The position numbers were made by a program, and so were the translations under genes. Shown here one piece after another: positions 1-64,000 of a stretch of 64,000 nt of DNA. The stretch lies in contig CABOHA010000001.1 in the NCBI GenBank assembly GCA_902399975.1, positions 10,338 through 74,337 of the forward strand. Reading direction: 5' to 3'. The notes under the pieces are model-generated. The model saw nothing but the letters and a program-made list of their open reading frames with translations, made no database searches and was not told the DNA's origin. This DNA comes from Coriobacteriaceae bacterium. Its GTDB lineage: Bacteria > Actinomycetota > Coriobacteriia > Coriobacteriales > Coriobacteriaceae. How positions within the stretch are numbered: the first letter of the stretch is position 1; each line of letters begins with the position of its first letter.

Positions 1-2
1 AG

Positions 3-1787
3 TTGCTCGATGAGAACGTCGTGCGTGCCTTTACGGCCAAGGCAGGACGCGGCGGTTTTGGCGGGGGTGGCAAGCGCGATGCGCAGCGCCGCGCCCAGCA
101 GGAGCGCTTCCGTCGTGCCGTTGCTCAAAAGGGTGAGACGGATGCCGAGGCTGTTGAGAACGAGGTTGCTGCCGAGTCGCAGAGGCCCGCGAAGGAGCAA
201 AAGCCCGTGGAGGCCCAGGAGCCCCAGCGTCGCCGTGGTGCCCACTTTAAGGCTGCGCAGCAGGATGTCGCGCATGAGGTTGAAGAGCCTTCCGAGGCTG
301 CAGACGATGTTGAGGAGTCTGCCAAGAAGGCTCCGGGTTCATGCCGTCCCGGGCGTGGTTTTGCGAGGCGCGCGTATCCCGTAAGGCGTCAGGAGAAGGG
401 CGAGCCGGCTTCGACCGCTCAGGCCGAGAAGGCCGAACAAACCGAGAAAACCGTTGAGCCGGCGGCTCGCGAGCAGCAACCTTCCGAGTCGCAGCCTGCG
501 GCTGACACTGAGGTCAAAGCTCAACAGACCGCTGATAAGCAGGCTGGGGAGAGCGCCTCAGGCAAGCCCCGCCGTCGTCGTCACCGCGGCGGTCGTGGCT
601 CAAATGCCGAGGCCGCGGCCGAGAAGACAGCGACACAAAACGGAGATGAGAAGGCCGAGACTCCGGTGGATCAGGTCAAGCGCCAGCCGGCGAAGGAGGC
701 CAAGTCCGATCGTCCGCAAAAGCGCTCGTCTGCGCCCAAGCAGGAACGTAATACCCGGGCAGATTCCAAGCGTAAGCCTCATGCACAGGCTGAGCCTGCC
801 GCGGCTGATAGTGCTACCCAGCAGCCCGAGTCGGCCGTCCACGGCGAGGTATCGGCGTTTGCCCTTGCCCGCGTTTTGGGCAGGCAGCTGCTCAAAGTTG
901 TCCCTACGCCTACGGCGCTCTCTAAGATCAAGGAGCAGCAGACTCAAATTGTTAAGGTCGAGGGCAAGGACGGCAAAAAGGCGCCGCAGCGCACTCAGCA
1001 CAACGAGATGTCCAACCGCAAGATTGCCGAGGAAATCGCAATCATCCAGGCTTGGATCGAGCAAAACCGAGGTGCCGATACGCCGGTTGCCTCGCGCCGC
1101 CAGCGTGCCTACCAGATTTTTAACGATGAGAAGGCCTTTGACGGCAAGCACGGCGAGCGCCTAATTCGGCGTATGACCGAAAAGGGCATCAGCATGCAGG
1201 CGATTAAGGTCGCCCCCAACCGCCCCGTTCACTTTACGGGTTTCTTTACGCTGGGCGCCGATAAGCCGTTCATTATGGTCGAGAACCTGGACACCTACGA
1301 CGAGATCGTCAGGCTGCTGCGTGGCCGCAAGCACGCCAAGCTCTTTGGCATCAAGGTGGGCGGCGTGATTTTTGGCGGCGGATGCAAGGCGAGCGTCTCG
1401 CATGCCCTGGACGATTATCTGGCTGAGATCGGCTATCGCTTTAACTACGTCTACTACGTGGGCGATATCGACCGCGAGGGCGCGCGCATCGTCGAGCAGG
1501 CTCGCAATGCCAATGTGGTTGAGATTCGCCTGCATGCCGGCATGTACCGCGCCATGCTCGCCGAGCATAAGCGTCGCGTGAAGGCCGGCGGCGAGTGCGA
1601 GCCCGCGGCTGCCAACCAGGGCGTGCCGCAGAACCTGGCCGCTACGATCAAGGACCTGCCCATGGTCACGCGCGTGCAGTTCCGCAACGTGCTGCGTGAG
1701 GGCGGACGAATTCCGCAGGAGATTCTGATGACCGCCGACTATCGGGATGGCGACTCGGGAAGCTTCGACCGCATGCTCAACAATTAG
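3..1787 (+). CDS. JetD/DUF2220-like Toprim protein with long disordered N-terminus (5' partial)
   Basis: The open frame runs in from the window edge, so the true start is probably upstream. Residues 1 to about 330 are low-complexity, rich in Ala, Glu, Lys, Arg and Gln, and likely disordered and basic. From about residue 336 the protein becomes globular. A helix-turn-helix-like stretch (about 345–395, containing RRQRAYQIF) is followed by a Toprim-like core: VENLDTYDEI at about 426, a Gly-rich GGVIFGGG, and YYVGDIDREGARI around 484–496. The spacing of ENL, GG and GDIDxEG matches the C-terminal domain of Wadjet JetD (DUF2220, topoisomerase VI-A-like Toprim). That suggests DNA binding or nicking, but no jetA, jetB or jetC is visible here and the N-terminus is not the usual DUF3322 domain. 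Function is inferred from motifs only. Confidence 0.6.
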   Translation: MLDENVVRAFTAKAGRGGFGGGGKRDAQRRAQQERFRRAVAQKGETDAEAVENEVAAESQRPAKEQKPVEAQEPQRRRGAHFKAAQQDVAHEVEEPSEAADDVEESAKKAPGSCRPGRGFARRAYPVRRQEKGEPASTAQAEKAEQTEKTVEPAAREQQPSESQPAADTEVKAQQTADKQAGESASGKPRRRRHRGGRGSNAEAAAEKTATQNGDEKAETPVDQVKRQPAKEAKSDRPQKRSSAPKQERNTRADSKRKPHAQAEPAAADSATQQPESAVHGEVSAFALARVLGRQLLKVVPTPTALSKIKEQQTQIVKVEGKDGKKAPQRTQHNEMSNRKIAEEIAIIQAWIEQNRGADTPVASRRQRAYQIFNDEKAFDGKHGERLIRRMTEKGISMQAIKVAPNRPVHFTGFFTLGADKPFIMVENLDTYDEIVRLLRGRKHAKLFGIKVGGVIFGGGCKASVSHALDDYLAEIGYRFNYVYYVGDIDREGARIVEQARNANVVEIRLHAGMYRAMLAEHKRRVKAGGECEPAAANQGVPQNLAATIKDLPMVTRVQFRNVLREGGRIPQEILMTADYRDGDSGSFDRMLNN

Positions 1788-1791
1788 GGAC

Positions 1792-1922
1792 GTGTGGCCC
1801 CGGCGGGCCGGGCATTAAGTTTGCTGCTCTACAGTCCTGCGCAAGACGAAGGCCACATTAAGTGGCCTTCTTTGCGTGCGGAACTCGCGACAAACTTAAT
1901 GCCCGGCCGGCCGGGGCCACAC
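1792..1922. repeat. Palindromic element, copy 1 of constant-core family A
   Basis: The left arm at 1792–1823 and the right arm at 1891–1922 are reverse complements over 32 bp with one mismatch. The 67-bp centre contains a second hairpin (AAGGCCAC / GTGGCCTT, followed by TCTTT) that could act as a terminator for the upstream gene, whose stop codon is only 5 bp away. A 59-bp part of the centre, starting at CAGTCCTGCGC, is identical to the centre of the element at 19720–19855. The arms of the two elements share no evident sequence. Confidence 0.9.
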
Positions 1923-1966
1923 GGCACTTTGTAGATGGCGGCTCGCTTTTCGGAACTGGGCTGATG

Positions 1967-2105
1967 TGGGACGGTGGGATTCCGCGTCCGCCTTTTCGGC
2001 GGCCGCGCCCCGCTGTGTCGCTTCGCTCCTTGCGTGCTGCGCTAGAAAACGCTTCGCGTTTCCTCAGCTCCGCACCCTTGCGGGTTCGAATCTCTCCGCT
2101 TGCCC
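1967..2105. repeat. tRNA-adjacent element bounded by T-arm-like ends, copy 1
   Basis: The left end at 1967–1982 (TGGGACGGTGGGATTC) closely resembles the 3' end of the adjacent minus-strand tRNA-Gln as read on the plus strand. The right end at 2082–2098 is a T-arm-like sequence in the opposite orientation (GGGTTCGAATCTCTCCG); its reverse complement resembles the same region of tRNA-Gln. Between them lies a hairpin (AAACGC TTC GCGTTT, 2047–2061). The element at 46383–46522 beside tRNA-Leu has the same layout and a similar centre. It is not a complete tRNA gene. Confidence 0.65.
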
Positions 2106-2144
2106 ACAAGAAAGCGCCCTGGGCCGTTATGGGCTCAGGGCGCT
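2106..2144 (-). terminator. Rho-independent terminator of tRNA-Gln
   Basis: A 9-bp stem AGCGCCCTG / CAGGGCGCT is followed on the minus strand by TTCTT. It lies directly downstream of tRNA-Gln. Confidence 0.75.
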
Positions 2145-2153
2145 CAGTTTTAA

Positions 2154-2228
2154 TGGCTGGGACGGAGGGATTCGAACCCCCAACAGCCGGCACCAAAAAC
2201 CGGAGTTCTACCGTTGAACTACGTCCCA
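2154..2228 (-). tRNA. tRNA-Gln (UUG)
   Basis: The minus strand folds as a complete tRNA. The acceptor stem pairs TGGGACG with CGTCCCA and is followed by an encoded GCCA end. The D-arm is GTTC/GAAC. The anticodon stem CCGGT/GCCGG carries loop TTTTGGT, giving anticodon TTG. The T-arm is GGGGGTTCGAATCCC. Length is 75 nt including CCA. Confidence 0.95.
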
Positions 2229-2266
2229 ATGTGTGGTGTTGCCCAAAAGCAACTCGTCTAGTTTAC

Positions 2267-3172
2267 CTAATCTGCGAGGGCATCGCAAACGCCGTCGAGT
2301 AGGCGTACGGCGAGCGTCTGCGCGTCGCTGGCCGTGAAGGTGCCGTTGTAGCGCGTCATGCCCGTGAGCTCAATGCGAATGCGAGCCGGCTTCTGCTGCG
2401 CGGCGACATTGGCGGTGCGGATGCGCTGGGCCAGGTTGTGGCACTCGGCGAGGGCAATCGTGGCGCGTGGCGCGGCGTCGGCGGGCAGCTCGTCGCTTGC
2501 GATCTCGAGCACCAGGTCAACGTCGGTTGGGACCTCGGAGTCGCAGAGCATCATGCCGCTGTTGTCGGTCGTTGCCGTGGCGATGTTCCACATGCGCGAA
2601 GCAACGCTGCGTGCGATGGGGTCCTCACCGATAACGGCGATCTGGAAGCGCTCGAGCACGTTGGCGGCGCGAGCAAAACCGATGCGGGACTCGGCTTCGG
2701 TGACCGAGGGCTTGCCCTCCCACACATGGTGCAGGCGGTTGATGTAGGCGTAGGTGTCCTGGAAGGCCATGCCGTCGGCAAACAGGCCGACATTTTCCTG
2801 GAACTGCTGCAGGGCGGCCTCGGTATGCGGACCAAAGTAGCCGTCGTCCTCGCCGCAGGCAAAGCCCAAAACGTTGAGAGCGCGCTGCAGGGCCTGCACA
2901 TCGGCGCCATGGAAATTGGGCATGCGCAGATACAGAGTGCGGTCGCCCAGCTTATACGAGGCGTCGACCAGGGCGCTCCAACAGGAGATATCGACGGCAT
3001 GACCGGCAGCAAGGCCGCTGTCGAGCCTGAAGGTGCTGACGGCCTGCTCGGTGGTGGTGCCAAAGCGCTTGTCGACAACCTCGGCGCCATCGATTGTATA
3101 GCCGAGCTGCAGAAGGCGGGACTGGACGTCCTCGACGGCTGCTCCCTGCATGCCCGTGGTAATAGGTTCCAT
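2267..3172 (-). CDS. Tandem peptidoglycan-binding domain protein
   Basis: This 301-residue protein has no obvious signal peptide. Two PG_binding_1-type domains stand in tandem. The first is about residues 8–70, with a DVQSRLLQLGY helix and RFGTTTEQAVSTFR. The second is about 88–145, with ADVQALQRALNVLGF and GYFGPHTEAALQQFQ. The order of two such domains before a larger C-terminal region recalls the actinobacterial amidase-like regulator CwlM, but the C-terminal part (about 170–301) shows none of the zinc-binding residues of an Amidase_3 enzyme. A non-catalytic cell-wall sensing or scaffold role is therefore an inference. The start ATG is preceded by a strong ribosome site (AAAGGGG). Confidence 0.7.
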   Translation of the reverse strand: MEPITTGMQGAAVEDVQSRLLQLGYTIDGAEVVDKRFGTTTEQAVSTFRLDSGLAAGHAVDISCWSALVDASYKLGDRTLYLRMPNFHGADVQALQRALNVLGFACGEDDGYFGPHTEAALQQFQENVGLFADGMAFQDTYAYINRLHHVWEGKPSVTEAESRIGFARAANVLERFQIAVIGEDPIARSVASRMWNIATATTDNSGMMLCDSEVPTDVDLVLEIASDELPADAAPRATIALAECHNLAQRIRTANVAAQQKPARIRIELTGMTRYNGTFTASDAQTLAVRLLDGVCDALAD

Positions 3173-3311
3173 GAACGAACCCCTTTCGGCGTACCATTCG
3201 TACTATTTTGAGCGTGTGTCGGATAGACAACGCGAGACAATTTATAAACATGCACTCAATAGTGTAGCAACTTGTACCCAAACTCGCTGCCCACAGGTTT
3301 TATGACCCCCG

Positions 3312-4337
3312 CTAGTTAAGGCGCTCCACAAAGAAATCTGCCATTGAGAGGAAGAGCTCGCGCGCATGCGGGTCGAGCTCGACGCCTTCGATAGCGGCCT
3401 TGGCCTTGGCGGTCAGGTCGAGCGCATAGGTGTGGGCGTAATCGATGGAGCCGGTCTCCTGGAAGATCTCCACGGCGCGTGCGAGCTGCGCAGGGTCCTC
3501 GGTGCCCGAGGAAAGGATTGCCTCGATCTCGTCGTGATAGCGCTCGTCTGACAGGGCATGCACGGCAACGAGGGTGCGCTTGCCCTCGGTGATATCGGTG
3601 CGGAAGTCCTTGTTGGCGGCCTCCTTGGTGCCGATCAAGTTGAGCAGGTCGTCTTGAATCTGGAAGGCAAGGCCCGTGTGCAGCCCAAAGGCGCGCAGTG
3701 CCTCAATCTGCTCTTCGCTGCCGCCGCCGATAATGGCTCCGGCGGCAAGCGGCGTCGCTCCGCTGTAGTACGCGGTCTTGTGCGTCGCCATGTCCAGATA
3801 ATCGTCGACCGAAATGTCAAAGCGCCCGTCGCGGACCCAGCCCAGGTCGAGCGCCTGGCCCTCGATGGTACGGACGATCATCTCGGTAAGCTCGTGGAGC
3901 ACGCGAAGCTTCACGTCTGCGTTGAGTGTGGGGTCGTCGAGAACCGTCTTGGTGACCATGGTGAGCGCCAGGTCACCGCAGTTGATGGCAAGACCGGTGC
4001 CCTCGGTAAGGTGCATGCAGGGCTTGCCGCGACGAATCTGCCCGTTGTCGGCGATGTCGTCGTGGATGAGTGCGCCCGACTGAAAGTGCTCGATGGCCGC
4101 CGCTGCGCTGCGGGCGCTCTCAAAGCTGCCGCCTACCGCAGTGGCGGCGAGCATGCAGATGAGCGGGCGGTGGCGCTTGCCAGCGTTTGCCGTAAATGCC
4201 GAGAGCGGGGTATACAGGTAGCGCTCGATATCGGCGGAAGTCGCCTGTCCGTCAAAGAACGTGGCCAGATAGTCGTTAATCTGGTCAAAGTGCTGGGCTA
4301 AAAAGCTGGTAAACGGACTGGACACGGGTTCTCGCAT
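3312..4337 (-). CDS. Polyprenyl diphosphate synthase
   Basis: A 341-residue trans-prenyltransferase that condenses isopentenyl diphosphate onto an allylic primer to make chains for quinones or lipid carriers. The family motifs are clear: GKRHRPLICML near residue 55, the first Asp-rich motif HDDIADNGQIRRG near residue 90, and the second Asp-rich motif FQIQDDLLNLIG near residue 227 (DDxxN rather than DDxxD). Product chain length cannot be read reliably from sequence; geranylgeranyl to heptaprenyl are all possible. The gene stands alone on the minus strand, about 115 bp downstream of the end of the PTS fusion gene. The start is not preceded by a strong Shine-Dalgarno, so a downstream GTG is possible. 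Confidence 0.85.
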   Translation of the reverse strand: MREPVSSPFTSFLAQHFDQINDYLATFFDGQATSADIERYLYTPLSAFTANAGKRHRPLICMLAATAVGGSFESARSAAAAIEHFQSGALIHDDIADNGQIRRGKPCMHLTEGTGLAINCGDLALTMVTKTVLDDPTLNADVKLRVLHELTEMIVRTIEGQALDLGWVRDGRFDISVDDYLDMATHKTAYYSGATPLAAGAIIGGGSEEQIEALRAFGLHTGLAFQIQDDLLNLIGTKEAANKDFRTDITEGKRTLVAVHALSDERYHDEIEAILSSGTEDPAQLARAVEIFQETGSIDYAHTYALDLTAKAKAAIEGVELDPHARELFLSMADFFVERLN

Positions 4338-4452
4338 TCTTTGATAGGTTGCATCGTTGCATTATGCAGACAACATATTGCCACATTAGGGCGTCGAGCG
4401 CGGCGGTTGAAGACGATTGGTCCATGCGGCCGCAAGTGCGGTAGGGGCTTGG

Positions 4453-6903
4453 CTAGATAAGCCCAAAGTGTTCGAGCGCGGTGACGACGCCGTCGTGGTC
4501 GATGCTGTCGGTGACATAGTCGGCCTTTTCCTTGAGGAAGTCCGGTGCGTTGCCCATGGCGATGCCAACGTCGACGGCGTTCATCAGCGAGACGTCATTG
4601 CTGGCGTCGCCGATGCCGTATACGGTTCCGTGGTGGGGATCGAGGGCGTCGAGTACGGACTGGATACCCTCGCGCTTGGTGCATTCGCGAGGCGAAATCT
4701 CGGTCACTTCGAGCTCGAGCTCGTTAAAGCAGAGCAGCGGCTCAAACGCTTGATCCTGAGCGATGCGGTTGGCAAGCGACGTGGACATTAAGATCTTGTA
4801 GGCGCTGTAATGTTGCAGCTGCGTAATTGCATCGCCCACGGTGCGGGCGTATCCTGGGGCGTCGGGCGCATCGGCACTCATGCGAACGACGCCATTGAGT
4901 CCCTCAAAACGAATCACTTCGTCCGATTGCTCAAGAATGGGAGCAAGGCGCTGCAGCATGCCGGGCGTCATCGCCAAATCGCGAATCACGTGTCCCTCAA
5001 GTTCGACATAGCCACCCGCGAGGCAGACGATGCCGGTCCAGGGCAGCTCGAGCAGCTTTGGATGGATGCAGCTCAGCGTGCGCCCTGTGCAGATAAACGC
5101 CATATTGCCCTTGGCGACAAAATCACGGATGGCTTGCGAGACCGCTTCATTGGGATAGGGGGAGAGGTCTCGCTCGCTCTCGGGAAGTTCTTGTGCCACT
5201 CGAGGGTCTTGCCAGGCGAGTGTTCCGTCGATATCGAAGAAGCAGATATCGCCGCGCTTATGGGCTGCGCTGGCGGCAGGGGAGGCCGAGGTGGTGGGCA
5301 CAAATCCCGGCTCGAGGCCCATGATCTGGTCAAAATGCTCTTTAACGCGGGGAACGGAGATGCCAATAATCACCTGGGCGGTCTTGCCCGTAATGATGAG
5401 GCCCTTGGCGCCCACCGCGACAAACGACGCATTATCTGCAACGATGGAAGGGTCTGCGACCTCGACGCGCAGGCGCGTGGCGCAGTTGGTTGCGCCCACG
5501 ATATTGCCAACGCCACCTAAAAGCTGAATTACCCGCTCGGCGAGGACGTGATCTTGATCGGATTGAATACTGACCTCGCCATTGGGAGATTGCTCTTTGG
5601 CAAAGCCGCTTCCCGTTAAACGATCGATTGCCGCGCGATTGGAGACATGATCCTCGCGGCCCGGCGTCTTAAGGTCATAGACCAAGATGAGTGCTCGAAA
5701 ACTAACAAAAAAGATGAGGCTAAAGGCAAGACCGATACCGAGCGCCAAAAGGTAGGAGCCGGCATGCATTCGCATGAGTGGGATGAAGTTGAAGGCCGTC
5801 ATTTCCATGAGACCGCCCGAGAAGATGCCGACGATGCCAAAGAAGTTCATGGTCATGGCAAGGCAGGAGGACAGGACGGCGTAGAGCAAAAAGAGTCCGG
5901 GATAGGTGAACATAAAGAGAAACTCGAGCGGCTCGGTGACGCCGCAGACCACCGAGGCGACGATGGCGGGCAAAAGGATGACCTTAAGGCCGGCGCGGCG
6001 TTCGGGTTTGGCGGTGAAATAGAATGCTGCCGCGATGGCGGGAAGGCCAAAGAGCTTGCCCCAGCCGGTGGCGGTAAAACCTGCCCAGGGCGCAAGTTCA
6101 TTTAAAGGGCGCGTGCTATGGGAGAGAATGGGGAGCAGGTTGGTCCACGTGGCGTAAATACCGTCGTGAATGACCAGATTGTCGTAATAGATGGGCATAT
6201 AGAGCAGATGGTGCAGCCCCATGGGCTCGAGCGCTCGCTCCAAAAACACAAAGATGCCCACGCCGAAGGGGCCGACGCCCGCAAGTGCGTGGCGCAGCGT
6301 TTCGGTCACAGCGTATGCGAAGGGCACGATGGCGGCCGAGATGGCGGCAAGGGCAAACACGGCAAAAAAGCTGATGAGGTAGACCAGCGAGGAACCCGAG
6401 AAGGTGCCGAGCCAATCGGGAACCTTGGCATCGTAGAAGCGGTCATGGATGGCGACGACGGTTGCCGATACCGCCAGCGGGCCGATAATGCCGGTATCGA
6501 GCGTCTTGATGCCGTCGATGACGGTGATACCGCTGGCGGGGGTCAAAGACGACGGGTACTTAAGCCCAAGGTTGTCTCCGCTCAGCTTAATGATCTCGCT
6601 CAAAAAGAAGCAATAGGCAAAATAGGCCACGAGTGCCTCGAGGCAGCAGCGTGCCGGTTGCTTTTGGGCAAGACCGATAGGCAGCGCTACGGCAAAAAGG
6701 AGCGGGAGACGTTTAAAGACCGTCCACGAGCCGCGCTGGATGATGGTCCAGAAAACGTACCAAGGGGTTCCGTATACGGCGAGGTCGCCGACGATGTCTA
6801 CGGTCGTGGCGAGGGCGGAGATACCGACCATGAGGCCTGATATAGAAAACAGCATGGCGGGCGCGAACGTTGCCCCGCCAAAGCGTTGGATTTTTTGCAG
6901 CAT
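4453..6903 (-). CDS. Alpha-glucoside-type PTS IICB permease fused to a HAD (Cof-type) phosphatase
   Basis: One continuous 816-residue frame holds three modules. A glucose/maltose-family EIIC (about 1–410, multiple membrane segments; IQRFGGATFAPAMLF at the start and CGVTEPLEFLFMF later) imports the sugar. An EIIB domain (about 455–530) carries the phosphorylation cysteine, Cys474, in ATNCATRLRV. A Cof-like HAD phosphatase (about 550–816) has FFDIDGT (Asp557/Asp559), ICTGRT and GDASNDVSLMNAV. No EIIA domain is present, so a separate EIIA is needed. I start at the second ATG, which has GAGAGG upstream and aligns with usual EIIC starts; an upstream ATG at 6921 adds six residues. The fusion implies that imported sugar phosphate is dephosphorylated at the membrane, with maltose 6'-phosphate a plausible substrate given MalQ and glycogen phosphorylase nearby. 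The substrate is inferred. It diverges from the GntR regulator. Confidence 0.85.
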   Translation of the reverse strand: MLQKIQRFGGATFAPAMLFSISGLMVGISALATTVDIVGDLAVYGTPWYVFWTIIQRGSWTVFKRLPLLFAVALPIGLAQKQPARCCLEALVAYFAYCFFLSEIIKLSGDNLGLKYPSSLTPASGITVIDGIKTLDTGIIGPLAVSATVVAIHDRFYDAKVPDWLGTFSGSSLVYLISFFAVFALAAISAAIVPFAYAVTETLRHALAGVGPFGVGIFVFLERALEPMGLHHLLYMPIYYDNLVIHDGIYATWTNLLPILSHSTRPLNELAPWAGFTATGWGKLFGLPAIAAAFYFTAKPERRAGLKVILLPAIVASVVCGVTEPLEFLFMFTYPGLFLLYAVLSSCLAMTMNFFGIVGIFSGGLMEMTAFNFIPLMRMHAGSYLLALGIGLAFSLIFFVSFRALILVYDLKTPGREDHVSNRAAIDRLTGSGFAKEQSPNGEVSIQSDQDHVLAERVIQLLGGVGNIVGATNCATRLRVEVADPSIVADNASFVAVGAKGLIITGKTAQVIIGISVPRVKEHFDQIMGLEPGFVPTTSASPAASAAHKRGDICFFDIDGTLAWQDPRVAQELPESERDLSPYPNEAVSQAIRDFVAKGNMAFICTGRTLSCIHPKLLELPWTGIVCLAGGYVELEGHVIRDLAMTPGMLQRLAPILEQSDEVIRFEGLNGVVRMSADAPDAPGYARTVGDAITQLQHYSAYKILMSTSLANRIAQDQAFEPLLCFNELELEVTEISPRECTKREGIQSVLDALDPHHGTVYGIGDASNDVSLMNAVDVGIAMGNAPDFLKEKADYVTDSIDHDGVVTALEHFGLI

Positions 6904-7130
6904 ATTCTGCCTCTCGACCATAAGCCCGCCGTGTCTGCGGTGGAACGTTTAAACAATGAGTTAATTGTAGGGGAGTGAGCGTTCGCCGCATTGTTGGTTT
7001 TGATTCGAATCGATTGGAGCATCACGGGCGCCGTTGACAGTTAATAATCGGTGCTTTGCCGATAGACGGTTTAAACAACCCAAAGAAATGCTATCGTGCC
7101 TAGCCATACATATTCATTAGAGGTGAAATC
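6904..7130. promoter_or_regulatory. Divergent promoter region with two GTTTAAAC palindromes
   Basis: The region between the PTS fusion and the GntR gene contains GTTTAAAC at 6947–6954 and at 7069–7076, each followed by AAC or AATG. They are candidate operators for the neighbouring GntR protein. The same octamer occurs at 17058–17065 upstream of malQ. Binding is inferred; only the repeats are seen. Confidence 0.4.
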
Positions 7131-7850
7131 ATGCCAAAAGCGATTTACGAAGGAATCTACCGCGAGATCCGTTCGCGCATCATCAACGGGACCTATGCGT
7201 TTCAGGAGATGCTGCCAACCGAAGCCGAGCTGACCGCGGAGTTTGGCTGCACGCGTAATACCGTTCGACGCGCCTTGAGCATGCTGGCCGACCAGATGTT
7301 TGTGCAGCCTATACACGGTAAGGGCGTGCGCGTTATTTGGCTTAAGGGCGAAACCGACATGCTGGGCGCACTCGAAGAGGTTGAGTCGTTTGGCGAGTTC
7401 GCAAAACGCAACAATGCCGTCGCATCGACCGAGGTCAAGTCTTTTGAACATTTGATTTGCACTGAGCAACTCTCTCGTCGCCTGGGCTTTAAGGTGGGCG
7501 AGGAGCTGATTCGCGTAGTGCGTGTCCGAAGCCTCAACGGCAGCGCGCGCCAAGTGGACCATGGCCACTTTTTGGCGTCGATCGCCAAGGGCCTGACCCC
7601 CGAGATCGCGGCGGATTCTATCTACGGCTATCTGGAGCACAAGCGCGGCGTCAAAGTGATGGCGAGCCGCCGTACGGTGAGTGTCGAGCTCGCCAACGAT
7701 GAAGACTGCAGCTATCTGGACCTCGGCAAGTACAACTGCGTCGCCGTTATGGAGAGCCAGTCGTACACCTCGGACGGCATCTTGTTCGAGGTCACGCATG
7801 CCCGCACACACCCCGAGATCTTCCATTACCGCGTCAATTCCAAGCGATAG
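7131..7850 (+). CDS. GntR-family regulator with UTRA ligand domain
   Basis: 239 residues. An N-terminal winged helix (about 1–75) contains IYREIRSRIINGTY and LPTEAELTAEFGCTRNTVRRAL, the GntR recognition region. The C-terminal UTRA domain (about 90–235) fits the HutC/TreR subfamily, whose members respond to sugar phosphates or other small ligands. The gene starts 227 bp from the divergent PTS–phosphatase gene and is followed by a terminator, so it is monocistronic. It most likely controls the PTS gene and perhaps malQ. The ligand is unknown; a sugar phosphate made by the PTS is the natural guess. The start ATG has AGAGGTG eight bases upstream. Confidence 0.88.
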   Translation: MPKAIYEGIYREIRSRIINGTYAFQEMLPTEAELTAEFGCTRNTVRRALSMLADQMFVQPIHGKGVRVIWLKGETDMLGALEEVESFGEFAKRNNAVASTEVKSFEHLICTEQLSRRLGFKVGEELIRVVRVRSLNGSARQVDHGHFLASIAKGLTPEIAADSIYGYLEHKRGVKVMASRRTVSVELANDEDCSYLDLGKYNCVAVMESQSYTSDGILFEVTHARTHPEIFHYRVNSKR

Positions 7851-7891
7851 CCGGCTAGCTCGCAGCCTGACGAGACTCATGCCCTCAAAGC

Positions 7892-7943
7892 GAAAACGCC
7901 CGGTCAAACCGACGATGCATCGGCTTGATCGGGCGTTTTCTCT
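7892..7943 (+). terminator. Rho-independent terminator after the GntR gene
   Basis: A long, nearly perfect stem (7892–7912 with 7920–7940; GAAAACGCCC / GGGCGTTTTC at the base) ends in a T-rich tract. Confidence 0.85.
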
Positions 7944-8156
7944 GCATTCGATAACAAATAATTGTTTATACAAAACTTGTCAAGTATCAAGTTGAAATTA
8001 CCGTTCACCGAAGTTTTTCTACCGCTCTAGTAATACTTGTTCAAACAACTAGCCAAATAGCGTATTGTACAAGTCAGCAAAAGGGGCAAAGTCCCCGAGC
8101 CAATCTCCGAAGGCGGCGGCAAAGGGTGCCGCCACGGTGTGAAAGGGTGGATTGTA
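7944..8156 (+). promoter_or_regulatory. Leader region of the maltose-type ABC operon
   Basis: The AT-rich stretch 7960–8065 holds near-palindromes of the TTGTTTATACAA type (about 7970) and TTGTTCAAACAA (about 8037) that could be operators. A small hairpin (GGCGGC / GCCGCC, 8112–8133) sits just before the start. No promoter can be placed with confidence. Confidence 0.35.
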
Positions 8157-9473
8157 ATGAAGAACGAAATGAGCAGAAGGCAGTTCCTGGGCTTTGCTGG
8201 TTCCGCGGCTGCGGTTCTTGGTCTGGGCCTCGTGGGCTGCGGTGGTTCTGCCGGCTCTGGCTCCTCTGCTTCTGGTGACGCTGCCGAGGTCTACTTCCTC
8301 CAGTTCAAGCCCGAGGTCGACAAGGAGTGGAAGGAGATCGCCAAGGCGTACAAGAAGGAGAAGGGCGTCGAGGTCAAGATCGTGACCGCCGCCTCCAACA
8401 CCTACGAGGAGAAGCTCAAGTCCGAGATGTCCAAGAGCTCCGCTCCGACGCTGTTCCAGGTCAACGGCCCCACCGGCCTTAAGAACTGGAAGGACTACTG
8501 CGCCGATCTTTCCGACACCAAGCTCCGCGGCGAGCTCATCGACGACTCCCTGGCGCTGCAGTCCGACGGCAAGGATCTGGGTATCGACTGGGTTCAGGAG
8601 AGCTACGGCATCATTTACAACAAGGAGCTCCTCGAGAAGGCCGGCTACAAGGCGGAGGACATCAACTCCTTCGACAAGCTGAAGGCTTGCGCCGATGACA
8701 TCCAGGCCCGCAAGGACGAGCTCGGCGTTGACGGTGCCTTCACTTCCGCCGGTATGGATGACTCCTCCAGCTGGCGCTACACCACGCACCTCGCCAACCT
8801 CCCGCTCTACTACGAGTTCGAGAAGGAGCACAATCAGGAGGACGACGAGATCAAGGGCGAGTATCTCGACAACTTTAAGCAGATCTTCGACCTGTACATC
8901 ACCGACTCCACCTGCGATCCTTCGCAGCTCGCCTCCAAGACCGGTGACGACGCCACCAACGAGTTCGCAACCGGCAAGGCCGTCTTCTATCAGAACGGCT
9001 CTTGGGCCTACGCCGACCTCACCAAGGCCGGTATGACCGACGACCAGCTCGGCATGCTGCCGATCTACATCGGCGTCGACGGCGAGGAGAACCAGGGCCT
9101 GTGCTCCGGCGGCGAGAACTACTGGTGCGTCAGCTCCCAGGCTTCCGAGGATGCCCAGAAGGCCACCGAGGACTTCATGTATTGGTGCGTCACTTCTGAC
9201 ACCGCCACCAGCATCATCGCTGACAAGATGGGTCTGACCGCCCCGTTCAAGAGCGCTAAGGAGACCACCAACGTCTTCTCTCAGCAGGCCGTTGCTATGG
9301 CCAAGGACGGCAAGAAGACCGTCGCTTGGGACTTCGTTTACATCCCCTCCGAGGAGTGGAAGAAGAACCTCAAGCAGGCTCTCATCGCTTATGCTGCCGA
9401 CAACACCAAGTGGGACGGCGTCAAGAACGCCTTCGTCGATGGCTGGAAGACCGAGAAGGCTGCTTCCGAGTAA
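8157..9473 (+). CDS. ABC transporter sugar-binding lipoprotein
   Basis: 438 residues, extracytoplasmic solute-binding protein family 1 (maltose/oligosaccharide type). The N-terminus has a twin-arginine motif (SRRQFLG, Arg7–Arg8), a hydrophobic stretch and a lipobox LVGC with Cys28. This indicates Tat export and lipid anchoring on the outer face of the membrane, followed by a Gly/Ser linker. I use the ATG preceded by GGTGGA; an in-frame GTG at 8139 is less likely. Two permeases and an ATPase follow in the same orientation, completing the importer. A 13-bp stem-loop without a T-run after the stop codon probably protects or attenuates the transcript, giving more binding protein than permease. 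The substrate (maltose or maltodextrin) is inferred from the neighbouring glucan enzymes. Confidence 0.88.
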   Translation: MKNEMSRRQFLGFAGSAAAVLGLGLVGCGGSAGSGSSASGDAAEVYFLQFKPEVDKEWKEIAKAYKKEKGVEVKIVTAASNTYEEKLKSEMSKSSAPTLFQVNGPTGLKNWKDYCADLSDTKLRGELIDDSLALQSDGKDLGIDWVQESYGIIYNKELLEKAGYKAEDINSFDKLKACADDIQARKDELGVDGAFTSAGMDDSSSWRYTTHLANLPLYYEFEKEHNQEDDEIKGEYLDNFKQIFDLYITDSTCDPSQLASKTGDDATNEFATGKAVFYQNGSWAYADLTKAGMTDDQLGMLPIYIGVDGEENQGLCSGGENYWCVSSQASEDAQKATEDFMYWCVTSDTATSIIADKMGLTAPFKSAKETTNVFSQQAVAMAKDGKKTVAWDFVYIPSEEWKKNLKQALIAYAADNTKWDGVKNAFVDGWKTEKAASE

Positions 9474-9504
9474 GCAGTTGCTGCCCAAGCTATCTGATTA
9501 GCGA

Positions 9505-9540
9505 CAGGGGGCGGGCAGACGTAGGTTTGCCCGCCCCCTG
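9505..9540 (+). promoter_or_regulatory. Intercistronic stem-loop after the binding-protein gene
   Basis: A perfect 13-bp stem CAGGGGGCGGGCA / TGCCCGCCCCCTG with a 10-nt loop and no following T-run. The position is typical of loops that set the expression ratio of binding protein to permease. Confidence 0.65.
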
Positions 9541-9560
9541 CATATTGAAAGGACCCTTCT

Positions 9561-10415
9561 ATGGGCAAAGCACTCAAGCGCTGGTGGCCGCTCTTTATGC
9601 TGCCCACGTGCCTGGCGTTTATGATCGGGTTCGTGATTCCCTTTATCCAGGGTTTCTATCTCTCGTTCTGCCAGTTTATTACCATCAATAACGCGCACTT
9701 TGTCGGTATCGAGAACTACGTGCGCGCGCTGTCCGATCCGCAGTTCTCCACGTCGTTCTTCTTTACCGTGGCGTTTGCCTTCCTGTCGACGGTGCTCATC
9801 AACGTGATCGCGCTGGCCATTGCGCAGGCGCTCACTCGCAAGGCGCTCAAGGGCACCAACATCTTCCGTACGATTTTCTTTATGCCTAACCTGATTGGCG
9901 GCATTGTACTGGGTTACATTTGGCAGATTCTGATCAACTGCCTGCTCTCCAACGTGGGTGCCCAGCTTATCGCCCTCAACTCCGCCGCTGGCTTCTGGGG
10001 CCTTATCATCCTGACCCTGTGGCAACAGGTCGGCTACATGATGATCATCTACATCGCCGGTCTGCAGTCCATTCCGTCCGACTACATCGAGGCCGCCAAG
10101 GTCGATGGCGCTACGGCATGGCAGACGTTTTGGAAGGTTAAGATCCCCAACCTGATGCCGACCATCACCATCTGCCTGTTCCTGTCCATCACCAACGGCT
10201 TTAAGCTGTTCGACCAGAACCTCGCCCTTACCGGTGGCGCCCCGGCGCACTCCACCGAGATGCTCGCCCTGAACATCTACAACACGTTCTATTCGCGTGC
10301 TGGCATCGCATGGCAGGGCATCGGTCAGGCCAAGGCAGTTATCTTCTGCATCCTGGTTGTCGCTATTTCTATGATCCAGCTTAAGGCCACGAGGTCCAAG
10401 GAGGTGCAGCAGTAA
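9561..10415 (+). CDS. ABC sugar permease, MalF/UgpA type
   Basis: 284-residue inner-membrane permease with about six transmembrane helices. The cytoplasmic EAA loop that contacts the ATPase reads EAAKVDGATAWQTFWKVKIPNLMP near residues 178–201. It lacks the long periplasmic P2 loop of enteric MalF, as expected for the Gram-positive oligosaccharide subfamily. The ribosome site GAAAGGA precedes the ATG. Its last base overlaps the ATG of the next permease (TAATG), so the two are translationally coupled and should form a heterodimer. Confidence 0.9.
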   Translation: MGKALKRWWPLFMLPTCLAFMIGFVIPFIQGFYLSFCQFITINNAHFVGIENYVRALSDPQFSTSFFFTVAFAFLSTVLINVIALAIAQALTRKALKGTNIFRTIFFMPNLIGGIVLGYIWQILINCLLSNVGAQLIALNSAAGFWGLIILTLWQQVGYMMIIYIAGLQSIPSDYIEAAKVDGATAWQTFWKVKIPNLMPTITICLFLSITNGFKLFDQNLALTGGAPAHSTEMLALNIYNTFYSRAGIAWQGIGQAKAVIFCILVVAISMIQLKATRSKEVQQ

Positions 10416-11254
10416 TGAAACGCGATAAGGCTATTAACCGCGCGCTCTCGATCTTCTTTACGATCCTGTCGCTCGCATGGATCTACCCCGTGTTCATGAT
10501 TGCGCTCAATTCCTTTAAGAAGGGGACCGCAATCAGCACCACCACGGCGTTCGATCTGCTCACGCCCGAGACGTTCAACGGCCTCGCAAACTACGTGCAC
10601 GCTCTGAACGAGCAGGGCTTTGCCTCGGCGTTTATGTATTCGCTCATCATCACGGTCACGTCGGTCGTGCTGATTCTGGTGTGCTGCTCCATGTGCGCCT
10701 GGTACGTGGTGCGCGTCAATAACAAGATCTCGAACTTCTTCTATTACCTGTTCGTGTTCTCGATGGTCGTGCCGTTCCAGATGCTGATGTTCACGCTGTC
10801 CAATTTGGCGGACCGCATCGGCTTTAACACGCCGTTCAACATCTGCTTTATCTATCTGGGCTTTGGCGCGGGTCTGGCGGTCTTTATGTTCGCCGGCTTT
10901 GTAAAGAACATCCCGCTCGAGATTGAGGAGGCGGCCATGATCGACGGCTGCAACCCGGTCCAGGTGTTCTTTAAGATTGTCCTTCCCATCATGAAGCCCA
11001 CCTATCTTTCGGTTGGCATCCTCGAGACCATGTGGGTCTGGAACGACTACCTGCTGCCCTACCTCACCCTTGACTCCACCAAGTACAAGACCATTCCTAT
11101 CTTGATCCAGTACTTCCGTGGCGGCTATGGCCACGTCGAGCTCGGCCCCATGATGGCCTGCATCATGATGGTCGTTGTCCCCATCGTCATCATGTACATC
11201 TTCTGCCAGAAGTACATCATCGACGGCGTGGTGGCAGGTGCCGTCAAGGGCTGA
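10415..11254 (+). CDS. ABC sugar permease, MalG/UgpE type
   Basis: 279-residue second permease subunit with about six hydrophobic helices. The EAA-type motif is EIEEAAMIDGCNPVQVFFKIVLP near residue 169, and the ending DGVVAGAVKG is typical of MalG relatives. The ATG overlaps the upstream permease stop by one base. It pairs with the preceding MalF-type protein and the downstream MsmK-type ATPase to import an oligosaccharide, probably maltodextrin. Confidence 0.9.
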   Translation: MKRDKAINRALSIFFTILSLAWIYPVFMIALNSFKKGTAISTTTAFDLLTPETFNGLANYVHALNEQGFASAFMYSLIITVTSVVLILVCCSMCAWYVVRVNNKISNFFYYLFVFSMVVPFQMLMFTLSNLADRIGFNTPFNICFIYLGFGAGLAVFMFAGFVKNIPLEIEEAAMIDGCNPVQVFFKIVLPIMKPTYLSVGILETMWVWNDYLLPYLTLDSTKYKTIPILIQYFRGGYGHVELGPMMACIMMVVVPIVIMYIFCQKYIIDGVVAGAVKG

Positions 11255-11279
11255 TGCCGTAACTGTTTTGCAAGTTTCT

Positions 11280-11304
11280 GCGGCGCCCCTCAGCGTGGCG
11301 CCGC
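11280..11304 (+). promoter_or_regulatory. Intercistronic hairpin before the ATPase gene
   Basis: An 8-bp stem GCGGCGCC / GGCGCCGC with a 9-nt loop lies between the second permease and the ATPase. There is no T-run, so it is more likely a stability or attenuation element than a terminator. Confidence 0.5.
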
Positions 11305-11322
11305 ATATCGAAAGGTAAAGAC

Positions 11323-12522
<1,200 letters not shown>

Positions 12523-12590
12523 GCCCGGTGCATCCAGGCCCTCCCTTTGGGCGACTGCGGCTTTGCCATCCTTTTGCCGTGGTCACATAT

Positions 12591-12636
12591 AAGGCTCCCC
12601 TCCCGTCCACTGGGCGAGAGGGGAGCCTTTCTTTGT
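12591..12636 (+). terminator. Rho-independent terminator of the ABC importer operon
   Basis: A 12-bp stem AAGGCTCCCCTC / GAGGGGAGCCTT is followed by a TCTTTGT tract. Confidence 0.85.
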
Positions 12637-12660
12637 GTTGGGGTTGTCCATCTGTCAGTT

Positions 12661-12960
12661 TGTCTTGATCTGTAACAGGAGGAGGGCCAAATTGGGCCTA
12701 GGTGTTACAAGTTGAGATGTTGTTGAGCTGCCCGTCCTTCCATCTCAATCCGTAACACGAGAGGCTGATTTCGACAGTTACCTGTTACAGATTGAGATTG
12801 TTTTAGCGGCCTTGCCCGTCTGTCTCGTTCTGTAACAGGTAGACCCGATTCCAGCGGTTATCTGTTACAGATTGAGACAGTTCATCGGGACAATTCTGTT
12901 TGTCTTGATCTGTAACAGATAGACCCAATTTTGCCGGTTAGGTGTTACAGATCGAGATTG
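12661..12960. repeat. Four-unit tandem array of palindromes with exact 80-bp period
   Basis: Units begin at 12661, 12741, 12821 and 12901. Each has a left arm of the form TCTyrwTCTGTAACAG and a right arm of the form CTGTTACAGATTGAGA about 40 bp later (right arms at 12703, 12783, 12863 and 12943), so each unit can fold back on itself. The loop between the arms and the spacer between units vary in sequence while spacing is kept exactly. The array fills the 350-bp gap between convergent importer and glycogen phosphorylase genes. There are no spacers of CRISPR type and no coding potential. Confidence 0.9.
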
Positions 12961-12995
12961 TTTGGTCGAGGTGGGCCACGGGCAACACGCAGGCA

Positions 12996-13027
12996 CAAAA
13001 AACGGAGCCGTGTTGCCACGACTCCGC
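12996..13027 (-). terminator. Rho-independent terminator of glycogen phosphorylase
   Basis: On the minus strand the stem CGGAGTCGTG / CACGGCTCCG is followed by TTTTTTG, 30 bp after the glgP stop. Confidence 0.85.
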
Positions 13028-13055
13028 TTTCAAGAGGATGGGTAAGGGGAATGGG

Positions 13056-15323
13056 TTAGTCCAGGTGCCAAATCTCGTCGTTGTACTGGGAGATCGTACG
13101 GTCGGACGAGAAGGTGCCGGCGTTGGCGATGTTGATCAGCGCCTTGCGCATCCAGACATCCTGGTCCTCGTAGTCGGCCAGCACGCGCTCCTTGGTCTGG
13201 ATGTATTCCTCAATGTCGAGCAGGGCCATAAACCAGTCCTTGCCCTTAATGTCGTCGTGCAGACGCTGCAGGCGCTCCGCGTTGCCGGTCGCCATAAAGG
13301 CGGGGTTGGTGATGAAGTCCACTAGCAGCTTGATGCCGGGCTTGCGGTAGAGCGCGCCGGCGTCATAGGTGCCGTCGGCGTAGAGCTGCTCGACCTGCTT
13401 GGACGAGGCGCCAAAGGTATAGATGTTCTCGTCGCCCACGAGCTCGGCAATCTCGACGTTGGCGCCGTCGAGCGTGCACAGGGTCAAGGCGCCGTTGAGC
13501 ATGAACTTCATGTTGGAGGTACCGCTCGCCTCCTTGGAGGCCAGGCTGATCTGCTCGGAGATGTCGGCAGCGGGAATCACGCGCTCGGCGGCGGTGACGT
13601 TGTAGTTCTCGATCATGACGACCTGCAGGTAGGGAGCCACGTCGGGGTCGTTGGCGATCCACTGGGAAAGCGTCAGGATCAGGTGAATGATGTCTTGGGC
13701 GATGGTGTAGGCAGGTGCCGCCTTGCCGCCAAAGATGATGGTGACGGGGTGCTCGGGCTTGTTGCCGTTCTTGATGTCGAGATACTTCCAGATGATGTAG
13801 AGCGCGAGCATCTGCTGGCGCTTGTACTCATGGATACGCTTGACCTGAACGTCGATGATGGCGTTGGAGGGAATGGTCACGCCCTGCTCGAGCGCCATGA
13901 ACTGGCGCATGATGGTCTTGGCCTCGACCTTGGTAGCGGCCAGGCGCTCAAGAACATCCTTGTCGTCGGCGAACTTGGCGAGCTTGCTCAGATCGCCGGT
14001 GCTGCGCCAGTCGGTGCCGATTACATCGTCGAGCAGGCTGGCGAGCGCGGGGTTGGCCCCATGGATCCAGCGGCGGAAGGTGATGCCGTTGGTCTTGTTG
14101 GAGAACTTCTCGGGATAGATCTCGTAGAACGGATGAAGCTCGGTGTCCTCCAGGATCTTGGTGTGGAGGGCGGCTACACCGTTGATGGAGAAGCCAAAGT
14201 GGATGTCCATGTGGGCCATGTGGACGGTGTCGTGCTCGTCAATGATGGCGACGCGCGGGTCATCGTGCTCGGCCTTCGCGATCTCATCGAGCTTGACGAT
14301 GATGCCGGCGATGGCGGGGGAGACCTTCTGCAGGCTGGCGAGCGGCCACTTCTCGAGCGCCTCGGCAAGAATCGTGTGGTTAGTGTAGGCGACCATGGAG
14401 CGTACGATGGTCACGGCCTCGTCAAACTCGATGTCGTGCTCGGTGGTGAGCAGGCGGATGAGCTCGGGGATGACCATGGTGGGGTGTGTGTCGTTGATCT
14501 GGACCACGGCGTAGTCGGCCAGGTCGTGCAGGTTGCTGCCGCGCTCGACGGCCTCGTCAATCAGGAGCTGGGCGGCGTTGCTCACCATGAAGTACTCCTG
14601 GTAGATGCGAAGCAGGCGGCCCTGCTCGTCGGAATCGTCGGGGTACAGGAACAGGGTGAGGTTCTTGGCGATTTCGGTCTTGTCAAAGTCAATAGAGCTG
14701 CCGGGGACCAGGCCGTCGTCGACGCTTGCCAAATCGAACAGGCGCAAGCGGTTTTTGGTGGGCTGGCCGTAGCCGGGCACATCGATGTTGACGAGCTTGG
14801 AGGTAACGGCAAAGTCGCCGAACTCGACGGTGTAGGAGCGGTCGTCATCGATCAGGATATCCTGCTCGCCGAGCCACTCGTCGGGGACGGCCTTCTGCTG
14901 GTTGTCGACAAAGCGCTGGCGGAACAGGCCGTAATGGTAGTTGAGGCCCACGCCGTCGCCGGTAAGGCCCAGCGTGGCGATGGAATCCAAGAAGCACGCG
15001 GCCAGACGGCCCAGGCCGCCGTTGCCGAGCGAAGGCTCGACCTCGAACTCCTCAATCTTATTGAGGTCGTGGCCGGCGGCGACGAGCTGGTCCTTAACCT
15101 CGTCATAGATGCCGAGGTCGATCATATTGTTGATGAGCAGCTTGCCGATCAAAAACTCGGCAGAGATGTAGTAGAGCTTTTTCTTGCCGTTGTTGAGCGG
15201 ACAATCGGCAGAGCGCTCCTGCACGAGCTTGACCAGCAGCTTATAAATACGACGGTCATCGAGCTGCTCGAGCGAGGTTCCAAAGGACTGCTCGGCAAGA
15301 GCCGCAAGATTGATACGGGGCAT
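13056..15323 (-). CDS. glgP: Glycogen/maltodextrin phosphorylase
   Basis: 755 residues. The enzyme phosphorolyses alpha-1,4-glucan to glucose 1-phosphate using pyridoxal phosphate. Family landmarks are SAEFLIGKLLINN near the N-terminus, SLGNGGLGRLAACFLDS, the C-terminal VKRIHEYKRQQM, and the cofactor lysine at about residue 606 in KEASGTSNMKFMLNG. It is shorter than the usual 800–840 residues, mostly at the N-terminus, in line with bacterial non-allosteric forms. AGGAGG lies just before the ATG. It is downstream of malQ on the same strand, separated by a terminator-like hairpin, so partial co-transcription is likely. With the importer and MalQ it turns maltodextrin into phosphorylated glucose. 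Confidence 0.95.
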   Translation of the reverse strand: MPRINLAALAEQSFGTSLEQLDDRRIYKLLVKLVQERSADCPLNNGKKKLYYISAEFLIGKLLINNMIDLGIYDEVKDQLVAAGHDLNKIEEFEVEPSLGNGGLGRLAACFLDSIATLGLTGDGVGLNYHYGLFRQRFVDNQQKAVPDEWLGEQDILIDDDRSYTVEFGDFAVTSKLVNIDVPGYGQPTKNRLRLFDLASVDDGLVPGSSIDFDKTEIAKNLTLFLYPDDSDEQGRLLRIYQEYFMVSNAAQLLIDEAVERGSNLHDLADYAVVQINDTHPTMVIPELIRLLTTEHDIEFDEAVTIVRSMVAYTNHTILAEALEKWPLASLQKVSPAIAGIIVKLDEIAKAEHDDPRVAIIDEHDTVHMAHMDIHFGFSINGVAALHTKILEDTELHPFYEIYPEKFSNKTNGITFRRWIHGANPALASLLDDVIGTDWRSTGDLSKLAKFADDKDVLERLAATKVEAKTIMRQFMALEQGVTIPSNAIIDVQVKRIHEYKRQQMLALYIIWKYLDIKNGNKPEHPVTIIFGGKAAPAYTIAQDIIHLILTLSQWIANDPDVAPYLQVVMIENYNVTAAERVIPAADISEQISLASKEASGTSNMKFMLNGALTLCTLDGANVEIAELVGDENIYTFGASSKQVEQLYADGTYDAGALYRKPGIKLLVDFITNPAFMATGNAERLQRLHDDIKGKDWFMALLDIEEYIQTKERVLADYEDQDVWMRKALINIANAGTFSSDRTISQYNDEIWHLD

Positions 15324-15361
15324 GTTTCCTCCTGTGGTGAGTTGACGACATGTCAGAAATT

Positions 15362-15404
15362 CAAAAGAAGCCCGCGCGAGGGATTGGGGCGGCCTCGCGC
15401 GGGA
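15362..15404 (-). terminator. Terminator or attenuator between malQ and glgP
   Basis: On the minus strand CCCGCGCGAGG pairs with CCTCGCGCGGG (11 bp), followed by CTTCTTTT. It would end most malQ transcription before glgP. Confidence 0.75.
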
Positions 15405-15451
15405 AAAGCGGTCGCGTCCGCACGGTGGGGTGGGGTCGGGCGCGGTGGCTC

Positions 15452-16957
15452 CTATTGGGGAAGCTCAATTTCGGCTTCCGACGGGATGCGGAAGTAGGTT
15501 TCGGTCCAGTCGGTGAGCTTGTGCTCGAGCTCGCGGGTGATGGCGCCATCGAGCATGCGCCAGGTCCAGTTGCCGCCCAGCGTGGCGGGAGTGTTGATGC
15601 GCGCCTCGTTGCCCAGGTTGAGCAGGTCTTGCATGGTGTAGATGCAGGTATCGCTCACGCTGGCGGCGATGGTGCGGTTGAGTGCATCGGCCATGGGCTC
15701 GCCGGCCTGCTGGTGGGTGTACAGGGCCGCCTGCTCGCGCTGACGCGGGGTGGCCGTTCCCTCAAACCAACCGCGCGCCGTCTCGTTGTCGTGGGTGCCC
15801 ACATAGGCGACGGTGTTGGCAATGTAGTTGTGTGGCAGATAGTACGAGTTGGTGCCCTCAAAGGCGAACTGCAAGATCTTCATGCCGGGGAAGCCCGAGT
15901 TGTCGCGCATGTCGATGACGCCGGGGGTGAGGAAGCCCAGGTCTTCGGCGATGATGGGTAGCGTGCCGAGCTTTTCCTCGAGCGTCTTGAAGAACTTGAG
16001 GCCGGGGCCCTGCGTCCACGAGCCGTAGGACGAATCGGGTGAGGAGAACGGCACCTCCCAATAGGCCTCGAAGCCGCGGAAGTGATCCAGGCGGATGACA
16101 TCGTACATGTCGAGGGCGGCGCGGATGCGGCCCTCCCACCAGGAGAAACCGTCCGACTCCATGGCGTCCCAGTCGTAGATGGGATTGCCCCAGTACTGGC
16201 CGGTGGCAGAGAACTGGTCGGGCGGCGTGCCGGCGACACTCACAGGATTACCGGCGGCGTCGATCTTAAAGAGCTCGGGCGTGGCCCACATCTCGACGGA
16301 GTCGCGTGAGACATAGATTGGCAGATCGCCGATGATCAGGATGTCGCGCTCGTTGGCATAGGCCTTGAGGCGGCTCCACTGACGATCGAAGAAGTATTGC
16401 GTCATCTGGTGGTAGAGCATGCGCGCGGGATGGGCGGCGCAGACCTTGGCAGAGGCCTCACCGCGGGTACGAAGCTCTGCGGGCCACTCCCAAAATGCCT
16501 TGAGGCCGCACTCCTCCTTGACGGTCATGAACTCGCAGTAGGGGATGAGCCAGTCCTCGTTGGCCTGGATAAAGTCATCAAAATCGGCCGGCTTGTCGGC
16601 AGCAAAGCGCTCAGCGGCGCGGTCGAGAATCTGACGGCGGCCGCCAAAGATAGCGCCGTAGTCGACATTGCTGGGGTCGGATCCCAGATACACGCCATCG
16701 ATATCGCGCTGCTCCAGATACCCTGCCTCGATAAGCTCGGCAAAGTCGATAAAGTTGGGGTTGCCTGCGCGGGCCGAGAACGACTGATAGGGCGAATCGC
16801 CATAGCTGGTCGTCGTAAGGGGCAGAATCTGCCAGTAATGTTGTTTGCACGAGGCGAGAAAATCGACGAAGTCGTAGGCATTCCAGCCAAAGCCGCCGAT
16901 TCCGTATGGTCCGGGCAGAGATGAGACGGGCATGAGGACGCCGCTTGCACGCTCCAT
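15452..16957 (-). CDS. malQ: 4-alpha-glucanotransferase (amylomaltase)
   Basis: 501 residues, GH77. It disproportionates maltose and maltodextrins, releasing glucose and building longer chains for phosphorylase. The N-terminus ERASGVLMPVSSLPGPYGIG, the RLDHFRGFEAYWEVP block, AEDLGFLTPGVIDMR and YVGTHDNETARGW are diagnostic, covering the catalytic acidic residues. I place the start at the ATG that gives MERASG, as in most homologues; an upstream TTG/GTG would add five residues. A GTTTAAAC palindrome lies about 100 bp upstream, matching those near the GntR gene, so shared control is possible. Confidence 0.93.
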   Translation of the reverse strand: MERASGVLMPVSSLPGPYGIGGFGWNAYDFVDFLASCKQHYWQILPLTTTSYGDSPYQSFSARAGNPNFIDFAELIEAGYLEQRDIDGVYLGSDPSNVDYGAIFGGRRQILDRAAERFAADKPADFDDFIQANEDWLIPYCEFMTVKEECGLKAFWEWPAELRTRGEASAKVCAAHPARMLYHQMTQYFFDRQWSRLKAYANERDILIIGDLPIYVSRDSVEMWATPELFKIDAAGNPVSVAGTPPDQFSATGQYWGNPIYDWDAMESDGFSWWEGRIRAALDMYDVIRLDHFRGFEAYWEVPFSSPDSSYGSWTQGPGLKFFKTLEEKLGTLPIIAEDLGFLTPGVIDMRDNSGFPGMKILQFAFEGTNSYYLPHNYIANTVAYVGTHDNETARGWFEGTATPRQREQAALYTHQQAGEPMADALNRTIAASVSDTCIYTMQDLLNLGNEARINTPATLGGNWTWRMLDGAITRELEHKLTDWTETYFRIPSEAEIELPQ

Positions 16958-17049
16958 GAATGCGCTCACCAACCTTCTTGTTGTGGGGTCGGCCTGCCGA
17001 TGGGTGTGCAGTCCGCCTCCGATGTTCTGATTCGATACGCCTATTGTAA

Positions 17050-17070
17050 AACATGTTGTTTAAACATGTA
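17050..17070. promoter_or_regulatory. Candidate operator upstream of malQ
   Basis: ACATGTTGTTTAAACATGT at 17051–17069 is a near-palindrome centred on GTTTAAAC, the octamer repeated beside the GntR gene. Regulator assignment is inferred. Confidence 0.35.
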
Positions 17071-17120
17071 CAGGCAAGATAAAAAAGTTGGAAGTATTTT
17101 GGTGAATGGTTACGCGTCAT

Positions 17121-17156
17121 GAAAAAGCCCCGGTCTCACATCGTGAGATCGGGGCA
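17121..17156 (-). terminator. Rho-independent terminator of galE
   Basis: Stem GCCCCGATCTCAC / GTGAGACCGGGGC followed by TTTTTC on the minus strand. Confidence 0.85.
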
Positions 17157-17177
17157 AGAACGGTATGTAGGTTTTTG

Positions 17178-18239
17178 CTACTCGGCGTCGGCGAAGCCGT
17201 TGGGGTTGTGGCTCTGCCAATTCCAGCTGTCGCGGCACATGTCCGCGATATCGTACTGGGCCTTCCAGCCCATCATGCGCTCGGCCTTGGAGGCATCGCA
17301 CCAGTTGGCGGCGATGTCGCCGGCGCGGCGCTCGCGGATCACATAGGGCAGCTCCTTGCCGCAGGCCTTGGAGAAAGCAGCGACGACCTCGAGTACCGAG
17401 GTGCCGGTGCCGGTGCCCAGGTTAAAGATCTCGACGCCGGTCTTGCCGTTCATCCAGTTGAGGGCGGCCACGTGACCAGATGCCAGGTCACACACGTGGA
17501 TGTAGTCGCGCACGCCGGTGCCGTCGGGGGTGGGGTAATCGTTGCCAAAGACCTGAACAGCCTCGAGCTTACCGACGGCGACCTGGGCGACGTAAGGCAC
17601 CAGGTTGTTGGGGATACCCTTGGGGTCCTCGCCAATCAGGCCCGACGGATGGGCGCCGATGGGATTGAAGTAACGGAGCAGCACGACGTCCCACTCGGGG
17701 TCGGCGGTGTGGACGTCCATGAGGATCTGCTCAATCATCCACTTGGTCCAACCATAGGGGTTGGTCGCGGGCTTCTTGGGGTCCTCTTCGGTGACAGGCG
17801 GATTGTCCGGATCGCCGTAGACGGTCGAAGAGCTCGAGAAGATGATGGACTTGCAGCCGTGGTTGCGCATGACATCGATGAGCACCAGGGTGTTCTCGAT
17901 GTTGTTGTGGTAGTACTCGACGGGCTTGCTTACCGACTCGCCAACGGCCTTAAAGCCGGCAAAGTGGATGACACGGTCGATCTGGTGGGTATCGAAGATC
18001 TTGTTCATCGCGTCGCGGTCGAGCACGTTGGCCTCGTAGAAGGTGAGGTTCTTGGCGGCCTCGTCGCCCACGATGGTCTTGACGCGGTCGATGGCAACGG
18101 CGCTGGAGTTGGAGAGGTCATCGACGACGACAACCTGGTAGCCGCCCTCGAGCAGCTGAACGACGGTATGCGAGCCGATAAAGCCGGCGCCGCCGGTAAC
18201 GAGGACGCAGGTGTCTTTGGGGTCGAGTGCTTTGGACAT
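17178..18239 (-). CDS. galE: UDP-glucose 4-epimerase
   Basis: 353-residue short-chain dehydrogenase/reductase that interconverts UDP-glucose and UDP-galactose with tightly bound NAD. The Rossmann motif VLVTGGAGFIGSH lies near residues 13–25, VVVVDDLSNSS follows, the Ser of IIFSSSSTVYG precedes the catalytic YGWTK pair near residue 160, and the substrate region RYFNPIGAHPSG is intact. The start used has AGGAGA seven bases upstream and the family-typical N-terminus; an upstream in-frame ATG at 18311 would add 24 unconserved residues. It is transcribed alone, with its own terminator, and supports galactose use and cell-envelope sugar supply. Confidence 0.94.
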   Translation of the reverse strand: MSKALDPKDTCVLVTGGAGFIGSHTVVQLLEGGYQVVVVDDLSNSSAVAIDRVKTIVGDEAAKNLTFYEANVLDRDAMNKIFDTHQIDRVIHFAGFKAVGESVSKPVEYYHNNIENTLVLIDVMRNHGCKSIIFSSSSTVYGDPDNPPVTEEDPKKPATNPYGWTKWMIEQILMDVHTADPEWDVVLLRYFNPIGAHPSGLIGEDPKGIPNNLVPYVAQVAVGKLEAVQVFGNDYPTPDGTGVRDYIHVCDLASGHVAALNWMNGKTGVEIFNLGTGTGTSVLEVVAAFSKACGKELPYVIRERRAGDIAANWCDASKAERMMGWKAQYDIADMCRDSWNWQSHNPNGFADAE

Positions 18240-18505
18240 GTAGTCTCCTATCGAATCAGGAACACTTCTTGAGGGGAGTATAGCGCAGGCGGGGACGCCC
18301 AAATGGTGCACTGTAGGAAAAGCAGAGGATTATGTTAACGTACTCATATAAGAGCTTGCTCAATTGTTACCTCAAATTTGACAATTGCTTACGAGCCGCC
18401 GACCTTGTAGTTTCCTGCCGTTCGTGGAAATCGTTGGGACGCGCCATATGTACGCTAATATGTATGAGTTGAGCGACATATAAATAAGCATGTAACGGAG
18501 TACAT

Positions 18506-19711
18506 ATGTCACCAAACAGCGATTCCATCCTTTCCCAGGAGCTCTCGCGCCGCACTGCCCTTAAGGCCCTGTTCGGCGCCGCTTCTGCGGCAGTTCTTTT
18601 TGGCCTGCCCACTCGCGCCCATGCGGCGGAGGCTTCCAAAGAAACCACCGATAAATTGAATGCCGCCCAGGCCCAACTCGACGAGGTTCAGGCCCAGCTC
18701 GACAGCATCGCAAATGAGTATGCGGCGCTGGCCAACAAGAATGCCCAGACCCTCAACGACATCGAGAATGTCCAGGGCAAGATTGACGACACGCAGGCCC
18801 AGATCGATGAAAAGAAGGCCGAGCTCAAGAAGAAGCGCAACGACCTTTCCGATCGCGTGGCCGCCAGCTACAAGTCCGGCGGTACGAACATCCTGTCGCT
18901 GCTGCTGGCCTCTGGCTCGTTTGAGGAACTCGTCGCCAACGCGCATTACGTTGAGAAGATCAACAAGAGCGACCGCGATGCCATCGAGGATATCCAGACG
19001 ATTCAGGCTGAGCTCGACGCGCAGAAGACCGAGCTCGAAGCACAAAAGGCCAACCTGGAGAAACTCAAGGACCAGCAGACGGCTCAGATGCAGGATATGC
19101 AGGCCAAGCAGCAAGAAGTCCAGACCGTGCTGAACGGTCTTTCCGACGACGTCAAGGAGCTCATGGCTCAGCGCGATTCCGAGATTCTCGCTGCCGCCCA
19201 GGCCGAGGAGGCCGCTAGGAAGGCCGCCGCTGCCGCGGCCGCCGCGAACAAGAACAATTCCTACTCGGGTGGTTCGAGCTCGGGCGGTGGATCGTATGCG
19301 CCCGGAACTCCGCAGCAGAATGCCGGCTCGGGCAAGCAGCAGGCCGTCGTCAACGCGTGCTACTCCACGCCTTCGCCGGGTCAGAACTGGTGCGCGGCGT
19401 GGGTTACCAATGTCTTCCGCAATGCCGGCGTGGGCTATTTTGGCGGCAACGCGTGTGACATGTTCAACGCCTGGTGCTATAGCTCCGACCGCTCGGCGCT
19501 GCAGGTGGGCATGATCGTGGCCGATTCCTCGCACAGCGGCACGGGTGCTCCGGGCCTTATCTACGGTCATGTGGGTATCTACGTTGGCGGCGGCATCGTA
19601 ATGAGCAACGAGGGCGCCATTACGTCTAAGTCGCTTGATTCGTTCATTAGCTTTTATGGTACTGGCTCTGGCGTGCGTTGGGGCTGGCTTGGCGGTATTG
19701 CGCTGTCGTAA
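18506..19711 (+). CDS. Secreted coiled-coil peptidoglycan hydrolase (PcsB-like, CHAP/NlpC-type)
   Basis: 401 residues. The N-terminus has SRRTALKALFGAASAAVLFG with Arg15–Arg16 and a THAHAA-like cleavage region near residue 40, suggesting Tat export. Residues about 44–235 form a long coiled coil rich in Gln, Lys and Glu, like PcsB or FtsX-regulated hydrolases. A Gly/Ser linker (about 250–275) leads to a C-terminal cysteine-peptidase-like domain with WCAAWVTNVF (Cys296) and GHVGIYVGGG (His355) as likely catalytic residues. It probably splits daughter-cell wall. The ribosome site ACGGAG precedes the ATG. Immediately after the stop is a family A palindromic element. Confidence 0.85.
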   Translation: MSPNSDSILSQELSRRTALKALFGAASAAVLFGLPTRAHAAEASKETTDKLNAAQAQLDEVQAQLDSIANEYAALANKNAQTLNDIENVQGKIDDTQAQIDEKKAELKKKRNDLSDRVAASYKSGGTNILSLLLASGSFEELVANAHYVEKINKSDRDAIEDIQTIQAELDAQKTELEAQKANLEKLKDQQTAQMQDMQAKQQEVQTVLNGLSDDVKELMAQRDSEILAAAQAEEAARKAAAAAAAANKNNSYSGGSSSGGGSYAPGTPQQNAGSGKQQAVVNACYSTPSPGQNWCAAWVTNVFRNAGVGYFGGNACDMFNAWCYSSDRSALQVGMIVADSSHSGTGAPGLIYGHVGIYVGGGIVMSNEGAITSKSLDSFISFYGTGSGVRWGWLGGIALS

Positions 19712-19719
19712 AGCCGACT

Positions 19720-19855
19720 GGGCCGCGTGCCCGCCCGCAATATATTTGATTGCCTGCTCGGGCAGTCCTGCGCAAGACGAAGGCCACATTAAGTGGCCTT
19801 CTTTGCGTGCGGAACTCGCGATCAATCAAATATATTGCGGGCGGGCACGCGGCCC
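19720..19855. repeat. Palindromic element, copy 2 of constant-core family A
   Basis: The left arm 19720–19752 and right arm 19823–19855 are perfect 33-bp reverse complements. The centre (19753–19822) contains the same 59-bp sequence as the element at 1792–1922, including the AAGGCCAC / GTGGCCTT hairpin. The arms are unrelated to those of copy 1. It starts 9 bp after the hydrolase stop codon. Confidence 0.92.
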
Positions 19856-19907
19856 TCTCGGGTTCGGGGCGCTACGCACCGGATTGGTTGTCTGAATAAA
19901 AGAAAGT

Positions 19908-19935
19908 GAAGGCCCCTTTCGGGGCCTTCTTTTTT
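19908..19935. terminator. Bidirectional terminator between the hydrolase and murB
   Basis: Stem GAAGGCCCC / GGGGCCTTC with TTTC loop, followed by TTTTTT on the plus strand and a T-rich ACTTTCTTTTA on the minus strand. Confidence 0.85.
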
Positions 19936-20896
19936 AGAGGAATTCGCCGACTCGGTGGACTTCGGGTTCGAGGTCTACGTCGAATTGGTCTTTGACGGTT
20001 GTTTGGATGTGGCGGATGAGTTCGTCGACATCGGCGGCGGTGGCGTGGTCGGCGTTGACGATGAAGCCGCAGTGCTTTTCGCTCACCTGCGCGCCGCCGA
20101 TGGCGTGTCCTCGCAGGCCGGCGTCCATGATGAGCTTGCCGGCAAAGTAGCCCTCGGGGCGCTTGAAGGTGGAGCCGGCACTCGGCATGTCGAGCGGCTG
20201 CTTGTCCTTGCGGCGCTGGCGGTAGTCGTCCATGTCGGCCTTGATCATCGCGGCGTTGCCCGGGGCGAGATTGAAAGTGGCCGAAAGCACGACGAAACCG
20301 TCGTCGGCAATGCGGCTCTTGCGATAGCCCAGGTTGAGCTCATCGACATCGAACTCAATAATGCTGCCGCTACCGCGGGTGCCGTCGTCGAGCATGCGGG
20401 CGGGCTTGTAGACGCGCACGGACTCCAGCACATCGGCCATGCAAGCGCCGTATGCTCCGGCGTTCATGTAGCAGGCACCGCCGACCGATCCGGGAATGCC
20501 CGAGATGGGCTCCATGCCGGTAAGGCCGGCCTCGGCTGCCGCGGCTGCGACATCGGAAAGCAAGGCGCCGGCTGCCGCCGTGACGTGCGTGCCGTCGACC
20601 GTAATGTCGGAGAGGCCCTCGCCCAGCGCTACGACGACGCCGCGGATGCCCTTGTCGCCGACGAGCAAGTCGGAGCCGTTGCCCACGATGGTGAGTGGTA
20701 GATTGCAGCGATAGCAGGTATCGAGCGTGGCGACGAGGCCCTGCTCAGTATCGGGCGTGACAAAGACGTCGGCCGGACCGCCGATCTTAAACGTGGTGTG
20801 CTCGCGCATGGGCTCGCTCATCAGCACGTTGTCCTCGCCGGCAACGCCAGCGAGCGCGCACAGCAGGTCCTCGTTAAAAAAATCGTTCTCGTGCAT
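19934..20896 (-). CDS. murB: UDP-N-acetylenolpyruvoylglucosamine reductase
   Basis: 320 residues. FAD enzyme that reduces UDP-GlcNAc-enolpyruvate to UDP-MurNAc in the cytoplasmic phase of peptidoglycan synthesis. Visible features are HTTFKIGGPADVFV and GNGSDLLVGD for FAD binding, ISGIPGSVGGACYMNAGAYG, the catalytic serine in AGSTFKRPEG, and the C-terminal EPEVHRVGEF. The motif set and size fit the type II enzymes of Gram-positive bacteria. I start at the ATG giving MHENDFF, which has AAAGGCGG upstream; the longer frame adds 33 residues without conservation. The stop codon overlaps the T-run of the bidirectional terminator. Confidence 0.94.
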   Translation of the reverse strand: MHENDFFNEDLLCALAGVAGEDNVLMSEPMREHTTFKIGGPADVFVTPDTEQGLVATLDTCYRCNLPLTIVGNGSDLLVGDKGIRGVVVALGEGLSDITVDGTHVTAAAGALLSDVAAAAAEAGLTGMEPISGIPGSVGGACYMNAGAYGACMADVLESVRVYKPARMLDDGTRGSGSIIEFDVDELNLGYRKSRIADDGFVVLSATFNLAPGNAAMIKADMDDYRQRRKDKQPLDMPSAGSTFKRPEGYFAGKLIMDAGLRGHAIGGAQVSEKHCGFIVNADHATAADVDELIRHIQTTVKDQFDVDLEPEVHRVGEFL

Positions 20897-21038
20897 ACGA
20901 ATATCCGCCTTTTGGTGGTCGTTGTCATCAATCGATTGCAATATACCCCACCCGGACGGATTTGGTGCGCTGGCGGCGATAAAACAGCCGTCCACCGGAT
21001 TGGTAAAGTGTTTATCACCGAGGTAGAGGGGTAGTCGC

Positions 21039-21079
21039 TATACTTTCAAGAGATTGCGCGTAAACCCGGAAGGAGCGAG
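21039..21079 (+). promoter_or_regulatory. Promoter -10 and ribosome site of the LacI gene
   Basis: TATACT at 21039–21044 is a good -10 hexamer; no clear -35 is seen. GGAAGGAG lies just before the ATG at 21080. Confidence 0.45.
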
Positions 21080-22108
21080 ATGGCCAACAAAGTCACCCTC
21101 AAGCAGATCGCCCAGGAGGTGGGGCTTTCCCCCTCGTCGGTCTCGCTTGTTCTCAATAATCGGCCCTGTCGCATCTCGGAAGAAAACCGCAAGCTCATCA
21201 AAGAGGTCGCGGCGCGCAACCACTATGTTCCCAACCAGATTGCGCGCAGCCTGGTCATGCGCGAGTCGCGCACGCTGGGCCTTATCGTCCCTAACATCGA
21301 GAGCCGCTTTTTTGCCTCGCTCGCCGGTAGCCTGGAAAAGCGCTGCCGCGAGGACGGCTATGCGCTCTTCATTACCAGCTCGGGCGGAAGCGCCGATGAC
21401 GATCTGGAGCTGCTGCGCCAGCTGGTGACGCGCGGCGTTGATGGCGTCTTCCTGGTGGTGGGTGACGAGTTCTCCGATGACCGCGCCCTGCGCGAAGAGG
21501 TCAGCCACCTGCCCATCCCGGCCGTAATGGTCGACCGTGCCATTGAGGGGCTCGAGTGCGACAAGGTGATGTTCGACCACGAGATGGGCGGCTATATGGC
21601 CACCCGCTATCTGATCGAGCAAGGCCACCGCCGTATTGCCTGCCTGGTTAATGCCCGCCGTTCCAATACGGGTCGCAAGCGACTTGCCGGCTATGAGCGC
21701 GCGCTGCGCGAGGTTGGCCTGCCGATCGACGCGCGTTTGGAGTTTGAGAGCGAGTACTACATTCCGAGCGCATACGAGGCCTCGGAGGCAGTGCTCGCAA
21801 CTGACGCCACTGCCGTGTTCGCAAGCTCGGATAACATTGCCCTCGGTTTGCTCAAGCGCTTGCACGAGATGGGGAAGAGCATCCCGGGCGATATCTCGGT
21901 GGTGAGCTATGACAACTCGGCGGCCGACGTTCTCTTTGAGCCGGCACTGACCGCGATTGAGCAGGACCCTGGTGTCCTTGCGGAGCATGCTTTTGGCTGC
22001 ATGTCCAAGCGTCTTGCCGGTAGGGGCGGCAGGCGTGCCGAAGAGGTCGTTCTGGAGCCGGAGCTTATCGTTAAGGACAGCGTGCTCGAGCTTACTAAAC
22101 ACAACTAA
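21080..22108 (+). CDS. LacI-family transcriptional regulator
   Basis: 342 residues. The N-terminal helix-turn-helix reads VTLKQIAQEVGLSPSSVSLVLNNRP, with the hinge helix at IARSLVMRESRTLGLIVP. A periplasmic-binding-like ligand and dimer domain (about 62–340) has VFASSDNIALGLLKRL and ISVVSYDNSAA. It lies directly upstream of the phosphoketolase gene in the same direction. The 204-bp gap between them contains two near-identical palindromes exactly 21 bp apart that fit LacI operators, so phosphoketolase control and autoregulation are likely. The ligand is unknown, possibly a pentose or hexose derivative. Confidence 0.9.
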   Translation: MANKVTLKQIAQEVGLSPSSVSLVLNNRPCRISEENRKLIKEVAARNHYVPNQIARSLVMRESRTLGLIVPNIESRFFASLAGSLEKRCREDGYALFITSSGGSADDDLELLRQLVTRGVDGVFLVVGDEFSDDRALREEVSHLPIPAVMVDRAIEGLECDKVMFDHEMGGYMATRYLIEQGHRRIACLVNARRSNTGRKRLAGYERALREVGLPIDARLEFESEYYIPSAYEASEAVLATDATAVFASSDNIALGLLKRLHEMGKSIPGDISVVSYDNSAADVLFEPALTAIEQDPGVLAEHAFGCMSKRLAGRGGRRAEEVVLEPELIVKDSVLELTKHN

Positions 22109-22254
22109 ACACGTTTACCAATTTGCAGAGACCGAATGTGGAGCACCTGTGACAATCAACGCCGCAGGTGAATGTCGCGTTTTGCTAATCGATGGGATTG
22201 ATAAGGGTGGTAAAACGTTTTTTCACCATGATAAAACGTTTTAGCAAATATACT
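22106..22254 (+). promoter_or_regulatory. Phosphoketolase promoter with paired LacI-type operators
   Basis: TAAAACGTTTTT (22211–22222) and TAAAACGTTTTA (22232–22243) have centres 21 bp apart, two helical turns. TATACT at 22249–22254 is a likely -10 box, so the second operator would sit over the promoter spacer. A weaker relative, TAAACACGTTTA, overlaps the LacI stop codon (22106–22117). Confidence 0.65.
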
Positions 22255-22312
22255 GGTCCCAACGAAAGGTTGCCGTATTGGAGGGTGACCGCACAGCGAA
22301 GGGACATAAACA

Positions 22313-24841
22313 ATGGCTAAAACACTGGGGACGCCGTGGCAAAAGCTGGGCCACGAGGTGCCGGCTTCCGAGCTCGAGGGCGTCGACCTGTATTGGCGCG
22401 CATCGAACTATCTGTCCGTCGGTCAGATCTACCTTCGCTCTAACCCGCTAATGCGCCCCGACTTTGTCGACGAGAAAACCGGTGAGGTGCGCGACTTCGG
22501 TCGTCCGGACGTTAAGCACCGCCTGGTTGGCCACTGGGGCACCACGCCCGGCATCAACTTCCTGTTCGGTCACGTCAATCGACTGATCGCCGACCACAAC
22601 CAGAATGCTATCTTCTTGATGGGCCCTGGTCACGGTGGCCCCGCCGGTACTGCTCAGTCGCTGCTCGACGGCACCTACCGCGAGATTCGCCCCGACATCA
22701 CCAATGACGAGGCAGGCCTGCAGAAGTTCTTCCGCCAGTTCTCCTATCCCGGCGGCATCCCGAGCCACTTTGCGCCCGAGACGCCCGGTTCCATCCACGA
22801 GGGCGGCGAGCTCGGCTACACGCTCAGCCACGCTTACGGTGCCGTCATGGACAACCCGAGCCTGTTGGCCGTGGCCGTGGTGGGCGACGGCGAGTCCGAG
22901 ACCGGCCCGCTCGCGACCTCTTGGCAATCCAACAAGCTCGTGAACCCGGCAACCGACGGTATCGTTTTGCCGATCCTGCACCTCAACGGCTACAAGATCG
23001 CCAACCCCACCATCCTCGCCCGCGTGTCCGATGAGGAGCTCACCAAGTTCTTTGAGGGCATGGGCTATAAGCCGCACTTCTTTGTCGCCGGCTTTGACGA
23101 CGAGAGCCACGCAAGCATTCATGCGCGTTTCGCTGCCCTGTTTGAGCAGGTCTTTGACGAGATCTGTGACATCAAGGTCACCGCGCAGGCCCAGGCCGCC
23201 GCAGGCGAGACCGTGGTCCGCCCGGCCTACCCCATGATTGTGTTCCGTACGCCCAAGGGCTGGACTTGCCCCAAGCACATCGACGGCAAGAAGACCGAGG
23301 ACTCCTGGCGCGCGCATCAGGTGCCGCTGGCGAGTGCCAAGGACACCCACGAGCACTTCCGCGTGCTGCGCGAGTGGCTGCGTTCCTACAAGCCCGAGGA
23401 GCTCTTTACGCCCGAGGGCCAGGTGCGCCCCGAGGTGACGGCCTTTATGCCGACTGGCGAGCTGCGTATCGGCGCCAATCCCAACGCGAACGGCGGCAAG
23501 GTGCGCCGCGAGCTCGAACTCCCCGATATTCATGCCCACGAGATTCCCGTTGCCGAAAAGGGTCACGGCTGGGGTTCCACCGAGGCCGCTCGCGTCTTTG
23601 GTGAGTACACCGCCGACGTTCTGGCCAAGAACATGGACGACTTCCGCATCTTCGGTCCCGACGAGACCGCGTCTAACCGCCTGCAGGCCGCCTACAAGGT
23701 AACCAAGAAGCAGTGGGACGCCGGCTTCTACGAGGACGAGGCCAACGACGAGCTGCTGGCAGGCTCCGGTAAGGTCGTCGAGCAGCTGTCCGAGCACCAA
23801 TGCGAGGGCTTCCTCGAGGCCTACGTGCTCACTGGCCGTTCCGGCGTGTGGAGCTCCTACGAGAGCTTTGTCCATGTGGTCGACTCCATGGTCAACCAGC
23901 ACTGCAAGTGGCTCGAGGCTACCAAGCGCGAGATTCCGTGGCGTGCCCCCATCAGCGGCCTTAACATTTTGCTGTCGAGCCACGTCTGGCGTCAGGACCA
24001 CAACGGCTTCTCGCATCAGGACCCCGGCTTTATCGACCTGCTGCTCAACAAGGCCAACGACACGCACGTCGTAAACGCCTACTATCCGGCCGACGCCAAC
24101 ATGGCTCTCGCCGTGGCCGAGCGCGTCTACCAGTCCACTGACTGCGTCAACGCCATCTTCTGCGGCAAGCAGCCTGCTCCGACCTTCCAGACGGTCGACG
24201 AGGCCAAGGCGGAGCTCGCCGAGGGCGTTGCGACCTGGGAGTGGGCATCGACCGCCGATTCGCTCGCCGAGGCCGACGTCGTGGTCGCCACCTGCGGTGA
24301 CGTGCCGACGCTTGAGGCTCTGGCTGCAACCGACATGCTGCGCGAGCTGGGCATCAAGGTATGGTTCGTCAACGTGGTCGACCTGCTCAAGATCCAGAAC
24401 GTCTGCGAGAACGACCAGGCTCTCAGCGACGAGCGCTGGGCTGAGCTGTTCGGCTGCGGCGAGAAGCCCGTCCTCTTCGCGTTCCACGCTTATGCCGGCA
24501 CGATTCGCCGTCTGATTTGGAACCGCCCCGGCCACGATGCCTTCCGCGTCCACGGCTACGAGGAGAAAGGCTCCACGACAACGCCGTTCGACATGCTGCG
24601 CCTGAACAACATGGACCGCTGGGCACTGGCCGCCGACGTGCTGCGCCTGGTCGACGCCGATAAGTTTGCGGAGCAGATTGATAAGTGGGAGGCATTCCGC
24701 ACCGAGGCCTTCGAGTTCGCGTGCGATGAGGGCTACGATCACCCGGCCTTCACCGACTGGGTCTGGCCCGACGCCGCAGCCGCAACAGCAGCCGACGGCG
24801 CGCTCTCCGCAACGCAGCTTACTGCCGGCGACAACGAGTAG
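22313..24841 (+). CDS. xfp: Xylulose-5-phosphate/fructose-6-phosphate phosphoketolase
   Basis: 842 residues, thiamine-diphosphate enzyme that splits xylulose 5-phosphate or fructose 6-phosphate with phosphate to give acetyl phosphate. The N-terminus has [15 protein letters not shown], then [11 protein letters not shown] and GPGHGGPA. The cofactor motif [15 protein letters not shown] and [11 protein letters not shown] follow, with [19 protein letters not shown] in the C-terminal half. Length matches the roughly 800–830-residue family. It gives an acetyl-phosphate/ATP route like the bifid shunt. Single gene behind paired operators, followed by palindromic repeats rather than a typical terminator. 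Confidence 0.95.
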
Positions 24842-24853
24842 GTAGGCATCCGG

Positions 24854-24963
24854 GACGGTCTCGCGCTGGGGCCTTGCCCGGCGGGGTGGCTTTGTCTGGG
24901 GAAGTGGGCTTCGCGAACTTCCCCAGACAAAGCCACCCCGCCGGGCAAGGCCCTCTCGACCGT
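24854..24963. repeat. Palindromic element, copy 1 of constant-loop family B
   Basis: The arms 24869–24905 and 24917–24953 are perfect 37-bp reverse complements around the 11-nt loop GGGCTTCGCGA. An outer ACGGTC / GACCGT pair (24855–24860, 24958–24963) extends the stem. The central 19 bp AAGTGGGCTTCGCGAACTT recurs, inverted, in the element at 25061–25139. It lies just after the phosphoketolase stop. Confidence 0.9.
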
Positions 24964-25060
24964 TTCGATCTGCGGGGGCTGATATTTTTTATGTAATGGG
25001 GACTTTGCTGATGCTGCCCCGGAGACCGCATATCTAACTTTGGTCAGCCTGAAATGCATT

Positions 25061-25139
25061 GCCGGGGCTGGGGCGCCTGCTTTGTTTTGAGAAGTTCGCG
25101 AAGCCCACTTCTCAAAACAAAGCACGCCTCCCCGGCCCT
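25061..25139. repeat. Palindromic element, copy 2 of constant-loop family B (inverted)
   Basis: Perfect 18-bp inner arms (25078–25095 and 25107–25124) with imperfectly paired GC-rich outer arms. The central 19 bp is the exact reverse complement of the centre of the element at 24854–24963, while the arms differ. The 96-bp stretch between the two elements has no gene. Confidence 0.85.
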
Positions 25140-25317
25140 CGTCTGTAAACTCTTCCGCTGAGCGAGCGGGAGCTCGGACGTTTTTTCGGATGGACTGTCG
25201 ATGCCCTTCGCTGTAGAGGCGGGCCGCGGGCAATCCGCTCCAATGTTTCCAAATGAATACGGTGTGAGCGGCTGCGACGGATTTTCCCCGCAAGCACTCT
25301 AGTATGCTAAAGTACCC

Positions 25318-25347
25318 AGAAGACCGGCGGAGCTATGCCGGTCTTCT
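25318..25347 (+). promoter_or_regulatory. Hairpin in the hisZG leader
   Basis: Perfect 11-bp stem AGAAGACCGGC / GCCGGTCTTCT, 36 bp before the hisZG start, with only a short T-poor tail. It could be a terminator of upstream readthrough or an attenuator. No T-box motif or His-rich leader peptide is seen. Confidence 0.45.
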
Positions 25348-25383
25348 GCTCTATATGAAACACAGCATGAGGAGGCTCACCAG

Positions 25384-27099
25384 ATGACGGCCACACCGTG
25401 GGGATTCCGGGACATATTGCCCGAGGAGGCTCAGGCGCGCGAGGAGATTGCGCTGACGGTGAAGGGCTGCTTCAGGGAGCATCATTACCTTCCGGTCGAG
25501 ACGCCGCTGCTCGAGGACAAGGGTTCGCTCGAGGAAGGCGGCCGCATTGCGGACACGCCGTTTAAGCTCTTTGATGACGACGGTCGCCTGCTGGTGGTCC
25601 GTCCCGACAACACATTGCCGATCGTGCGTCTGGTTTCGACCCGCATGCGCGCGGCCGACCTGCCCCTACGCCTGCGCTACGAGGCGCCGGTGGTTCGTGA
25701 GTACCAGCGCAATGCCGGCGGCTCGCGCCAGTTTACACAGCTGGGCTTTGAGCTTATCGGTGCGGGCGACACCGCGGGCGATGTCGAGATTGTCTCGCTC
25801 GTGGCCGAGGCGGTGCGCAAGCTGGCGCTGCCCGATGCGCGCATTATCGCAGGTAGCGTGCGTCCGTTTAAGGAGCTGCTCGCGGCGTGCGAGGATCGCG
25901 AGCTGGCCGCCGAGGCCTTGCGCTGCGTGCACGCCAACGACTTTGTGGGCCTCGATGCCCACGTGGCGGCAAGCGTCGAGTCCGATGCCGTCAAGGCCGC
26001 CATTAGCGAGCTGCCGCGTCTGCACGGCGGTGCCGAGGTACTCGACCGCGTGGACGCGCTGCTGGAGGCCGCCGGTATCGTCGCGCCGCTGACGCGCGAG
26101 CTGCGTGCCCTGGTCGAGGGCCTGGCACCCGAGGACGCCCAGGTGCTGTCGTTCGACTTCTCTATCATGAACTCTTTCGATTACTACACGGGCCTGGTCT
26201 TTAAGGCCTATGCCGGCGGCTTGCCCGATCCGGTCGGTTCGGGCGGACGCTATGACTCCATCTTTACCGGCGCATTTGGCGTCGGTATCGAGGTGCCGGC
26301 GGCGGGCTTCGCCTTTTCGCTCGAGCGCCTGGAGGCCGCGCGCACCTCGGCCGAGGATGCCGCTTCCGATGGCGACCATGCCGCGGGCCGTGGCGCCGAG
26401 GGCCCGCTGCGCATCGCCGTGCCCAAGGGCTCGCTTAAGGCCGACACGCTCGACGTGCTCGAGGCCGCGGGCTTGGACGTCTCTGAGCTGCGCGACCCCG
26501 GCCGTCACCTGATCGTGCGCGGCCGCGACACACGTGCCGGCGAGGGCGCGGTCGGCGATATCGAGTTTGTCATCGTGCGTCCCAGCGATGCGCCTGCCTT
26601 TGTGGGCTGCGGTGGTGCCGATTGCGGCATCTGCGGTTGGGACTCGCTCATCGAGGCCGACCTCAACCTGCTGCAGCTGGTCGATTTGGGCTACGGCCTG
26701 TGCACCTTTATCGAGGCGGAGCCCGCGTGGCGTGCTGGCCAGGCCGAGCGCAACTATGCCCGCCGCGGGTCGCTTCGCGTGGCAACCAAGTACCCGCGCA
26801 TCGCGAGTGCCTGGTATGCCGAGCGCGGCGTGAATGTCGACATCGTTTCGCTGCACGGTAACATCGAGCTGGGCCCCATCGTCGGCATGACCGATCGCAT
26901 CGTGGATATTACCGCCACGGGTGCCACGCTGCGCGACAACGACCTGGTCATCACCGGCCGCATCATGGACTGCACTGCCCGCTTCTTTGTCAACCCGGGC
27001 GCCGCGCGCCTGGATCCGCGCGTACGCAATCTGGCAGATCGCTTGGCGGCAGCCGTGAAGGACAAGCATTTTGAGCCCGTTGCGGGCTCGGCACAATAG
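25384..27099 (+). CDS. hisZG: HisZ–HisG fusion: ATP phosphoribosyltransferase with its regulatory subunit
   Basis: One 571-residue frame. Residues about 1–325 are a HisZ (catalytically dead histidyl-tRNA synthetase paralogue): GFRDILPEEAQ, VVRPDNTLPIVRLVSTRM, YEAPVVREYQRNAGGSRQFTQLGFELIG and the class II motif GGRYDSIFTGAFG. A linker of about 20 Ala/Asp/Gly residues leads to a short-form HisG (about 341–560): LRIAVPKGSLKADTLDVLE, SDAPAFVGCGGADCGICG, ATKYPRIASAWYAERG, and the PRPP-loop DIVDITATGATLRDNDL. The pair normally forms a HisZ4G4 complex; fusion enforces one-to-one stoichiometry. It catalyses the first, histidine-inhibited step and heads the his operon. GAGGAGG is just upstream of the ATG. 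Confidence 0.93.
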   Translation: MTATPWGFRDILPEEAQAREEIALTVKGCFREHHYLPVETPLLEDKGSLEEGGRIADTPFKLFDDDGRLLVVRPDNTLPIVRLVSTRMRAADLPLRLRYEAPVVREYQRNAGGSRQFTQLGFELIGAGDTAGDVEIVSLVAEAVRKLALPDARIIAGSVRPFKELLAACEDRELAAEALRCVHANDFVGLDAHVAASVESDAVKAAISELPRLHGGAEVLDRVDALLEAAGIVAPLTRELRALVEGLAPEDAQVLSFDFSIMNSFDYYTGLVFKAYAGGLPDPVGSGGRYDSIFTGAFGVGIEVPAAGFAFSLERLEAARTSAEDAASDGDHAAGRGAEGPLRIAVPKGSLKADTLDVLEAAGLDVSELRDPGRHLIVRGRDTRAGEGAVGDIEFVIVRPSDAPAFVGCGGADCGICGWDSLIEADLNLLQLVDLGYGLCTFIEAEPAWRAGQAERNYARRGSLRVATKYPRIASAWYAERGVNVDIVSLHGNIELGPIVGMTDRIVDITATGATLRDNDLVITGRIMDCTARFFVNPGAARLDPRVRNLADRLAAAVKDKHFEPVAGSAQ

Positions 27100-27126
27100 C
27101 GCGAGCACGCACGGGCGCCCCAACGT

Positions 27127-27175
27127 CCGGGCGGCGGGCCGACTGACGCCGCCGCCCGGTCTCTCGTTTTTCGAA
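27127..27175 (+). promoter_or_regulatory. Intercistronic hairpin with T-run in the his operon
   Basis: CCGGGCGGCGG pairs with CCGCCGCCCGG, and TCTCTCGTTTTT follows. It resembles a weak terminator between hisZG and hisD and could reduce downstream expression. Confidence 0.55.
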
Positions 27176-27204
27176 CAAAACCTCGACCGATAGGGGATAC
27201 CGAT

Positions 27205-28641
27205 ATGAAGACTATCAAGCTTGCTCCCGGTGAGCGCCTCGTTACCAACCAGCTCAACCGCAAAGGCGTGCTGCCGCAAAACATCGTCGACGCCGCCCGC
27301 GATATCGTGGCCAACGTGCGCGCCAACGGCGATGCCGCGGTGCGCGATTACTGTCAGCGTTTTGACGGCGTTGAGCTGCAGAGCTTCCGTCTGCCGCAAG
27401 AGCAGATCGATGCCGCGCTCGAAGGCCTCGACCCCGCTTTTGTCGCCGCGCTCGAGAAGGCCGCGCGTCAGATTCGCGAGTTTCACCAGCGCGAGGTCGA
27501 GCAGAGCTGGTTTACCACGCGTCCGGACGGCACGATGCTCGGCGTCAAGGTGACTCCGCTTGCTGCGGCTGGCATCTACGTGCCGGGCGGTCGCGCGCAG
27601 TACCCCTCCACCGTGCTCATGAACGCCATTCCCGCCAAGGTGGCCGGCGTCAAACGCGTGGTCATGGTAACCCCGCCGCAAAAGGATGGACTGATTAGCC
27701 CGTATACGCTCGCGGCCGCCAAGCTCGGCGGCGTGGACGAGATCTATATGGTGGGCGGCGCCCAGGCCGTGGCCGCGCTGGCGTACGGTACTGAGACCAT
27801 TCCGCGTGTCGACAAGATTACCGGCCCGGGTAACGCCTTTGTCGCCGCTGCCAAGCAGATTGTCTCGGGTGATGTGGGTATCGATATGGTCGCCGGTCCC
27901 TCCGAGGTTTGCGTGTTGGCCGATACCACGGCCAAGCCCATGGTAGTCGCGGCCGACCTGATGGCCCAGGCCGAGCACGATCCGCTGGCGGCCTGCTATC
28001 TGGTGACCTGCGACGAGCAGTTTGCGCGCGAGGTCGAGGCGGGTGTCGACATTCTGGTGGCGCAGTCCCCGCGCGCCGAGATCACACGCGCCTCGCTCGA
28101 TAACGAAGGCGCCATCGTGGTAGCCGCCGACATGGCTGCCGCCGTCGAGGCCGTGAACACCGTGGCGCCCGAGCACCTTGAGCTGCACTGCAAGGATGCG
28201 ATGGGCCTGCTCGGCGGCATTCGCAACGCCGGCGCCATCTTTGTGGGCGCTTGGAGCTCCGAGCCGCTCGGCGATTATGTTGCCGGCCCCAACCACACGT
28301 TGCCGACCGGCGGCACGGCCATGTTCTCTAACCCGCTTTCGGTCGAAGAGTTCGTCAAGCGCTCGAGTGTCATTTGCTATACACCCGAGGGCCTGCTCTC
28401 GGACGCTCCCGCCACACAGCGTCTAGCCGAGGCCGAGGGGCTGTGGGCACACGCGCTTTCGGCCGCACTGCGTCGCCGCGTGCTGGAGCAGGGCGAGGGT
28501 GCCGTGAGCGCCGAGTCGCTCGCCGCGGCCGACCTGACCAAGGTTGCCTGGCCGGGCGACGCCGTGGAGACGGTTGCCGAGGGAGTGAACCTGGCGGCTG
28601 CAAGCGCGGATGTTGCCGGCGTGACCGGCGAGGAGGTCTAA
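27205..28641 (+). CDS. hisD: Histidinol dehydrogenase
   Basis: 478 residues. NAD- and zinc-dependent oxidation of histidinol to histidine, the last two steps. Visible landmarks are [76 protein letters not shown] with the catalytic Glu-His, and [21 protein letters not shown]. It is 45–50 residues longer than the common 430, with an Ala-rich C-terminal tail ending AGVTGEEV. Its stop is one base before the hisC start, so the two are coupled. Confidence 0.95.
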
Positions 28642-28642
28642 T

Positions 28643-29758
28643 ATGGCCGAACTCACGCCGCGCATGAAGGAGCTCGTCCAGCCCTATCTGGCCGGCATTG
28701 AGCCCTACAATCCTAACTTTACGCCCACGCGCATCAATCTTTCGGCCAACGAGAACACCTATCCCGTGCCCGTCGGCGTGCGCGAGGCGGTTGATGCGGC
28801 CCTGGCTGCCACACCGCTCAACCGCTATCCCGATCCCATGTCGAACGACCTGCGCGACGAGCTTGCTGCCCGGCATGGCGTGACGCGCGAGAATGTCTGC
28901 GTGGGAAACGGCGGCGACGAGCTGCTCTATAACTATCTGCTGGCGTTTGGTGGCGCGGGGAGGACCCTGCTCAACTGCCCGCCGTGCTTTAGCGAGTATG
29001 CCTTCTTTGCGTCTCTGTGCCAGACCGAGGTGCGCGATGTGTGGCGCGACCCGGCGACCTTTGAGCTCGACCAGGCAGCCGTGCTTGCGGCGGCACCCGA
29101 GTGCAACCTGGCCATCGTGACCTCGCCCAATAACCCCACGGGTGACGTGGCACCGCTCGACTTTGTCGCGGCGCTGTGCGATGCGTGCCCCGGCATGGTC
29201 ATGGTCGACGAGGCCTACGTTGAGTTTGCCGACGATTCGTTTGGCGCGGCCACCACGGCGCAGGGACTTATCGCCGAACATCCCAACCTGGTGATTCTGC
29301 ATACGTTGTCCAAGGCGTTTGGCGCTGCCGGTACGCGTCTGGGTTACGTGATCGCGGCACCCGAAGTCATCGACGTGTTCGCGGCGATTCGCCAGATCTA
29401 TTCGGTCAATGTGCTGAGCCAGGCGGCGGCGCTTGCCTGCGTGCGTGCCCGTAATGCCTACACGCCCGTGGTGGCGCAGGTCGCATCCGAGCGCGAGCGC
29501 GAGCTGTGCGCCCTGCGCGCAATGGCTGCCGATGGCCTGCCCGTGGAGGCATGGTCGAGCGCGGCGAACTTTGTGCTCGTGCGCACGCCGCACGCCACAC
29601 GCGTGCGCGAGCGTCTGCGCGACGAGTATTCGATTTTGGTACGCGACTTTAGCTATGCGCCGGGGCTTGCGGGCTGTCTGCGCATTACCGTGGGTACGCC
29701 GCGGGAAAACGACGAGGTGCTGACTGCGTTTGCCGCGCTGGTGAAGGAGGAGATGTAG
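28643..29758 (+). CDS. hisC: Histidinol-phosphate aminotransferase
   Basis: 371 residues, class I/II pyridoxal-phosphate aminotransferase that transfers the Glu amino group to imidazole acetol phosphate. Visible are ANENTYPVP, NRYPDPMSNDLRDELA, VGNGGDELLYN, SPNNPTGDV, VDEAYVEFAD and the Schiff-base lysine in LHTLSKAFGAAGTRLGY. The C-terminal domain carries RVRERLRDEYSILVRDF and LRITVGTPRENDEV. It is followed at zero spacing by the hisB start (TAG then ATG). Confidence 0.94.
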   Translation: MAELTPRMKELVQPYLAGIEPYNPNFTPTRINLSANENTYPVPVGVREAVDAALAATPLNRYPDPMSNDLRDELAARHGVTRENVCVGNGGDELLYNYLLAFGGAGRTLLNCPPCFSEYAFFASLCQTEVRDVWRDPATFELDQAAVLAAAPECNLAIVTSPNNPTGDVAPLDFVAALCDACPGMVMVDEAYVEFADDSFGAATTAQGLIAEHPNLVILHTLSKAFGAAGTRLGYVIAAPEVIDVFAAIRQIYSVNVLSQAAALACVRARNAYTPVVAQVASERERELCALRAMAADGLPVEAWSSAANFVLVRTPHATRVRERLRDEYSILVRDFSYAPGLAGCLRITVGTPRENDEVLTAFAALVKEEM

Positions 29759-30346
29759 ATGGGCCGTTATGCCGAGGTGACCCGCAAGACGGGGGAGACC
29801 GACATTGTCGTCAAGCTCGACCTGGACGGATCTGGCGTGTGCGATATCTCGACCGGCGTGCCGTTTTTCGACCACATGCTCAACGCCTTTGGCCGCCATG
29901 GTCTGTTCGATCTGACGGTGCACGCGGTGGGCGACGTTGAGGTCGACGCGCACCACACCGTCGAGGACACGGGCATTGTGCTGGGCGAGGCGTTTTGCCA
30001 CGCGCTGGGCGACAAGGCGGGTATTACGCGCTTTGCCGACGCGGCGATTGCCATGGACGAGACGCTCGTGATGGCCGCCGTGGACATTTCGGGTCGCGGC
30101 CAGGCCTATTGCGAGCTGCCCGTGCCGACCGAGCGCGTGGGTAGCTTCGATACTGAGCTAGCCGTCGAGTTCTTCTATGCCTTTGCGCGCGACGCCAAGC
30201 TCACGCTGCACGTGCGCGAGCTGGCGGGCGGCAACTCGCATCACATTATCGAGGCCGCCTTTAAGGCCGTGGGCCGTACGATGCGCCACGCCTGCGAGCT
30301 CGATCCCCGCGTGCAGGGCATCCCCAGCACCAAGGGCTCGCTGTAA
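29759..30346 (+). CDS. hisB: Imidazoleglycerol-phosphate dehydratase
   Basis: 195 residues, the monofunctional dehydratase form without the N-terminal phosphatase of enteric HisB. Metal-binding motifs include VPFFDHMLNAFGRHG, EVDAHHTVEDTGIVLG and AGGNSHHIIEAAFKAVGR. Because the phosphatase domain is absent, another histidinol phosphatase is needed, matching the PHP enzyme at the end of the cluster. The start overlaps the end of hisC without a gap. Confidence 0.95.
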   Translation: MGRYAEVTRKTGETDIVVKLDLDGSGVCDISTGVPFFDHMLNAFGRHGLFDLTVHAVGDVEVDAHHTVEDTGIVLGEAFCHALGDKAGITRFADAAIAMDETLVMAAVDISGRGQAYCELPVPTERVGSFDTELAVEFFYAFARDAKLTLHVRELAGGNSHHIIEAAFKAVGRTMRHACELDPRVQGIPSTKGSL

Positions 30347-30358
30347 CCGTCACAAGGG

Positions 30359-30402
30359 TAAAACCACCACGAAGATGCCTGTCCCCTTTGTGGTGGTTTT
30401 GG
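30359..30402 (+). terminator. Internal terminator-like hairpin between hisB and hisH
   Basis: A 10-bp stem AAACCACCAC / GTGGTGGTTT ending in a short T-run. Its position inside the operon suggests partial termination or transcript processing. Confidence 0.6.
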
Positions 30403-30425
30403 ATGATGGGAAATGGAGGGGTCGC

Positions 30426-31127
30426 GTGGGCGAACCGAAGATCGTGGTGGTCGACTACCACAAGGGTAACTTGTCGAGCGTCGTGCGCGGGCTTGCGCGC
30501 GCCGGTGCCGCCGCCTGCACGTCGGACGATCCGGAGCAGATCCGCAACGCCGACGGCCTGGTCATCCCGGGCGTGGGTGCGTTCTATGACGCGATCGCCT
30601 TTATGCGTCAGAGCGGCGAGGAGGTGGCCGTGCTCGATGCCGTTGCCGCCGGAACTCCGCTGCTCGGCATCTGCCTGGGCCTTCAGCTATTTTTTGAGCG
30701 CGGCAACGAGGGCGTGCCTACGGACGAGGGCGCGGACGCGGACGACGACGCCTCCGGGCAGGCCGGTGCCCCCTGGGTCGATGGCCTGGGCATCATGCGC
30801 GGCTCGTGCACGCGCCTGGAGTCGAGCCGTCTGAAGGTGCCGCACGTGGGGTGGGACCAGGTGCACATGACGCCCGCCGGTGCGGCCGATCCGCTGCTTG
30901 CCGGCTTTGCCGAGGGTGCCAACATGTACTTCACCCACAGCTACGCGGTGGCCGACGACGCCGATGCCGCCGATGTGCTGGCGCGCACGCACTATACGCG
31001 GAGCTTCCCGTGCATTGTGCACCACGGCAACGTGTGGGGCTGCCAGTTCCATCCCGAGAAATCCTCTGCGCTGGGTCAGCGCATCCTTAAGAACTTCGTC
31101 AACATCGTCGAGGAGGTTGGCCGATGA
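30426..31127 (+). CDS. hisH: Imidazole glycerol phosphate synthase, glutaminase subunit
   Basis: 233 residues, class I glutamine amidotransferase that supplies ammonia to HisF. The nucleophile Cys is in LLGICLGLQLFFE and the catalytic His-Glu in CQFHPEKSS. I start at GTG 30426, which has GGAGGGG five bases upstream and yields GEPKIVVVDYHKGN, the usual N-terminus; the open frame extends further upstream without conservation. An acidic insert (EGVPTDEGADADDDASGQ) near residue 100 is longer than usual. It ends four bases inside hisA (ATGA overlap). Confidence 0.93.
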   Translation: MGEPKIVVVDYHKGNLSSVVRGLARAGAAACTSDDPEQIRNADGLVIPGVGAFYDAIAFMRQSGEEVAVLDAVAAGTPLLGICLGLQLFFERGNEGVPTDEGADADDDASGQAGAPWVDGLGIMRGSCTRLESSRLKVPHVGWDQVHMTPAGAADPLLAGFAEGANMYFTHSYAVADDADAADVLARTHYTRSFPCIVHHGNVWGCQFHPEKSSALGQRILKNFVNIVEEVGR

Positions 31128-31867
31128 TCCTGTTTCCCGCAATCGATCTGATCGGCGGCAAGGTCGTGCGCCTGGAGCGCGGCGACCGCAGCCGCTGCAA
31201 GGTATATTCCGACGACCCCATGGCCGTTGCCCGCTCGTTTGCCGAGCAGGGCGCGAGCTGGGTGCACGTCGTCGACCTGTCCGCCGCCTTTGGCGAGGAC
31301 GAGGACGCGTGCGCTGCCAACTCGGCGGCGATTAAGGCTATCTGCGGCGTCGACGGCCTGTCCGTGGACGCGGGCGGCGGCGTCCGCTCGCTCGCGCGCA
31401 TCGACGAGCTGGCTGGCTTCGGGGCACGCCGTATCGCACTGGGTACCGTACTGGTGACCGAGCCGGGTTTTGCCGAGGTGGCGGCGCAGGGCTTTGGCGA
31501 GCTGCTGGTAGCGGATATCGCCGCGCGCGATGGCCAGGTCAAGGTGAACGGTTGGCGCGACGGCGCGGGCGTGGCGCTCGACGATGCTGTGGCGCAGCTT
31601 TCTGAGCTGGGCTTTAAGCATCTGGTGTATACCGATATCGCGCGCGATGGCATGCAGACGGGCATCGACGTGGCGGCGTATCGCCATGTTGCCGAGGTCG
31701 CGGGTTTTCCCGTCGTCGCCTCGGGCGGCATCTCGACACTCGACGATATTCGCGCGCTTGCCGCGGTGGGCGAGGGCGCGATTGAATGCGCCATTACCGG
31801 CCGTGCGCTCTACGAGGGCAACTTTACGCTGGTGCAGGCGCTGGCCGCCGCCCGAGGGGAGGAGTAG
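31124..31867 (+). CDS. hisA: ProFAR isomerase
   Basis: 247 residues, (beta-alpha)8 barrel that isomerises the open-chain ribosyl intermediate. FPAIDLIGGKVVRLERGD carries the first catalytic Asp, VDAGGGVRS forms a phosphate site, and YTDIARDGMQTGID the second Asp region; VVASGGISTLDDI closes the barrel. The sequence LVYTDI with HLVYTD is HisA-like; dual HisA/TrpF (PriA) function, known in other actinobacteria, cannot be excluded from the sequence alone. ATGA overlap with hisH. Confidence 0.93.
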   Translation: MILFPAIDLIGGKVVRLERGDRSRCKVYSDDPMAVARSFAEQGASWVHVVDLSAAFGEDEDACAANSAAIKAICGVDGLSVDAGGGVRSLARIDELAGFGARRIALGTVLVTEPGFAEVAAQGFGELLVADIAARDGQVKVNGWRDGAGVALDDAVAQLSELGFKHLVYTDIARDGMQTGIDVAAYRHVAEVAGFPVVASGGISTLDDIRALAAVGEGAIECAITGRALYEGNFTLVQALAAARGEE

Positions 31868-31870
31868 CCC

Positions 31871-32653
31871 ATGCTTACCAAGCGCGTGATTCCCTGCCTA
31901 GACGTCAAGGACGGCCGCGTGGTCAAGGGCGTCAACTTTGTGAGCCTGCGCGATGCGGGCGATCCGGTGGAGCTTGCCCGCGCTTACGATCGCGAGGGTG
32001 CGGACGAGGTCGTGTTCCTGGACATCACCGCCACGAGCGACAACCGTGCGACGACCATCGAGATGGCAGCGCATGCGGCCGAGGAGCTGGCCATTCCCTA
32101 CACCGTGGGCGGTGGCTTTCGCGATCTTGCGGGCATGCGAACCATGGTGGCGGCCGGTGCCGACAAGGTGTCGCTTAACTCTGCCGCCGTGCGCGATCCG
32201 TCGTTGATCAGCCAGGCCGCCGCGGCGTTTGGCAGCCAGGCCGTGGTCGTGGCGATTGATGCCAAGCGCGTGGGCCTGCCCGGTCAGCCGGATGCCGACA
32301 AGTGGGAGGTCTTCACGGCGGGCGGTCGCAACGCCACGGGTATCGATGCGGCGGCGTGGGCCGAGGAAGCGGCTCGTCGCGGCGCCGGTGAGATCTTGCT
32401 CACCAGCATGGATCGCGACGGCACCAAGGCCGGCTTCGACCTGGCACTCACCCGCGCCGTGGCGCGCGCGGTGCCGATCCCGGTGATCGCGAGCGGCGGC
32501 GTGGGCACGCTCGAGCATTTTGCCGAGGGCGTGATCGAGGGCGAAGCCGACGCCGTACTGGCGGCCAGCGTCTTTCACTTTGGAACCTTCAGCATTCGCC
32601 AGGTGAAGGAGTATATGGCCTCTCAAGGCATCCCTGTCAGGTTGGACTTCTAG
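31871..32653 (+). CDS. hisF: Imidazole glycerol phosphate synthase, cyclase subunit
   Basis: 260 residues, barrel partner of HisH. Hallmarks are [23 protein letters not shown] with the catalytic Asp, [48 protein letters not shown] with the second catalytic Asp, and [16 protein letters not shown]. Three bases separate it from hisA. A covarying palindromic element begins 7 bp after its stop. Confidence 0.95.
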
Positions 32654-32659
32654 CGCTGC

Positions 32660-32759
32660 GGCTTGCCCAGGCGCCCGACCTTCCGGCTCCAACCCTCCTC
32701 GCGTACTTTAAGTACGCGTCGTCGGGCTGTCGCTCGGAATCTCGGGCACCTGGACAGCC
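32660..32759. repeat. Palindromic element, copy 1 of family C
   Basis: Outer arms 32660–32678 and 32742–32759 pair (GCCCGA at the inside, CCAGG / CCTGG further out). A middle TTCCG / CGGAA pair and a central GCGTACTTTAAGTACGC hairpin (32701–32717) complete the fold. The element at 60981–61079 has the same layout with different but complementary bases in the arms. Confidence 0.8.
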
Positions 32760-32795
32760 CTCGACGACCTGCGAAGTTTGAATTTGGGGAGAGAA

Positions 32796-33137
32796 ATGGA
32801 AGAGATAACCGATCCTTCAAAACTTACGTACGACGCCCGCGGGCTGATTCCTTGCGTGGTTCAGCAGTATGACACCGGTGAGGTGCTTATGGTTGCTTGG
32901 ATGAACGAGGAATCGGTGGGGCTGACGCTCAAGACCGGTACCACGTGGTTTTGGAGCCGCAGCCGCCAGGAGCTCTGGAACAAGGGCGCGACGAGCGGCA
33001 ACATGCAGGAGGTCAAGGAGCTTTGGGCCGACTGCGATAGCGATACGCTGCTGGTCAAGGTCGACTCGCCGGATCCGGCCTGCCATACCGGCAACCGTAC
33101 CTGCTTCTTTAAGCGCGTGGAAGGGGGAGCGCGATGA
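32796..33137 (+). CDS. hisI: Phosphoribosyl-AMP cyclohydrolase
   Basis: 113 residues, monofunctional. It opens the adenine ring of phosphoribosyl-AMP with zinc. Signatures are [37 protein letters not shown], and the metal site [12 protein letters not shown] with the downstream Cys pair in [11 protein letters not shown]. The ATG with GGGGAGAG upstream is preferred over an in-frame TTG at 32778. It overlaps the next small ORF by four bases. The diphosphatase domain is encoded separately as hisE. Confidence 0.94.
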
Positions 33138-33361
33138 AGGTCGTGACGCCGTTCGAAGTCGCCGACTGCAACACCGAGCTCCTCCGCGCGGGCGTGCCAT
33201 GCCGCGTGCACCTGACCGATGCCTGCGGGGCGCAGTCGCTTTGGCTCGAGGCCCAGAAGGAAAGGCTCGATGAGGCCCATGCCGTCATCGTCGAGTTCTT
33301 TGAGAAAAAGGGCGCAAAGCCTCGGTTCGATGAGGCCGGTACCTACTTTACGCTGCAGTAA
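33134..33361 (+). CDS. Conserved-looking 75-aa protein inside the his operon
   Basis: The product begins [17 protein letters not shown] and contains [16 protein letters not shown] followed by a helix and a [13 protein letters not shown] ending. The ATG overlaps the hisI stop by four bases and the stop is 15 bp before hisE, so it is translationally coupled. I do not recognise an enzyme. The DACGAQS stretch may match small proteins named RDAC family in Coriobacteriia, but that is from memory. Expression with hisI and hisE suggests an accessory role in histidine or nucleotide metabolism. Codon use matches its neighbours. Confidence 0.75.
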
Positions 33362-33376
33362 CGAGAGGAAATAACC

Positions 33377-33694
33377 ATGGGAGTCAGAACAGCTAACGTG
33401 CAGCCGGGAAACATCGGTGAGACGCTGACGGGACTGGCCGAGGTGATTCACGGTCGTCGCGACGCATCGCCGCAGGAGAGCTATACCGCGCGTCTGCTGA
33501 CCGACGTCGAGGACGAGCTGCTCAAGAAGCTTGCCGAGGAGGCGAGCGAGGTGATCATGGCCTGCAAGGATAACGACCACGATCACATTCGCTACGAGGC
33601 CGGCGACCTGATCTACCACCTGCTCGTGACGCTCGAGCGCTACGGCATTACCCTCGACGAGCTGGCCGGCGAACTCAACGCCCGCCGCCACTAG
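33377..33694 (+). CDS. hisE: Phosphoribosyl-ATP diphosphatase
   Basis: 105 residues, all-helical MazG-like fold. It removes pyrophosphate from phosphoribosyl-ATP, step two of the pathway. The metal-binding pattern is KLAEEASEVIMACKDNDHDHIRYEAGDLIYHLLVTLE. The N-terminal LAEVIHGRRDASPQESYTARLL is typical of HisE. GAGAGGAA lies upstream of the ATG. Last plus-strand gene of the cluster. Confidence 0.95.
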   Translation: MGVRTANVQPGNIGETLTGLAEVIHGRRDASPQESYTARLLTDVEDELLKKLAEEASEVIMACKDNDHDHIRYEAGDLIYHLLVTLERYGITLDELAGELNARRH

Positions 33695-33722
33695 TCATTG
33701 GGGACGTTCTTAAACGACTAGT
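33692..33722. repeat. Short REP-like palindrome with GGGGACGTTCTT core
   Basis: ACTAGTCATT and AAACGACTAGT flank GGGGACGTTCTT. Related copies are at 58370–58438. It lies between the convergent hisE and hisK ends. Confidence 0.7.
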
Positions 33723-34633
33723 TAGGCGAGGGGCGTGGACTCCCATTCGCTGGTGGCGTGGGGGATGTCGAAGGTTCGATAACCGCAGTCGTAGGCGTGG
33801 GCCTGAGCCTCGCGAATGTTCCAGCAGATGTCGCAGGCGCGGTGCGCGTCCGAGCCAAAAGTGATCGGCACCTCGGCATGGGCGAAGCGGCGCAACAGCC
33901 CGGTCGCGGGGTAGTAATCGTCGAGCCCCTTGCGCGGTGCGGCGGTCGAGACCTCAACGCGGCGACCCGTATCGTGGGCGCATTCGGCCATCTGCTTCCA
34001 AAACGGCGCGGGGTCAAAGTCGGGTGCAAAGCCTTCCTTCGAAAAGCGCATGACCAGGTCGGGATGGGCCATCGCGTCAAAGTTGAGTGAGCTTTCGCAA
34101 GCACGGCACCAGTCGTCGACGTAGCACTCCCACACGCCGCGCACGCCTAAGTTTTCCCAAACATGCAGGTTGGTATCGTCGTCGATCCAACCGCAAAGGG
34201 AATCGGGTGTATCGGGGCGCGCGACGTCCTCTGTCCCTGCCGTGCCCGCGGCGCCTGCCGCAATATCGCCCGGGTTGCCAATCCAGTGCACGCTGCCCAG
34301 ACGTACGACGGCGCCCTGGGACCAGTGCTCTACCAAGGGCTCGCAGCCCTCGTACCAATCGCATTCAAAACCGTAGATAAAGGTGAGCTCCGGCGCAATC
34401 TGCGCGGCGAGTTTGCGGGCGTCCTCAAAGGCCAAACGATGTGCCGGCAAGTCGCCCTCGACGACCTGCACCTCGCAGTTAGCATCCATACTGGCAGGCA
34501 GGGTGAGGTGGTCGGTCGAGACCATGACACGGCATCCGGCAGCAGCGGCGGCACGGACGTTGTCCTCAAACGAGGCGTGCCCGTCCGAGAACGAGGTGTG
34601 GGTATGGCAATCGACCAGCGGGCAGGCGGGCAT
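33722..34633 (-). CDS. hisK: Histidinol-phosphatase, PHP (HisK) family
   Basis: 303 residues. The PHP metal-binding motifs are in order: VDCHTHTSFSDG near the N-terminus, STDHLTLP, GFECDWYEG, AMAHPDLVMRF and FGSDAHRACD near the C-terminus. PHP-type HisK removes phosphate from histidinol phosphate and fills the one step missing from the plus-strand his genes, since HisB here is monofunctional. Start ATG at 34633 has AAAGGAG upstream; a longer frame adds 22 residues. Convergent with hisE. Confidence 0.88.
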   Translation of the reverse strand: MPACPLVDCHTHTSFSDGHASFEDNVRAAAAAGCRVMVSTDHLTLPASMDANCEVQVVEGDLPAHRLAFEDARKLAAQIAPELTFIYGFECDWYEGCEPLVEHWSQGAVVRLGSVHWIGNPGDIAAGAAGTAGTEDVARPDTPDSLCGWIDDDTNLHVWENLGVRGVWECYVDDWCRACESSLNFDAMAHPDLVMRFSKEGFAPDFDPAPFWKQMAECAHDTGRRVEVSTAAPRKGLDDYYPATGLLRRFAHAEVPITFGSDAHRACDICWNIREAQAHAYDCGYRTFDIPHATSEWESTPLA

Positions 34634-34740
34634 GGCGACTCCTTTGCATTTGGTGAATCCGCTCCATTGTAATGGTGCAGCTCTCAACACGCCGCGCACG
34701 CCGGGTGCCGAAATCGAGTGGAAAGGCGGGGCGGCGCGCG

Positions 34741-34836
34741 GTGCGGCCTCGCTCTAAAATGTGTACGTCAGCCTCCAAAAGCTGCAAAAAATGACATGTT
34801 TGGAGGCTGACGTACACGTTTGAGACGAGGGCGAGG
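34741..34836. repeat. Palindrome, copy 1 of family D (downstream end of the ygbA–ABC operon)
   Basis: A perfect 19-bp inner stem GTGTACGTCAGCCTCCAAA (34761–34779) with its complement at 34799–34817, enclosing a 19-nt loop that ends in AAAAAATGACATG. Weaker outer pairing (GCCTCGCTC / GAGACGAGGGC) extends it. The near-identical copy is at 39050–39145. Confidence 0.88.
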
Positions 34837-34865
34837 GGCGGGGCAGCGCGTGCCGGCGCCGGCGA

Positions 34866-35285
34866 CTACTTGCTTCGTGTCGCCGCTCGTTTGGACTGCA
34901 CGGTTATAATCGCGTGCCGCACGGCGGTGACGGGACGATAGCGGATCATACGCGGTCCCGACCAGCGCATGACCTCGCGGATCTTCTCGCGCATGGCAGG
35001 CCGGTAACAATGCGAAGGACAGGCCGAGCAAAATGTCTTGGTGCCCATGTGCGGGCAGTGCTCAATGCGCGCGATGGCGTATTTCTGCAGCTCGGCGCAT
35101 TCGGGGCAGAGCGTAATGGTCCGAAGGCCGAGCTTCACGCGCACGGACTCATCGTCGCCAGCCTGTTCGACCGCATGCCCACCGCCATGATGCCCGCGGC
35201 ACCACAACGCGATCATCTGCGACACCATTTGGGCCTCGCGCTCACGTTTGCGTGCCAGCTCCGGTGTGTCGACCGGGCGTGCCAT
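34866..35285 (-). CDS. YgbA-like (nitrous oxide-stimulated promoter family) protein
   Basis: 139 residues. The family pattern is visible: REAQMVSQMIALWCRGHH, then CPECAELQKYAIARIEHCPHMGTKTFCSACPSHCYRPAMREKIREVMRWSGPRM shared between residues about 60 and 115, with at least six conserved cysteines. In enteric bacteria YgbA is induced by nitric oxide and linked to iron–sulfur recovery. Here its ATG overlaps the stop of the fused ABC transporter by one base (TAATG), so the two are coupled. A role in nitrosative or thiol stress is inferred. Confidence 0.8.
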   Translation of the reverse strand: MARPVDTPELARKREREAQMVSQMIALWCRGHHGGGHAVEQAGDDESVRVKLGLRTITLCPECAELQKYAIARIEHCPHMGTKTFCSACPSHCYRPAMREKIREVMRWSGPRMIRYRPVTAVRHAIITVQSKRAATRSK

Positions 35286-38200
35286 TAGCTCAGCCTCCCG
35301 TGCTCGACCGAAAGCGAGAAATCGGCAAACGCGCAGGTGCTGGCACGGTGGCTTACGAGCACAATGGTCTTGCCGCGGCGCTTGAGCTCGTCAACGGCCT
35401 GCATTACGGCTGCCTCGTTGAGAGCGTCAAGTGCGCTGGTGGGCTCGTCGAGCAAGATGAAAGGCGCGTCGTTGAGGAAGATGCGCGCAAGGCCGATGCG
35501 CTGGCGCTCGCCGCCCGAAAGCGAGTCGCCCAGCTCGGCAACGGGCGTGTCGAGTCCCTGCGGCAGACGGTCGATGAGGGCGGTAAGCGAAGCGGAGCGG
35601 CAGGCATCGAGCAGCTCGGCATCGGTGGCGTTGGCGTGCGCGATCAGCAGATTCTCGCGTACGGTGCCGCAGAACAGATGTGTGTCCTGGGTCATATAGG
35701 CCTCGTGGCTGCGCAGGCTCGCCGTGTTGATGTGGCGGGCATCGACGCCGCTCACCGTGATGGTGCCAGCTGCGGGGTCCCAAAAACGCATGAGCAGCTT
35801 AAGCAGCGTCGACTTGCCCGAGCCCGAGCGCCCCATGATGCAGGTCATGGTGCCGGGCGCAAAGGTGCAGGTCACGGCGTCGAGGATGAGACTCGCAGCG
35901 GTGTCGTTCGCGATCTGCTCCGTGGCGCCCGCACCGCCCGCGTCCACGCCGCCCGCATAACTAAAGCTCACATGCTCGGCTGCGGCGCCGGCAAACTCAA
36001 CGTCCTGTCCGTCGGCGACCTCGGCGCACTGGGGCTGCTCGTCGAGCAAATCGAGCACGCGTGCGCCCGAGGCGAGCGTCTCCTGCAGTGAGGCACCCAG
36101 GCGGCTCACGGCCATCACCGAGCCAAACGACGACACAAAGGTAAAGACGGCGACAAACGCTGCGGCAAAGTTAATCGTTCCTGCAGCCACCAGCTGCAGC
36201 GCACGTCCGAGCATCACCAGATTGGCCGCAAGAATAAGCGCATCGGCTACGGCCTCGCTGGCCGCTTGGCGGCGCTTGAGGCGCGCGTCCACGGCGCCGA
36301 CTTGCTCGGTCAGCTTGCCCAGGGCACGGCTGCGATCGGCGCCACCGGCAAACTGGATAGTCTCGGATGCGCCGCGCAGACTGTCGAGCACAAAGGCACC
36401 CAGCTTACCGGCGCCCTCGCGGCTCTGGCGGCCGGTGGTGCCGCATGCCTTGGCCGAGGTCAGGGGCAGCAGCACGCCCAGGACCGCGTAGGCCACGAGC
36501 GCGATGCCCGCGAGCTCGGGGTTTACAGCCAGCAAAAAGCCCTCAAACACAACGGTGCAGACCAGAGCTATGGCAATGGGCGAGATGGTGTGCGCGTAGA
36601 AGACCTCGAGCAGCTCGATATCCGAGGTGACCAGGCTCACGAGCTCGCCCTTACCGCGGCCCTCGAGCTTGGCGGGGGCGAGCTGGCGCAGGGCGCCAAA
36701 CACCAGGTCGCGAATGTGCGCGAGCAGACGGAATGCGATGTAATGGTTGCAGAGCTGCTCGCCGTAGTGGAGCGGCCCGCGTGCGATGCCGCAGGCGGCA
36801 CAGGCCGCACATGCTGCGATAAGACCAAGCCCCAAGGCGTTGCGGCCCAGCGCGGCCATAAGGCCGAGGGCGCCAAAGGCCGGCACGAACGCGGCGGTGA
36901 GCATGCCAATGCTGCCCAGCGCGACGGCTAGCACAAGCCAGCCGGCAAGCGGTCGGACGAGCCCCATCATGCGCCACATGATGGACGGCGCCGAGCGACG
37001 GGCGCGGCCGGAGTCAGGCGCCGCGGTAGCGGAAGACGAGCCGGCACCGTTGTGGCTATCGGTACAGGCAGTACTGCCGCCAACAGCCTCAACCGCGCCG
37101 GCATCCTCAGCATCATCCTCCGCATACGCATATGCCGAGAGCTGCTCCTGGCTGTTCCACATGCGCGCATAGGTGCCCGCGCCCGATAGGAGCTCATCAT
37201 GGGTGCCGCGCTCGGCAATGCGACCGCGCTCCAGCACCAGAATCTGATCGGCGTCCACGATTGTCGACAGGCGGTGTGCCACCACAATTACAGTGTGCCC
37301 GCCGGCGAGCGATGCAATGACCTCGCCGATTGCGGCTTCGCTTGCGGCATCGACGTTGCTCGTAGCCTCGTCAAACACATAGATCGGCGAGTCGTGCAGC
37401 AGGGCGCGTGCCATGCACACGCGCTGGCGCTGGCCACCCGAAAGGTTGGTGCCGCCCTCGTTAATCACCATGTCGAGCCCGCCGTTGGCCTGCACAAAGG
37501 CCGCCACGCGCGTGCGGCCGAGCGCGCGCAAAAGCTCGGCGTCGGTGGCGTTGGGCTGGGCGAGCAGCAGGTTGTCGCGCAGGGTGCCGGCAAACAGGTA
37601 GCCGTTGGTGGGCACCAGCGTGACGGCGCGCATGAGTGAGGTGGCCGTGGCATCGCGCAGTTCAACGCCGCCAATGCGCACGCTGCCGCGGTAGGCACCC
37701 TTGCGGCCCGAGATAATCCCCGCGAGCGTGGACTTGCCGCCGCCGCTTTCGCCCACGAGTGCCACGAGCGAGCCGTGTGCAATGGTCGCGCTGGCGCTGT
37801 CTAGCACCGTGCGGTCGCCGTATGCATAGCTCACGCCCGCGAGCTCGATATTGCCGCGACCGTCAAGCTCAACATCGCCGCGCTCGGGCTCGGGCGTATC
37901 CAAAATGCCAAACATGCGGCGCGAGGCGGCCATGCCGTTCATGGCCGTGTGGAACAGCGATCCCAGGCGGCGCATAGGCAAAAAGAACTCCTGCGACAGA
38001 AAGACGATGAGGAAGGCAGCCTCAAAGCCAATCTTGCCCGTGGCGAGCTGCAGCGTGGCTACGATAATGCCGAGCGCGGCGCCCATATAGACGACCAGGT
38101 CCATAACGCAAATGGAGCGCAGCTGCATCACCAGCAGGCGCATGGTCGCTGTGCGGAAACGCTCGGACTCGGCGTTGATGCGCTCGTGCCAGCTGCGATC

Positions 38201-38851
38201 GGCCTGGTAGACCTTAAGGGTGGTGAGACCCTGCACGGCCTCCAGGAACATGCCGCCCAGATCGACATAGCTGCCCCAGTACTCGGCACCGATCTTTTTG
38301 GCGTTGCGCATGACCATCATGATGGAGGCGGGGATGACCGGAACGCAGGCGAGCAGCAGCGCGGCGGGAAGACCCGCCTGGCCCACGAGCAGTACAAACA
38401 GCGTGATGGGTGTCAAGCCGGCAAAGAAGAGCTGCGGCAGGTAACCGCCAAAGTACACCTGGAGTTGCGTGGCGCCCTCGACGCTGGTCTGGACGGCCTC
38501 GGCGGTGGGGGCGGTTTCGGTGTAGGAGGGGCCGAGTGCGGTGAGCTTGTCGTAGACGAGCGAGCGCACGCGGCGGACGGCCTCGAACGCGGCCTTGTCG
38601 CCGGCGCGTTTGGCCAGGTAGATGGAGGCGGCGCGCACGATGATGGCGGCGGCGAGCGGCAGGGCCGCCTGTGCGAGGGCATCGACGGCGAGCGCGGCGG
38701 AAAGACCGTTCGTGACGATGCCGCCCAAGATGCGCGCAAGCATCCACATCACCGTGATGTTTGCCATGAGCGCGATCCACTTAAACAGGACGCTTGCCAT
38801 AATGTAGGGCGTTGCCTGCGGAACCAGGGAGAAGAGCCGCTTCTCGAACAT
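35285..38851 (-). CDS. Fused heterodimeric ABC exporter (CydDC-like)
   Basis: 1188 residues containing two full exporter halves. Half one: membrane domain (about 1–310), Walker A GESGGGKST near 364, signature NLSGGQRQR, Walker B IYVFDEATS. A hydrophilic linker of about 60 residues rich in Asp, Ala and Ser (about 590–645) connects to half two: membrane domain (about 650–900), Walker A GRSGSGKST near 1005, signature SLSGGERQR, Walker B FILLDEPTSALD. The halves most resemble CydD and CydC, which export cysteine or glutathione for cytochrome bd assembly, but no cydAB is nearby, so the substrate is open. Coupled to the YgbA-like gene; the operon is bracketed by family D palindromes. Confidence 0.85.
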   Translation of the reverse strand: MFEKRLFSLVPQATPYIMASVLFKWIALMANITVMWMLARILGGIVTNGLSAALAVDALAQAALPLAAAIIVRAASIYLAKRAGDKAAFEAVRRVRSLVYDKLTALGPSYTETAPTAEAVQTSVEGATQLQVYFGGYLPQLFFAGLTPITLFVLLVGQAGLPAALLLACVPVIPASIMMVMRNAKKIGAEYWGSYVDLGGMFLEAVQGLTTLKVYQADRSWHERINAESERFRTATMRLLVMQLRSICVMDLVVYMGAALGIIVATLQLATGKIGFEAAFLIVFLSQEFFLPMRRLGSLFHTAMNGMAASRRMFGILDTPEPERGDVELDGRGNIELAGVSYAYGDRTVLDSASATIAHGSLVALVGESGGGKSTLAGIISGRKGAYRGSVRIGGVELRDATATSLMRAVTLVPTNGYLFAGTLRDNLLLAQPNATDAELLRALGRTRVAAFVQANGGLDMVINEGGTNLSGGQRQRVCMARALLHDSPIYVFDEATSNVDAASEAAIGEVIASLAGGHTVIVVAHRLSTIVDADQILVLERGRIAERGTHDELLSGAGTYARMWNSQEQLSAYAYAEDDAEDAGAVEAVGGSTACTDSHNGAGSSSATAAPDSGRARRSAPSIMWRMMGLVRPLAGWLVLAVALGSIGMLTAAFVPAFGALGLMAALGRNALGLGLIAACAACAACGIARGPLHYGEQLCNHYIAFRLLAHIRDLVFGALRQLAPAKLEGRGKGELVSLVTSDIELLEVFYAHTISPIAIALVCTVVFEGFLLAVNPELAGIALVAYAVLGVLLPLTSAKACGTTGRQSREGAGKLGAFVLDSLRGASETIQFAGGADRSRALGKLTEQVGAVDARLKRRQAASEAVADALILAANLVMLGRALQLVAAGTINFAAAFVAVFTFVSSFGSVMAVSRLGASLQETLASGARVLDLLDEQPQCAEVADGQDVEFAGAAAEHVSFSYAGGVDAGGAGATEQIANDTAASLILDAVTCTFAPGTMTCIMGRSGSGKSTLLKLLMRFWDPAAGTITVSGVDARHINTASLRSHEAYMTQDTHLFCGTVRENLLIAHANATDAELLDACRSASLTALIDRLPQGLDTPVAELGDSLSGGERQRIGLARIFLNDAPFILLDEPTSALDALNEAAVMQAVDELKRRGKTIVLVSHRASTCAFADFSLSVEHGRLS

Positions 38852-39049
38852 GAAACCTCCTATGCCGTAACGGTGCCGGGCTGGGTCCTCGGCAGCCGCT
38901 TAGTTAGCCAAATGCAACTAGAGTAACATCGTGCAGCGGGTAAGTATGCCGAGGGTAATTTTTAGCCGATGAACTGCGTAGAAAGTTCAAAATTGTTGAG
39001 TGCGGCGAACTTTGTGGTGGACGGAATGCGGGCGCAATTTTGATCGTGT

Positions 39050-39145
39050 GCGGCCCGCTCCAAAACGTGTACGTCAGCCTCCAAAACCGACAAAAAATGA
39101 CATGTTTGGAGGCTGACGTACATGTTTGGATAGGGGCAAGGGCGA
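39050..39145. repeat. Palindrome, copy 2 of family D (upstream end of the ABC–ygbA operon)
   Basis: An 18-bp inner stem (39068–39085 with 39105–39122) identical to the copy at 34741–34836. The loop differs only at its first bases. Outer arms differ between copies but remain roughly complementary. Confidence 0.88.
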
Positions 39146-39233
39146 CGACGGACGAAAGTCACGCCTGTGCCACGTTCGATGTGCTAGCGTTTGGGTGAAT
39201 AAAACGAGCCCGTGCGGAAAGGATCCGGACCGT

Positions 39234-39719
39234 ATGCAACGTGGAAGTACATCTCCGCTGTCCCGCGAGACCGATGCGCCCGAAACCATCGTCAAGCTGG
39301 AGTGCGACATCGACGATGCGTCGCCCGAGGTACTCGCCTATGCCGCCGACCGCCTGCGCGAGGCGGGCGCCCGCGAGGTGCACTGGCTGCCCCTCTACTG
39401 CAAAAAAGGCCGCCCCGGCTGGCAGCTGCAGGTGATCTGCTCGCATGAGGATATCGAACGCCTGCAGACGATTATCTTTTTGGAAACCACGACCAACGCC
39501 GTTCGTCGCCAGGTGATGGAACGCGTTTGCCTGCCGCGTCGTTTTGAGCAGGTAGCGACGCCTTGGGGCGAGGTGGCCGTCAAAGTAGCCACCCTGCCCG
39601 ACGGCAGTGAGCGTGCGGCGCCCGAGTACGAGGACTGCGCCCGTCTTGCCCGCGAGCATAACGTGCCGCTCCAGCGCGTGATGCAGGCGGCACAAGCCTC
39701 GGCACTGCGATTTGAATAG
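39234..39719 (+). CDS. Standalone LarC2-like (nickel-insertion C-terminal domain) protein
   Basis: 161 residues. TIVKLECDIDDASPEVLAYAADRLREAGAREVHWLPLYCKKGRP and FLETTTNAVRR match the C-terminal half of LarC, the enzyme that inserts nickel into the pincer cofactor of lactate racemase-type enzymes; the N-terminal LarC1 half is absent. In lactobacilli the two halves are joined by programmed frameshifting, but no LarC1 frame precedes this gene here, so it is an independent protein. The ATG at 39234 is 13 bases after AAAGGA; the start is uncertain. LarB, LarE and LarA are not in the window. Confidence 0.75.
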   Translation: MQRGSTSPLSRETDAPETIVKLECDIDDASPEVLAYAADRLREAGAREVHWLPLYCKKGRPGWQLQVICSHEDIERLQTIIFLETTTNAVRRQVMERVCLPRRFEQVATPWGEVAVKVATLPDGSERAAPEYEDCARLAREHNVPLQRVMQAAQASALRFE

Positions 39720-39776
39720 CGCGGCCGGCGACATCTCGCGCCCGGCCACATCAGCCCCACTCCGAAAGGACTTCCC

Positions 39777-40325
39777 ATGAAATACCTCATCGCTTCCGAC
39801 ATTCACGGCTCGGCATACTGGACCGAGCGCCTGGTCGCCGCCATCGAGTCCGAGCAGCCCGACCGCATTGTGCTGCTGGGCGACCTGCTCTACCACGGCC
39901 CGCGTAACGACCTGCCGCGCGACTACGCTCCCAAACGCGTGATTCCGCTGCTCAACGCCCTGGCCGACCGCATCATCGCGGTGCGCGGCAACTGCGACGC
40001 CGAGGTCGACCAGATGGTCCTCGACTTCCCCGTCATGGCTGACTACGCCACACTATTCGACGAGACCGGACGTGAACTGTTCCTGACGCACGGCCACGTC
40101 TTTGGCGCTGGCATGCATAACAGCGTTGATCACGCGCCCGCGCTGCCCGAGGGCTCCGCGCTCGTCTACGGCCACACGCACATCAAGGTTAACGAGGCAA
40201 GCGAGGCGCACCCGGGCCTGTGGCTCTTCAACCCCGGCAGCGTGAGCATTCCCAAGGACGGTACGCACAGCTATGGCATCTACGAGGACGGCGCGTTCCG
40301 TCACGTGATCCTGGAGGAGGAATAA
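39777..40325 (+). CDS. YfcE/MJ0936-type metallophosphodiesterase
   Basis: 182 residues, calcineurin-like fold. Metal-ligand motifs are ASDIHGS, LLGDLLYHGP, VRGNCDAEVD, LTHGH and YGHTH, with FNPGSVSIPK near the end. The family hydrolyses phosphodiester model substrates; the natural substrate is not known. Coupled two bases upstream of mazG, suggesting nucleotide housekeeping. GAAAGGA lies before the ATG. Confidence 0.9.
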   Translation: MKYLIASDIHGSAYWTERLVAAIESEQPDRIVLLGDLLYHGPRNDLPRDYAPKRVIPLLNALADRIIAVRGNCDAEVDQMVLDFPVMADYATLFDETGRELFLTHGHVFGAGMHNSVDHAPALPEGSALVYGHTHIKVNEASEAHPGLWLFNPGSVSIPKDGTHSYGIYEDGAFRHVILEEE

Positions 40326-40327
40326 CC

Positions 40328-41188
40328 ATGGCAGAGCAGCTGGCTCAGCAAAATGCCGAGGGCTCGCGCGACCTGTCCACGCTGGTAGACGCGTCGGCCG
40401 AGCTGCAGCATCTGGTGCAGACCATCTGGCGCCTGCGTCAGCCCGACGGCTGCCCGTGGGACCGCGAGCAGACGCACCGCAGCATTGGCAAGAACATGAT
40501 CGAGGAAGCCTACGAGGCGCTCGACTGCATCGAGGCCGACGACGCGGCACACCTGCGCGAGGAGTTGGGCGACGTGCTCATGCAGGTCGTACTGCATGCG
40601 CAGATTGCGGCGGATGCCGGCGAGTTTTCGCTGGCCGATGTGGCGCGCGATATCGACGCCAAGCTCATCCGTCGTCACCCGCACGTGTTTGGCGATGCGG
40701 ATGCCGACAACTCCGACGAGGTGCTCAAGATTTGGGACGAGGCCAAGCTTGCCGAGAAGGCCGCCAAAGACCAGGCCGTGGCGGCAGTCGGGGCCGCACC
40801 CGAGGGTCTGCTCGACGGTGTGCCCACGCACCTGCCGGCGCTGATGCAGGCTCAGAAGGTGTCGCGCAAGGCGGCTGCCGTGGGCTTTGAGTGGGAGACG
40901 GTCCAGGACGTGTGGGACGAGGTTGCCGAGGAGCGTGCCGAGTTTGAGGCCGAGGCTCCCGGTTCTCCCGAGCGCGAGATGGAGTTTGGCGACCTGCTCT
41001 TTGCCCTGGTCAACGTTGCGCGCAAGGAGGGAATTGACGCCGAGAGCGCCCTGCGTGCCAGTACGGCAAAGTTCCGCCGCCGCTGGGCCGCGATGGAGCA
41101 GATGGCGGCCGACGCCCACGTGGATCTGGCCGAGCTTTCGACCCACGGCCTCAATGACCTCTGGGATGCCGCAAAGGCAGAGGAGTAA
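40328..41188 (+). CDS. mazG: Nucleoside triphosphate pyrophosphohydrolase MazG
   Basis: 286 residues with two MazG modules. The first, about 35–140, contains LRQPDGCPWDREQTHRSIGKNMIEEAYEALDCIE and EELGDVLMQVVLHAQIA, with the Glu/Asp magnesium ligands. The second, about 190–270, contains KAAAVGFEWETVQDVWDEVAEERAEF and EFGDLLFALVNVAR. It removes non-canonical or excess NTPs. The ATG follows GGAGGAGG. Upstream of enolase, as in other actinobacteria. Confidence 0.93.
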   Translation: MAEQLAQQNAEGSRDLSTLVDASAELQHLVQTIWRLRQPDGCPWDREQTHRSIGKNMIEEAYEALDCIEADDAAHLREELGDVLMQVVLHAQIAADAGEFSLADVARDIDAKLIRRHPHVFGDADADNSDEVLKIWDEAKLAEKAAKDQAVAAVGAAPEGLLDGVPTHLPALMQAQKVSRKAAAVGFEWETVQDVWDEVAEERAEFEAEAPGSPEREMEFGDLLFALVNVARKEGIDAESALRASTAKFRRRWAAMEQMAADAHVDLAELSTHGLNDLWDAAKAEE

Positions 41189-41194
41189 GACTGC

Positions 41195-41237
41195 GGGGGC
41201 GACGGGACGGACTTGTCCCATCGCCCCTATTATTTTT
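41195..41237 (+). terminator. Rho-independent terminator of mazG
   Basis: Stem GGGGCGACGGGAC / GTCCCATCGCCCC followed by TATTATTTTT. Confidence 0.85.
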
Positions 41238-41244
41238 AAAAAGA

Positions 41245-41274
41245 TTGTATCCCTTGTCTAACTTAGGGCATAAT
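41245..41274 (+). promoter_or_regulatory. Enolase promoter
   Basis: TTGTAT, an 18-bp spacer and CATAAT form a plausible sigma-70 promoter about 100 bp before the eno start. Confidence 0.5.
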
Positions 41275-41364
41275 GCAAAAAGTGCGATAAGGCTAACTTA
41301 TGAACCTGCGCGCCGCTGTAGCGTGCAAGCCGTGTCGCCAAGCATTCAACCCGTTTCCAAGTGA

Positions 41365-42666
<1,302 letters not shown>

Positions 42667-42737
42667 GCAGCGGCGTGTGCGGGGGCGGGGCTGACTCGGT
42701 TCCGCCCCGCCTTGGCTGGATGTCGCAAAGCGCTATG

Positions 42738-42771
42738 GGCGCTGGGCCATATGGCTCAGCGCCTTTTTTAT
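42738..42771 (+). terminator. Rho-independent terminator of eno
   Basis: Near-perfect stem GGCGCTGGGCCAT / ATGGCTCAGCGCC followed by TTTTTTAT. Confidence 0.9.
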
Positions 42772-42860
42772 GTCGAGCAAAGGCCGCCGAAGGCGTTGCG
42801 TGTGCTCGTGCTATAACTAGAATACTTAGCGCAAACAAACCTCAACCGCACAAGGCGCAC

Positions 42861-43619
42861 ATGGATCAGATTTATGACAACAGGTACTATTCCGTCGGTT
42901 CGCGTGAGCCGTCGCCTCGCCGTGCGCGCACGGTGCAGCTCGGTGGGTCCGCCTACGCCGGTGCCGACCGCTCCGCGCAGCGCCCGACAAGCACCTCGCG
43001 CCCCAATGCTCAATCGAATACTTCGGCAGATGGACCGGTGCGCCCGCCACGTTCGTCGCATGCATCGCGTCCCTCGACTCAGGCACACGACAAATCGAGC
43101 AGGCCTTCGAGCCGTCTTTCGGGCTCGGACTTTATGCGCTACGCCAACGACAATGCGGTGGTCAAGGCAATCTATGACTTTACGCATGGCTCTCTGCGTC
43201 CGCTGTTTATCGGTATCGTGGTGGCTCTGGCGCTCGTGAGCCTGTATTTCCCCGTGCGCGACCTGTACGTTGCAAAACGCTCGAACGACATCTTGGCCAA
43301 GCAGGTCGAGATTCGCGAGCAATACAAAGATGAGATGAAAAAAGACACTGACAAGTGGCTCTCGGAAGAGGGCATTAAGGATCGGGCACGGGAACTGGGC
43401 ATGGCGATGCCCGGCGAGAAGAGGATTGAAGTGCTGGGCCTGGACGATGATTCGGATTCGTCGTCGAGCAAAAAGTCCTCAAACGCCAAGAAGGCCAGTG
43501 AAGTGGCCAAAGAGATCGAAGAGGTCGGCAAGGACGCACCGTGGTACATCCAGACGCTCGATATGCTGTTTGGATTTAACGGCGTCGAGGGCCAGACGGT
43601 CGCGTCCAGCGGCGAGTAG
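42861..43619 (+). CDS. FtsB/DivIC-type septum formation protein
   Basis: 252 residues. An extended, Ser/Arg/Pro-rich cytoplasmic N-terminus (about 1–100) precedes one transmembrane helix (LFIGIVVALALVSLYF, about 117–132). An extracytoplasmic coiled coil follows with LAKQVEIREQYKDEMKK and WLSEEGIKDRARELGMAMPGE, the DivIC/FtsB pattern. A low-complexity Ser/Lys tail follows. The protein should act in the FtsQLB divisome complex. Position after enolase and before ppx supports the call. TATAACTAGAATAC upstream contains a likely -10 element. Confidence 0.85.
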   Translation: MDQIYDNRYYSVGSREPSPRRARTVQLGGSAYAGADRSAQRPTSTSRPNAQSNTSADGPVRPPRSSHASRPSTQAHDKSSRPSSRLSGSDFMRYANDNAVVKAIYDFTHGSLRPLFIGIVVALALVSLYFPVRDLYVAKRSNDILAKQVEIREQYKDEMKKDTDKWLSEEGIKDRARELGMAMPGEKRIEVLGLDDDSDSSSSKKSSNAKKASEVAKEIEEVGKDAPWYIQTLDMLFGFNGVEGQTVASSGE

Positions 43620-43647
43620 GCGAGTAGCGCCCGGAGGGGAGCCCGCA

Positions 43648-44649
43648 ATGGCAGATTGCAAACGATATAAGGTGGCCGCGATCGACCTGGGAACGGTGTC
43701 GTCGCGACTGGTGCTGGCGCAGGTCGAGGCCGGGGCGATCGTGGAATCGTTCAAGCATACCGAGATCACCGACTTGGGCGAGGGCGTGGACGCGACGGGC
43801 CGCTTTTGCGAGGCGGCGGTCGAGCGCGTGCTCGCCGCATGCCGCATGTTTGTGGACGAGGCGCGCACCTTTGGGGCCGCGTGCGTCTGCACCACCTGCA
43901 CGAGTGCCGCGCGCGATGCGTCCAACGCCGCACTGCTGCTGGACGGCCTGCGCGAGCTGGGGCTTGAACCGCAGGTGATTCCGGGCGAGGTCGAGGCACG
44001 CCTGACATTTTTTGGCGTGGCGCACGACTTTGCCGGTGAACGCATTATCGTCGCCGATTCGGGCGGTGGCTCCACGGAGCTCGCGACGGGCGTATACGCT
44101 CCGGAGCGCGGGGTCTTTGCGCTGGAGGGAACGCGCTCACTGGACATCGGTTGCCGTCGCGTGACGGAGCGGTTTTTCTCGGCGCTGCCGCCCGCGGACG
44201 GCGAGCTCGCGGTTGCCGCCGCGTGGGCGGGCGAGCAGTTCTCCGCCTATTTTGAGGGCCTGCCGAGCAATTATGAGCGTGCAGAGCGCCTGGTCGCGGT
44301 GGGCGGTACCGTCACTACGCTCGTGGCGCTGGTCCACGAACTGGAGCCGTACGACTCGAGCTTTGTGCACCTGCGCGAGCTTTCGATGGAGCAGATTTCT
44401 GCCGCTATCGAGCGCATGTCCACGCTGGACGTGGAGAGCATTGCCGCGTTGCCAGGCGTGCAGCCCAAGCGCGCGGGCGTGATTCTGGCCGGCGCCGTGG
44501 TGATTCGCGAACTCATGCGCGCCGGTGGCTACGATGCGCTCACCGTAAGCGAGAACAGCCTCCTCGCCGGCATGGCCGCCACCATCAACGAGGTTCTCGA
44601 CGGCGCGACTCCCACCATCGCCTGGACCCCGAGCCTGAGCGCCCTTTAA
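43648..44649 (+). CDS. ppx: Ppx/GppA-family phosphatase
   Basis: 333 residues, sugar-kinase/actin-like fold. VAAIDLGTVSSRLVLAQVE is the first phosphate loop (the family's usual GTNS is GTVS here), VADSGGGSTELATG the second, and LVAVGGTVTTLVAL the third. Members are exopolyphosphatases or guanosine pentaphosphate phosphohydrolases; single-domain forms of about 330 residues like this are actinobacterial Ppx1-type. The start has GGAGGGGAG upstream, 28 bp after the septum gene. A palindromic element starts 14 bp after the stop. Confidence 0.9.
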   Translation: MADCKRYKVAAIDLGTVSSRLVLAQVEAGAIVESFKHTEITDLGEGVDATGRFCEAAVERVLAACRMFVDEARTFGAACVCTTCTSAARDASNAALLLDGLRELGLEPQVIPGEVEARLTFFGVAHDFAGERIIVADSGGGSTELATGVYAPERGVFALEGTRSLDIGCRRVTERFFSALPPADGELAVAAAWAGEQFSAYFEGLPSNYERAERLVAVGGTVTTLVALVHELEPYDSSFVHLRELSMEQISAAIERMSTLDVESIAALPGVQPKRAGVILAGAVVIRELMRAGGYDALTVSENSLLAGMAATINEVLDGATPTIAWTPSLSAL

Positions 44650-44662
44650 CCATCCCCTCATA

Positions 44663-44729
44663 AGTTGCGGTGAAATGCGGACTAAAATCGCCCTTTCGGG
44701 CCCCAACCAGTCCCTATTCCACCGCAACT
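44663..44729. repeat. Palindromic element, copy 1 of family E
   Basis: Arms 44663–44683 and 44709–44729 share AGTTGCGGTG / CACCGCAACT at the outside. Inner bases GGACT / AGTCC differ from, and are paired like, those of the copy at 46246–46312. Lies downstream of ppx and of the ATPase gene. Confidence 0.8.
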
Positions 44730-44734
44730 CAACA

Positions 44735-44785
44735 GCCGGCACCTAGGGACGTTTTTTCTGCCGGCACCTGGGGACAGTCCTTGCT
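44735..44785. repeat. REP-like repeat with GCCGGCACCTGGGGAC units
   Basis: Two close units, GCCGGCACCTAGGGACGTTTTTT and GCCGGCACCTGGGGACAGTCCTT. A related inverted copy is at 55898–55945. The GGGGAC core is shared with the repeats at 33692 and 58370. Confidence 0.65.
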
Positions 44786-44802
44786 GAGCGCCTCCGTAGC
44801 CT

Positions 44803-46104
44803 TTATGCCAGTTTGTCGATTTGCCCAATTTCCCAAAGCGGAATATTGACGAGCGTGTCCTCGTCTCTATATGCCGCCAGAGAGCTCCTCACGCAACGCT
44901 CGAGTTTGAATTTTTCGCAGGCTATTTTCAGACTCTTCGCTTTAAGGTTCTCTGCCGCCTTGACCTCAAGCGGAAGCACGGTTCCCGCATGGTCGATGGC
45001 AAAGTCGGTTTCGGCATTGCCAGAGGTAGAGGACCAATACACGGGAGTTTTGTCCTGGAGCAAAAGCTCCTGCGCGACGTATTGTTCGGTCAGCGAACCT
45101 TTGAACTCGGTAAAAACAGCGGATCCGTTAAGAACGATGGCCGGAGAGAGACCGGAGAGCGCTCCGAGGATGCCGGTGTCGATGCAGAACAGTTTGAAGC
45201 CCGAGAGGTCTTCGTAGCTCGAGAGCGGTGCCTTTAGAGCGGAAACACGTGGCACCTTATGAACGATTCCGTAGTCCGTGAGCCACTGGAGGCTTTCCTC
45301 AAAATCGCGTGCGCGCGCTCCAGGGCGAAGGGCGCCATAGACAAACTTCTTGTTCTCCTTGGCAAGCTGGCCGGGAAGGGATTTCCAAACCAACCTCATG
45401 CGCTCGACGATGCGGGCGGGTGCATGTTTGCCAAAATCGGATTCGTAAGCCTCGATGATTTGCTGCTGAAGCCTTCGGGCTTCAATGAAGTCGCGTGTCT
45501 CGGCGAAAGCGGAGACAACTTCGGGCATACCACCGACAACAAGGTATTCCTTGAGCAAGTGCACGAGCTTTTCGGTGACGTTTGCTAGAAGGTTCATGTC
45601 TGCGGCAAGGATGGCGTCGGCGAGCGGGTTGCCGTCGACGGCGCGAACGAACTCGGCAAACCCCATGGGACGCATGGTGAGCTGGTCGATTTTGCCGACG
45701 GGAAATGACTCGTTTTCGCGTCGGAGCGCGAGGCCCATATAGGAACCGGCTGCTACGATGTGGTATTCGGGTGCAAGCTCGTTGAAGTACTTGAGCGAGG
45801 TGATCCCGCGTGGCGCCTCTTGGATCTCGTCGAAGATGATGAGCGTGTCTGTCGGCGTTACGGTTTGGCCACGTAGGAGCTCTATCTGGGAGATGATGCG
45901 CTTGGGGTCGAGGTCCCCATCGAACAGCGAGCGTGTGCTCGGCCCGAGCATAAAGTCAAAACGAATGACGTTTCGATACTGCTGGCTTGCGAATTCGTTA
46001 AGAAGCCAAGTCTTTCCTGTCTGGCGGGCTCCCTTAAGCAAGAGAGGTTTGCGATTCGCCCTTGATTTCCAAGCGATAAGTTCACTCATAAGCTGTCGTT
46101 GCAT
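44803..46104 (-). CDS. AAA ATPase with DUF4143 nuclease-like C-terminus
   Basis: 433 residues. The AAA_14 domain (about 15–150) has Walker A LLLKGARQTGKTWLL and Walker B DTLIIFDEIQEA, followed by VAAGSYMGLAL. The C-terminal DUF4143 region (about 200–400) includes ETDFAIDHAGTVLPLEVKA, a PD-(D/E)xK-like pattern. Such genes are common orphan accessory genes without a firm role, and have been linked to mobile or toxin-like functions. Base composition is less GC-rich than its neighbours. It is flanked by two copies of the family E palindrome (44663 and 46246), consistent with acquisition as a unit. The ATG used has GGGAGG upstream. Confidence 0.85.
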   Translation of the reverse strand: MQRQLMSELIAWKSRANRKPLLLKGARQTGKTWLLNEFASQQYRNVIRFDFMLGPSTRSLFDGDLDPKRIISQIELLRGQTVTPTDTLIIFDEIQEAPRGITSLKYFNELAPEYHIVAAGSYMGLALRRENESFPVGKIDQLTMRPMGFAEFVRAVDGNPLADAILAADMNLLANVTEKLVHLLKEYLVVGGMPEVVSAFAETRDFIEARRLQQQIIEAYESDFGKHAPARIVERMRLVWKSLPGQLAKENKKFVYGALRPGARARDFEESLQWLTDYGIVHKVPRVSALKAPLSSYEDLSGFKLFCIDTGILGALSGLSPAIVLNGSAVFTEFKGSLTEQYVAQELLLQDKTPVYWSSTSGNAETDFAIDHAGTVLPLEVKAAENLKAKSLKIACEKFKLERCVRSSLAAYRDEDTLVNIPLWEIGQIDKLA

Positions 46105-46147
46105 ATTGCCTCCCAACCCTCTCGGCTAGTATAAGACCATTTGGGCG

Positions 46148-46236
46148 TTTCCATCGGAAAATGTGCGAGACAACCACGTTTTTCCATCGGAAAATGTGCG
46201 AGACAACCACGTTTTTCCATCGAAAAATGTGGGAAT
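46148..46236. repeat. Three tandem 33-bp direct repeats
   Basis: CCATCGGAAAATGTGCGAG units begin at 46151, 46184 and 46217, separated by ACAACCACGTTTTT. The third unit is partly degenerate. They lie upstream of the ATPase gene and could affect its promoter. Confidence 0.85.
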
Positions 46237-46245
46237 GCCAATCTA

Positions 46246-46312
46246 AGTTGCGGTGAAAAAGTTCTTAAATGAGCTGGTAACCAGTCAAAACAGGAACTAT
46301 TCCACCGCAACT
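46246..46312. repeat. Palindromic element, copy 2 of family E
   Basis: Arms 46246–46266 and 46292–46312 share the outer AGTTGCGGTG stem with copy 1. Inner bases GTTCTT / AGGAAC pair with each other and differ from copy 1. Confidence 0.8.
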
Positions 46313-46332
46313 TATCATCCGTGTCGGTATCC

Positions 46333-46522
46333 ACAAGAAACGAGCCCGCGTCTCCGGGGGACACGGGCTTGTAAACAATGCGTGGTAGGGGCGGTGGGAC
46401 GTCTGCGAATTTGCGCAGCAAATACGCACCGGCCTCGGTCGCCTGCCGGCGCCCTCGCCGGCTCGCTACAAACGCTCCGCGTTTGCTTAACGCTCGCCCC
46501 CTCGCGGGTTCGAGCCCCACCG
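46333..46522. repeat. tRNA-adjacent element with duplicated tRNA-Leu 3' end, copy 2
   Basis: A duplicate of the tRNA-Leu terminator (46335–46372) is followed by an exact 18-bp copy of the tRNA-Leu 3' end (46383–46400), 196 bp from the real one. After a hairpin CAAACGCTCCGCGTTTG (46469–46485) comes an inverted T-arm-like sequence GGGTTCGAGCCCCACCG (46506–46522). Its reverse complement resembles the tRNA-Leu T-arm. The centre resembles that of the element at 1967–2105. Confidence 0.7.
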
Positions 46523-46528
46523 GCGTGC

Positions 46529-46566
46529 AAAAGAAACGGGCCCGCATCCCTGGGGGACACGGGCTC
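46529..46566 (-). terminator. Terminator of tRNA-Leu
   Basis: On the minus strand AGCCCGTGTCCC pairs with GGGATGCGGGCC, followed by CGTTTCTTTT. Confidence 0.75.
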
Positions 46567-46578
46567 GGAAGCTCCATA

Positions 46579-46663
46579 TGGTAGGGGCGGTGGGACTCGA
46601 ACCCACAATCCTTGCGGCGAGAGATTTTAAGTCTCCTGCGTATGCCAATTCCGCCACGCCCCC
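46579..46663 (-). tRNA. tRNA-Leu (UAA)
   Basis: The minus strand gives an 85-nt class II tRNA. The acceptor is GGGGGCG / CGCCCCT with encoded ACCA. Anticodon stem GGAGA / TCTCT carries loop CTTAAAA (anticodon TAA). A variable arm CGCCGCAAGGATTG is followed by T-arm GTGGGTTCGAGTCCCAC. Confidence 0.95.
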
Positions 46664-46694
46664 GTGAGACTAGAAGTCTAGCACAAGCCGCCCG

Positions 46695-47318
46695 TTACGC
46701 GTTGACAGCCATCGAGTGCTGCCCCGACTTTTCCAAGTACTCGGCAAACTTGGCCTCGTCGCCCTTGTTCTTGTACTGCAGGGCCAGCAGGTATTCCAGG
46801 CGGCAGCTCTTGACCTTGTCGTCACCGGCCTCTTCGAGCATGCGCTCCAGCTCGGGAATGTCGTTGTGGCGCTTGAGGATCATCGTGTCGTACATCAGCT
46901 GGCATTCGTGTGCGACTGCCTCGGCCTGACCGCCCTCAAAGCCCTTGATCTCGTGCAGCAACTCCTTGGACTTTTTGCGGTCCTCCTGGCCAACGTAGTA
47001 GTTAAAGGCCTTAATGACCAGGTCGACGCGCTGCATCTTGGGCAGGTTGAGTCCCAGCAGCAGGTCGAACATCTCGCTGGCGCGCTTGTGGTCCTCGCGC
47101 AGCAGATAGGAGTTCAGGCGCAGGTAGTCGCGGTTGTAGCGCGGGTACAGCATGCTGGTGAGTTTGCCGTCGAGCAAGCGATCGAACTCGTCCCACTGCT
47201 TAGCGGCCATAAGCTGCTGCAGGCGTTTAAACGTGGTGCGTTTTTTGACGCTAAAGAACACCGACACGGCGATACAGATGATAACGACGGCGGTCCAGAG
47301 TGTGCGGGAATCGGGCAT
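46695..47318 (-). CDS. Membrane-anchored TPR-like protein
   Basis: 207 residues. One N-terminal hydrophobic helix (LWTAVVIICIAVSVFFSV, about 7–24) is followed by a wholly helical region with repeat-like pairs (FKRLQQLMAAKQWDEFDRLLDG, YLRLNSYLLREDHKRASEMFDLLLG, AEFAEYLEKSG). The pattern suggests TPR repeats facing the cytoplasm or cell surface. No enzyme motif. AAGGAT precedes the ATG. Next to tRNA-Leu on the same strand and divergent from the PTS IIB gene. Function unknown. Confidence 0.7.
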   Translation of the reverse strand: MPDSRTLWTAVVIICIAVSVFFSVKKRTTFKRLQQLMAAKQWDEFDRLLDGKLTSMLYPRYNRDYLRLNSYLLREDHKRASEMFDLLLGLNLPKMQRVDLVIKAFNYYVGQEDRKKSKELLHEIKGFEGGQAEAVAHECQLMYDTMILKRHNDIPELERMLEEAGDDKVKSCRLEYLLALQYKNKGDEAKFAEYLEKSGQHSMAVNA

Positions 47319-47481
47319 ATTAGGATCCTTAGTCGCTCATAAAGCGAGCGGTATGACAACACGTACTAGATGTATTATACGCAGCGCGCAAGCAAACTGG
47401 CATAAAAGCTCATCGAGGCTAAGTGCCATCGCTCGCTGCGGTACACTTACCTAAAGTAAACCATGAAGGGAGACATTACCT

Positions 47482-47769
47482 ATGAAGAAGATCGTTTTGG
47501 CTTGCGGTGCTGGCGCTGCTACTTCCACGCTCGTTGCCCAGAAGGTCGCCACCATGCTCGATGCCAACGGTTATGCCGGCAAGTACGAGATCGTGCAGTG
47601 CGCTATCTCCGAGGCCAAGGATTACTGCGACGAGGGCGCTGACCTGCTGATCGCCACCACCGTTGCCCCCGAGGGACTCACCTGCCCGTACGTGAGCGGC
47701 GTGCCCTTCATGACCGGCATGAACCGCGTCGCTGCCGAGAAGGCCGTCCTCGACGTCATGGCTCAGTAG
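47482..47769 (+). CDS. Orphan PTS IIB protein, galactitol/lactose-like
   Basis: 95 residues, a single EIIB domain. The phosphoryl-accepting cysteine lies in the loop VLACGAGAATSTLVAQKV (Cys9). No EIIA or EIIC gene is adjacent; the next gene, 11 bp away, encodes a VOC-family protein. It may serve a permease elsewhere or act as a regulatory phosphocarrier. GAAGGGAG precedes the ATG. Confidence 0.88.
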   Translation: MKKIVLACGAGAATSTLVAQKVATMLDANGYAGKYEIVQCAISEAKDYCDEGADLLIATTVAPEGLTCPYVSGVPFMTGMNRVAAEKAVLDVMAQ

Positions 47770-47780
47770 GCGCTGACTGT

Positions 47781-48155
47781 ATGAGTGAGCAGAACGCCAA
47801 CCCGGTCGAGCTTTTTGGCATGCGCGTTGCCCATGTGGGCATCAACGCCACCGACCCGGCAGACGCCTTGGAGATCGCGGAGCTGTTCTCGACGATGATG
47901 GGCCTGCCCGTTATCGAGACCCCGGTTTCGTACTTTAACGATTCGCTGGTCGAGGTTATGAAGCAGAACGGTCGTGGCACCAAGGGCCACATTGGCTTTG
48001 CCGTCAACGACATCGATGCGGCCGAGAAGTGGTTTGCCGAGCGCGGGCTCGAGGTCAACGAGGAGTCGCGCGCGCTGCTGCCCGACGGTAGCACCAAGCT
48101 CGTGTACTTTAAGCGCGAGTTCGCCGGCTTCGCCGTGCACCTGTGCCGCGAGTAG
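47781..48155 (+). CDS. VOC-superfamily (glyoxalase-like) protein
   Basis: 124 residues. RVAHVGINATDPADALEIAELFSTMMGLP is the typical beta-alpha-beta start, with HIGFAVNDIDAAEKWFAERGLEV and VYFKREFAGFAVHLC in the second half. Candidate metal ligands are the His of HVGIN, the Glu of VEVM, the His of GHIGF and the His of AVHLC. Co-transcribed with the orphan PTS IIB, so it may isomerise or detoxify a sugar-derived compound; the substrate is unknown. Confidence 0.8.
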   Translation: MSEQNANPVELFGMRVAHVGINATDPADALEIAELFSTMMGLPVIETPVSYFNDSLVEVMKQNGRGTKGHIGFAVNDIDAAEKWFAERGLEVNEESRALLPDGSTKLVYFKREFAGFAVHLCRE

Positions 48156-48178
48156 CGCACGAGCTGCTATGGCTAACG

Positions 48179-48215
48179 AAAAATGGGGTAAGGCGCGTGG
48201 CTTTGCCCCATTTTT
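48179..48215 (+). terminator. Terminator of the PTS IIB–VOC operon
   Basis: AAAAATGGGG pairs with CCCCATTTTT around a 17-nt loop. Confidence 0.85.
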
Positions 48216-48247
48216 AATGCCGAGAGGGTGACTGACGGGCTGCCGTA

Positions 48248-48435
48248 AATCGAAGGTGAATGCTTTTCCGCGAAGTGAACGAGTGAAATCGAGCCCCTGA
48301 AGCATCGACACTTTTACGTCGCTCTTTCCTGCGGTTTTGTCAGGTATTTCCTGCGGTTTTGGCGCCAAAAAGTGCGGATGCTTCGGGGGTCCAAAATAGG
48401 TCGCTCACTTCGCGGAAAAGCATTCACCTTCGATT
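48248..48435. repeat. Large palindromic element, copy 1 of family F
   Basis: Outer arms 48248–48282 and 48401–48435 pair over 34 of 35 positions. An inner stem pairs GAAGCATC with GATGCTTC, and the centre holds two TTTCCTGCGGTTTT repeats. The element at 53124–53309 has the same architecture and conserved centre with compensating changes in the arms. Confidence 0.9.
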
Positions 48436-48449
48436 CGTGAGAGACGCCC

Positions 48450-49745
48450 CTACCGTGGCAGCCGAATCGTAAAGCGGCTGCCGACGCCCTCGACTGAGGT
48501 CACGCCAATGACACCGCCATGGCTGTCGACGATCCACTTGGCAATGGCAAGCCCCAGACCCGAGCCCTGTGCGCCGGCATCGCGTGCATTGTCGGCGCGG
48601 TAGAACCGTTCAAACGCGTGAGCTGCGGATTCCTGGTTCATGCCGATGCCCTCGTCCTCAACACTTATGTCGATCGTGCCCAAGCCCGCATTGGGCGTTA
48701 TGCCAAATGTGACGGTCGTTCCCGCATCCGAGTACTTGGCGGCGTTTTGCACGATCACGCGCAGAGCCTGCTTCACGAGCGCCACGTCGACGGGCGCGTC
48801 GCAGCGCGGGTCGCTGGCAAGCAAGGCGTCAAAAGCCAGCCGATACGTGTGCTCGGCATCGATCATCTGCGACTCCTCGCATACCTCGCCGACCAGTGCG
48901 GCCAGGTTGGTATTCGCATGCCGCAGGGCCGTGCGTCCGGCATCGCCGCGCGCCAAAAACAGCAGCTGCTCCACGAGCTCCTGCATGTGCTCGCTTTCGG
49001 CCTTGAGCGAGGCGATGGACTCTGCCAGTACGTCCGGGTCGTTTTTACCCCAGCGGTCGAGCATGTTCACGTAGCCCTGAATCACCGCGATGGGCGTGCG
49101 CAGCTCGTGGCTCGCATCGTTGACAAAGCGCATCTGCTGCAGCTTGGCCTCTTGCATCTGGCGCAGCAGGCGGTTGAGTGCGACCTCGATGCTTGCCAGG
49201 TCGGCGTCGCCGGTGGTGACGCTCGGCGAGTCGACGCTTGCGCGCTCGATGGCCTGCTCCAGCGTTTCCATCTTGCCGCCGGAGAGCTGCATACGGCCGA
49301 GCTCGTCCACGCGCAAGGCAAGGTCGTTGAGCGGCGCCATGGTGCGGCGCACGCGGCGGGCGCCGCCGAGCATGTTGAGCACGCTGATGACCTGCCAACC
49401 CATAACGACAAGGTAGAGAGGCCATAGCGCGACGAGGTCCTGCGCGAGGGAGAAGGTCTTGGTGCTACGCGCAAGCTCGACGGTATAGGTGAGCGTTGTC
49501 AGGTCCCAGCCGCGCGCGGGGGTCAGCGACATGCTGCGAACGGCGGCGCCGGGGATCCATCCCGCGGTAAACGCGCCATCGGGCAGCGTCTGGTTGTAGC
49601 CATAGACGAGGATCGCCGCCGCAACAAGCAGCAGCAACAGATCCAGCCAGACGTAGCTCACCAAGCGGCGCCACATATAGCTCCAGTTGATGGCGCGGGC
49701 GATGGAGGTGACGCGCTTGGCCTCGGCGTTACGCGCGGCAGACAT
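48450..49745 (-). CDS. Sensor histidine kinase of an OmpR-type two-component pair
   Basis: 431 residues. Two transmembrane segments (about 26–48, YVWLDLLLLLVAAAILVYGY; about 108–128, LWPLYLVVMGWQVISVLNM) enclose an extracytoplasmic sensor of about 60 residues. A linker leads to HisKA with RFVNDASHELRTPIAVIQGY (phospho-accepting His). The HATPase domain has IVQNAAKYSDAG (N box), EDEGIGM (G1), FERFYRAD (F box) and GSGLGLAIAKWIVDSHGG (G2). The ATG overlaps the regulator gene by 17 bp. The signal is unknown. Confidence 0.92.
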   Translation of the reverse strand: MSAARNAEAKRVTSIARAINWSYMWRRLVSYVWLDLLLLLVAAAILVYGYNQTLPDGAFTAGWIPGAAVRSMSLTPARGWDLTTLTYTVELARSTKTFSLAQDLVALWPLYLVVMGWQVISVLNMLGGARRVRRTMAPLNDLALRVDELGRMQLSGGKMETLEQAIERASVDSPSVTTGDADLASIEVALNRLLRQMQEAKLQQMRFVNDASHELRTPIAVIQGYVNMLDRWGKNDPDVLAESIASLKAESEHMQELVEQLLFLARGDAGRTALRHANTNLAALVGEVCEESQMIDAEHTYRLAFDALLASDPRCDAPVDVALVKQALRVIVQNAAKYSDAGTTVTFGITPNAGLGTIDISVEDEGIGMNQESAAHAFERFYRADNARDAGAQGSGLGLAIAKWIVDSHGGVIGVTSVEGVGSRFTIRLPR

Positions 49746-50505
49746 AGCCCACCCCGCGCACGGTCTGGATGATACGGGCACCGCCGGCGTCTTCGATCTT
49801 GGCACGCAGGTGCGCGATGTGCACGTCGACGTTGTTGGTGTCGCCCACGTATTCGTAGCCCAGCGCCTCGTGCGCAATGCGCTCGCGCGTGAGCACGGTG
49901 CCGGCATGTGCCATAAGCAGGGCGAGGACATCGAACTCGCGAGCCGTGAGCGCGATGGGCGAGCCACCGACCGTAACTTCGCGGCGGTCGGGGTCGAGCG
50001 CAACCGAGCCCACGGCGAGCGTGGCGGGGGAGGGCGAGGCAGAGGTCTTGGCCGAGTCGCCAGCCGGGGACGTCGCGGCGGTACCGGCACCCGTAGCGCC
50101 CTCCCCGGCCCCAACGCCGCCAACGCCCGAAGCCGCCCGCGCGGCCTCAGCGCGCTTCAACGCCACGCGGATCCGTGCGAACAGCTCCTCGATCGCAAAA
50201 GGCTTGGTCAGGTAATCGTCAGCACCGGCGTCAAGCCCTGCCACCTTGTCCATCACGGCATCGCGCGCGGTGACCATGATCACCGGCACATCCTTGTGCT
50301 TGCGTACGCGCCGCAGCACCTCCATGCCGTTGAGCTGCGGCAACAGTACATCGAGCAGAATCAGATCGTAGTCGCGCTCCAGCGCCAGGTCCACGGCGGT
50401 ACGACCGTCGGCGGCGTGCTCCACCTGGTAGCCCTCGTGCTCCAGCTCGAGCGTCACAAAGCGGGCGATTTTCTCCTCGTCCTCTACGATCAGAATCCGT
50501 GCCAT
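49729..50505 (-). CDS. OmpR-family response regulator
   Basis: 258 residues. The receiver domain (1–120) has the acidic pair EDEE, phospho-acceptor Asp in LILLDVLLPQLNG (near residue 51), Thr in MVTARD and Lys in YLTKPFA. A winged-helix DNA-binding domain (about 165–258) ends RIIQTVRGVGYVCRA. The linker (about 125–165) is long and rich in Gly, Ala and Ser (GVGGVGAGEGATGAGTAATS), unlike the short linkers of most OmpR proteins. It is upstream of and overlaps the kinase gene. Confidence 0.93.
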   Translation of the reverse strand: MARILIVEDEEKIARFVTLELEHEGYQVEHAADGRTAVDLALERDYDLILLDVLLPQLNGMEVLRRVRKHKDVPVIMVTARDAVMDKVAGLDAGADDYLTKPFAIEELFARIRVALKRAEAARAASGVGGVGAGEGATGAGTAATSPAGDSAKTSASPSPATLAVGSVALDPDRREVTVGGSPIALTAREFDVLALLMAHAGTVLTRERIAHEALGYEYVGDTNNVDVHIAHLRAKIEDAGGARIIQTVRGVGYVCRA

Positions 50506-50523
50506 GCGTGCCCCCGTCTGCGA

Positions 50524-51066
50524 TTACTTGTCGTCGTTCAGATTTTTCTTGATGCCGTCCGCGGCGTCGGCGGCGTGATCCATCAGGTTGTTGATACTGC
50601 CGGGCACGTCGCCGTCGCTATCGATGCGGTAGCGCATGCCAAAGAACAGGCCAAGCAGCATCAGCCATATCGTAGCGCCCCAGGCAAACAGGGCGACGAT
50701 AGGGATCAGGATGGGGATGTTGAGGATGATCGCATCGCGGCGCGTGGCGATAAACTTGGTGTCCAGGCTCAGGCGGAAGAGCTTTTTGAGGTACTCCCAC
50801 ACGCTGTCCATTTTCTTAGAGAAGTCGGTCTTTTCGCTCGACTTTTCGTAGGCGGCCTGCGCGGCGACCATCTCGGCCGAGGGTTCATCGACTGGCTCGG
50901 ACTCGGTGGCGGCGTGTGCCGACGTGGTCTGGGTCTTGCCCTGCGACTCGAGCCAAATGATGGCATCCAGCACGTTGCCGTCGGCAGCGTCGAGTGCGGC
51001 CTTGGCATCGGTGTAGCTCACGTTGCACTTGGTGCGGATGGTTTCAACTTTTTCGAGGTCGTCCAT
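50524..51066 (-). CDS. UBA-like/DUF4342 membrane protein
   Basis: 180 residues. The N-terminus is a UBA/TS-N-like helical domain (LEKVETIRTKCNVSYTDAKAALDAADGNVLDAIIWLES, about 4–41) like that of EF-Ts. After an acidic linker comes a DUF4342-type region with two hydrophobic helices (IILNIPILIPIVALFAWGATIWLMLLGLFFGM, about 113–144). No catalytic motif. It lies 18 bp upstream of the response regulator gene and may be in the same operon. Function unknown. Confidence 0.75.
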   Translation of the reverse strand: MDDLEKVETIRTKCNVSYTDAKAALDAADGNVLDAIIWLESQGKTQTTSAHAATESEPVDEPSAEMVAAQAAYEKSSEKTDFSKKMDSVWEYLKKLFRLSLDTKFIATRRDAIILNIPILIPIVALFAWGATIWLMLLGLFFGMRYRIDSDGDVPGSINNLMDHAADAADGIKKNLNDDK

Positions 51067-51426
51067 GACCTGTCCTTTCGTTCGATGGGCGCGACGCCGG
51101 GCGATCTGCCCGGGCGCGAGCGTTGCGTTCGGCGGCCTGCGTTGCGCGGTGCCGCCCCGCCCTTGGTCGAACTCTATAGTGCGGGTTATAGATTAAGCGA
51201 TTCTTGAGCCAAGATTAATGTTGGATGAGTTTTTGGGTGGGGCCGAGGCCAAGCGCGCGGGGCGCCCGGAGCTCAGGCGTAAATTTGTGTCCGCACGGCG
51301 AGATACACTTTTAACAATGTTGAGGGGCGTGACAGGACAAGGTTGCCCGGCGCCTGCGAAATCAGAGGGGCTGCCGCGCCGCATGGCTCAAACGAGCGGG
51401 ACCCTGACGCAAACAGGAGGTCATGC
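51067..51426. other. Divergent intergenic region, no gene seen
   Basis: This 360-bp gap separates the DUF4342 gene from a metallophosphatase. An AT-rich island at 51170–51225 with TATAGT and TTATAGATTA is the likely divergent promoter. An open frame at 51218–51445 lacks a ribosome site and similarity. Confidence 0.5.
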
Positions 51427-52188
51427 GTGCATATCTACGCCATGAGTGACATTCACGGGTGCTTGGACGCCTTTAAGGCATCGCTTTCCACCGTCGACCT
51501 CGATGCCGAGGATTCCAAGCTGGTTTTGCTTGGCGACTACTGCGACCGAGGTCCCGATTCGCTCGGGGTCTTCGAGCTCATCATGGGCCTGCAAAAGCGG
51601 TACGGCGATCGCGTCGTGGCGCTGCGCGGCAACCACGAGGAGATGTTCCTCGAGTACATTGACGAGGTAAACGACCTTAATTTTACGCAGGCATGGATAC
51701 TTGCCGACAACAATCTGGCAACGGCCAAGAGCTTCCTGGATGCCGAGGCATTCAAGCACGTTAAGCACCTTTTGAGGCTCAGGAAGTTCGAGGAGGCCTA
51801 CGCCTTTACGGTTGAGCGCATAAAGGCCGAGCACGCGGACATTATCGCGTGGGTCCGCAAGCTCCCTTACTTTTACGAGAGTCCCTTCGGCCAGGTCTTT
51901 GTGCACGCCGGCATTGACGAGGGGGGCGGGGAGTACTGGAAGCTTGGCACGGCTGACGAGTCGTTTACCATGATGCCGCCCGATTACGTGGGGCGTAAGT
52001 TCTACCTAGATGTTATCGCCGGGCACATCAACACCGAGGCGGTCTCGGGCATTGCGGGCTACCGCGGTATCTGGACCGACGGGGCCAGCCATTTCTACAT
52101 CGACGGGAACGTAGTTCAGCACGGCGAGATCGTCGTGCTGAACTACGACTCAGAGACAGGGAAGTACAGCGGGCAAGGGCTGGAGTAG
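51427..52188 (+). CDS. PPP-family-like metallophosphatase
   Basis: 253 residues. Calcineurin-like motifs appear in order: AMSDIHGCLDAF, VLLGDYCDRGPDS, ALRGNHEEMFLEY, VFVHAGID and AGHIN. The GDYxDRG and RGNHE forms place it with PPP-type Ser/Thr phosphatases and ApaH/PrpE-like diadenosine tetraphosphatases. GTG start with AGGAGG seven bases upstream. Single gene, convergent with the next. Confidence 0.85.
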   Translation: MHIYAMSDIHGCLDAFKASLSTVDLDAEDSKLVLLGDYCDRGPDSLGVFELIMGLQKRYGDRVVALRGNHEEMFLEYIDEVNDLNFTQAWILADNNLATAKSFLDAEAFKHVKHLLRLRKFEEAYAFTVERIKAEHADIIAWVRKLPYFYESPFGQVFVHAGIDEGGGEYWKLGTADESFTMMPPDYVGRKFYLDVIAGHINTEAVSGIAGYRGIWTDGASHFYIDGNVVQHGEIVVLNYDSETGKYSGQGLE

Positions 52189-52200
52189 GTTGGCGGGCGA

Positions 52201-52995
52201 TTATTTGCCGGCTAATTTACGCAGTGCTTCTTCAAGCCATTCGTTCATTTTCTCAGAGGGAGGTGTTTTTGTTTCCGCGTTTGTAGTGGTTGTCTCCGGT
52301 ATAACAATTTGAAGCTTGATGCGCTTGTTTTCGAGCTGGTTAGGGGGACAAAAGAGTTTTAAATTCAGCGCACTTAAAGATCCTTTGTCCCATTTTTTAA
52401 TATAGTGATACAGACAACGATATTCGTGCTGGTCGTTACTTAAGGCGTGGGCGATATCATAGAACGCAAGCACGGAGATGAGCACATGCCATTGCTGGTT
52501 TAAATTATCGTGTGTACCGTCAGTAAAGGGCTCAAAGGCATCGACTTCTGCAACTGCATCTTTGTCAAAATAAAAGCAGTAATGTTTTTGCTTATCGGTG
52601 CGGTGTCTGAGCGCAAGATAGAAGACCGCGTTTTCCGGGTATTGTTTCATTACATTAATTGTCGGTTTGAGTCTTTTTGCCTGCTTCGCTTGCCTCCATT
52701 CGGTTTCACACCAATCGCCCCATACACCTCCCCTGAGAGCGGCTTCCATCGTAGCGAGCTCACTGTTGTCAAGTTGATTCAGGGAGACTACTGCGTTACC
52801 CAGCGCTTTGGCGGCGCTGTCTCCACTGCTGTATTTGGATTGTGCCTCGCAAAGATTGCACAGAGCGATAAAGTCCTTGACGTCTATTGGGTCGCTATGT
52901 GGCTCTTCAATTGGGGATACACTGTTGCGCGCGCTGTCGACACGGCTGAAAAACTCCCGAAGATTGTCCAAAACGGCGTGGTTGACTTCGTCCAT
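52201..52995 (-). CDS. Orphan hypothetical protein of lower GC
   Basis: 264 residues with no family I recognise. Helical N-terminus (VLDNLREFFSRVDSARNS); Cys pair in FIALCNLCEAQS; a WGDWCETEWRQAKQAKRLKP segment; a core with YCFYFDKDAVAEVDAFEPF; a Thr/Pro-rich stretch before the C-terminal helix. Base composition is clearly AT-richer than all neighbours (by eye below 50% GC), which suggests recent acquisition. AAAGGAA precedes the ATG, so it appears expressed. Confidence 0.7.
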   Translation of the reverse strand: MDEVNHAVLDNLREFFSRVDSARNSVSPIEEPHSDPIDVKDFIALCNLCEAQSKYSSGDSAAKALGNAVVSLNQLDNSELATMEAALRGGVWGDWCETEWRQAKQAKRLKPTINVMKQYPENAVFYLALRHRTDKQKHYCFYFDKDAVAEVDAFEPFTDGTHDNLNQQWHVLISVLAFYDIAHALSNDQHEYRCLYHYIKKWDKGSLSALNLKLFCPPNQLENKRIKLQIVIPETTTTNAETKTPPSEKMNEWLEEALRKLAGK

Positions 52996-53123
52996 ATCTG
53001 GATTCCTTTCTCATCAGGAAACATGTCTCATTATAGGCATGCCTGCGGTCGTAGCGGCTAGGGGCGCCAGTGCTAGTGAGGGTTCCAGAGAAGGAAGCGG
53101 CGCACCCTCGGGGCAGTAAAGAA

Positions 53124-53309
53124 TCAAGGTCTAATACTTTTCCCGAGAAGTGAACGAGCTAAAACGGACCCCCGAAGCATCGACGCTTTGAGAGTGCCGT
53201 TTCCTGCGGTTTCGGTACTGAAATCCTGCGATTTTGCCGTCGAAAAATGTGGATGCTTCAGGGGTCCAAAAACAGCCGTTCACTTCTCGGGAAAAGTATT
53301 AGACCTCGA
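53124..53309. repeat. Large palindromic element, copy 2 of family F
   Basis: Outer arms 53124–53156 and 53277–53309 pair over 32 of 33 positions. The centre shares GAAGCATCGAC, TTTCCTGCGGTTT and GGATGCTTC with the copy at 48248–48435. Arm bases differ between copies but are matched within each. The remaining sequence of this gap (52996–53123 and 53310–53473) shows no gene. Confidence 0.9.
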
Positions 53310-53473
53310 TAGCGGGGAGGGGGATGGGATGCCGGTGCAAAACGGCGTCAAGGGTTGGTCGAGCAGGTGGTTTCTCCATTGATGTCCGCACGACATGTGA
53401 CACTTTTCTTGTCGCCCTGCTCTGCCGCCGCGGCGTGCATCTGAACAACGACCCTCTAAGGAGTTCGATATTG

Positions 53474-53713
53474 ATGAGTGACAACGCAAAGCATCTCGCA
53501 AAGAAGTGCGTCAAGGACGCGGGGCCGTGCCTCGCGTTGTGCCTTGCCGGCGCAGCGGTCGCGCTGCTGGCTGTTCTGGGGCCGTTCGACGTGCTCCGAA
53601 GTGCCGTCTCTCTGCACGTTTGCATGGCCCTTGCCGGCGCCATGATGACCGGCGGCGTGCTCGATCTGGTTTTTTGGGTGCTCGACCCGTTTGGATGGAA
53701 GAACGAGGGGTAA
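53474..53713 (+). CDS. Small two-helix membrane protein
   Basis: 79 residues: short charged N-terminus (SDNAKHLAKKCVKDAG), two hydrophobic helices (LALCLAGAAVALLAVLG and VCMALAGAMMTGGVLDLVFWVL), and a C-terminal DPFGWKNEG. CTAAGGAG lies 10 bases before the ATG. No homologue recognised. It precedes a metallophosphatase by 85 bp on the same strand. Confidence 0.6.
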   Translation: MSDNAKHLAKKCVKDAGPCLALCLAGAAVALLAVLGPFDVLRSAVSLHVCMALAGAMMTGGVLDLVFWVLDPFGWKNEG

Positions 53714-53798
53714 GCCCTAAGGGATGGAAGGGCTGGAACGGTTGGCTTGGTGATCGTGCAGAATGTGGGCTAGCGACTTACAGGGAAGTGGTAATCCG

Positions 53799-54524
53799 AT
53801 GACGGTCTATGTGACGGGCGATATTCACGGCGGCCTCGATATGCAAAAGCTGCGCGACTGGGAGCTTGGGGATAGCCTGGCGAGCGACGACTATCTCATC
53901 ATCGCGGGCGACTTTGGCTTTCCGTGGGATTTCTCCGCCGAGGAGTGCGCCGACATCGCTTGGCTGGAGTCGCGCCCCTATACCGTGCTGTTCGTCGACG
54001 GCAACCACGAACGCTACGATCATTGGGCGGAGCGCCCCATGGAGTTGTGGCACGGTGGACTGACACAGCGCTTGTCGGACACCTCGCCTATACGGCGCCT
54101 GACGCGCGGCGAGGTTTTTGAGCTCGACGGCTCAACGATTTTTACCATGGGCGGCGCCACGAGTGTGGACAAGGAATACCGCATCCCGTATTCCAGCTGG
54201 TGGCCGCAGGAGCTGCCGGGTGAGCGCAACTTTGAGGAAGCGCGGGCAAGGCTCGATAGTGTAGGCTGGAAGGTCGACTACGTAATCACCCACACCTGCT
54301 CCACGCGCATGCTCTCGCCCACGCTCTATCCGGCGCCCTGCTGGAATTACCCCGATGTCGATCGGCTTACGGCATTTTTCGATGAGCTGGAAGATCGCTT
54401 GGACTACAAGCGCTGGTACTACGGGCATTTTCATCGCGACGCCAACCCGGCCGAGCGTCACACCGTGCTCTACGACTGCATCGTTCGCCTGGGCGACGAA
54501 CTCCAGCCCTGGGATGTTGCGTAG
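53799..54524 (+). CDS. Metallophosphoesterase
   Basis: 241 residues with calcineurin-type motifs: YVTGDIHGGLD, IIAGDFGFPWD, FVDGNHERYD, YVITHTCS and YYGHFHRD. The GDFGFPW variant and a MGGATSVDKEYR loop separate it from the phosphatases at 39777 and 51427, so the three are not recent duplicates. Substrate unknown. The start chosen gives MTVYVTGDIHG, with AGGGAAG upstream. Confidence 0.85.
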   Translation: MTVYVTGDIHGGLDMQKLRDWELGDSLASDDYLIIAGDFGFPWDFSAEECADIAWLESRPYTVLFVDGNHERYDHWAERPMELWHGGLTQRLSDTSPIRRLTRGEVFELDGSTIFTMGGATSVDKEYRIPYSSWWPQELPGERNFEEARARLDSVGWKVDYVITHTCSTRMLSPTLYPAPCWNYPDVDRLTAFFDELEDRLDYKRWYYGHFHRDANPAERHTVLYDCIVRLGDELQPWDVA

Positions 54525-54539
54525 CGGCAAGGCGTTTGA

Positions 54540-55544
54540 CTACTCGGCCGTTACGGTGATGTTCTCCCTGTGCTTGCGGATAACATCCCAGCTAAAGTGC
54601 TCGACCAGCCGCTCGGCAGAGCGCGGCGTGGTGTCCGGCGCGATGCCCGTTTGCCCGGCGAGCCAGCCCAGCAGCGCTTCGGGCGTGCCAAAGCGGGCGC
54701 GGAGTTCGCCCAGGTCCAGATCGCGGTCTCGTTTGGAAAGGCGGCGGCCGTCCGGTGCCATGAGCAGCGGAATATGTGCGTAGTGCGGCGTGGGCAGCCC
54801 CAACAGGTGCTGCAGATAGATCTGGCGCGGCGTGGACCCCAGCAGGTCGCATCCGCGCACGACCTCGGTGACGCCCATGGCAGCGTCGTCGACCACCACG
54901 GCTAGCTGATAGGCAAACACGCCGTCGCTGCGGCGCACCAAAAAGTCGCCGCACTCGGTGGCGAGTGCTTCGCATTGGGCGCCGTACGTGCGATCCACAA
55001 ATTCGATCACGTCGTCTGCGAGGTCGTCGACGGTGGGCACGCGCAGACGTGTGGCCGGGGCGCGCAGGGCGCTGCGGCGGGCCACCTCCTCGGCCGAAAG
55101 ACTTCGGCAGGCGCCACGGTAGATGGGCGTGCCGTCGCTCGCGTGCGGTGCACTCGCGGCGTGGAGCTCGGCGCGTGTGCAAAAGCAGGGATAGGTGAGG
55201 CCGGCGTCTTTCAGCCGGCGCAAGGCGCTCTCGTACAGGTCTAGGCGGTCGTGCTGGTAGTAGGGGCCTTCGTCCCACTCCAGCCCCAGCCAGGCCAGGT
55301 CGTCAATCAATTGGGCGGCAAGTTCCGGGCGCTTGCAGCGATCGTCCAGGTCCTCAATGCGTAACACGATGCTGCCGCCCTGGCTGCGGGCCGAAAGCCA
55401 TGCGCACAGGCAGCTGAACACGTTGCCCAGGTGCATACGGCCCGAGGGCGACGGGGCGAAGCGCCCCACGACGGGCGCGGGAGCGGCCGGCGTCGTTGGC
55501 GCGTCGGCGGCGGTTGTTGCTATGTTGCGTGCGTTGATGTCCAT
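54540..55544 (-). CDS. gluQ: Glutamyl-Q tRNA(Asp) synthetase
   Basis: 334 residues. Truncated GluRS catalytic domain that attaches glutamate to queuosine at the wobble position of tRNA-Asp. The N-terminus VVGRFAPSPSGRMHLGNVFSCL has the HIGH-like motif, LRIEDLDDRCKRPELAAQLIDDLAWLGLEWDEG follows, a CFCTRAELHAA region marks the zinc-site area, and the KMSKS-like RRLSKRDRDLDLGELR is near residue 265. No anticodon-binding domain is present, as expected. An Ala/Thr/Pro-rich 25-residue extension precedes the core. Confidence 0.9.
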   Translation of the reverse strand: MDINARNIATTAADAPTTPAAPAPVVGRFAPSPSGRMHLGNVFSCLCAWLSARSQGGSIVLRIEDLDDRCKRPELAAQLIDDLAWLGLEWDEGPYYQHDRLDLYESALRRLKDAGLTYPCFCTRAELHAASAPHASDGTPIYRGACRSLSAEEVARRSALRAPATRLRVPTVDDLADDVIEFVDRTYGAQCEALATECGDFLVRRSDGVFAYQLAVVVDDAAMGVTEVVRGCDLLGSTPRQIYLQHLLGLPTPHYAHIPLLMAPDGRRLSKRDRDLDLGELRARFGTPEALLGWLAGQTGIAPDTTPRSAERLVEHFSWDVIRKHRENITVTAE

Positions 55545-55680
55545 GCGGACGAGTATAGCGCGGGGCGCGGTGGGGGAGACGCTGCCGTGGCCTGCAAGTT
55601 GCTGAGGCCACACGTTGCGCGTGCCGGACCACCGGCTCGGCGCCTTAATCGTCGTCAATCAATCTAGCCCTCAAACGACA

Positions 55681-55720
55681 GAAACCCCGGCAGCTCTTCG
55701 CAACTGCCGGGGTTTCCGCG
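55681..55720. terminator. Bidirectional terminator-like hairpin
   Basis: Perfect 13-bp GC-rich stem with a 10-nt loop, flanked by GAAA / TTTC. Confidence 0.55.
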
Positions 55721-55897
55721 GAAAAGGGGGACATGATCCTCAAGCGGACGGCAAAGGGGCAAACCGTTTTCGCTCAACTGCTTTATGCCCCTCAACTGGC
55801 GGCTCAATCAGCGCATGCCGCGCCCACACAAAGCCGCTACACCTGTGATGGAGCTATGAAGTGGTATCTATTGCCGGAGCGGGCTATGCCAAGGAGT

Positions 55898-55945
55898 GTC
55901 CCAGATTGCCGGCAGATAAGGAACGTCCCCAGGTGCCGGCGGCGG
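55898..55945. repeat. REP-like repeat (inverted copy)
   Basis: Contains AAGGAACGTCCCCAGGTGCCGGC and an upstream TGCCGGCA, the reverse complement pattern of the 44735–44785 repeat. Confidence 0.6.
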
Positions 55946-56053
55946 GCGTGACTTTTGTCCCGTTTTGACGCTCCGCTGACCTAGATGTTCGTCACATGAA
56001 CTCGCAAACGTGGGACAATGACGCTACTGGTACCACAGACAAAGGATGTGCCT

Positions 56054-58000
56054 ATGAACGCCCCCGTTGCCCAGCCCTGTCGGCAGCGCCGCCTGTTTGC
56101 GCGGTTCGCTTCCGTCTGCGCACTCGTCGCGCTTGCGTTGTTGCTGCTGCCTGCCGTCGCGCACGCCGACGGCTACTCCATGAGCCAAACCTATATCGGT
56201 GCCACGGTTGAGGCCGATGGCTCGCTGACCGTTGTCGAGGGACGCCAGTTCGATTTCGACGATGACATTAACGGCGTGTATTGGGATATCAATACAGGCT
56301 CTAACCAGCAAGGCGGCTCGGTGGTCGTCAATGTGCTGAGCGTCGAGGAAGACGACACTGCGTTTAACAAGGTCGACAGCGCAAATAAAGGCGACGACGG
56401 CGTTTACACGGTGGAGCAGTCCGACGACGGCGTAAAGATTAAGGTGTTCAGCCCTCACGAGAGCGGCGACAGCGCAATCTACTACGTGAGTTATTCCATG
56501 ACCGGTGCGGTTATGAACTGGGCCGATACCGCCGAGCTCTACTGGAAATTTGTGGGTGACGGCTGGTCTGCGGACTCCGATGACGTCGAGATGGAAGTCT
56601 ACTTTGCAAATGCCGCTGCCGGGACGGCTGCCGTCAAGGGCGATAACTTCCGCGCATGGGGCCACGGCCCACTGACGGGCGACGTGTCGCTCGATGCGGA
56701 CGAGCCCATGGTCACCTATACCATTCCCTGCGTGCATGAGGGCGAATTCGCCGAGGCACGCATCGCCTTCCCCAGCGACTGGGTGCCGCAGCTTGCCGTC
56801 TCGGGCGAAAAGCGCATGTCGACGATCCTGAGCGAAGAGAAGGAATGGGCCGACGAGGCCAACGCTCGCCGTGAGCACGCGCGTGCGGTTGCCGGCGCGA
56901 TTGCCGTGGTGTGTGTTGTCGTGGCGGTTGCCTATACCGGTGTGATCGTGATGCTTAAGCTGCGCAGGCCCAAGCCCAAGCCGCTCTTCCAGGACGAGTA
57001 CTTCCGCGATGTGCCCTCGGCCGACCATCCCGCTGTGCTTGCAGCTCTCATGAGCTGGAACGACGTGCCCGATCAGGCATATATCGCCACGCTTATGAAG
57101 CTCACCGACGACCGCGTGATCAAGCTGGAAGAAGCGACCGAGACCAAGAAGAAGGGTCTGCTCCGTCGCGAAAAAGAGGAGCAGACGTATCGCATCACAG
57201 TGACCGACGAGGCCTGGAAGGCTGCCAAGAAGGACGGCATCGATCGCGATGTGCTCAAGGTCTTCTTCGCCGGCGTTAAGCCCGATAAGGACGGAGTCCG
57301 TTCGCGCACGTTTAGCGAGCTGGAGGAGTACGCTAGCGAGCGCACCACATCTGTTGGCGACAAGCTCGAGGACTATCAGAGCACGGTTAAGGGCAAGCTG
57401 GAGGCGCGCGAGTTTATCGCCTCGGACGGCACCATCGCCCTGGTTGCCGGCTTGGTTCTCGGCATCATCATTGTCTTTGGCATTCTGGGCTCTCTGATCT
57501 ATACCGACTTTGCGGACGCCAACGTCGGTGCCGCTATGATCTCGATCCCCGTCACGATCGTGGGCTTTGTCCTGAGCTGCACCTTCCGCCGCTACACGCC
57601 GGAGGGCGCCGAGGTGGCGGCTCGCTGCAAGGCGCTCAAGCATTGGCTCGAGGACTTTACGCGTCTGAAGGAGGCCGTCCCCAGCGACCTGATCTTGTGG
57701 AACAAACTGCTGGTGATGGGCGTTGCCCTGGGCGTTTCGAAAGAAGTGCTGCGACAGCTGGCCGAGGCCGTGCCTGCGGACCTGCGCAACAGCGACGATT
57801 TCTACGACAACTACCCCTGCTACTGGTGGTATTACCATCACTACGGCAACGAGTCCCCGCTCGATTCGTTCAACGATGTGTACCACGAGACCATCCACGA
57901 GCTGGCTTCGAGTTCCGATAGTTCGAGCGGCGGCAGCGGCGGCGGCTTTTCCGGTGGCGGCGGTGGCGGCGTCGGCGGAGGCGGCGGCGGAACGTTCTAG
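56054..58000 (+). CDS. DUF2207 membrane protein with Gly-rich tail
   Basis: 648 residues. A signal peptide (ALVALALLLLPAVAHA, cleavage near 36) precedes an extracytoplasmic DUF2207 beta domain (about 40–270; YIGATVEADGSLTVVEGRQFDF, AELYWKFVGDGW). A transmembrane helix (AGAIAVVCVVVAVAYTGVIVML, about 280–302) leads to a cytoplasmic domain with FFAGVKPDK, then a pair of hydrophobic helices (IALVAGLVLGIIIVFGILGSLIY, about 470–492, and a second one after) and a C-terminal domain. The last residues are GGGFSGGGGGGVGGGGGGTF, a tail common to this family. Function unknown, often cell-envelope linked. AAAGGATG precedes the ATG. Confidence 0.88.
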   Translation: MNAPVAQPCRQRRLFARFASVCALVALALLLLPAVAHADGYSMSQTYIGATVEADGSLTVVEGRQFDFDDDINGVYWDINTGSNQQGGSVVVNVLSVEEDDTAFNKVDSANKGDDGVYTVEQSDDGVKIKVFSPHESGDSAIYYVSYSMTGAVMNWADTAELYWKFVGDGWSADSDDVEMEVYFANAAAGTAAVKGDNFRAWGHGPLTGDVSLDADEPMVTYTIPCVHEGEFAEARIAFPSDWVPQLAVSGEKRMSTILSEEKEWADEANARREHARAVAGAIAVVCVVVAVAYTGVIVMLKLRRPKPKPLFQDEYFRDVPSADHPAVLAALMSWNDVPDQAYIATLMKLTDDRVIKLEEATETKKKGLLRREKEEQTYRITVTDEAWKAAKKDGIDRDVLKVFFAGVKPDKDGVRSRTFSELEEYASERTTSVGDKLEDYQSTVKGKLEAREFIASDGTIALVAGLVLGIIIVFGILGSLIYTDFADANVGAAMISIPVTIVGFVLSCTFRRYTPEGAEVAARCKALKHWLEDFTRLKEAVPSDLILWNKLLVMGVALGVSKEVLRQLAEAVPADLRNSDDFYDNYPCYWWYYHHYGNESPLDSFNDVYHETIHELASSSDSSSGGSGGGFSGGGGGGVGGGGGGTF

Positions 58001-58118
58001 CGAGCGCTTGCTTTGGGGTGGATCTTTCTGGGCGGTTGCCAGGGAAGATTCATCCCATTTTTGTGCATCGAAACGGGTCAAACTTTCCGCTGAGGACCTT
58101 CGCACAAGGGGCAGTGGA

Positions 58119-58340
58119 CAAAAAATACCAAATATGAGTACTGTTGCTGCGTTGGTCACATATGTTTGCACATAATAATGGGCTCCTAATGAGAGTACTC
58201 CTCGTTAGGAGCCCATTTTATTGAACATTTGGGGAGTTACGTCAGCTCGTGCAGCTGGTCGTCATGCCTATAAGCATCAAAAATGCCCCGAATCGCTGCT
58301 ACTAAAAAGGTAACAGTACTCATATTTGATGTATTTTGAC
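58119..58340. repeat. Long inverted repeat enclosing a terminator
   Basis: CAAATATGAGTACTGTT (58131–58147) and its complement AACAGTACTCATATTTG (58308–58324) are extended by weaker outer matches (GGACAAAAAATAC / GTATTTTGACC). The enclosed 160 bp contains the terminator at 58177 and no gene. Confidence 0.75.
58177..58221. terminator. Bidirectional terminator
   Basis: Perfect 13-bp stem AATGGGCTCCTAA / TTAGGAGCCCATT followed by TTTATT; lies between the convergent DUF2207 and GNAT genes. Confidence 0.8.
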
Positions 58341-58369
58341 CACGGCTATCTACAAACCCCCTAGGCCAC

Positions 58370-58438
58370 TCATTGGGGACAGACTTAAATGACTAGTTGT
58401 TGGGGATCAGTCATTGGGGACGTTCTTAAATGACTAGG
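58370..58438. repeat. Tandem REP-like units (TCATTGGGGAC…AAATGACTAG)
   Basis: Two units, CATTGGGGACAGACTTAAATGACTAG and CATTGGGGACGTTCTTAAATGACTAG in form, related to the single copy at 33692–33722. Each can pair CTAGTCATT with AAATGACTAG. Confidence 0.7.
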
Positions 58439-58452
58439 TGTGGCTGCTTGGG

Positions 58453-59094
58453 CTAGGCTGTTAGGTCGAGTTCGTAGAGAAAGCTTTCGCGCGGCATGTC
58501 GTGACGACGCTCTTCGCGGTTGGCGCGGTGCGTGGCCGTGCGCTTAAAGCCGTGCAACTCGTAGAACTTCCACGAGCAGTTGGAGTCGGTGTACAGGTGC
58601 GCCCTTGTCGCCCCGCGCGAGGACAGATACGAGACCGCGGCATCGAGCAACACTGAGCCTACACCCAGGCCGTGGACATCGGGATCGACGGCGAGCAGCG
58701 TGACTTCGTTGTCGTGCGGCAACGGGCTGCTCTCGAGCAGGCGGTTGTTGGTTCGGATGGTTGCGCGCACAAACGAGAGATACTCGGCGCAGACATCGGG
58801 CTCCAGCTCGCGCATCTGCGAAAGCAGCGCGCGTTCGGTATCCATCCAGTGTTCCTTAACGGTGGCGCCGGAACTCTGTCCCGCGCGCGCGAGCGCAATG
58901 CCACGCGCCTGACCGTCGATTACGGCAACCTGCGAAAACGTCGATGACGAAAGGCAATGGGCGAGGTCGCACGCGGCCTCGAGGCGGTTGTACTCATCGT
59001 TATCCGAATTGTTATGCCAAAGCTGCTGCAGAATCAGCGCGATGGCGTCGAAGTCTTCGGTATCAAACGGTCGGTAGAGAACCCGCGAGACCAT
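58453..59094 (-). CDS. GNAT-family N-acetyltransferase
   Basis: 213 residues. The acetyl-CoA site is VTLLAVDPDVHGLGVGSVLLDAAVSYL (about 127–153), followed by ATRAHLYTDSNCSWKFYELHGFKRTAT, the usual strand 6–helix 4 region. The N-terminal half carries a longer helical segment than small GNATs. Substrate unknown. AAAGAGG precedes the ATG. Confidence 0.88.
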   Translation of the reverse strand: MVSRVLYRPFDTEDFDAIALILQQLWHNNSDNDEYNRLEAACDLAHCLSSSTFSQVAVIDGQARGIALARAGQSSGATVKEHWMDTERALLSQMRELEPDVCAEYLSFVRATIRTNNRLLESSPLPHDNEVTLLAVDPDVHGLGVGSVLLDAAVSYLSSRGATRAHLYTDSNCSWKFYELHGFKRTATHRANREERRHDMPRESFLYELDLTA

Positions 59095-59371
59095 GGTGCC
59101 TCTTTCTTTTGCGGATGCATATCGAGCACAGTTCTACCACGCTATTGGCATCTAATTATGGTGCCCCTGTGTTCCATGAACTCACCGTGCCCGGTGCCGT
59201 GCCCATCCCCTCTGCTCGCAAACTTTTTCTGCACATGCGCCCGTTGCGGGGTGCATCGATGCGCTCGATGCGCTACATTGAATCAGTATTTTCAATGCCG
59301 CTGCGCGAGCGCTGCAGATCGACGTATCACCGACTCACAGAGCACGGCGGCGTACCAGACAGGAGGACTGC

Positions 59372-60979
59372 ATGGGATCTGATGTGAAGATCGCGCGCGC
59401 GTTGATCTCGGTTACCGATAAGACGGGCGTCGTCGATTTCGCACGGACGCTGGTCGATGACTTTGGCGTCGAGATCATCTCTACGGGCGGCACGGCTCGT
59501 GCCATCGAGGACGCGGGCGTTCCCGTAACCCCCATCGAGGAGTTCACGGGCTATCCCGAGATGATGGACGGCCGCGTTAAGACCCTGCACCCCAAGGTTC
59601 ACGGCGCGCTGCTGGCCCGCCGCGATTCCGAGCAGCACATGCAGGAGGCCGCCCAGCACGGCATTAAGCTGATCGACCTGGTCGTCGTCAACCTGTACGA
59701 GTTCGAGAAGACCGTCGCCAACCCCGAGGTCACCTTTGCGGATGCCATCGAGCACATCGACATCGGTGGCCCCTCCATGTTGCGCTCTGCCGCCAAGAAC
59801 GCCGCGAGCGTTACCGTCATCTCCGACCCGGCCGACTATGATGCCGTCCTGGCCGAGATGCGCGAGACCGGTGGCTGCACCACGCTTGCCACCCGTCGTC
59901 GCCTGCAGGTGAAGGTCTACCAGACCACCGCCGCCTACGACACGGCTATCTCCCGTTGGCTTGCCGCCCAGGCAAGCGACGTGGCGGACACCTCTGCCAA
60001 GCTCGAGATTTCGCTGGAGAAGGTCGACGACCTGCGCTATGGTGAGAATCCTCAGCAAAAGGCTACGGTCTACCGCTTTGCCGAGGGCTGCGAGAACACC
60101 GCGAGCTCTCAGTTCCCGCTTGTGGGCTCCGAGCAGATCCAGGGCAAGCCGCTCAGCTACAACAACTATCTGGACGCCGATGCCGCCTGGAACCTGGTCC
60201 GCGAGTTCGACGAGCCGGCCTGCGTGATCCTCAAGCATCAGAACCCCTGCGGTTCCGCCGTTGCCGAGGACATCACGGCCGCCTACGACCGCGCTTTCGC
60301 CTGCGATCCCAAGAGCGCCTTCGGCGGCATCATCGCCTGCAACCGCGAGGTTCCCTTTGAGCTGGTTGAGCACTTTGCCGATCAGAACAAGCAGTTCGTC
60401 GAGGTCATCATCGCCCCGAGCTATACCGCCGAGGCGCTCGAGCGCATGGCCAAGCGCCCCAACCTGCGCGTGCTGGCTACCGGCGGCGTGGACCACGGTG
60501 CCCAAGTGGAGCTGCGCTCCATCGACGGCGGCATGCTGGTGCAGGAAGTCGACCACGTGACCGAGGATCCCGCGACCTTTACGTTCCCCACCGACCGCAA
60601 GCCCACCGATGCCGAAATGGCCGAGCTCGAGTTTGCCTGGAAGGTCTGCAAGGGCGTCAAGTCCAATGCTATCCTGGTCTCCAAGGGCAAGGCCGGCATT
60701 GGCATGGGCCCGGGTCAGCCTAACCGCGTTGACTCTGCACTGCTTGCCTGCGAGCGTGCCGAGGACTTCTGCGAGCGCGAGGGCGTGGAGAAGGGCGGCT
60801 TTGCTTGCGCAAGCGACGCGTTCTTCCCGTTCCGCGACAACGTCGACGTGCTTGCCGCGCACGGCGTGACCTGCATCATCCAGCCCGGCGGCTCCAAGCG
60901 TGACGACGAGAGCATCCAGGCCTGCAACGAGCATGGTATTGCGATGGTCTTCACCGGAGCCAGGCATTTTAGGCACTAG
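59372..60979 (+). CDS. purH: Bifunctional AICAR transformylase / IMP cyclohydrolase
   Basis: 535 residues. The N-terminal MGS-like cyclohydrolase (about 1–200) has [30 protein letters not shown] and [22 protein letters not shown]. The C-terminal transformylase (about 200–535) has [48 protein letters not shown] with the catalytic Lys-His pair in KHQNPCG, and [12 protein letters not shown] near the end. It carries out the last two steps of IMP synthesis. GGAGGA precedes the ATG. A family C palindrome starts 2 bp after the stop. Confidence 0.97.
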
Positions 60980-60980
60980 A

Positions 60981-61079
60981 GGCTTTCCCAAGCACCCGAC
61001 CTTGCCCCTCAAACCGTCGCTTGCGTACATTTAGTACGCGGCGCTCCTCTTTCGGGGCAATCTCGGGCACTTGGAAAAC
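60981..61079. repeat. Palindromic element, copy 2 of family C
   Basis: Outer arms 60981–60999 and 61062–61079 pair (CCCAAGCACCCGA with TCGGGCACTTGG). An inner TTGCCCC / GGGGCAA pair and the central GCGTACATTTAGTACGC hairpin match the layout of the 32660–32759 copy with compensating base changes. Confidence 0.8.
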
Positions 61080-61081
61080 CC

Positions 61082-61109
61082 TTAATGGGATGTTTCTCTA
61101 TCCCATTAA
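61082..61109 (+). terminator. Hairpin after purH
   Basis: Perfect 10-bp stem TTAATGGGAT / ATCCCATTAA with an 8-nt loop. Confidence 0.55.
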
Positions 61110-61150
61110 ACTGTTCGGTCGCCTGACCATATCGTCAAAATAATCTCTGC

Positions 61151-61186
61151 AAAAGACGGCTGCTCCGTTTGGAGGGCCGTCTTTTT
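61151..61186 (+). terminator. Rho-independent terminator upstream of the hypothetical gene
   Basis: AAAAGACGGC pairs with GCCGTCTTTT and is followed by T residues. It should end purH transcription or attenuate the next gene. Confidence 0.8.
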
Positions 61187-61226
61187 GGTATAAGAGGACG
61201 GAATGACTAACACGAAAGGTACAACC

Positions 61227-61934
61227 ATGCCCCAGATTGATGATGCCGAGCTGTTTGGCAATGCCGAGGATCAGCGTGCGTACGAGGACTTTTGCGCCAA
61301 TCAGGAGGCGGTCGAGAAGTTCACGCTCGACAAGCCCGCGCTTGTCTGCCGTTGGCGCATGTCCAATAAAAAGGTGCCCATGCTCAACCGCCACATCCGC
61401 GCGCTGTCCGAGCGCCTGGTGCAGGGCGAGCTACTTACCCATAACATGCTCAGCTGGGCCAAGCAGCACGTTGAGTGGTCGCTAGCCGAGGGCGATTACA
61501 CCGCACACGACGGTGTGCTCATGCTGGTGATCGACATCAACGGCAACGCCGCCATGACAGTGGGGGAGTACGAGCCGCTCGCCGATACGTCGGCCAAGGC
61601 GCTGCGTGCCCGCTCCGCCGAGGCCCGCTCCGAAGCCGACGAGACCGGCGTGGCGCCCGAGCTGCTCGCCGCCGTCAACAACGGCGAACTCGCCTTTGTG
61701 GCGCCGGCGGACGAGTGCCTGTGCGGCACGGCGACGCTCATCGAGCAGCTGGCCCAGACCAAGGGCATCCCGGTCACGCGCGTAGATATTCCCGCGCAGC
61801 TTAAGGGCGCGCTGTTCCTGGTGAGCGACGAGCACGGCGTGGTCCCCGCAACCGAGACGGACGCCGCCGAGGCCGACGCCGCCACGGTCGCCTTCTTTGT
61901 CGACGGCTACGAAAAGCTTCGCGCCCGCCGCTAA
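61227..61934 (+). CDS. Hypothetical protein, 235 aa
   Basis: I do not recognise the family. The first half is helical with a conserved-looking core (RWRMSNKKVPMLNRHIRALSERLVQGELLTHNMLSW); the middle has VLMLVIDINGNAAMTVGEYEPL; an Ala-rich helix follows; the last third contains LAFVAPADECLCGTATLIEQLAQTKGIPVTRVDIP. I chose the ATG with GAAAGG seven bases upstream; an ATG at 61203 with AGAGGA upstream would add eight residues. Codon use is like neighbouring genes and it has its own upstream terminator, so it is a real gene. Confidence 0.75.
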   Translation: MPQIDDAELFGNAEDQRAYEDFCANQEAVEKFTLDKPALVCRWRMSNKKVPMLNRHIRALSERLVQGELLTHNMLSWAKQHVEWSLAEGDYTAHDGVLMLVIDINGNAAMTVGEYEPLADTSAKALRARSAEARSEADETGVAPELLAAVNNGELAFVAPADECLCGTATLIEQLAQTKGIPVTRVDIPAQLKGALFLVSDEHGVVPATETDAAEADAATVAFFVDGYEKLRARR

Positions 61935-62113
61935 ATGATTATTCTGGGACGGGGATTAAAGAATCATTTTGGTTCCCGCCACCGCTGCGAGTGCGAGGCG
62001 GACAAAACGCCCCCGCTCGCGAACAATTCTGTCACCTTGGCGACGTGCGTGGCGCGCACCTGCAGTTTCGCAGCCATAATGGTGGCAAGACAATCAAGAG
62101 GGGAGCGGAATCC

Positions 62114-62785
62114 ATGGCGCTAATCTATATCGTTGAGGACGACGAGCCCATTCGTCGTGAGCTTGTCGACATCCTTGCCCGCGCCGGGTTTGAAATCGAG
62201 GCCTGCGAATCGTTCGAGCATGTCTCGCGCGATATTCTCGCCGCCGCGCCCGACCTGGTGCTGCTCGACCTCACGCTTCCCGTCAAGGACGGCCAGCATA
62301 TCTGCCACGAGGTTCGCCGCGAATCCGAGGTCCCCATCATCGTCCTCACCTCGCGCACGACCGAGATCGACGAGGTCATGGCCATGACGCTCGGCGCGGA
62401 CGACTTTGTTCCCAAGCCCTATAGCGCGCGCGTGCTCGTGGCGCGCATCAACGCACTGCTGCGTCGCACCGCGGCGTCAGGCGAGCGCAGCACGCTCGTC
62501 CACAAGGGGCTGGAGCTCGACCTCGCCCGCTCTATGGTCACCAACACGGCGACCGGCGACAGCACCGAGCTCACCAAAAATGAGCTGCGCATTCTCTCGC
62601 TGCTCCTGAGCCGCGCGGGCAAGATCGTCTCGCGCTCGGCCATCATGCAGGACCTGTGGGACTCCGACGCCTTCGTGGACGACAATACGCTCACCGTCAA
62701 CATCAACCGCCTGCGCACCACGCTCGAAAAAATCGGCATCAAGGGGTATTTGACGACGCATCGCGGCCAAGGCTATTCGGTCTAG
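62114..62785 (+). CDS. OmpR-family response regulator (BceR/VanR-like)
   Basis: 223 residues. Receiver domain with EDDE, phospho-acceptor in LVLLDLTLPVKDG (near residue 52), VLTSR and FVPKPYS; winged-helix domain with LTKNELRILSLLLSRAGKIVSRSAIMQDLWDSD and VNINRLRTTLEKIG ending THRGQGYSV. The next gene, 9 bp on, is its kinase. Pairs with short-sensor kinases of this kind often control peptide-antibiotic ABC exporters, which would lie beyond the window edge if present. Confidence 0.92.
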   Translation: MALIYIVEDDEPIRRELVDILARAGFEIEACESFEHVSRDILAAAPDLVLLDLTLPVKDGQHICHEVRRESEVPIIVLTSRTTEIDEVMAMTLGADDFVPKPYSARVLVARINALLRRTAASGERSTLVHKGLELDLARSMVTNTATGDSTELTKNELRILSLLLSRAGKIVSRSAIMQDLWDSDAFVDDNTLTVNINRLRTTLEKIGIKGYLTTHRGQGYSV

Positions 62786-62794
62786 GGGCCGGCT

Positions 62795-63838
62795 ATGTCG
62801 TTTGGCAAGTTCTTTAAAGATGCACTGCTTCCCGTCGCCGTGTGGACGTGCGGCGTGCTGCTGAGCTGCTTTGTGCTGACGGTCGCCGGCGCACCCGTTT
62901 CTATCGTGGTCGTGGCGGTTGGCGTGTCCTTTATCTTCGGTATGCTCGGCATCGTGATCGAGTACGCTCGCCGTCGCCGTTTTCTGCGTCAGTTGGAGCG
63001 CGCGGCAGAGGAGCTCGAGAGTCCCGCATGGGTGCAGGAGATGGTGCAATGCCCAACCTATGCCGAGGGCGAGCTCGAGTACGAGGTCCTGTGCCGGGTG
63101 GGCAAAGCCGCCTGCGACGAGGTTGCCGAGGGCCGGCGTCAGACCGAAGACTATCGCGACTATATCGAGAGCTGGGTCCACGAGGCCAAGCTGCCCCTGG
63201 CGGCGGCTCACCTGATTCTGGAAAACCTCGACGGCGGCGCAGATGACCCAACACGTGTCGATGACCTGGGTCGCGAGTTGGCTCGCGTGGAACGCTATAT
63301 CGACCAGGCGCTGTACTACGCGCGCTCGGAAGTCGTGGAGCGCGACTACCTGATTCGCCGCTGGGACCTTAAGACCTTGGTGACGGGTGCGATTAAGGCC
63401 AACGCGCGCGAGCTCATTGCGGCGCACGTGGCTCCGGTGTGCGAGAACCTCGACTTCGAGGTCTTTACCGACGAAAAATGGCTCGAGTTTATCCTGGGCC
63501 AGCTCATTCAGAACAGCATTAAATATGCGCGCGAGGACGGCGCGAAGATCGTGTTTTCGGGCGCGTTACTGGACGAGGGCCTGGCGAGCGAGCGCATCGA
63601 GCTCACCGTTGCGGACAACGGCTGCGGCGTGTGTGCGGCAGACCTGCCACGCGTGTTCGAGAAGGGCTTTACCGGCGACAACGGCCGCACCACCAAGCGC
63701 GCAACGGGCATCGGCCTCTACCTGGTGGCGCGCCTATGCTCCAAGATGGGCATCGACGTCACGGCGGCATCCGACTCCGGCGAAGGCTTTGTCGTAACGT
63801 TCGCCTTCTCGACGAACAAGTTCCAATACTTTGAGTAG
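62795..63838 (+). CDS. Short-sensor (BceS-like) histidine kinase
   Basis: 347 residues. Two N-terminal transmembrane helices (about 11–31 and 35–56) are separated by only a few residues, so there is almost no external sensor domain, the intramembrane-sensing design. The dimerisation helix has YRDYIESWVHEAKLPLAAAHLILEN with the phospho-accepting His. The ATPase domain has LGQLIQNSIKYARED, TVADNGCGVCAADLPRVFEKGFTG and ATGIGLYLVARLCSKMG. Signal is probably transmitted by a partner transporter, as in bacitracin-type systems; that partner is not in the window. Confidence 0.92.
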   Translation: MSFGKFFKDALLPVAVWTCGVLLSCFVLTVAGAPVSIVVVAVGVSFIFGMLGIVIEYARRRRFLRQLERAAEELESPAWVQEMVQCPTYAEGELEYEVLCRVGKAACDEVAEGRRQTEDYRDYIESWVHEAKLPLAAAHLILENLDGGADDPTRVDDLGRELARVERYIDQALYYARSEVVERDYLIRRWDLKTLVTGAIKANARELIAAHVAPVCENLDFEVFTDEKWLEFILGQLIQNSIKYAREDGAKIVFSGALLDEGLASERIELTVADNGCGVCAADLPRVFEKGFTGDNGRTTKRATGIGLYLVARLCSKMGIDVTAASDSGEGFVVTFAFSTNKFQYFE

Positions 63839-63863
63839 CCGGGCCGTCTTGCGCTGCGGACGG

Positions 63864-63930
63864 CTATGTTCCCGAACGTGAACTTAGCTAAGGCAACTGG
63901 CGTTATGTTCCCGAACGTGAACATAACTAT
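63864..63930. repeat. Two direct copies of a GTTCCCGAACGTGAAC palindrome, 39 bp apart
   Basis: ATGTTCCCGAACGTGAAC occurs at 63866 and 63905. The second is a fuller palindrome (TATGTTC…GAACATA). They follow the kinase gene and could be operators for a downstream gene or a chromosomal repeat. Confidence 0.65.
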
Positions 63931-63981
63931 GAGGCTCAAATGGATCTCCCAAAACAAAAACGTGCAGCCCAAACAAAACGT

Positions 63982-64000
63982 GCCGCCCCAAACGGGGCGG
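63982..64000 (+). terminator. Start of a terminator cut by the window end
   Basis: GCCGCCCC and GGGGCGG pair around AAAC; any T-run lies outside the window. Confidence 0.5.

Follow-up and report, generated by a model that had tools for sequence, protein, structure and literature searches.

Family A consists of hairpins with a conserved centre of about 65 nt and arms that are site-specific yet almost perfectly paired, and at orthologous sites the identity of these arms falls in jumps, often at many sites at once and mainly as mirror images. We give roughly even odds (about 50%) to the reading that A is a dispersed hairpin element of Coriobacteriia whose arms are kept complementary by fold-back template switching during replication and whose core is read by a factor. 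On this reading the arms would be free in sequence and kept complementary, new sequence on one arm being transferred to its partner when the DNA is in hairpin form, probably by fold-back template switching during replication. Arms and paired centre blocks would hence be rewritten as mirror images, often at many sites at once, which is the pattern observed. The core would probably be read, as a folded hairpin, by a putative factor responsible either for the choice of the post-stop site or for the spread of the element.

The window (the whole stretch of 64,000 nucleotides that was analysed; GC 61%) is Collinsella, placed by its relatives in the aerofaciens group; the genus belongs to order Coriobacteriales and class Coriobacteriia. 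In the nearest genome, G001, 44% of sampled 31-mers are common to genome and window. The initial annotation had listed twelve elements in six families, and all twelve exist, either exactly where it placed them or a few bases off. A strict hairpin scan of the window returned eight strong hairpins (A1, A2, B1, B2, D1, D2, F1 and F2), while five dinucleotide shuffles of the window, scored in the same strict way, gave none. Families A, B, D and F fold in the window into long, nearly perfect stems; C and E fold too, less perfectly than the other elements. The elements are as follows.

A1, 1786..1928, plus strand: arms about 1791-1823 / 1891-1923 round the conserved centre; the co-directional gene 3-1787 ends 4 nt before it.
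A1 constant centre, 1832..1890, plus strand: 59 nt identical to A2, with the internal-loop motif CAGTCCTG...TGCGGAACT and an inner hairpin.
A2, 19711..19864, plus strand: arms 19720-19752 / 19823-19855; gene 18506-19711, whose product matches a PcsB coiled-coil and, below the cut-off, CHAP, stops 8 nt before it.
B1, 24869..24953, plus strand: perfect hairpin of 37 bp with an 11-nt loop, GGGCTTCGCGA.
B2, 25061..25142, minus strand: the B1 loop in opposite orientation between other arms, 32 bp with 27 matched.
C1, 32660..32763, plus strand: the stop of a His_biosynth-family gene lies 6 nt before it.
C2, 60981..61083, plus strand: the stop of an AICARFT/IMPCHase gene lies 1 nt before it; mirrored changes relative to C1.
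D1, 34753..34825, unstranded: palindrome with nearly constant arms.
D2, 39063..39127, unstranded: family D palindrome.
E1, 44663..44729, unstranded: outer arms constant, inner part variable.
E2, 46246..46312, unstranded: family E element.
F1, 48248..48435, unstranded: long palindrome, mostly conserved, variable in the middle; the gene on its right ends 14 nt away.
F2, 53123..53310, unstranded: family F long palindrome.

By our own gene calls the gap between stop codon and element is 4 nt for A1, 8 for A2, 12 for B1, 6 for C1, 1 for C2 and 13 for E1; the distances of 5, 9, 7, 2 and 14 given earlier for the two A copies, the two C copies and E1 are the same gaps counted inclusively. No close stop codon lies left of B2, D1, D2, E2, F1 or F2.

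The six families had been proposed to share one pattern, a constant inner sequence within outer arms that change in matched fashion. This holds for A, where A1 and A2 join unrelated arms to a centre identical over 59 nt, and for B, whose 11-nt loop is the same in eight of nine distinct copies and off by a single base in the ninth, while the arms differ. Family C follows it in part, as its 10 non-redundant copies keep outer and inner motifs and show mirrored changes in short stem blocks. For D, E and F the proposal is wrong. In E the pattern is reversed: the 12 displayed of 16 non-redundant copies have near-constant outer arms, AGTTGCGGTGRAATA/TATTCCACCGCAACT, and a varying inner part. D and F are mostly constant, D with nearly constant arms in 6 non-redundant copies (window copies 92% identical) and F with most of its length conserved and a variable middle (14 non-redundant copies, 12 displayed). 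B and C bear the same mark of mirrored change as A. Further relatives were met in 864 kb of sequence used for statistics, which holds 21 forward A copies by covariance model. There the minus-strand motif TCCGCA...AGGAC between complementary arms gave 18 hits in A and 3 in two further palindrome families, and nothing in the reversed sequence. Of these two families, one, with a single copy in each of genomes G003 and G024, again combines differing arms with a centre that hardly varies. A hairpin census put the number of strong hairpins per 400 kb at 55 and 59; across both, eight come from one rRNA-associated cluster overlapping 5S genes.

Next, we examined the spread of family A. Its centre has 24 matches in the nearest genome, and 35 of the 43 genomes searched in the genus contain at least one match. 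In the placement analysis the nearest genome gave 24 rows, four of which duplicate overlapping loci, leaving 20 distinct copies. A pattern scan for the centre found at least 120 stretches, and the 80 listed all come from Collinsella, many from C. aerofaciens. Built from 27 sequences, a covariance model of the centre matches 61 of the 65 family genomes and, with E 1e-3 as cut-off, 157 of the 296 drawn from the class; match counts from this model are inflated because the palindrome often matches both strands. At E 1e-8, 14 genomes match in a draw of 296 from the phylum, all within three families of Coriobacteriales, of which few members were drawn. Inspected copies from other genera, some of them in other families of the order, retain the core between arms of their own, and single copies occur in other orders of the class. 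In the class draw, five genomes of other orders have best matches from 1.8e-12 to 3.2e-9. In these the motif AGTCCT...GCGGAACT is exact in two and substituted in three, and long complementary arms are present in all. All five elements start about 0-6 nt after co-directional ORFs (278-495 codons) with differing C-termini, the start points being taken at a constant offset from the centre. Judged from these sequence matches, family A is older than the order Coriobacteriales and numerous within it. On plasmids, one 0.9-Mb C. aerofaciens record matched in 10 places; viral contigs searched with the A and B patterns gave no match, nor did phages. A search of the window against Rfam brought only two tRNAs above the gathering cut-off and no element family. 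With seven of the element loci as queries and E values of up to 1 allowed, the hits were one tRNA, together with microRNA-precursor matches and one sRNA match, all below cut-offs. In the open-access PMC literature we found no description of these elements.

The arms of A are mostly 30-42 bp long, with a range of 18-52 bp across alleles. Among 108 distinct Collinsella alleles, 44 have neither mismatch nor gap in the arms and 23 have one, so that 67 of 108 have at most one. Across 27 aligned copies, 12 of the 14 arm pairs vary on both sides, and 96.8% of the cells are paired. Mismatches per 5 bp rise from the centre outward, numbering 10, 18, 18, 26, 43 and 78 in 103 elements, and 6, 15, 9, 17, 8 and 29 in the 88 elements with four mismatches or fewer, arms shorter than 30 bp confounding both series. 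The centre itself is made of paired blocks: three types of outer block and five of inner stem combine in 13 matched ways. Classified by type, the 106 parsed alleles contain a single mismatched outer block and a single mismatched inner one, two more alleles being unparsed. Such matched combinations are predicted by exchange or copying in the folded state. At the level of single bases the outer block shows eight rare variants, namely four one-sided substitutions, two one-base insertions and two two-sided changes.

Comparison of orthologous sites reveals how the arms change. Over 79 allele pairs aligned without gaps we counted 207 mirrored differences, 51 left-only and 61 right-only (one-sided share 112 of 319), a count in which pairs share ancestry and which favours mirrored differences, because alleles needed at least 24 of 30 symmetric arm positions. 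Loci L002 and L310 are identical over the upstream 250 nt, and their arms, almost perfectly paired in both, differ mostly at mirrored positions. With identities in bins computed from edit distances, right arms less than 70% identical occur in 18 of 33 pairs whose upstream 250 bp are 85-90% identical, in 47 of 171 at 90-95% (median core identity 0.94), in 4 of 83 at 95-97%, in 5 of 68 at 97-99% and in none of 41 at 99% or above. L120, among the five pairs at 97-99%, is a rearranged copy.

The elements of family A follow stop codons closely and in a single orientation. In two 400-kb stretches and the window, the start of 13 of 19 copies lies no more than 45 nt behind a stop codon on the same strand. 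None does so when flipped, and in 2000 random intergenic placements the number averages 1.07 and never exceeds 5. Gene calls were codon-based and partly wrong, and the control used the same calls. The 19 copies, tested out of 21 forward ones, include orthologous-looking sites in G003 and G024, and the two from the window enter at distances -11 and -1, the arm alignment having overrun the stop. Among the 20 distinct copies of the nearest genome, 12 are post-stop with ORFs of at least 90 codons (flipped 5, random 2.8) and 11 with ORFs of at least 150 (flipped 2, random 1.4). Six genomes of other genera gave 60 fetched stretches, of which 47 elements passed motif and arm filters; 37 of these lie within 60 nt of a same-strand stop with ORFs of at least 90 codons (flipped 11, random 8.7), and 36 with ORFs of at least 150 (flipped 0, expected at random 6.0). 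The C-termini upstream, by inspection, presumably belong to varied housekeeping proteins. The initial annotation had named two findings that would speak against its pattern, rarity of copies elsewhere and stop distances no different from random. Neither applies to family A: its copies are common in genome, genus and family, and their placement depends on orientation and departs widely from random.

Template switching leaves this post-stop position unaccounted for. An association with stop codons in a single orientation calls for either a factor that recognises the element or some function. An extended form of the hypothesis, which we hold to be doubtful, supplies one: a putative Coriobacteriia factor would recognise the core as hairpin DNA and position the element after stops, and stem tips and arms would be exchanged or copied in the folded state. 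If this is true, each copy would gain well-paired arms of its own, and such self-rewriting hairpins would represent a kind of genetic element whose identity rests on a fixed internal loop, with stems that are mirrored but otherwise arbitrary.

Placement in one orientation would also fit a non-autonomous mobile palindrome with post-stop preference, driven by a hairpin-recognising transposase according to REP/REPIN or IS200/IS605-like logic. We consider this possible, if somewhat unlikely. One site is occupied in two records (L098 and L110) and empty in five (L116, L207, L094, L079 and L170); arms and centre alike are absent from the empty site, so the whole hairpin is missing, and the change may be a gain or a loss. 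Only four upstream-ORF pairs, from three site pairs, are common to the genomes compared, and Y1 transposases occur in 37 of 43 genomes of the genus. Against mobility, none of 30 fetched Y1 loci with flanks of up to 1.5 kb has an A match, no split or autonomous copy with DNA inside was found in 2,477,100 bases, and the donor arm for the single insertion was not recognised. Moreover, 145 of 156 copies fall into flank clusters of two or more, most examined sites being shared. RAYT was also tried as the driver and rejected: a few Y1 loci carry other small palindromes, with one E-like match and no match to A.

A second alternative, which we regard as rather improbable, is that A functions as an RNA structure located in the 3' part of mRNAs, for example in 3'-end protection or termination, with arms covarying by compensatory mutation under selection. 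Strong arm covariation, conservation of the internal loop across genera and orders and the sense-orientation placement after stops all agree with it. Were a sense RNA stem selected, however, G.U mismatches should outnumber A.C. In alleles with four mismatches or fewer, G.T and A.C mismatches number 25 and 29 in Collinsella (p 0.68), and in other genera 8 and 22 (p 0.016), which is the opposite direction. Since G.U mismatches are not in excess on the sense strand, maintenance of symmetry at the DNA level, through fold-back copying of the hairpin, is more likely than selection acting on the transcript. Further points against a selected RNA are the many mirrored arm differences beside identical upstream DNA, the scarcity of T runs behind the hairpin (105 of 108 alleles have none) and the lack of an Rfam family. 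Arm composition can be read both ways. In 38 Collinsella loci the left arm has frequencies of.385 for G,.277 for C,.214 for T and.124 for A, with G-C and T-A pairs exceeding C-G and A-T; G and T together exceed 50% in 30 of these 38 loci and in 28 of 46 loci in other genera. In the excerpts of PMC8794818 a G-C/U-A asymmetry is reported for RNA stems, which suits an RNA structure, and is derived there from intrastrand template switching via G-U intermediates, as is a 5'-arm excess of G and U. Taken together, mismatch and composition data favour DNA-level copying, alongside which an RNA role may exist.

Alternatively, the mirrored jumps might be homologous replacements of whole hairpins from other strains or loci, involving no fold-back process; this we judge unlikely. 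Hybrid alleles exist whose left and right arms come from different known alleles, which means that ordinary recombination through the centre also occurs and accounts for part of the jumps, and the five pairs with dissimilar arms beside 97-99% identical upstream DNA (the rearranged L120 among them) would fit replacement as well. Arm segments are common to different loci somewhat more often than in shuffles. Yet replacement requires exchange points to be mirrored each time, while block mismatches are as rare as one in 106 per block by type, and it leaves the origin of new symmetric arms unexplained. A separate idea was that arms are captured genomic sequence: 47 of 93 arms match sequence outside masked A copies, compared with 9 of 93 shuffled arms, but among the 25 such matches listed, many are near full-length, lie near sequence ends and are probably unmasked A copies.

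It is very improbable that A elements are intrinsic transcription terminators: the post-stop position and a TTTGCG after the inner hairpin in some alleles would suit them, but at least six T in the 8 nt after the outer hairpin occur in 3 of 108 alleles and at least five in 19 of 108, the inner-hairpin T stretch is replaced by GGCTCG or TGTTCG in other alleles, and a separate terminator-form hairpin, recognised by inspection, lies downstream at the occupied/empty site in both states. Three roles had been suggested at the outset. An origin by template switching fits best; the mobile palindrome is weakly supported, by one occupied/empty site and the small number of sites shared between genera, with no mobiliser found; and a transcript 3' end fits the position, the intrinsic terminator being contradicted by a T run in just 3 of 108 alleles.

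Fold-back template switching thus stays our preferred reading, and family A bears on the question of how long stems keep their pairing, by slow compensatory mutation or by one-step template switching. Many related species each carry about 20 copies, often at sites that they share, which makes the family a natural replicate experiment. It is a dispersed feature of common gut bacteria without a matching Rfam family, and its fixed centre and mirrored arms provide a natural and unusual record of possible self-copying by DNA hairpins.

Enterobacterial repeats such as ERIC and BIME are likewise palindromic, lie between genes and often fall in transcribed 3' regions; their arms, unlike those of A, are conserved in sequence. 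We regard A as a new variant of interspersed palindromes, and its mechanism we infer. REP and REPIN sequences, as described in the excerpts of PMC3116915 and PMC3733652, resemble the elements reported here in being small intergenic hairpins with dispersed copies and compensatory changes, and family E matches the REPIN layout, in which the outer parts are constant while the inner part varies yet still pairs. The same excerpts set A apart: REP stems measure 5-13 bp (PMC3733652), whereas A has a constant centre, variable outer arms of 18-52 bp and about 20 copies. Short conserved stems in hundreds of copies are not a property of A, with its 24 matches in the nearest genome. Nor does A resemble REP/RAYT systems as far as these excerpts describe them, since GTAG/CGTC tags stand within 6 nt outside the hairpin at 4 of 216 ends of the 108 alleles, and Y1 loci with A number 0 of 30. 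Long perfect inverted repeats are shared with mitochondrial genes of Nematomorpha (PMC6649704); those repeats lie inside protein-coding genes, unlike A, and a constant centre is not noted in the excerpts of that paper. The closest parallel in process is with hairpins maintained by template switching, where, in the excerpts of PMC8794818 and PMC7202029, multi-site mirrored changes keep stems paired in one event, as in A. The cases described there are rRNA and other RNA genes, whereas A is a dispersed family whose arms turn over within a genus.

Head-to-head inverted pairs of A, the dispersed hairpin family with a fixed core and variable mirrored arms, are spaced 208-232 nt from core to core at L001, L007, L029, L031, L032, L051, L098, L104, L110, L147, L162, L168, L211 and L215, and the remaining listed pairs lie 154 (L003), 479 (L027) and 119 nt (L327) apart. 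At L120 (minus strand, 4195), one A element joins the left arm belonging to one site with the right arm that belongs to the neighbouring inverted copy. This hybrid reflects either a rearrangement between head-to-head copies or an assembly error.

Other sites are incomplete. Only outer-arm remnants are left of A at L154 (about 3762-3838), where the palindrome has likely undergone an internal deletion. At the site in genome G003 (L211, about 10122-10473) equivalent to that of A1, the first A copy of the window, the right half of A is kept and the left half is replaced by other hairpin-rich sequence. In the window itself, the gene preceding A1 (3-1787, plus strand) displays a weak match, below the cut-off, to JetD_C, the C-terminal domain of Wadjet JetD.

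Outside the order, class genomes from other orders (L417-L421) carry from one to a few A elements each, located directly 3' of unrelated genes. Such single copies may help to trace the original role of the element.

A is accompanied by other palindromes, listed below; hairpins akin to the motifs of the window array are present in both G003 and G024.

Window 12655-12962: array of ~80-bp tandem repeats that contain palindromic motifs of the CTGTAACAG type
G003/G024 stretches, L206-L245: additional palindrome family GGGGACAGACTTAAATG
Same stretches and loci: additional palindrome family GGGGACGTTCCTTAA
Same stretches and loci: additional palindrome family ACAAGTTGGCATG
Same stretches and loci: additional palindrome family CAAAACTATGCCGG
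Same stretches and loci: ~200-nt elements with TGGACAGTTAGTTCAGATACGTAT at their ends and differing middles

One further non-A palindrome (cluster c31) has several matches at the Y1-transposase loci L291 and L294, and these loci together with their palindrome possibly represent a RAYT/REP system of Collinsella, that is, REP palindromes with a REP-associated tyrosine transposase.
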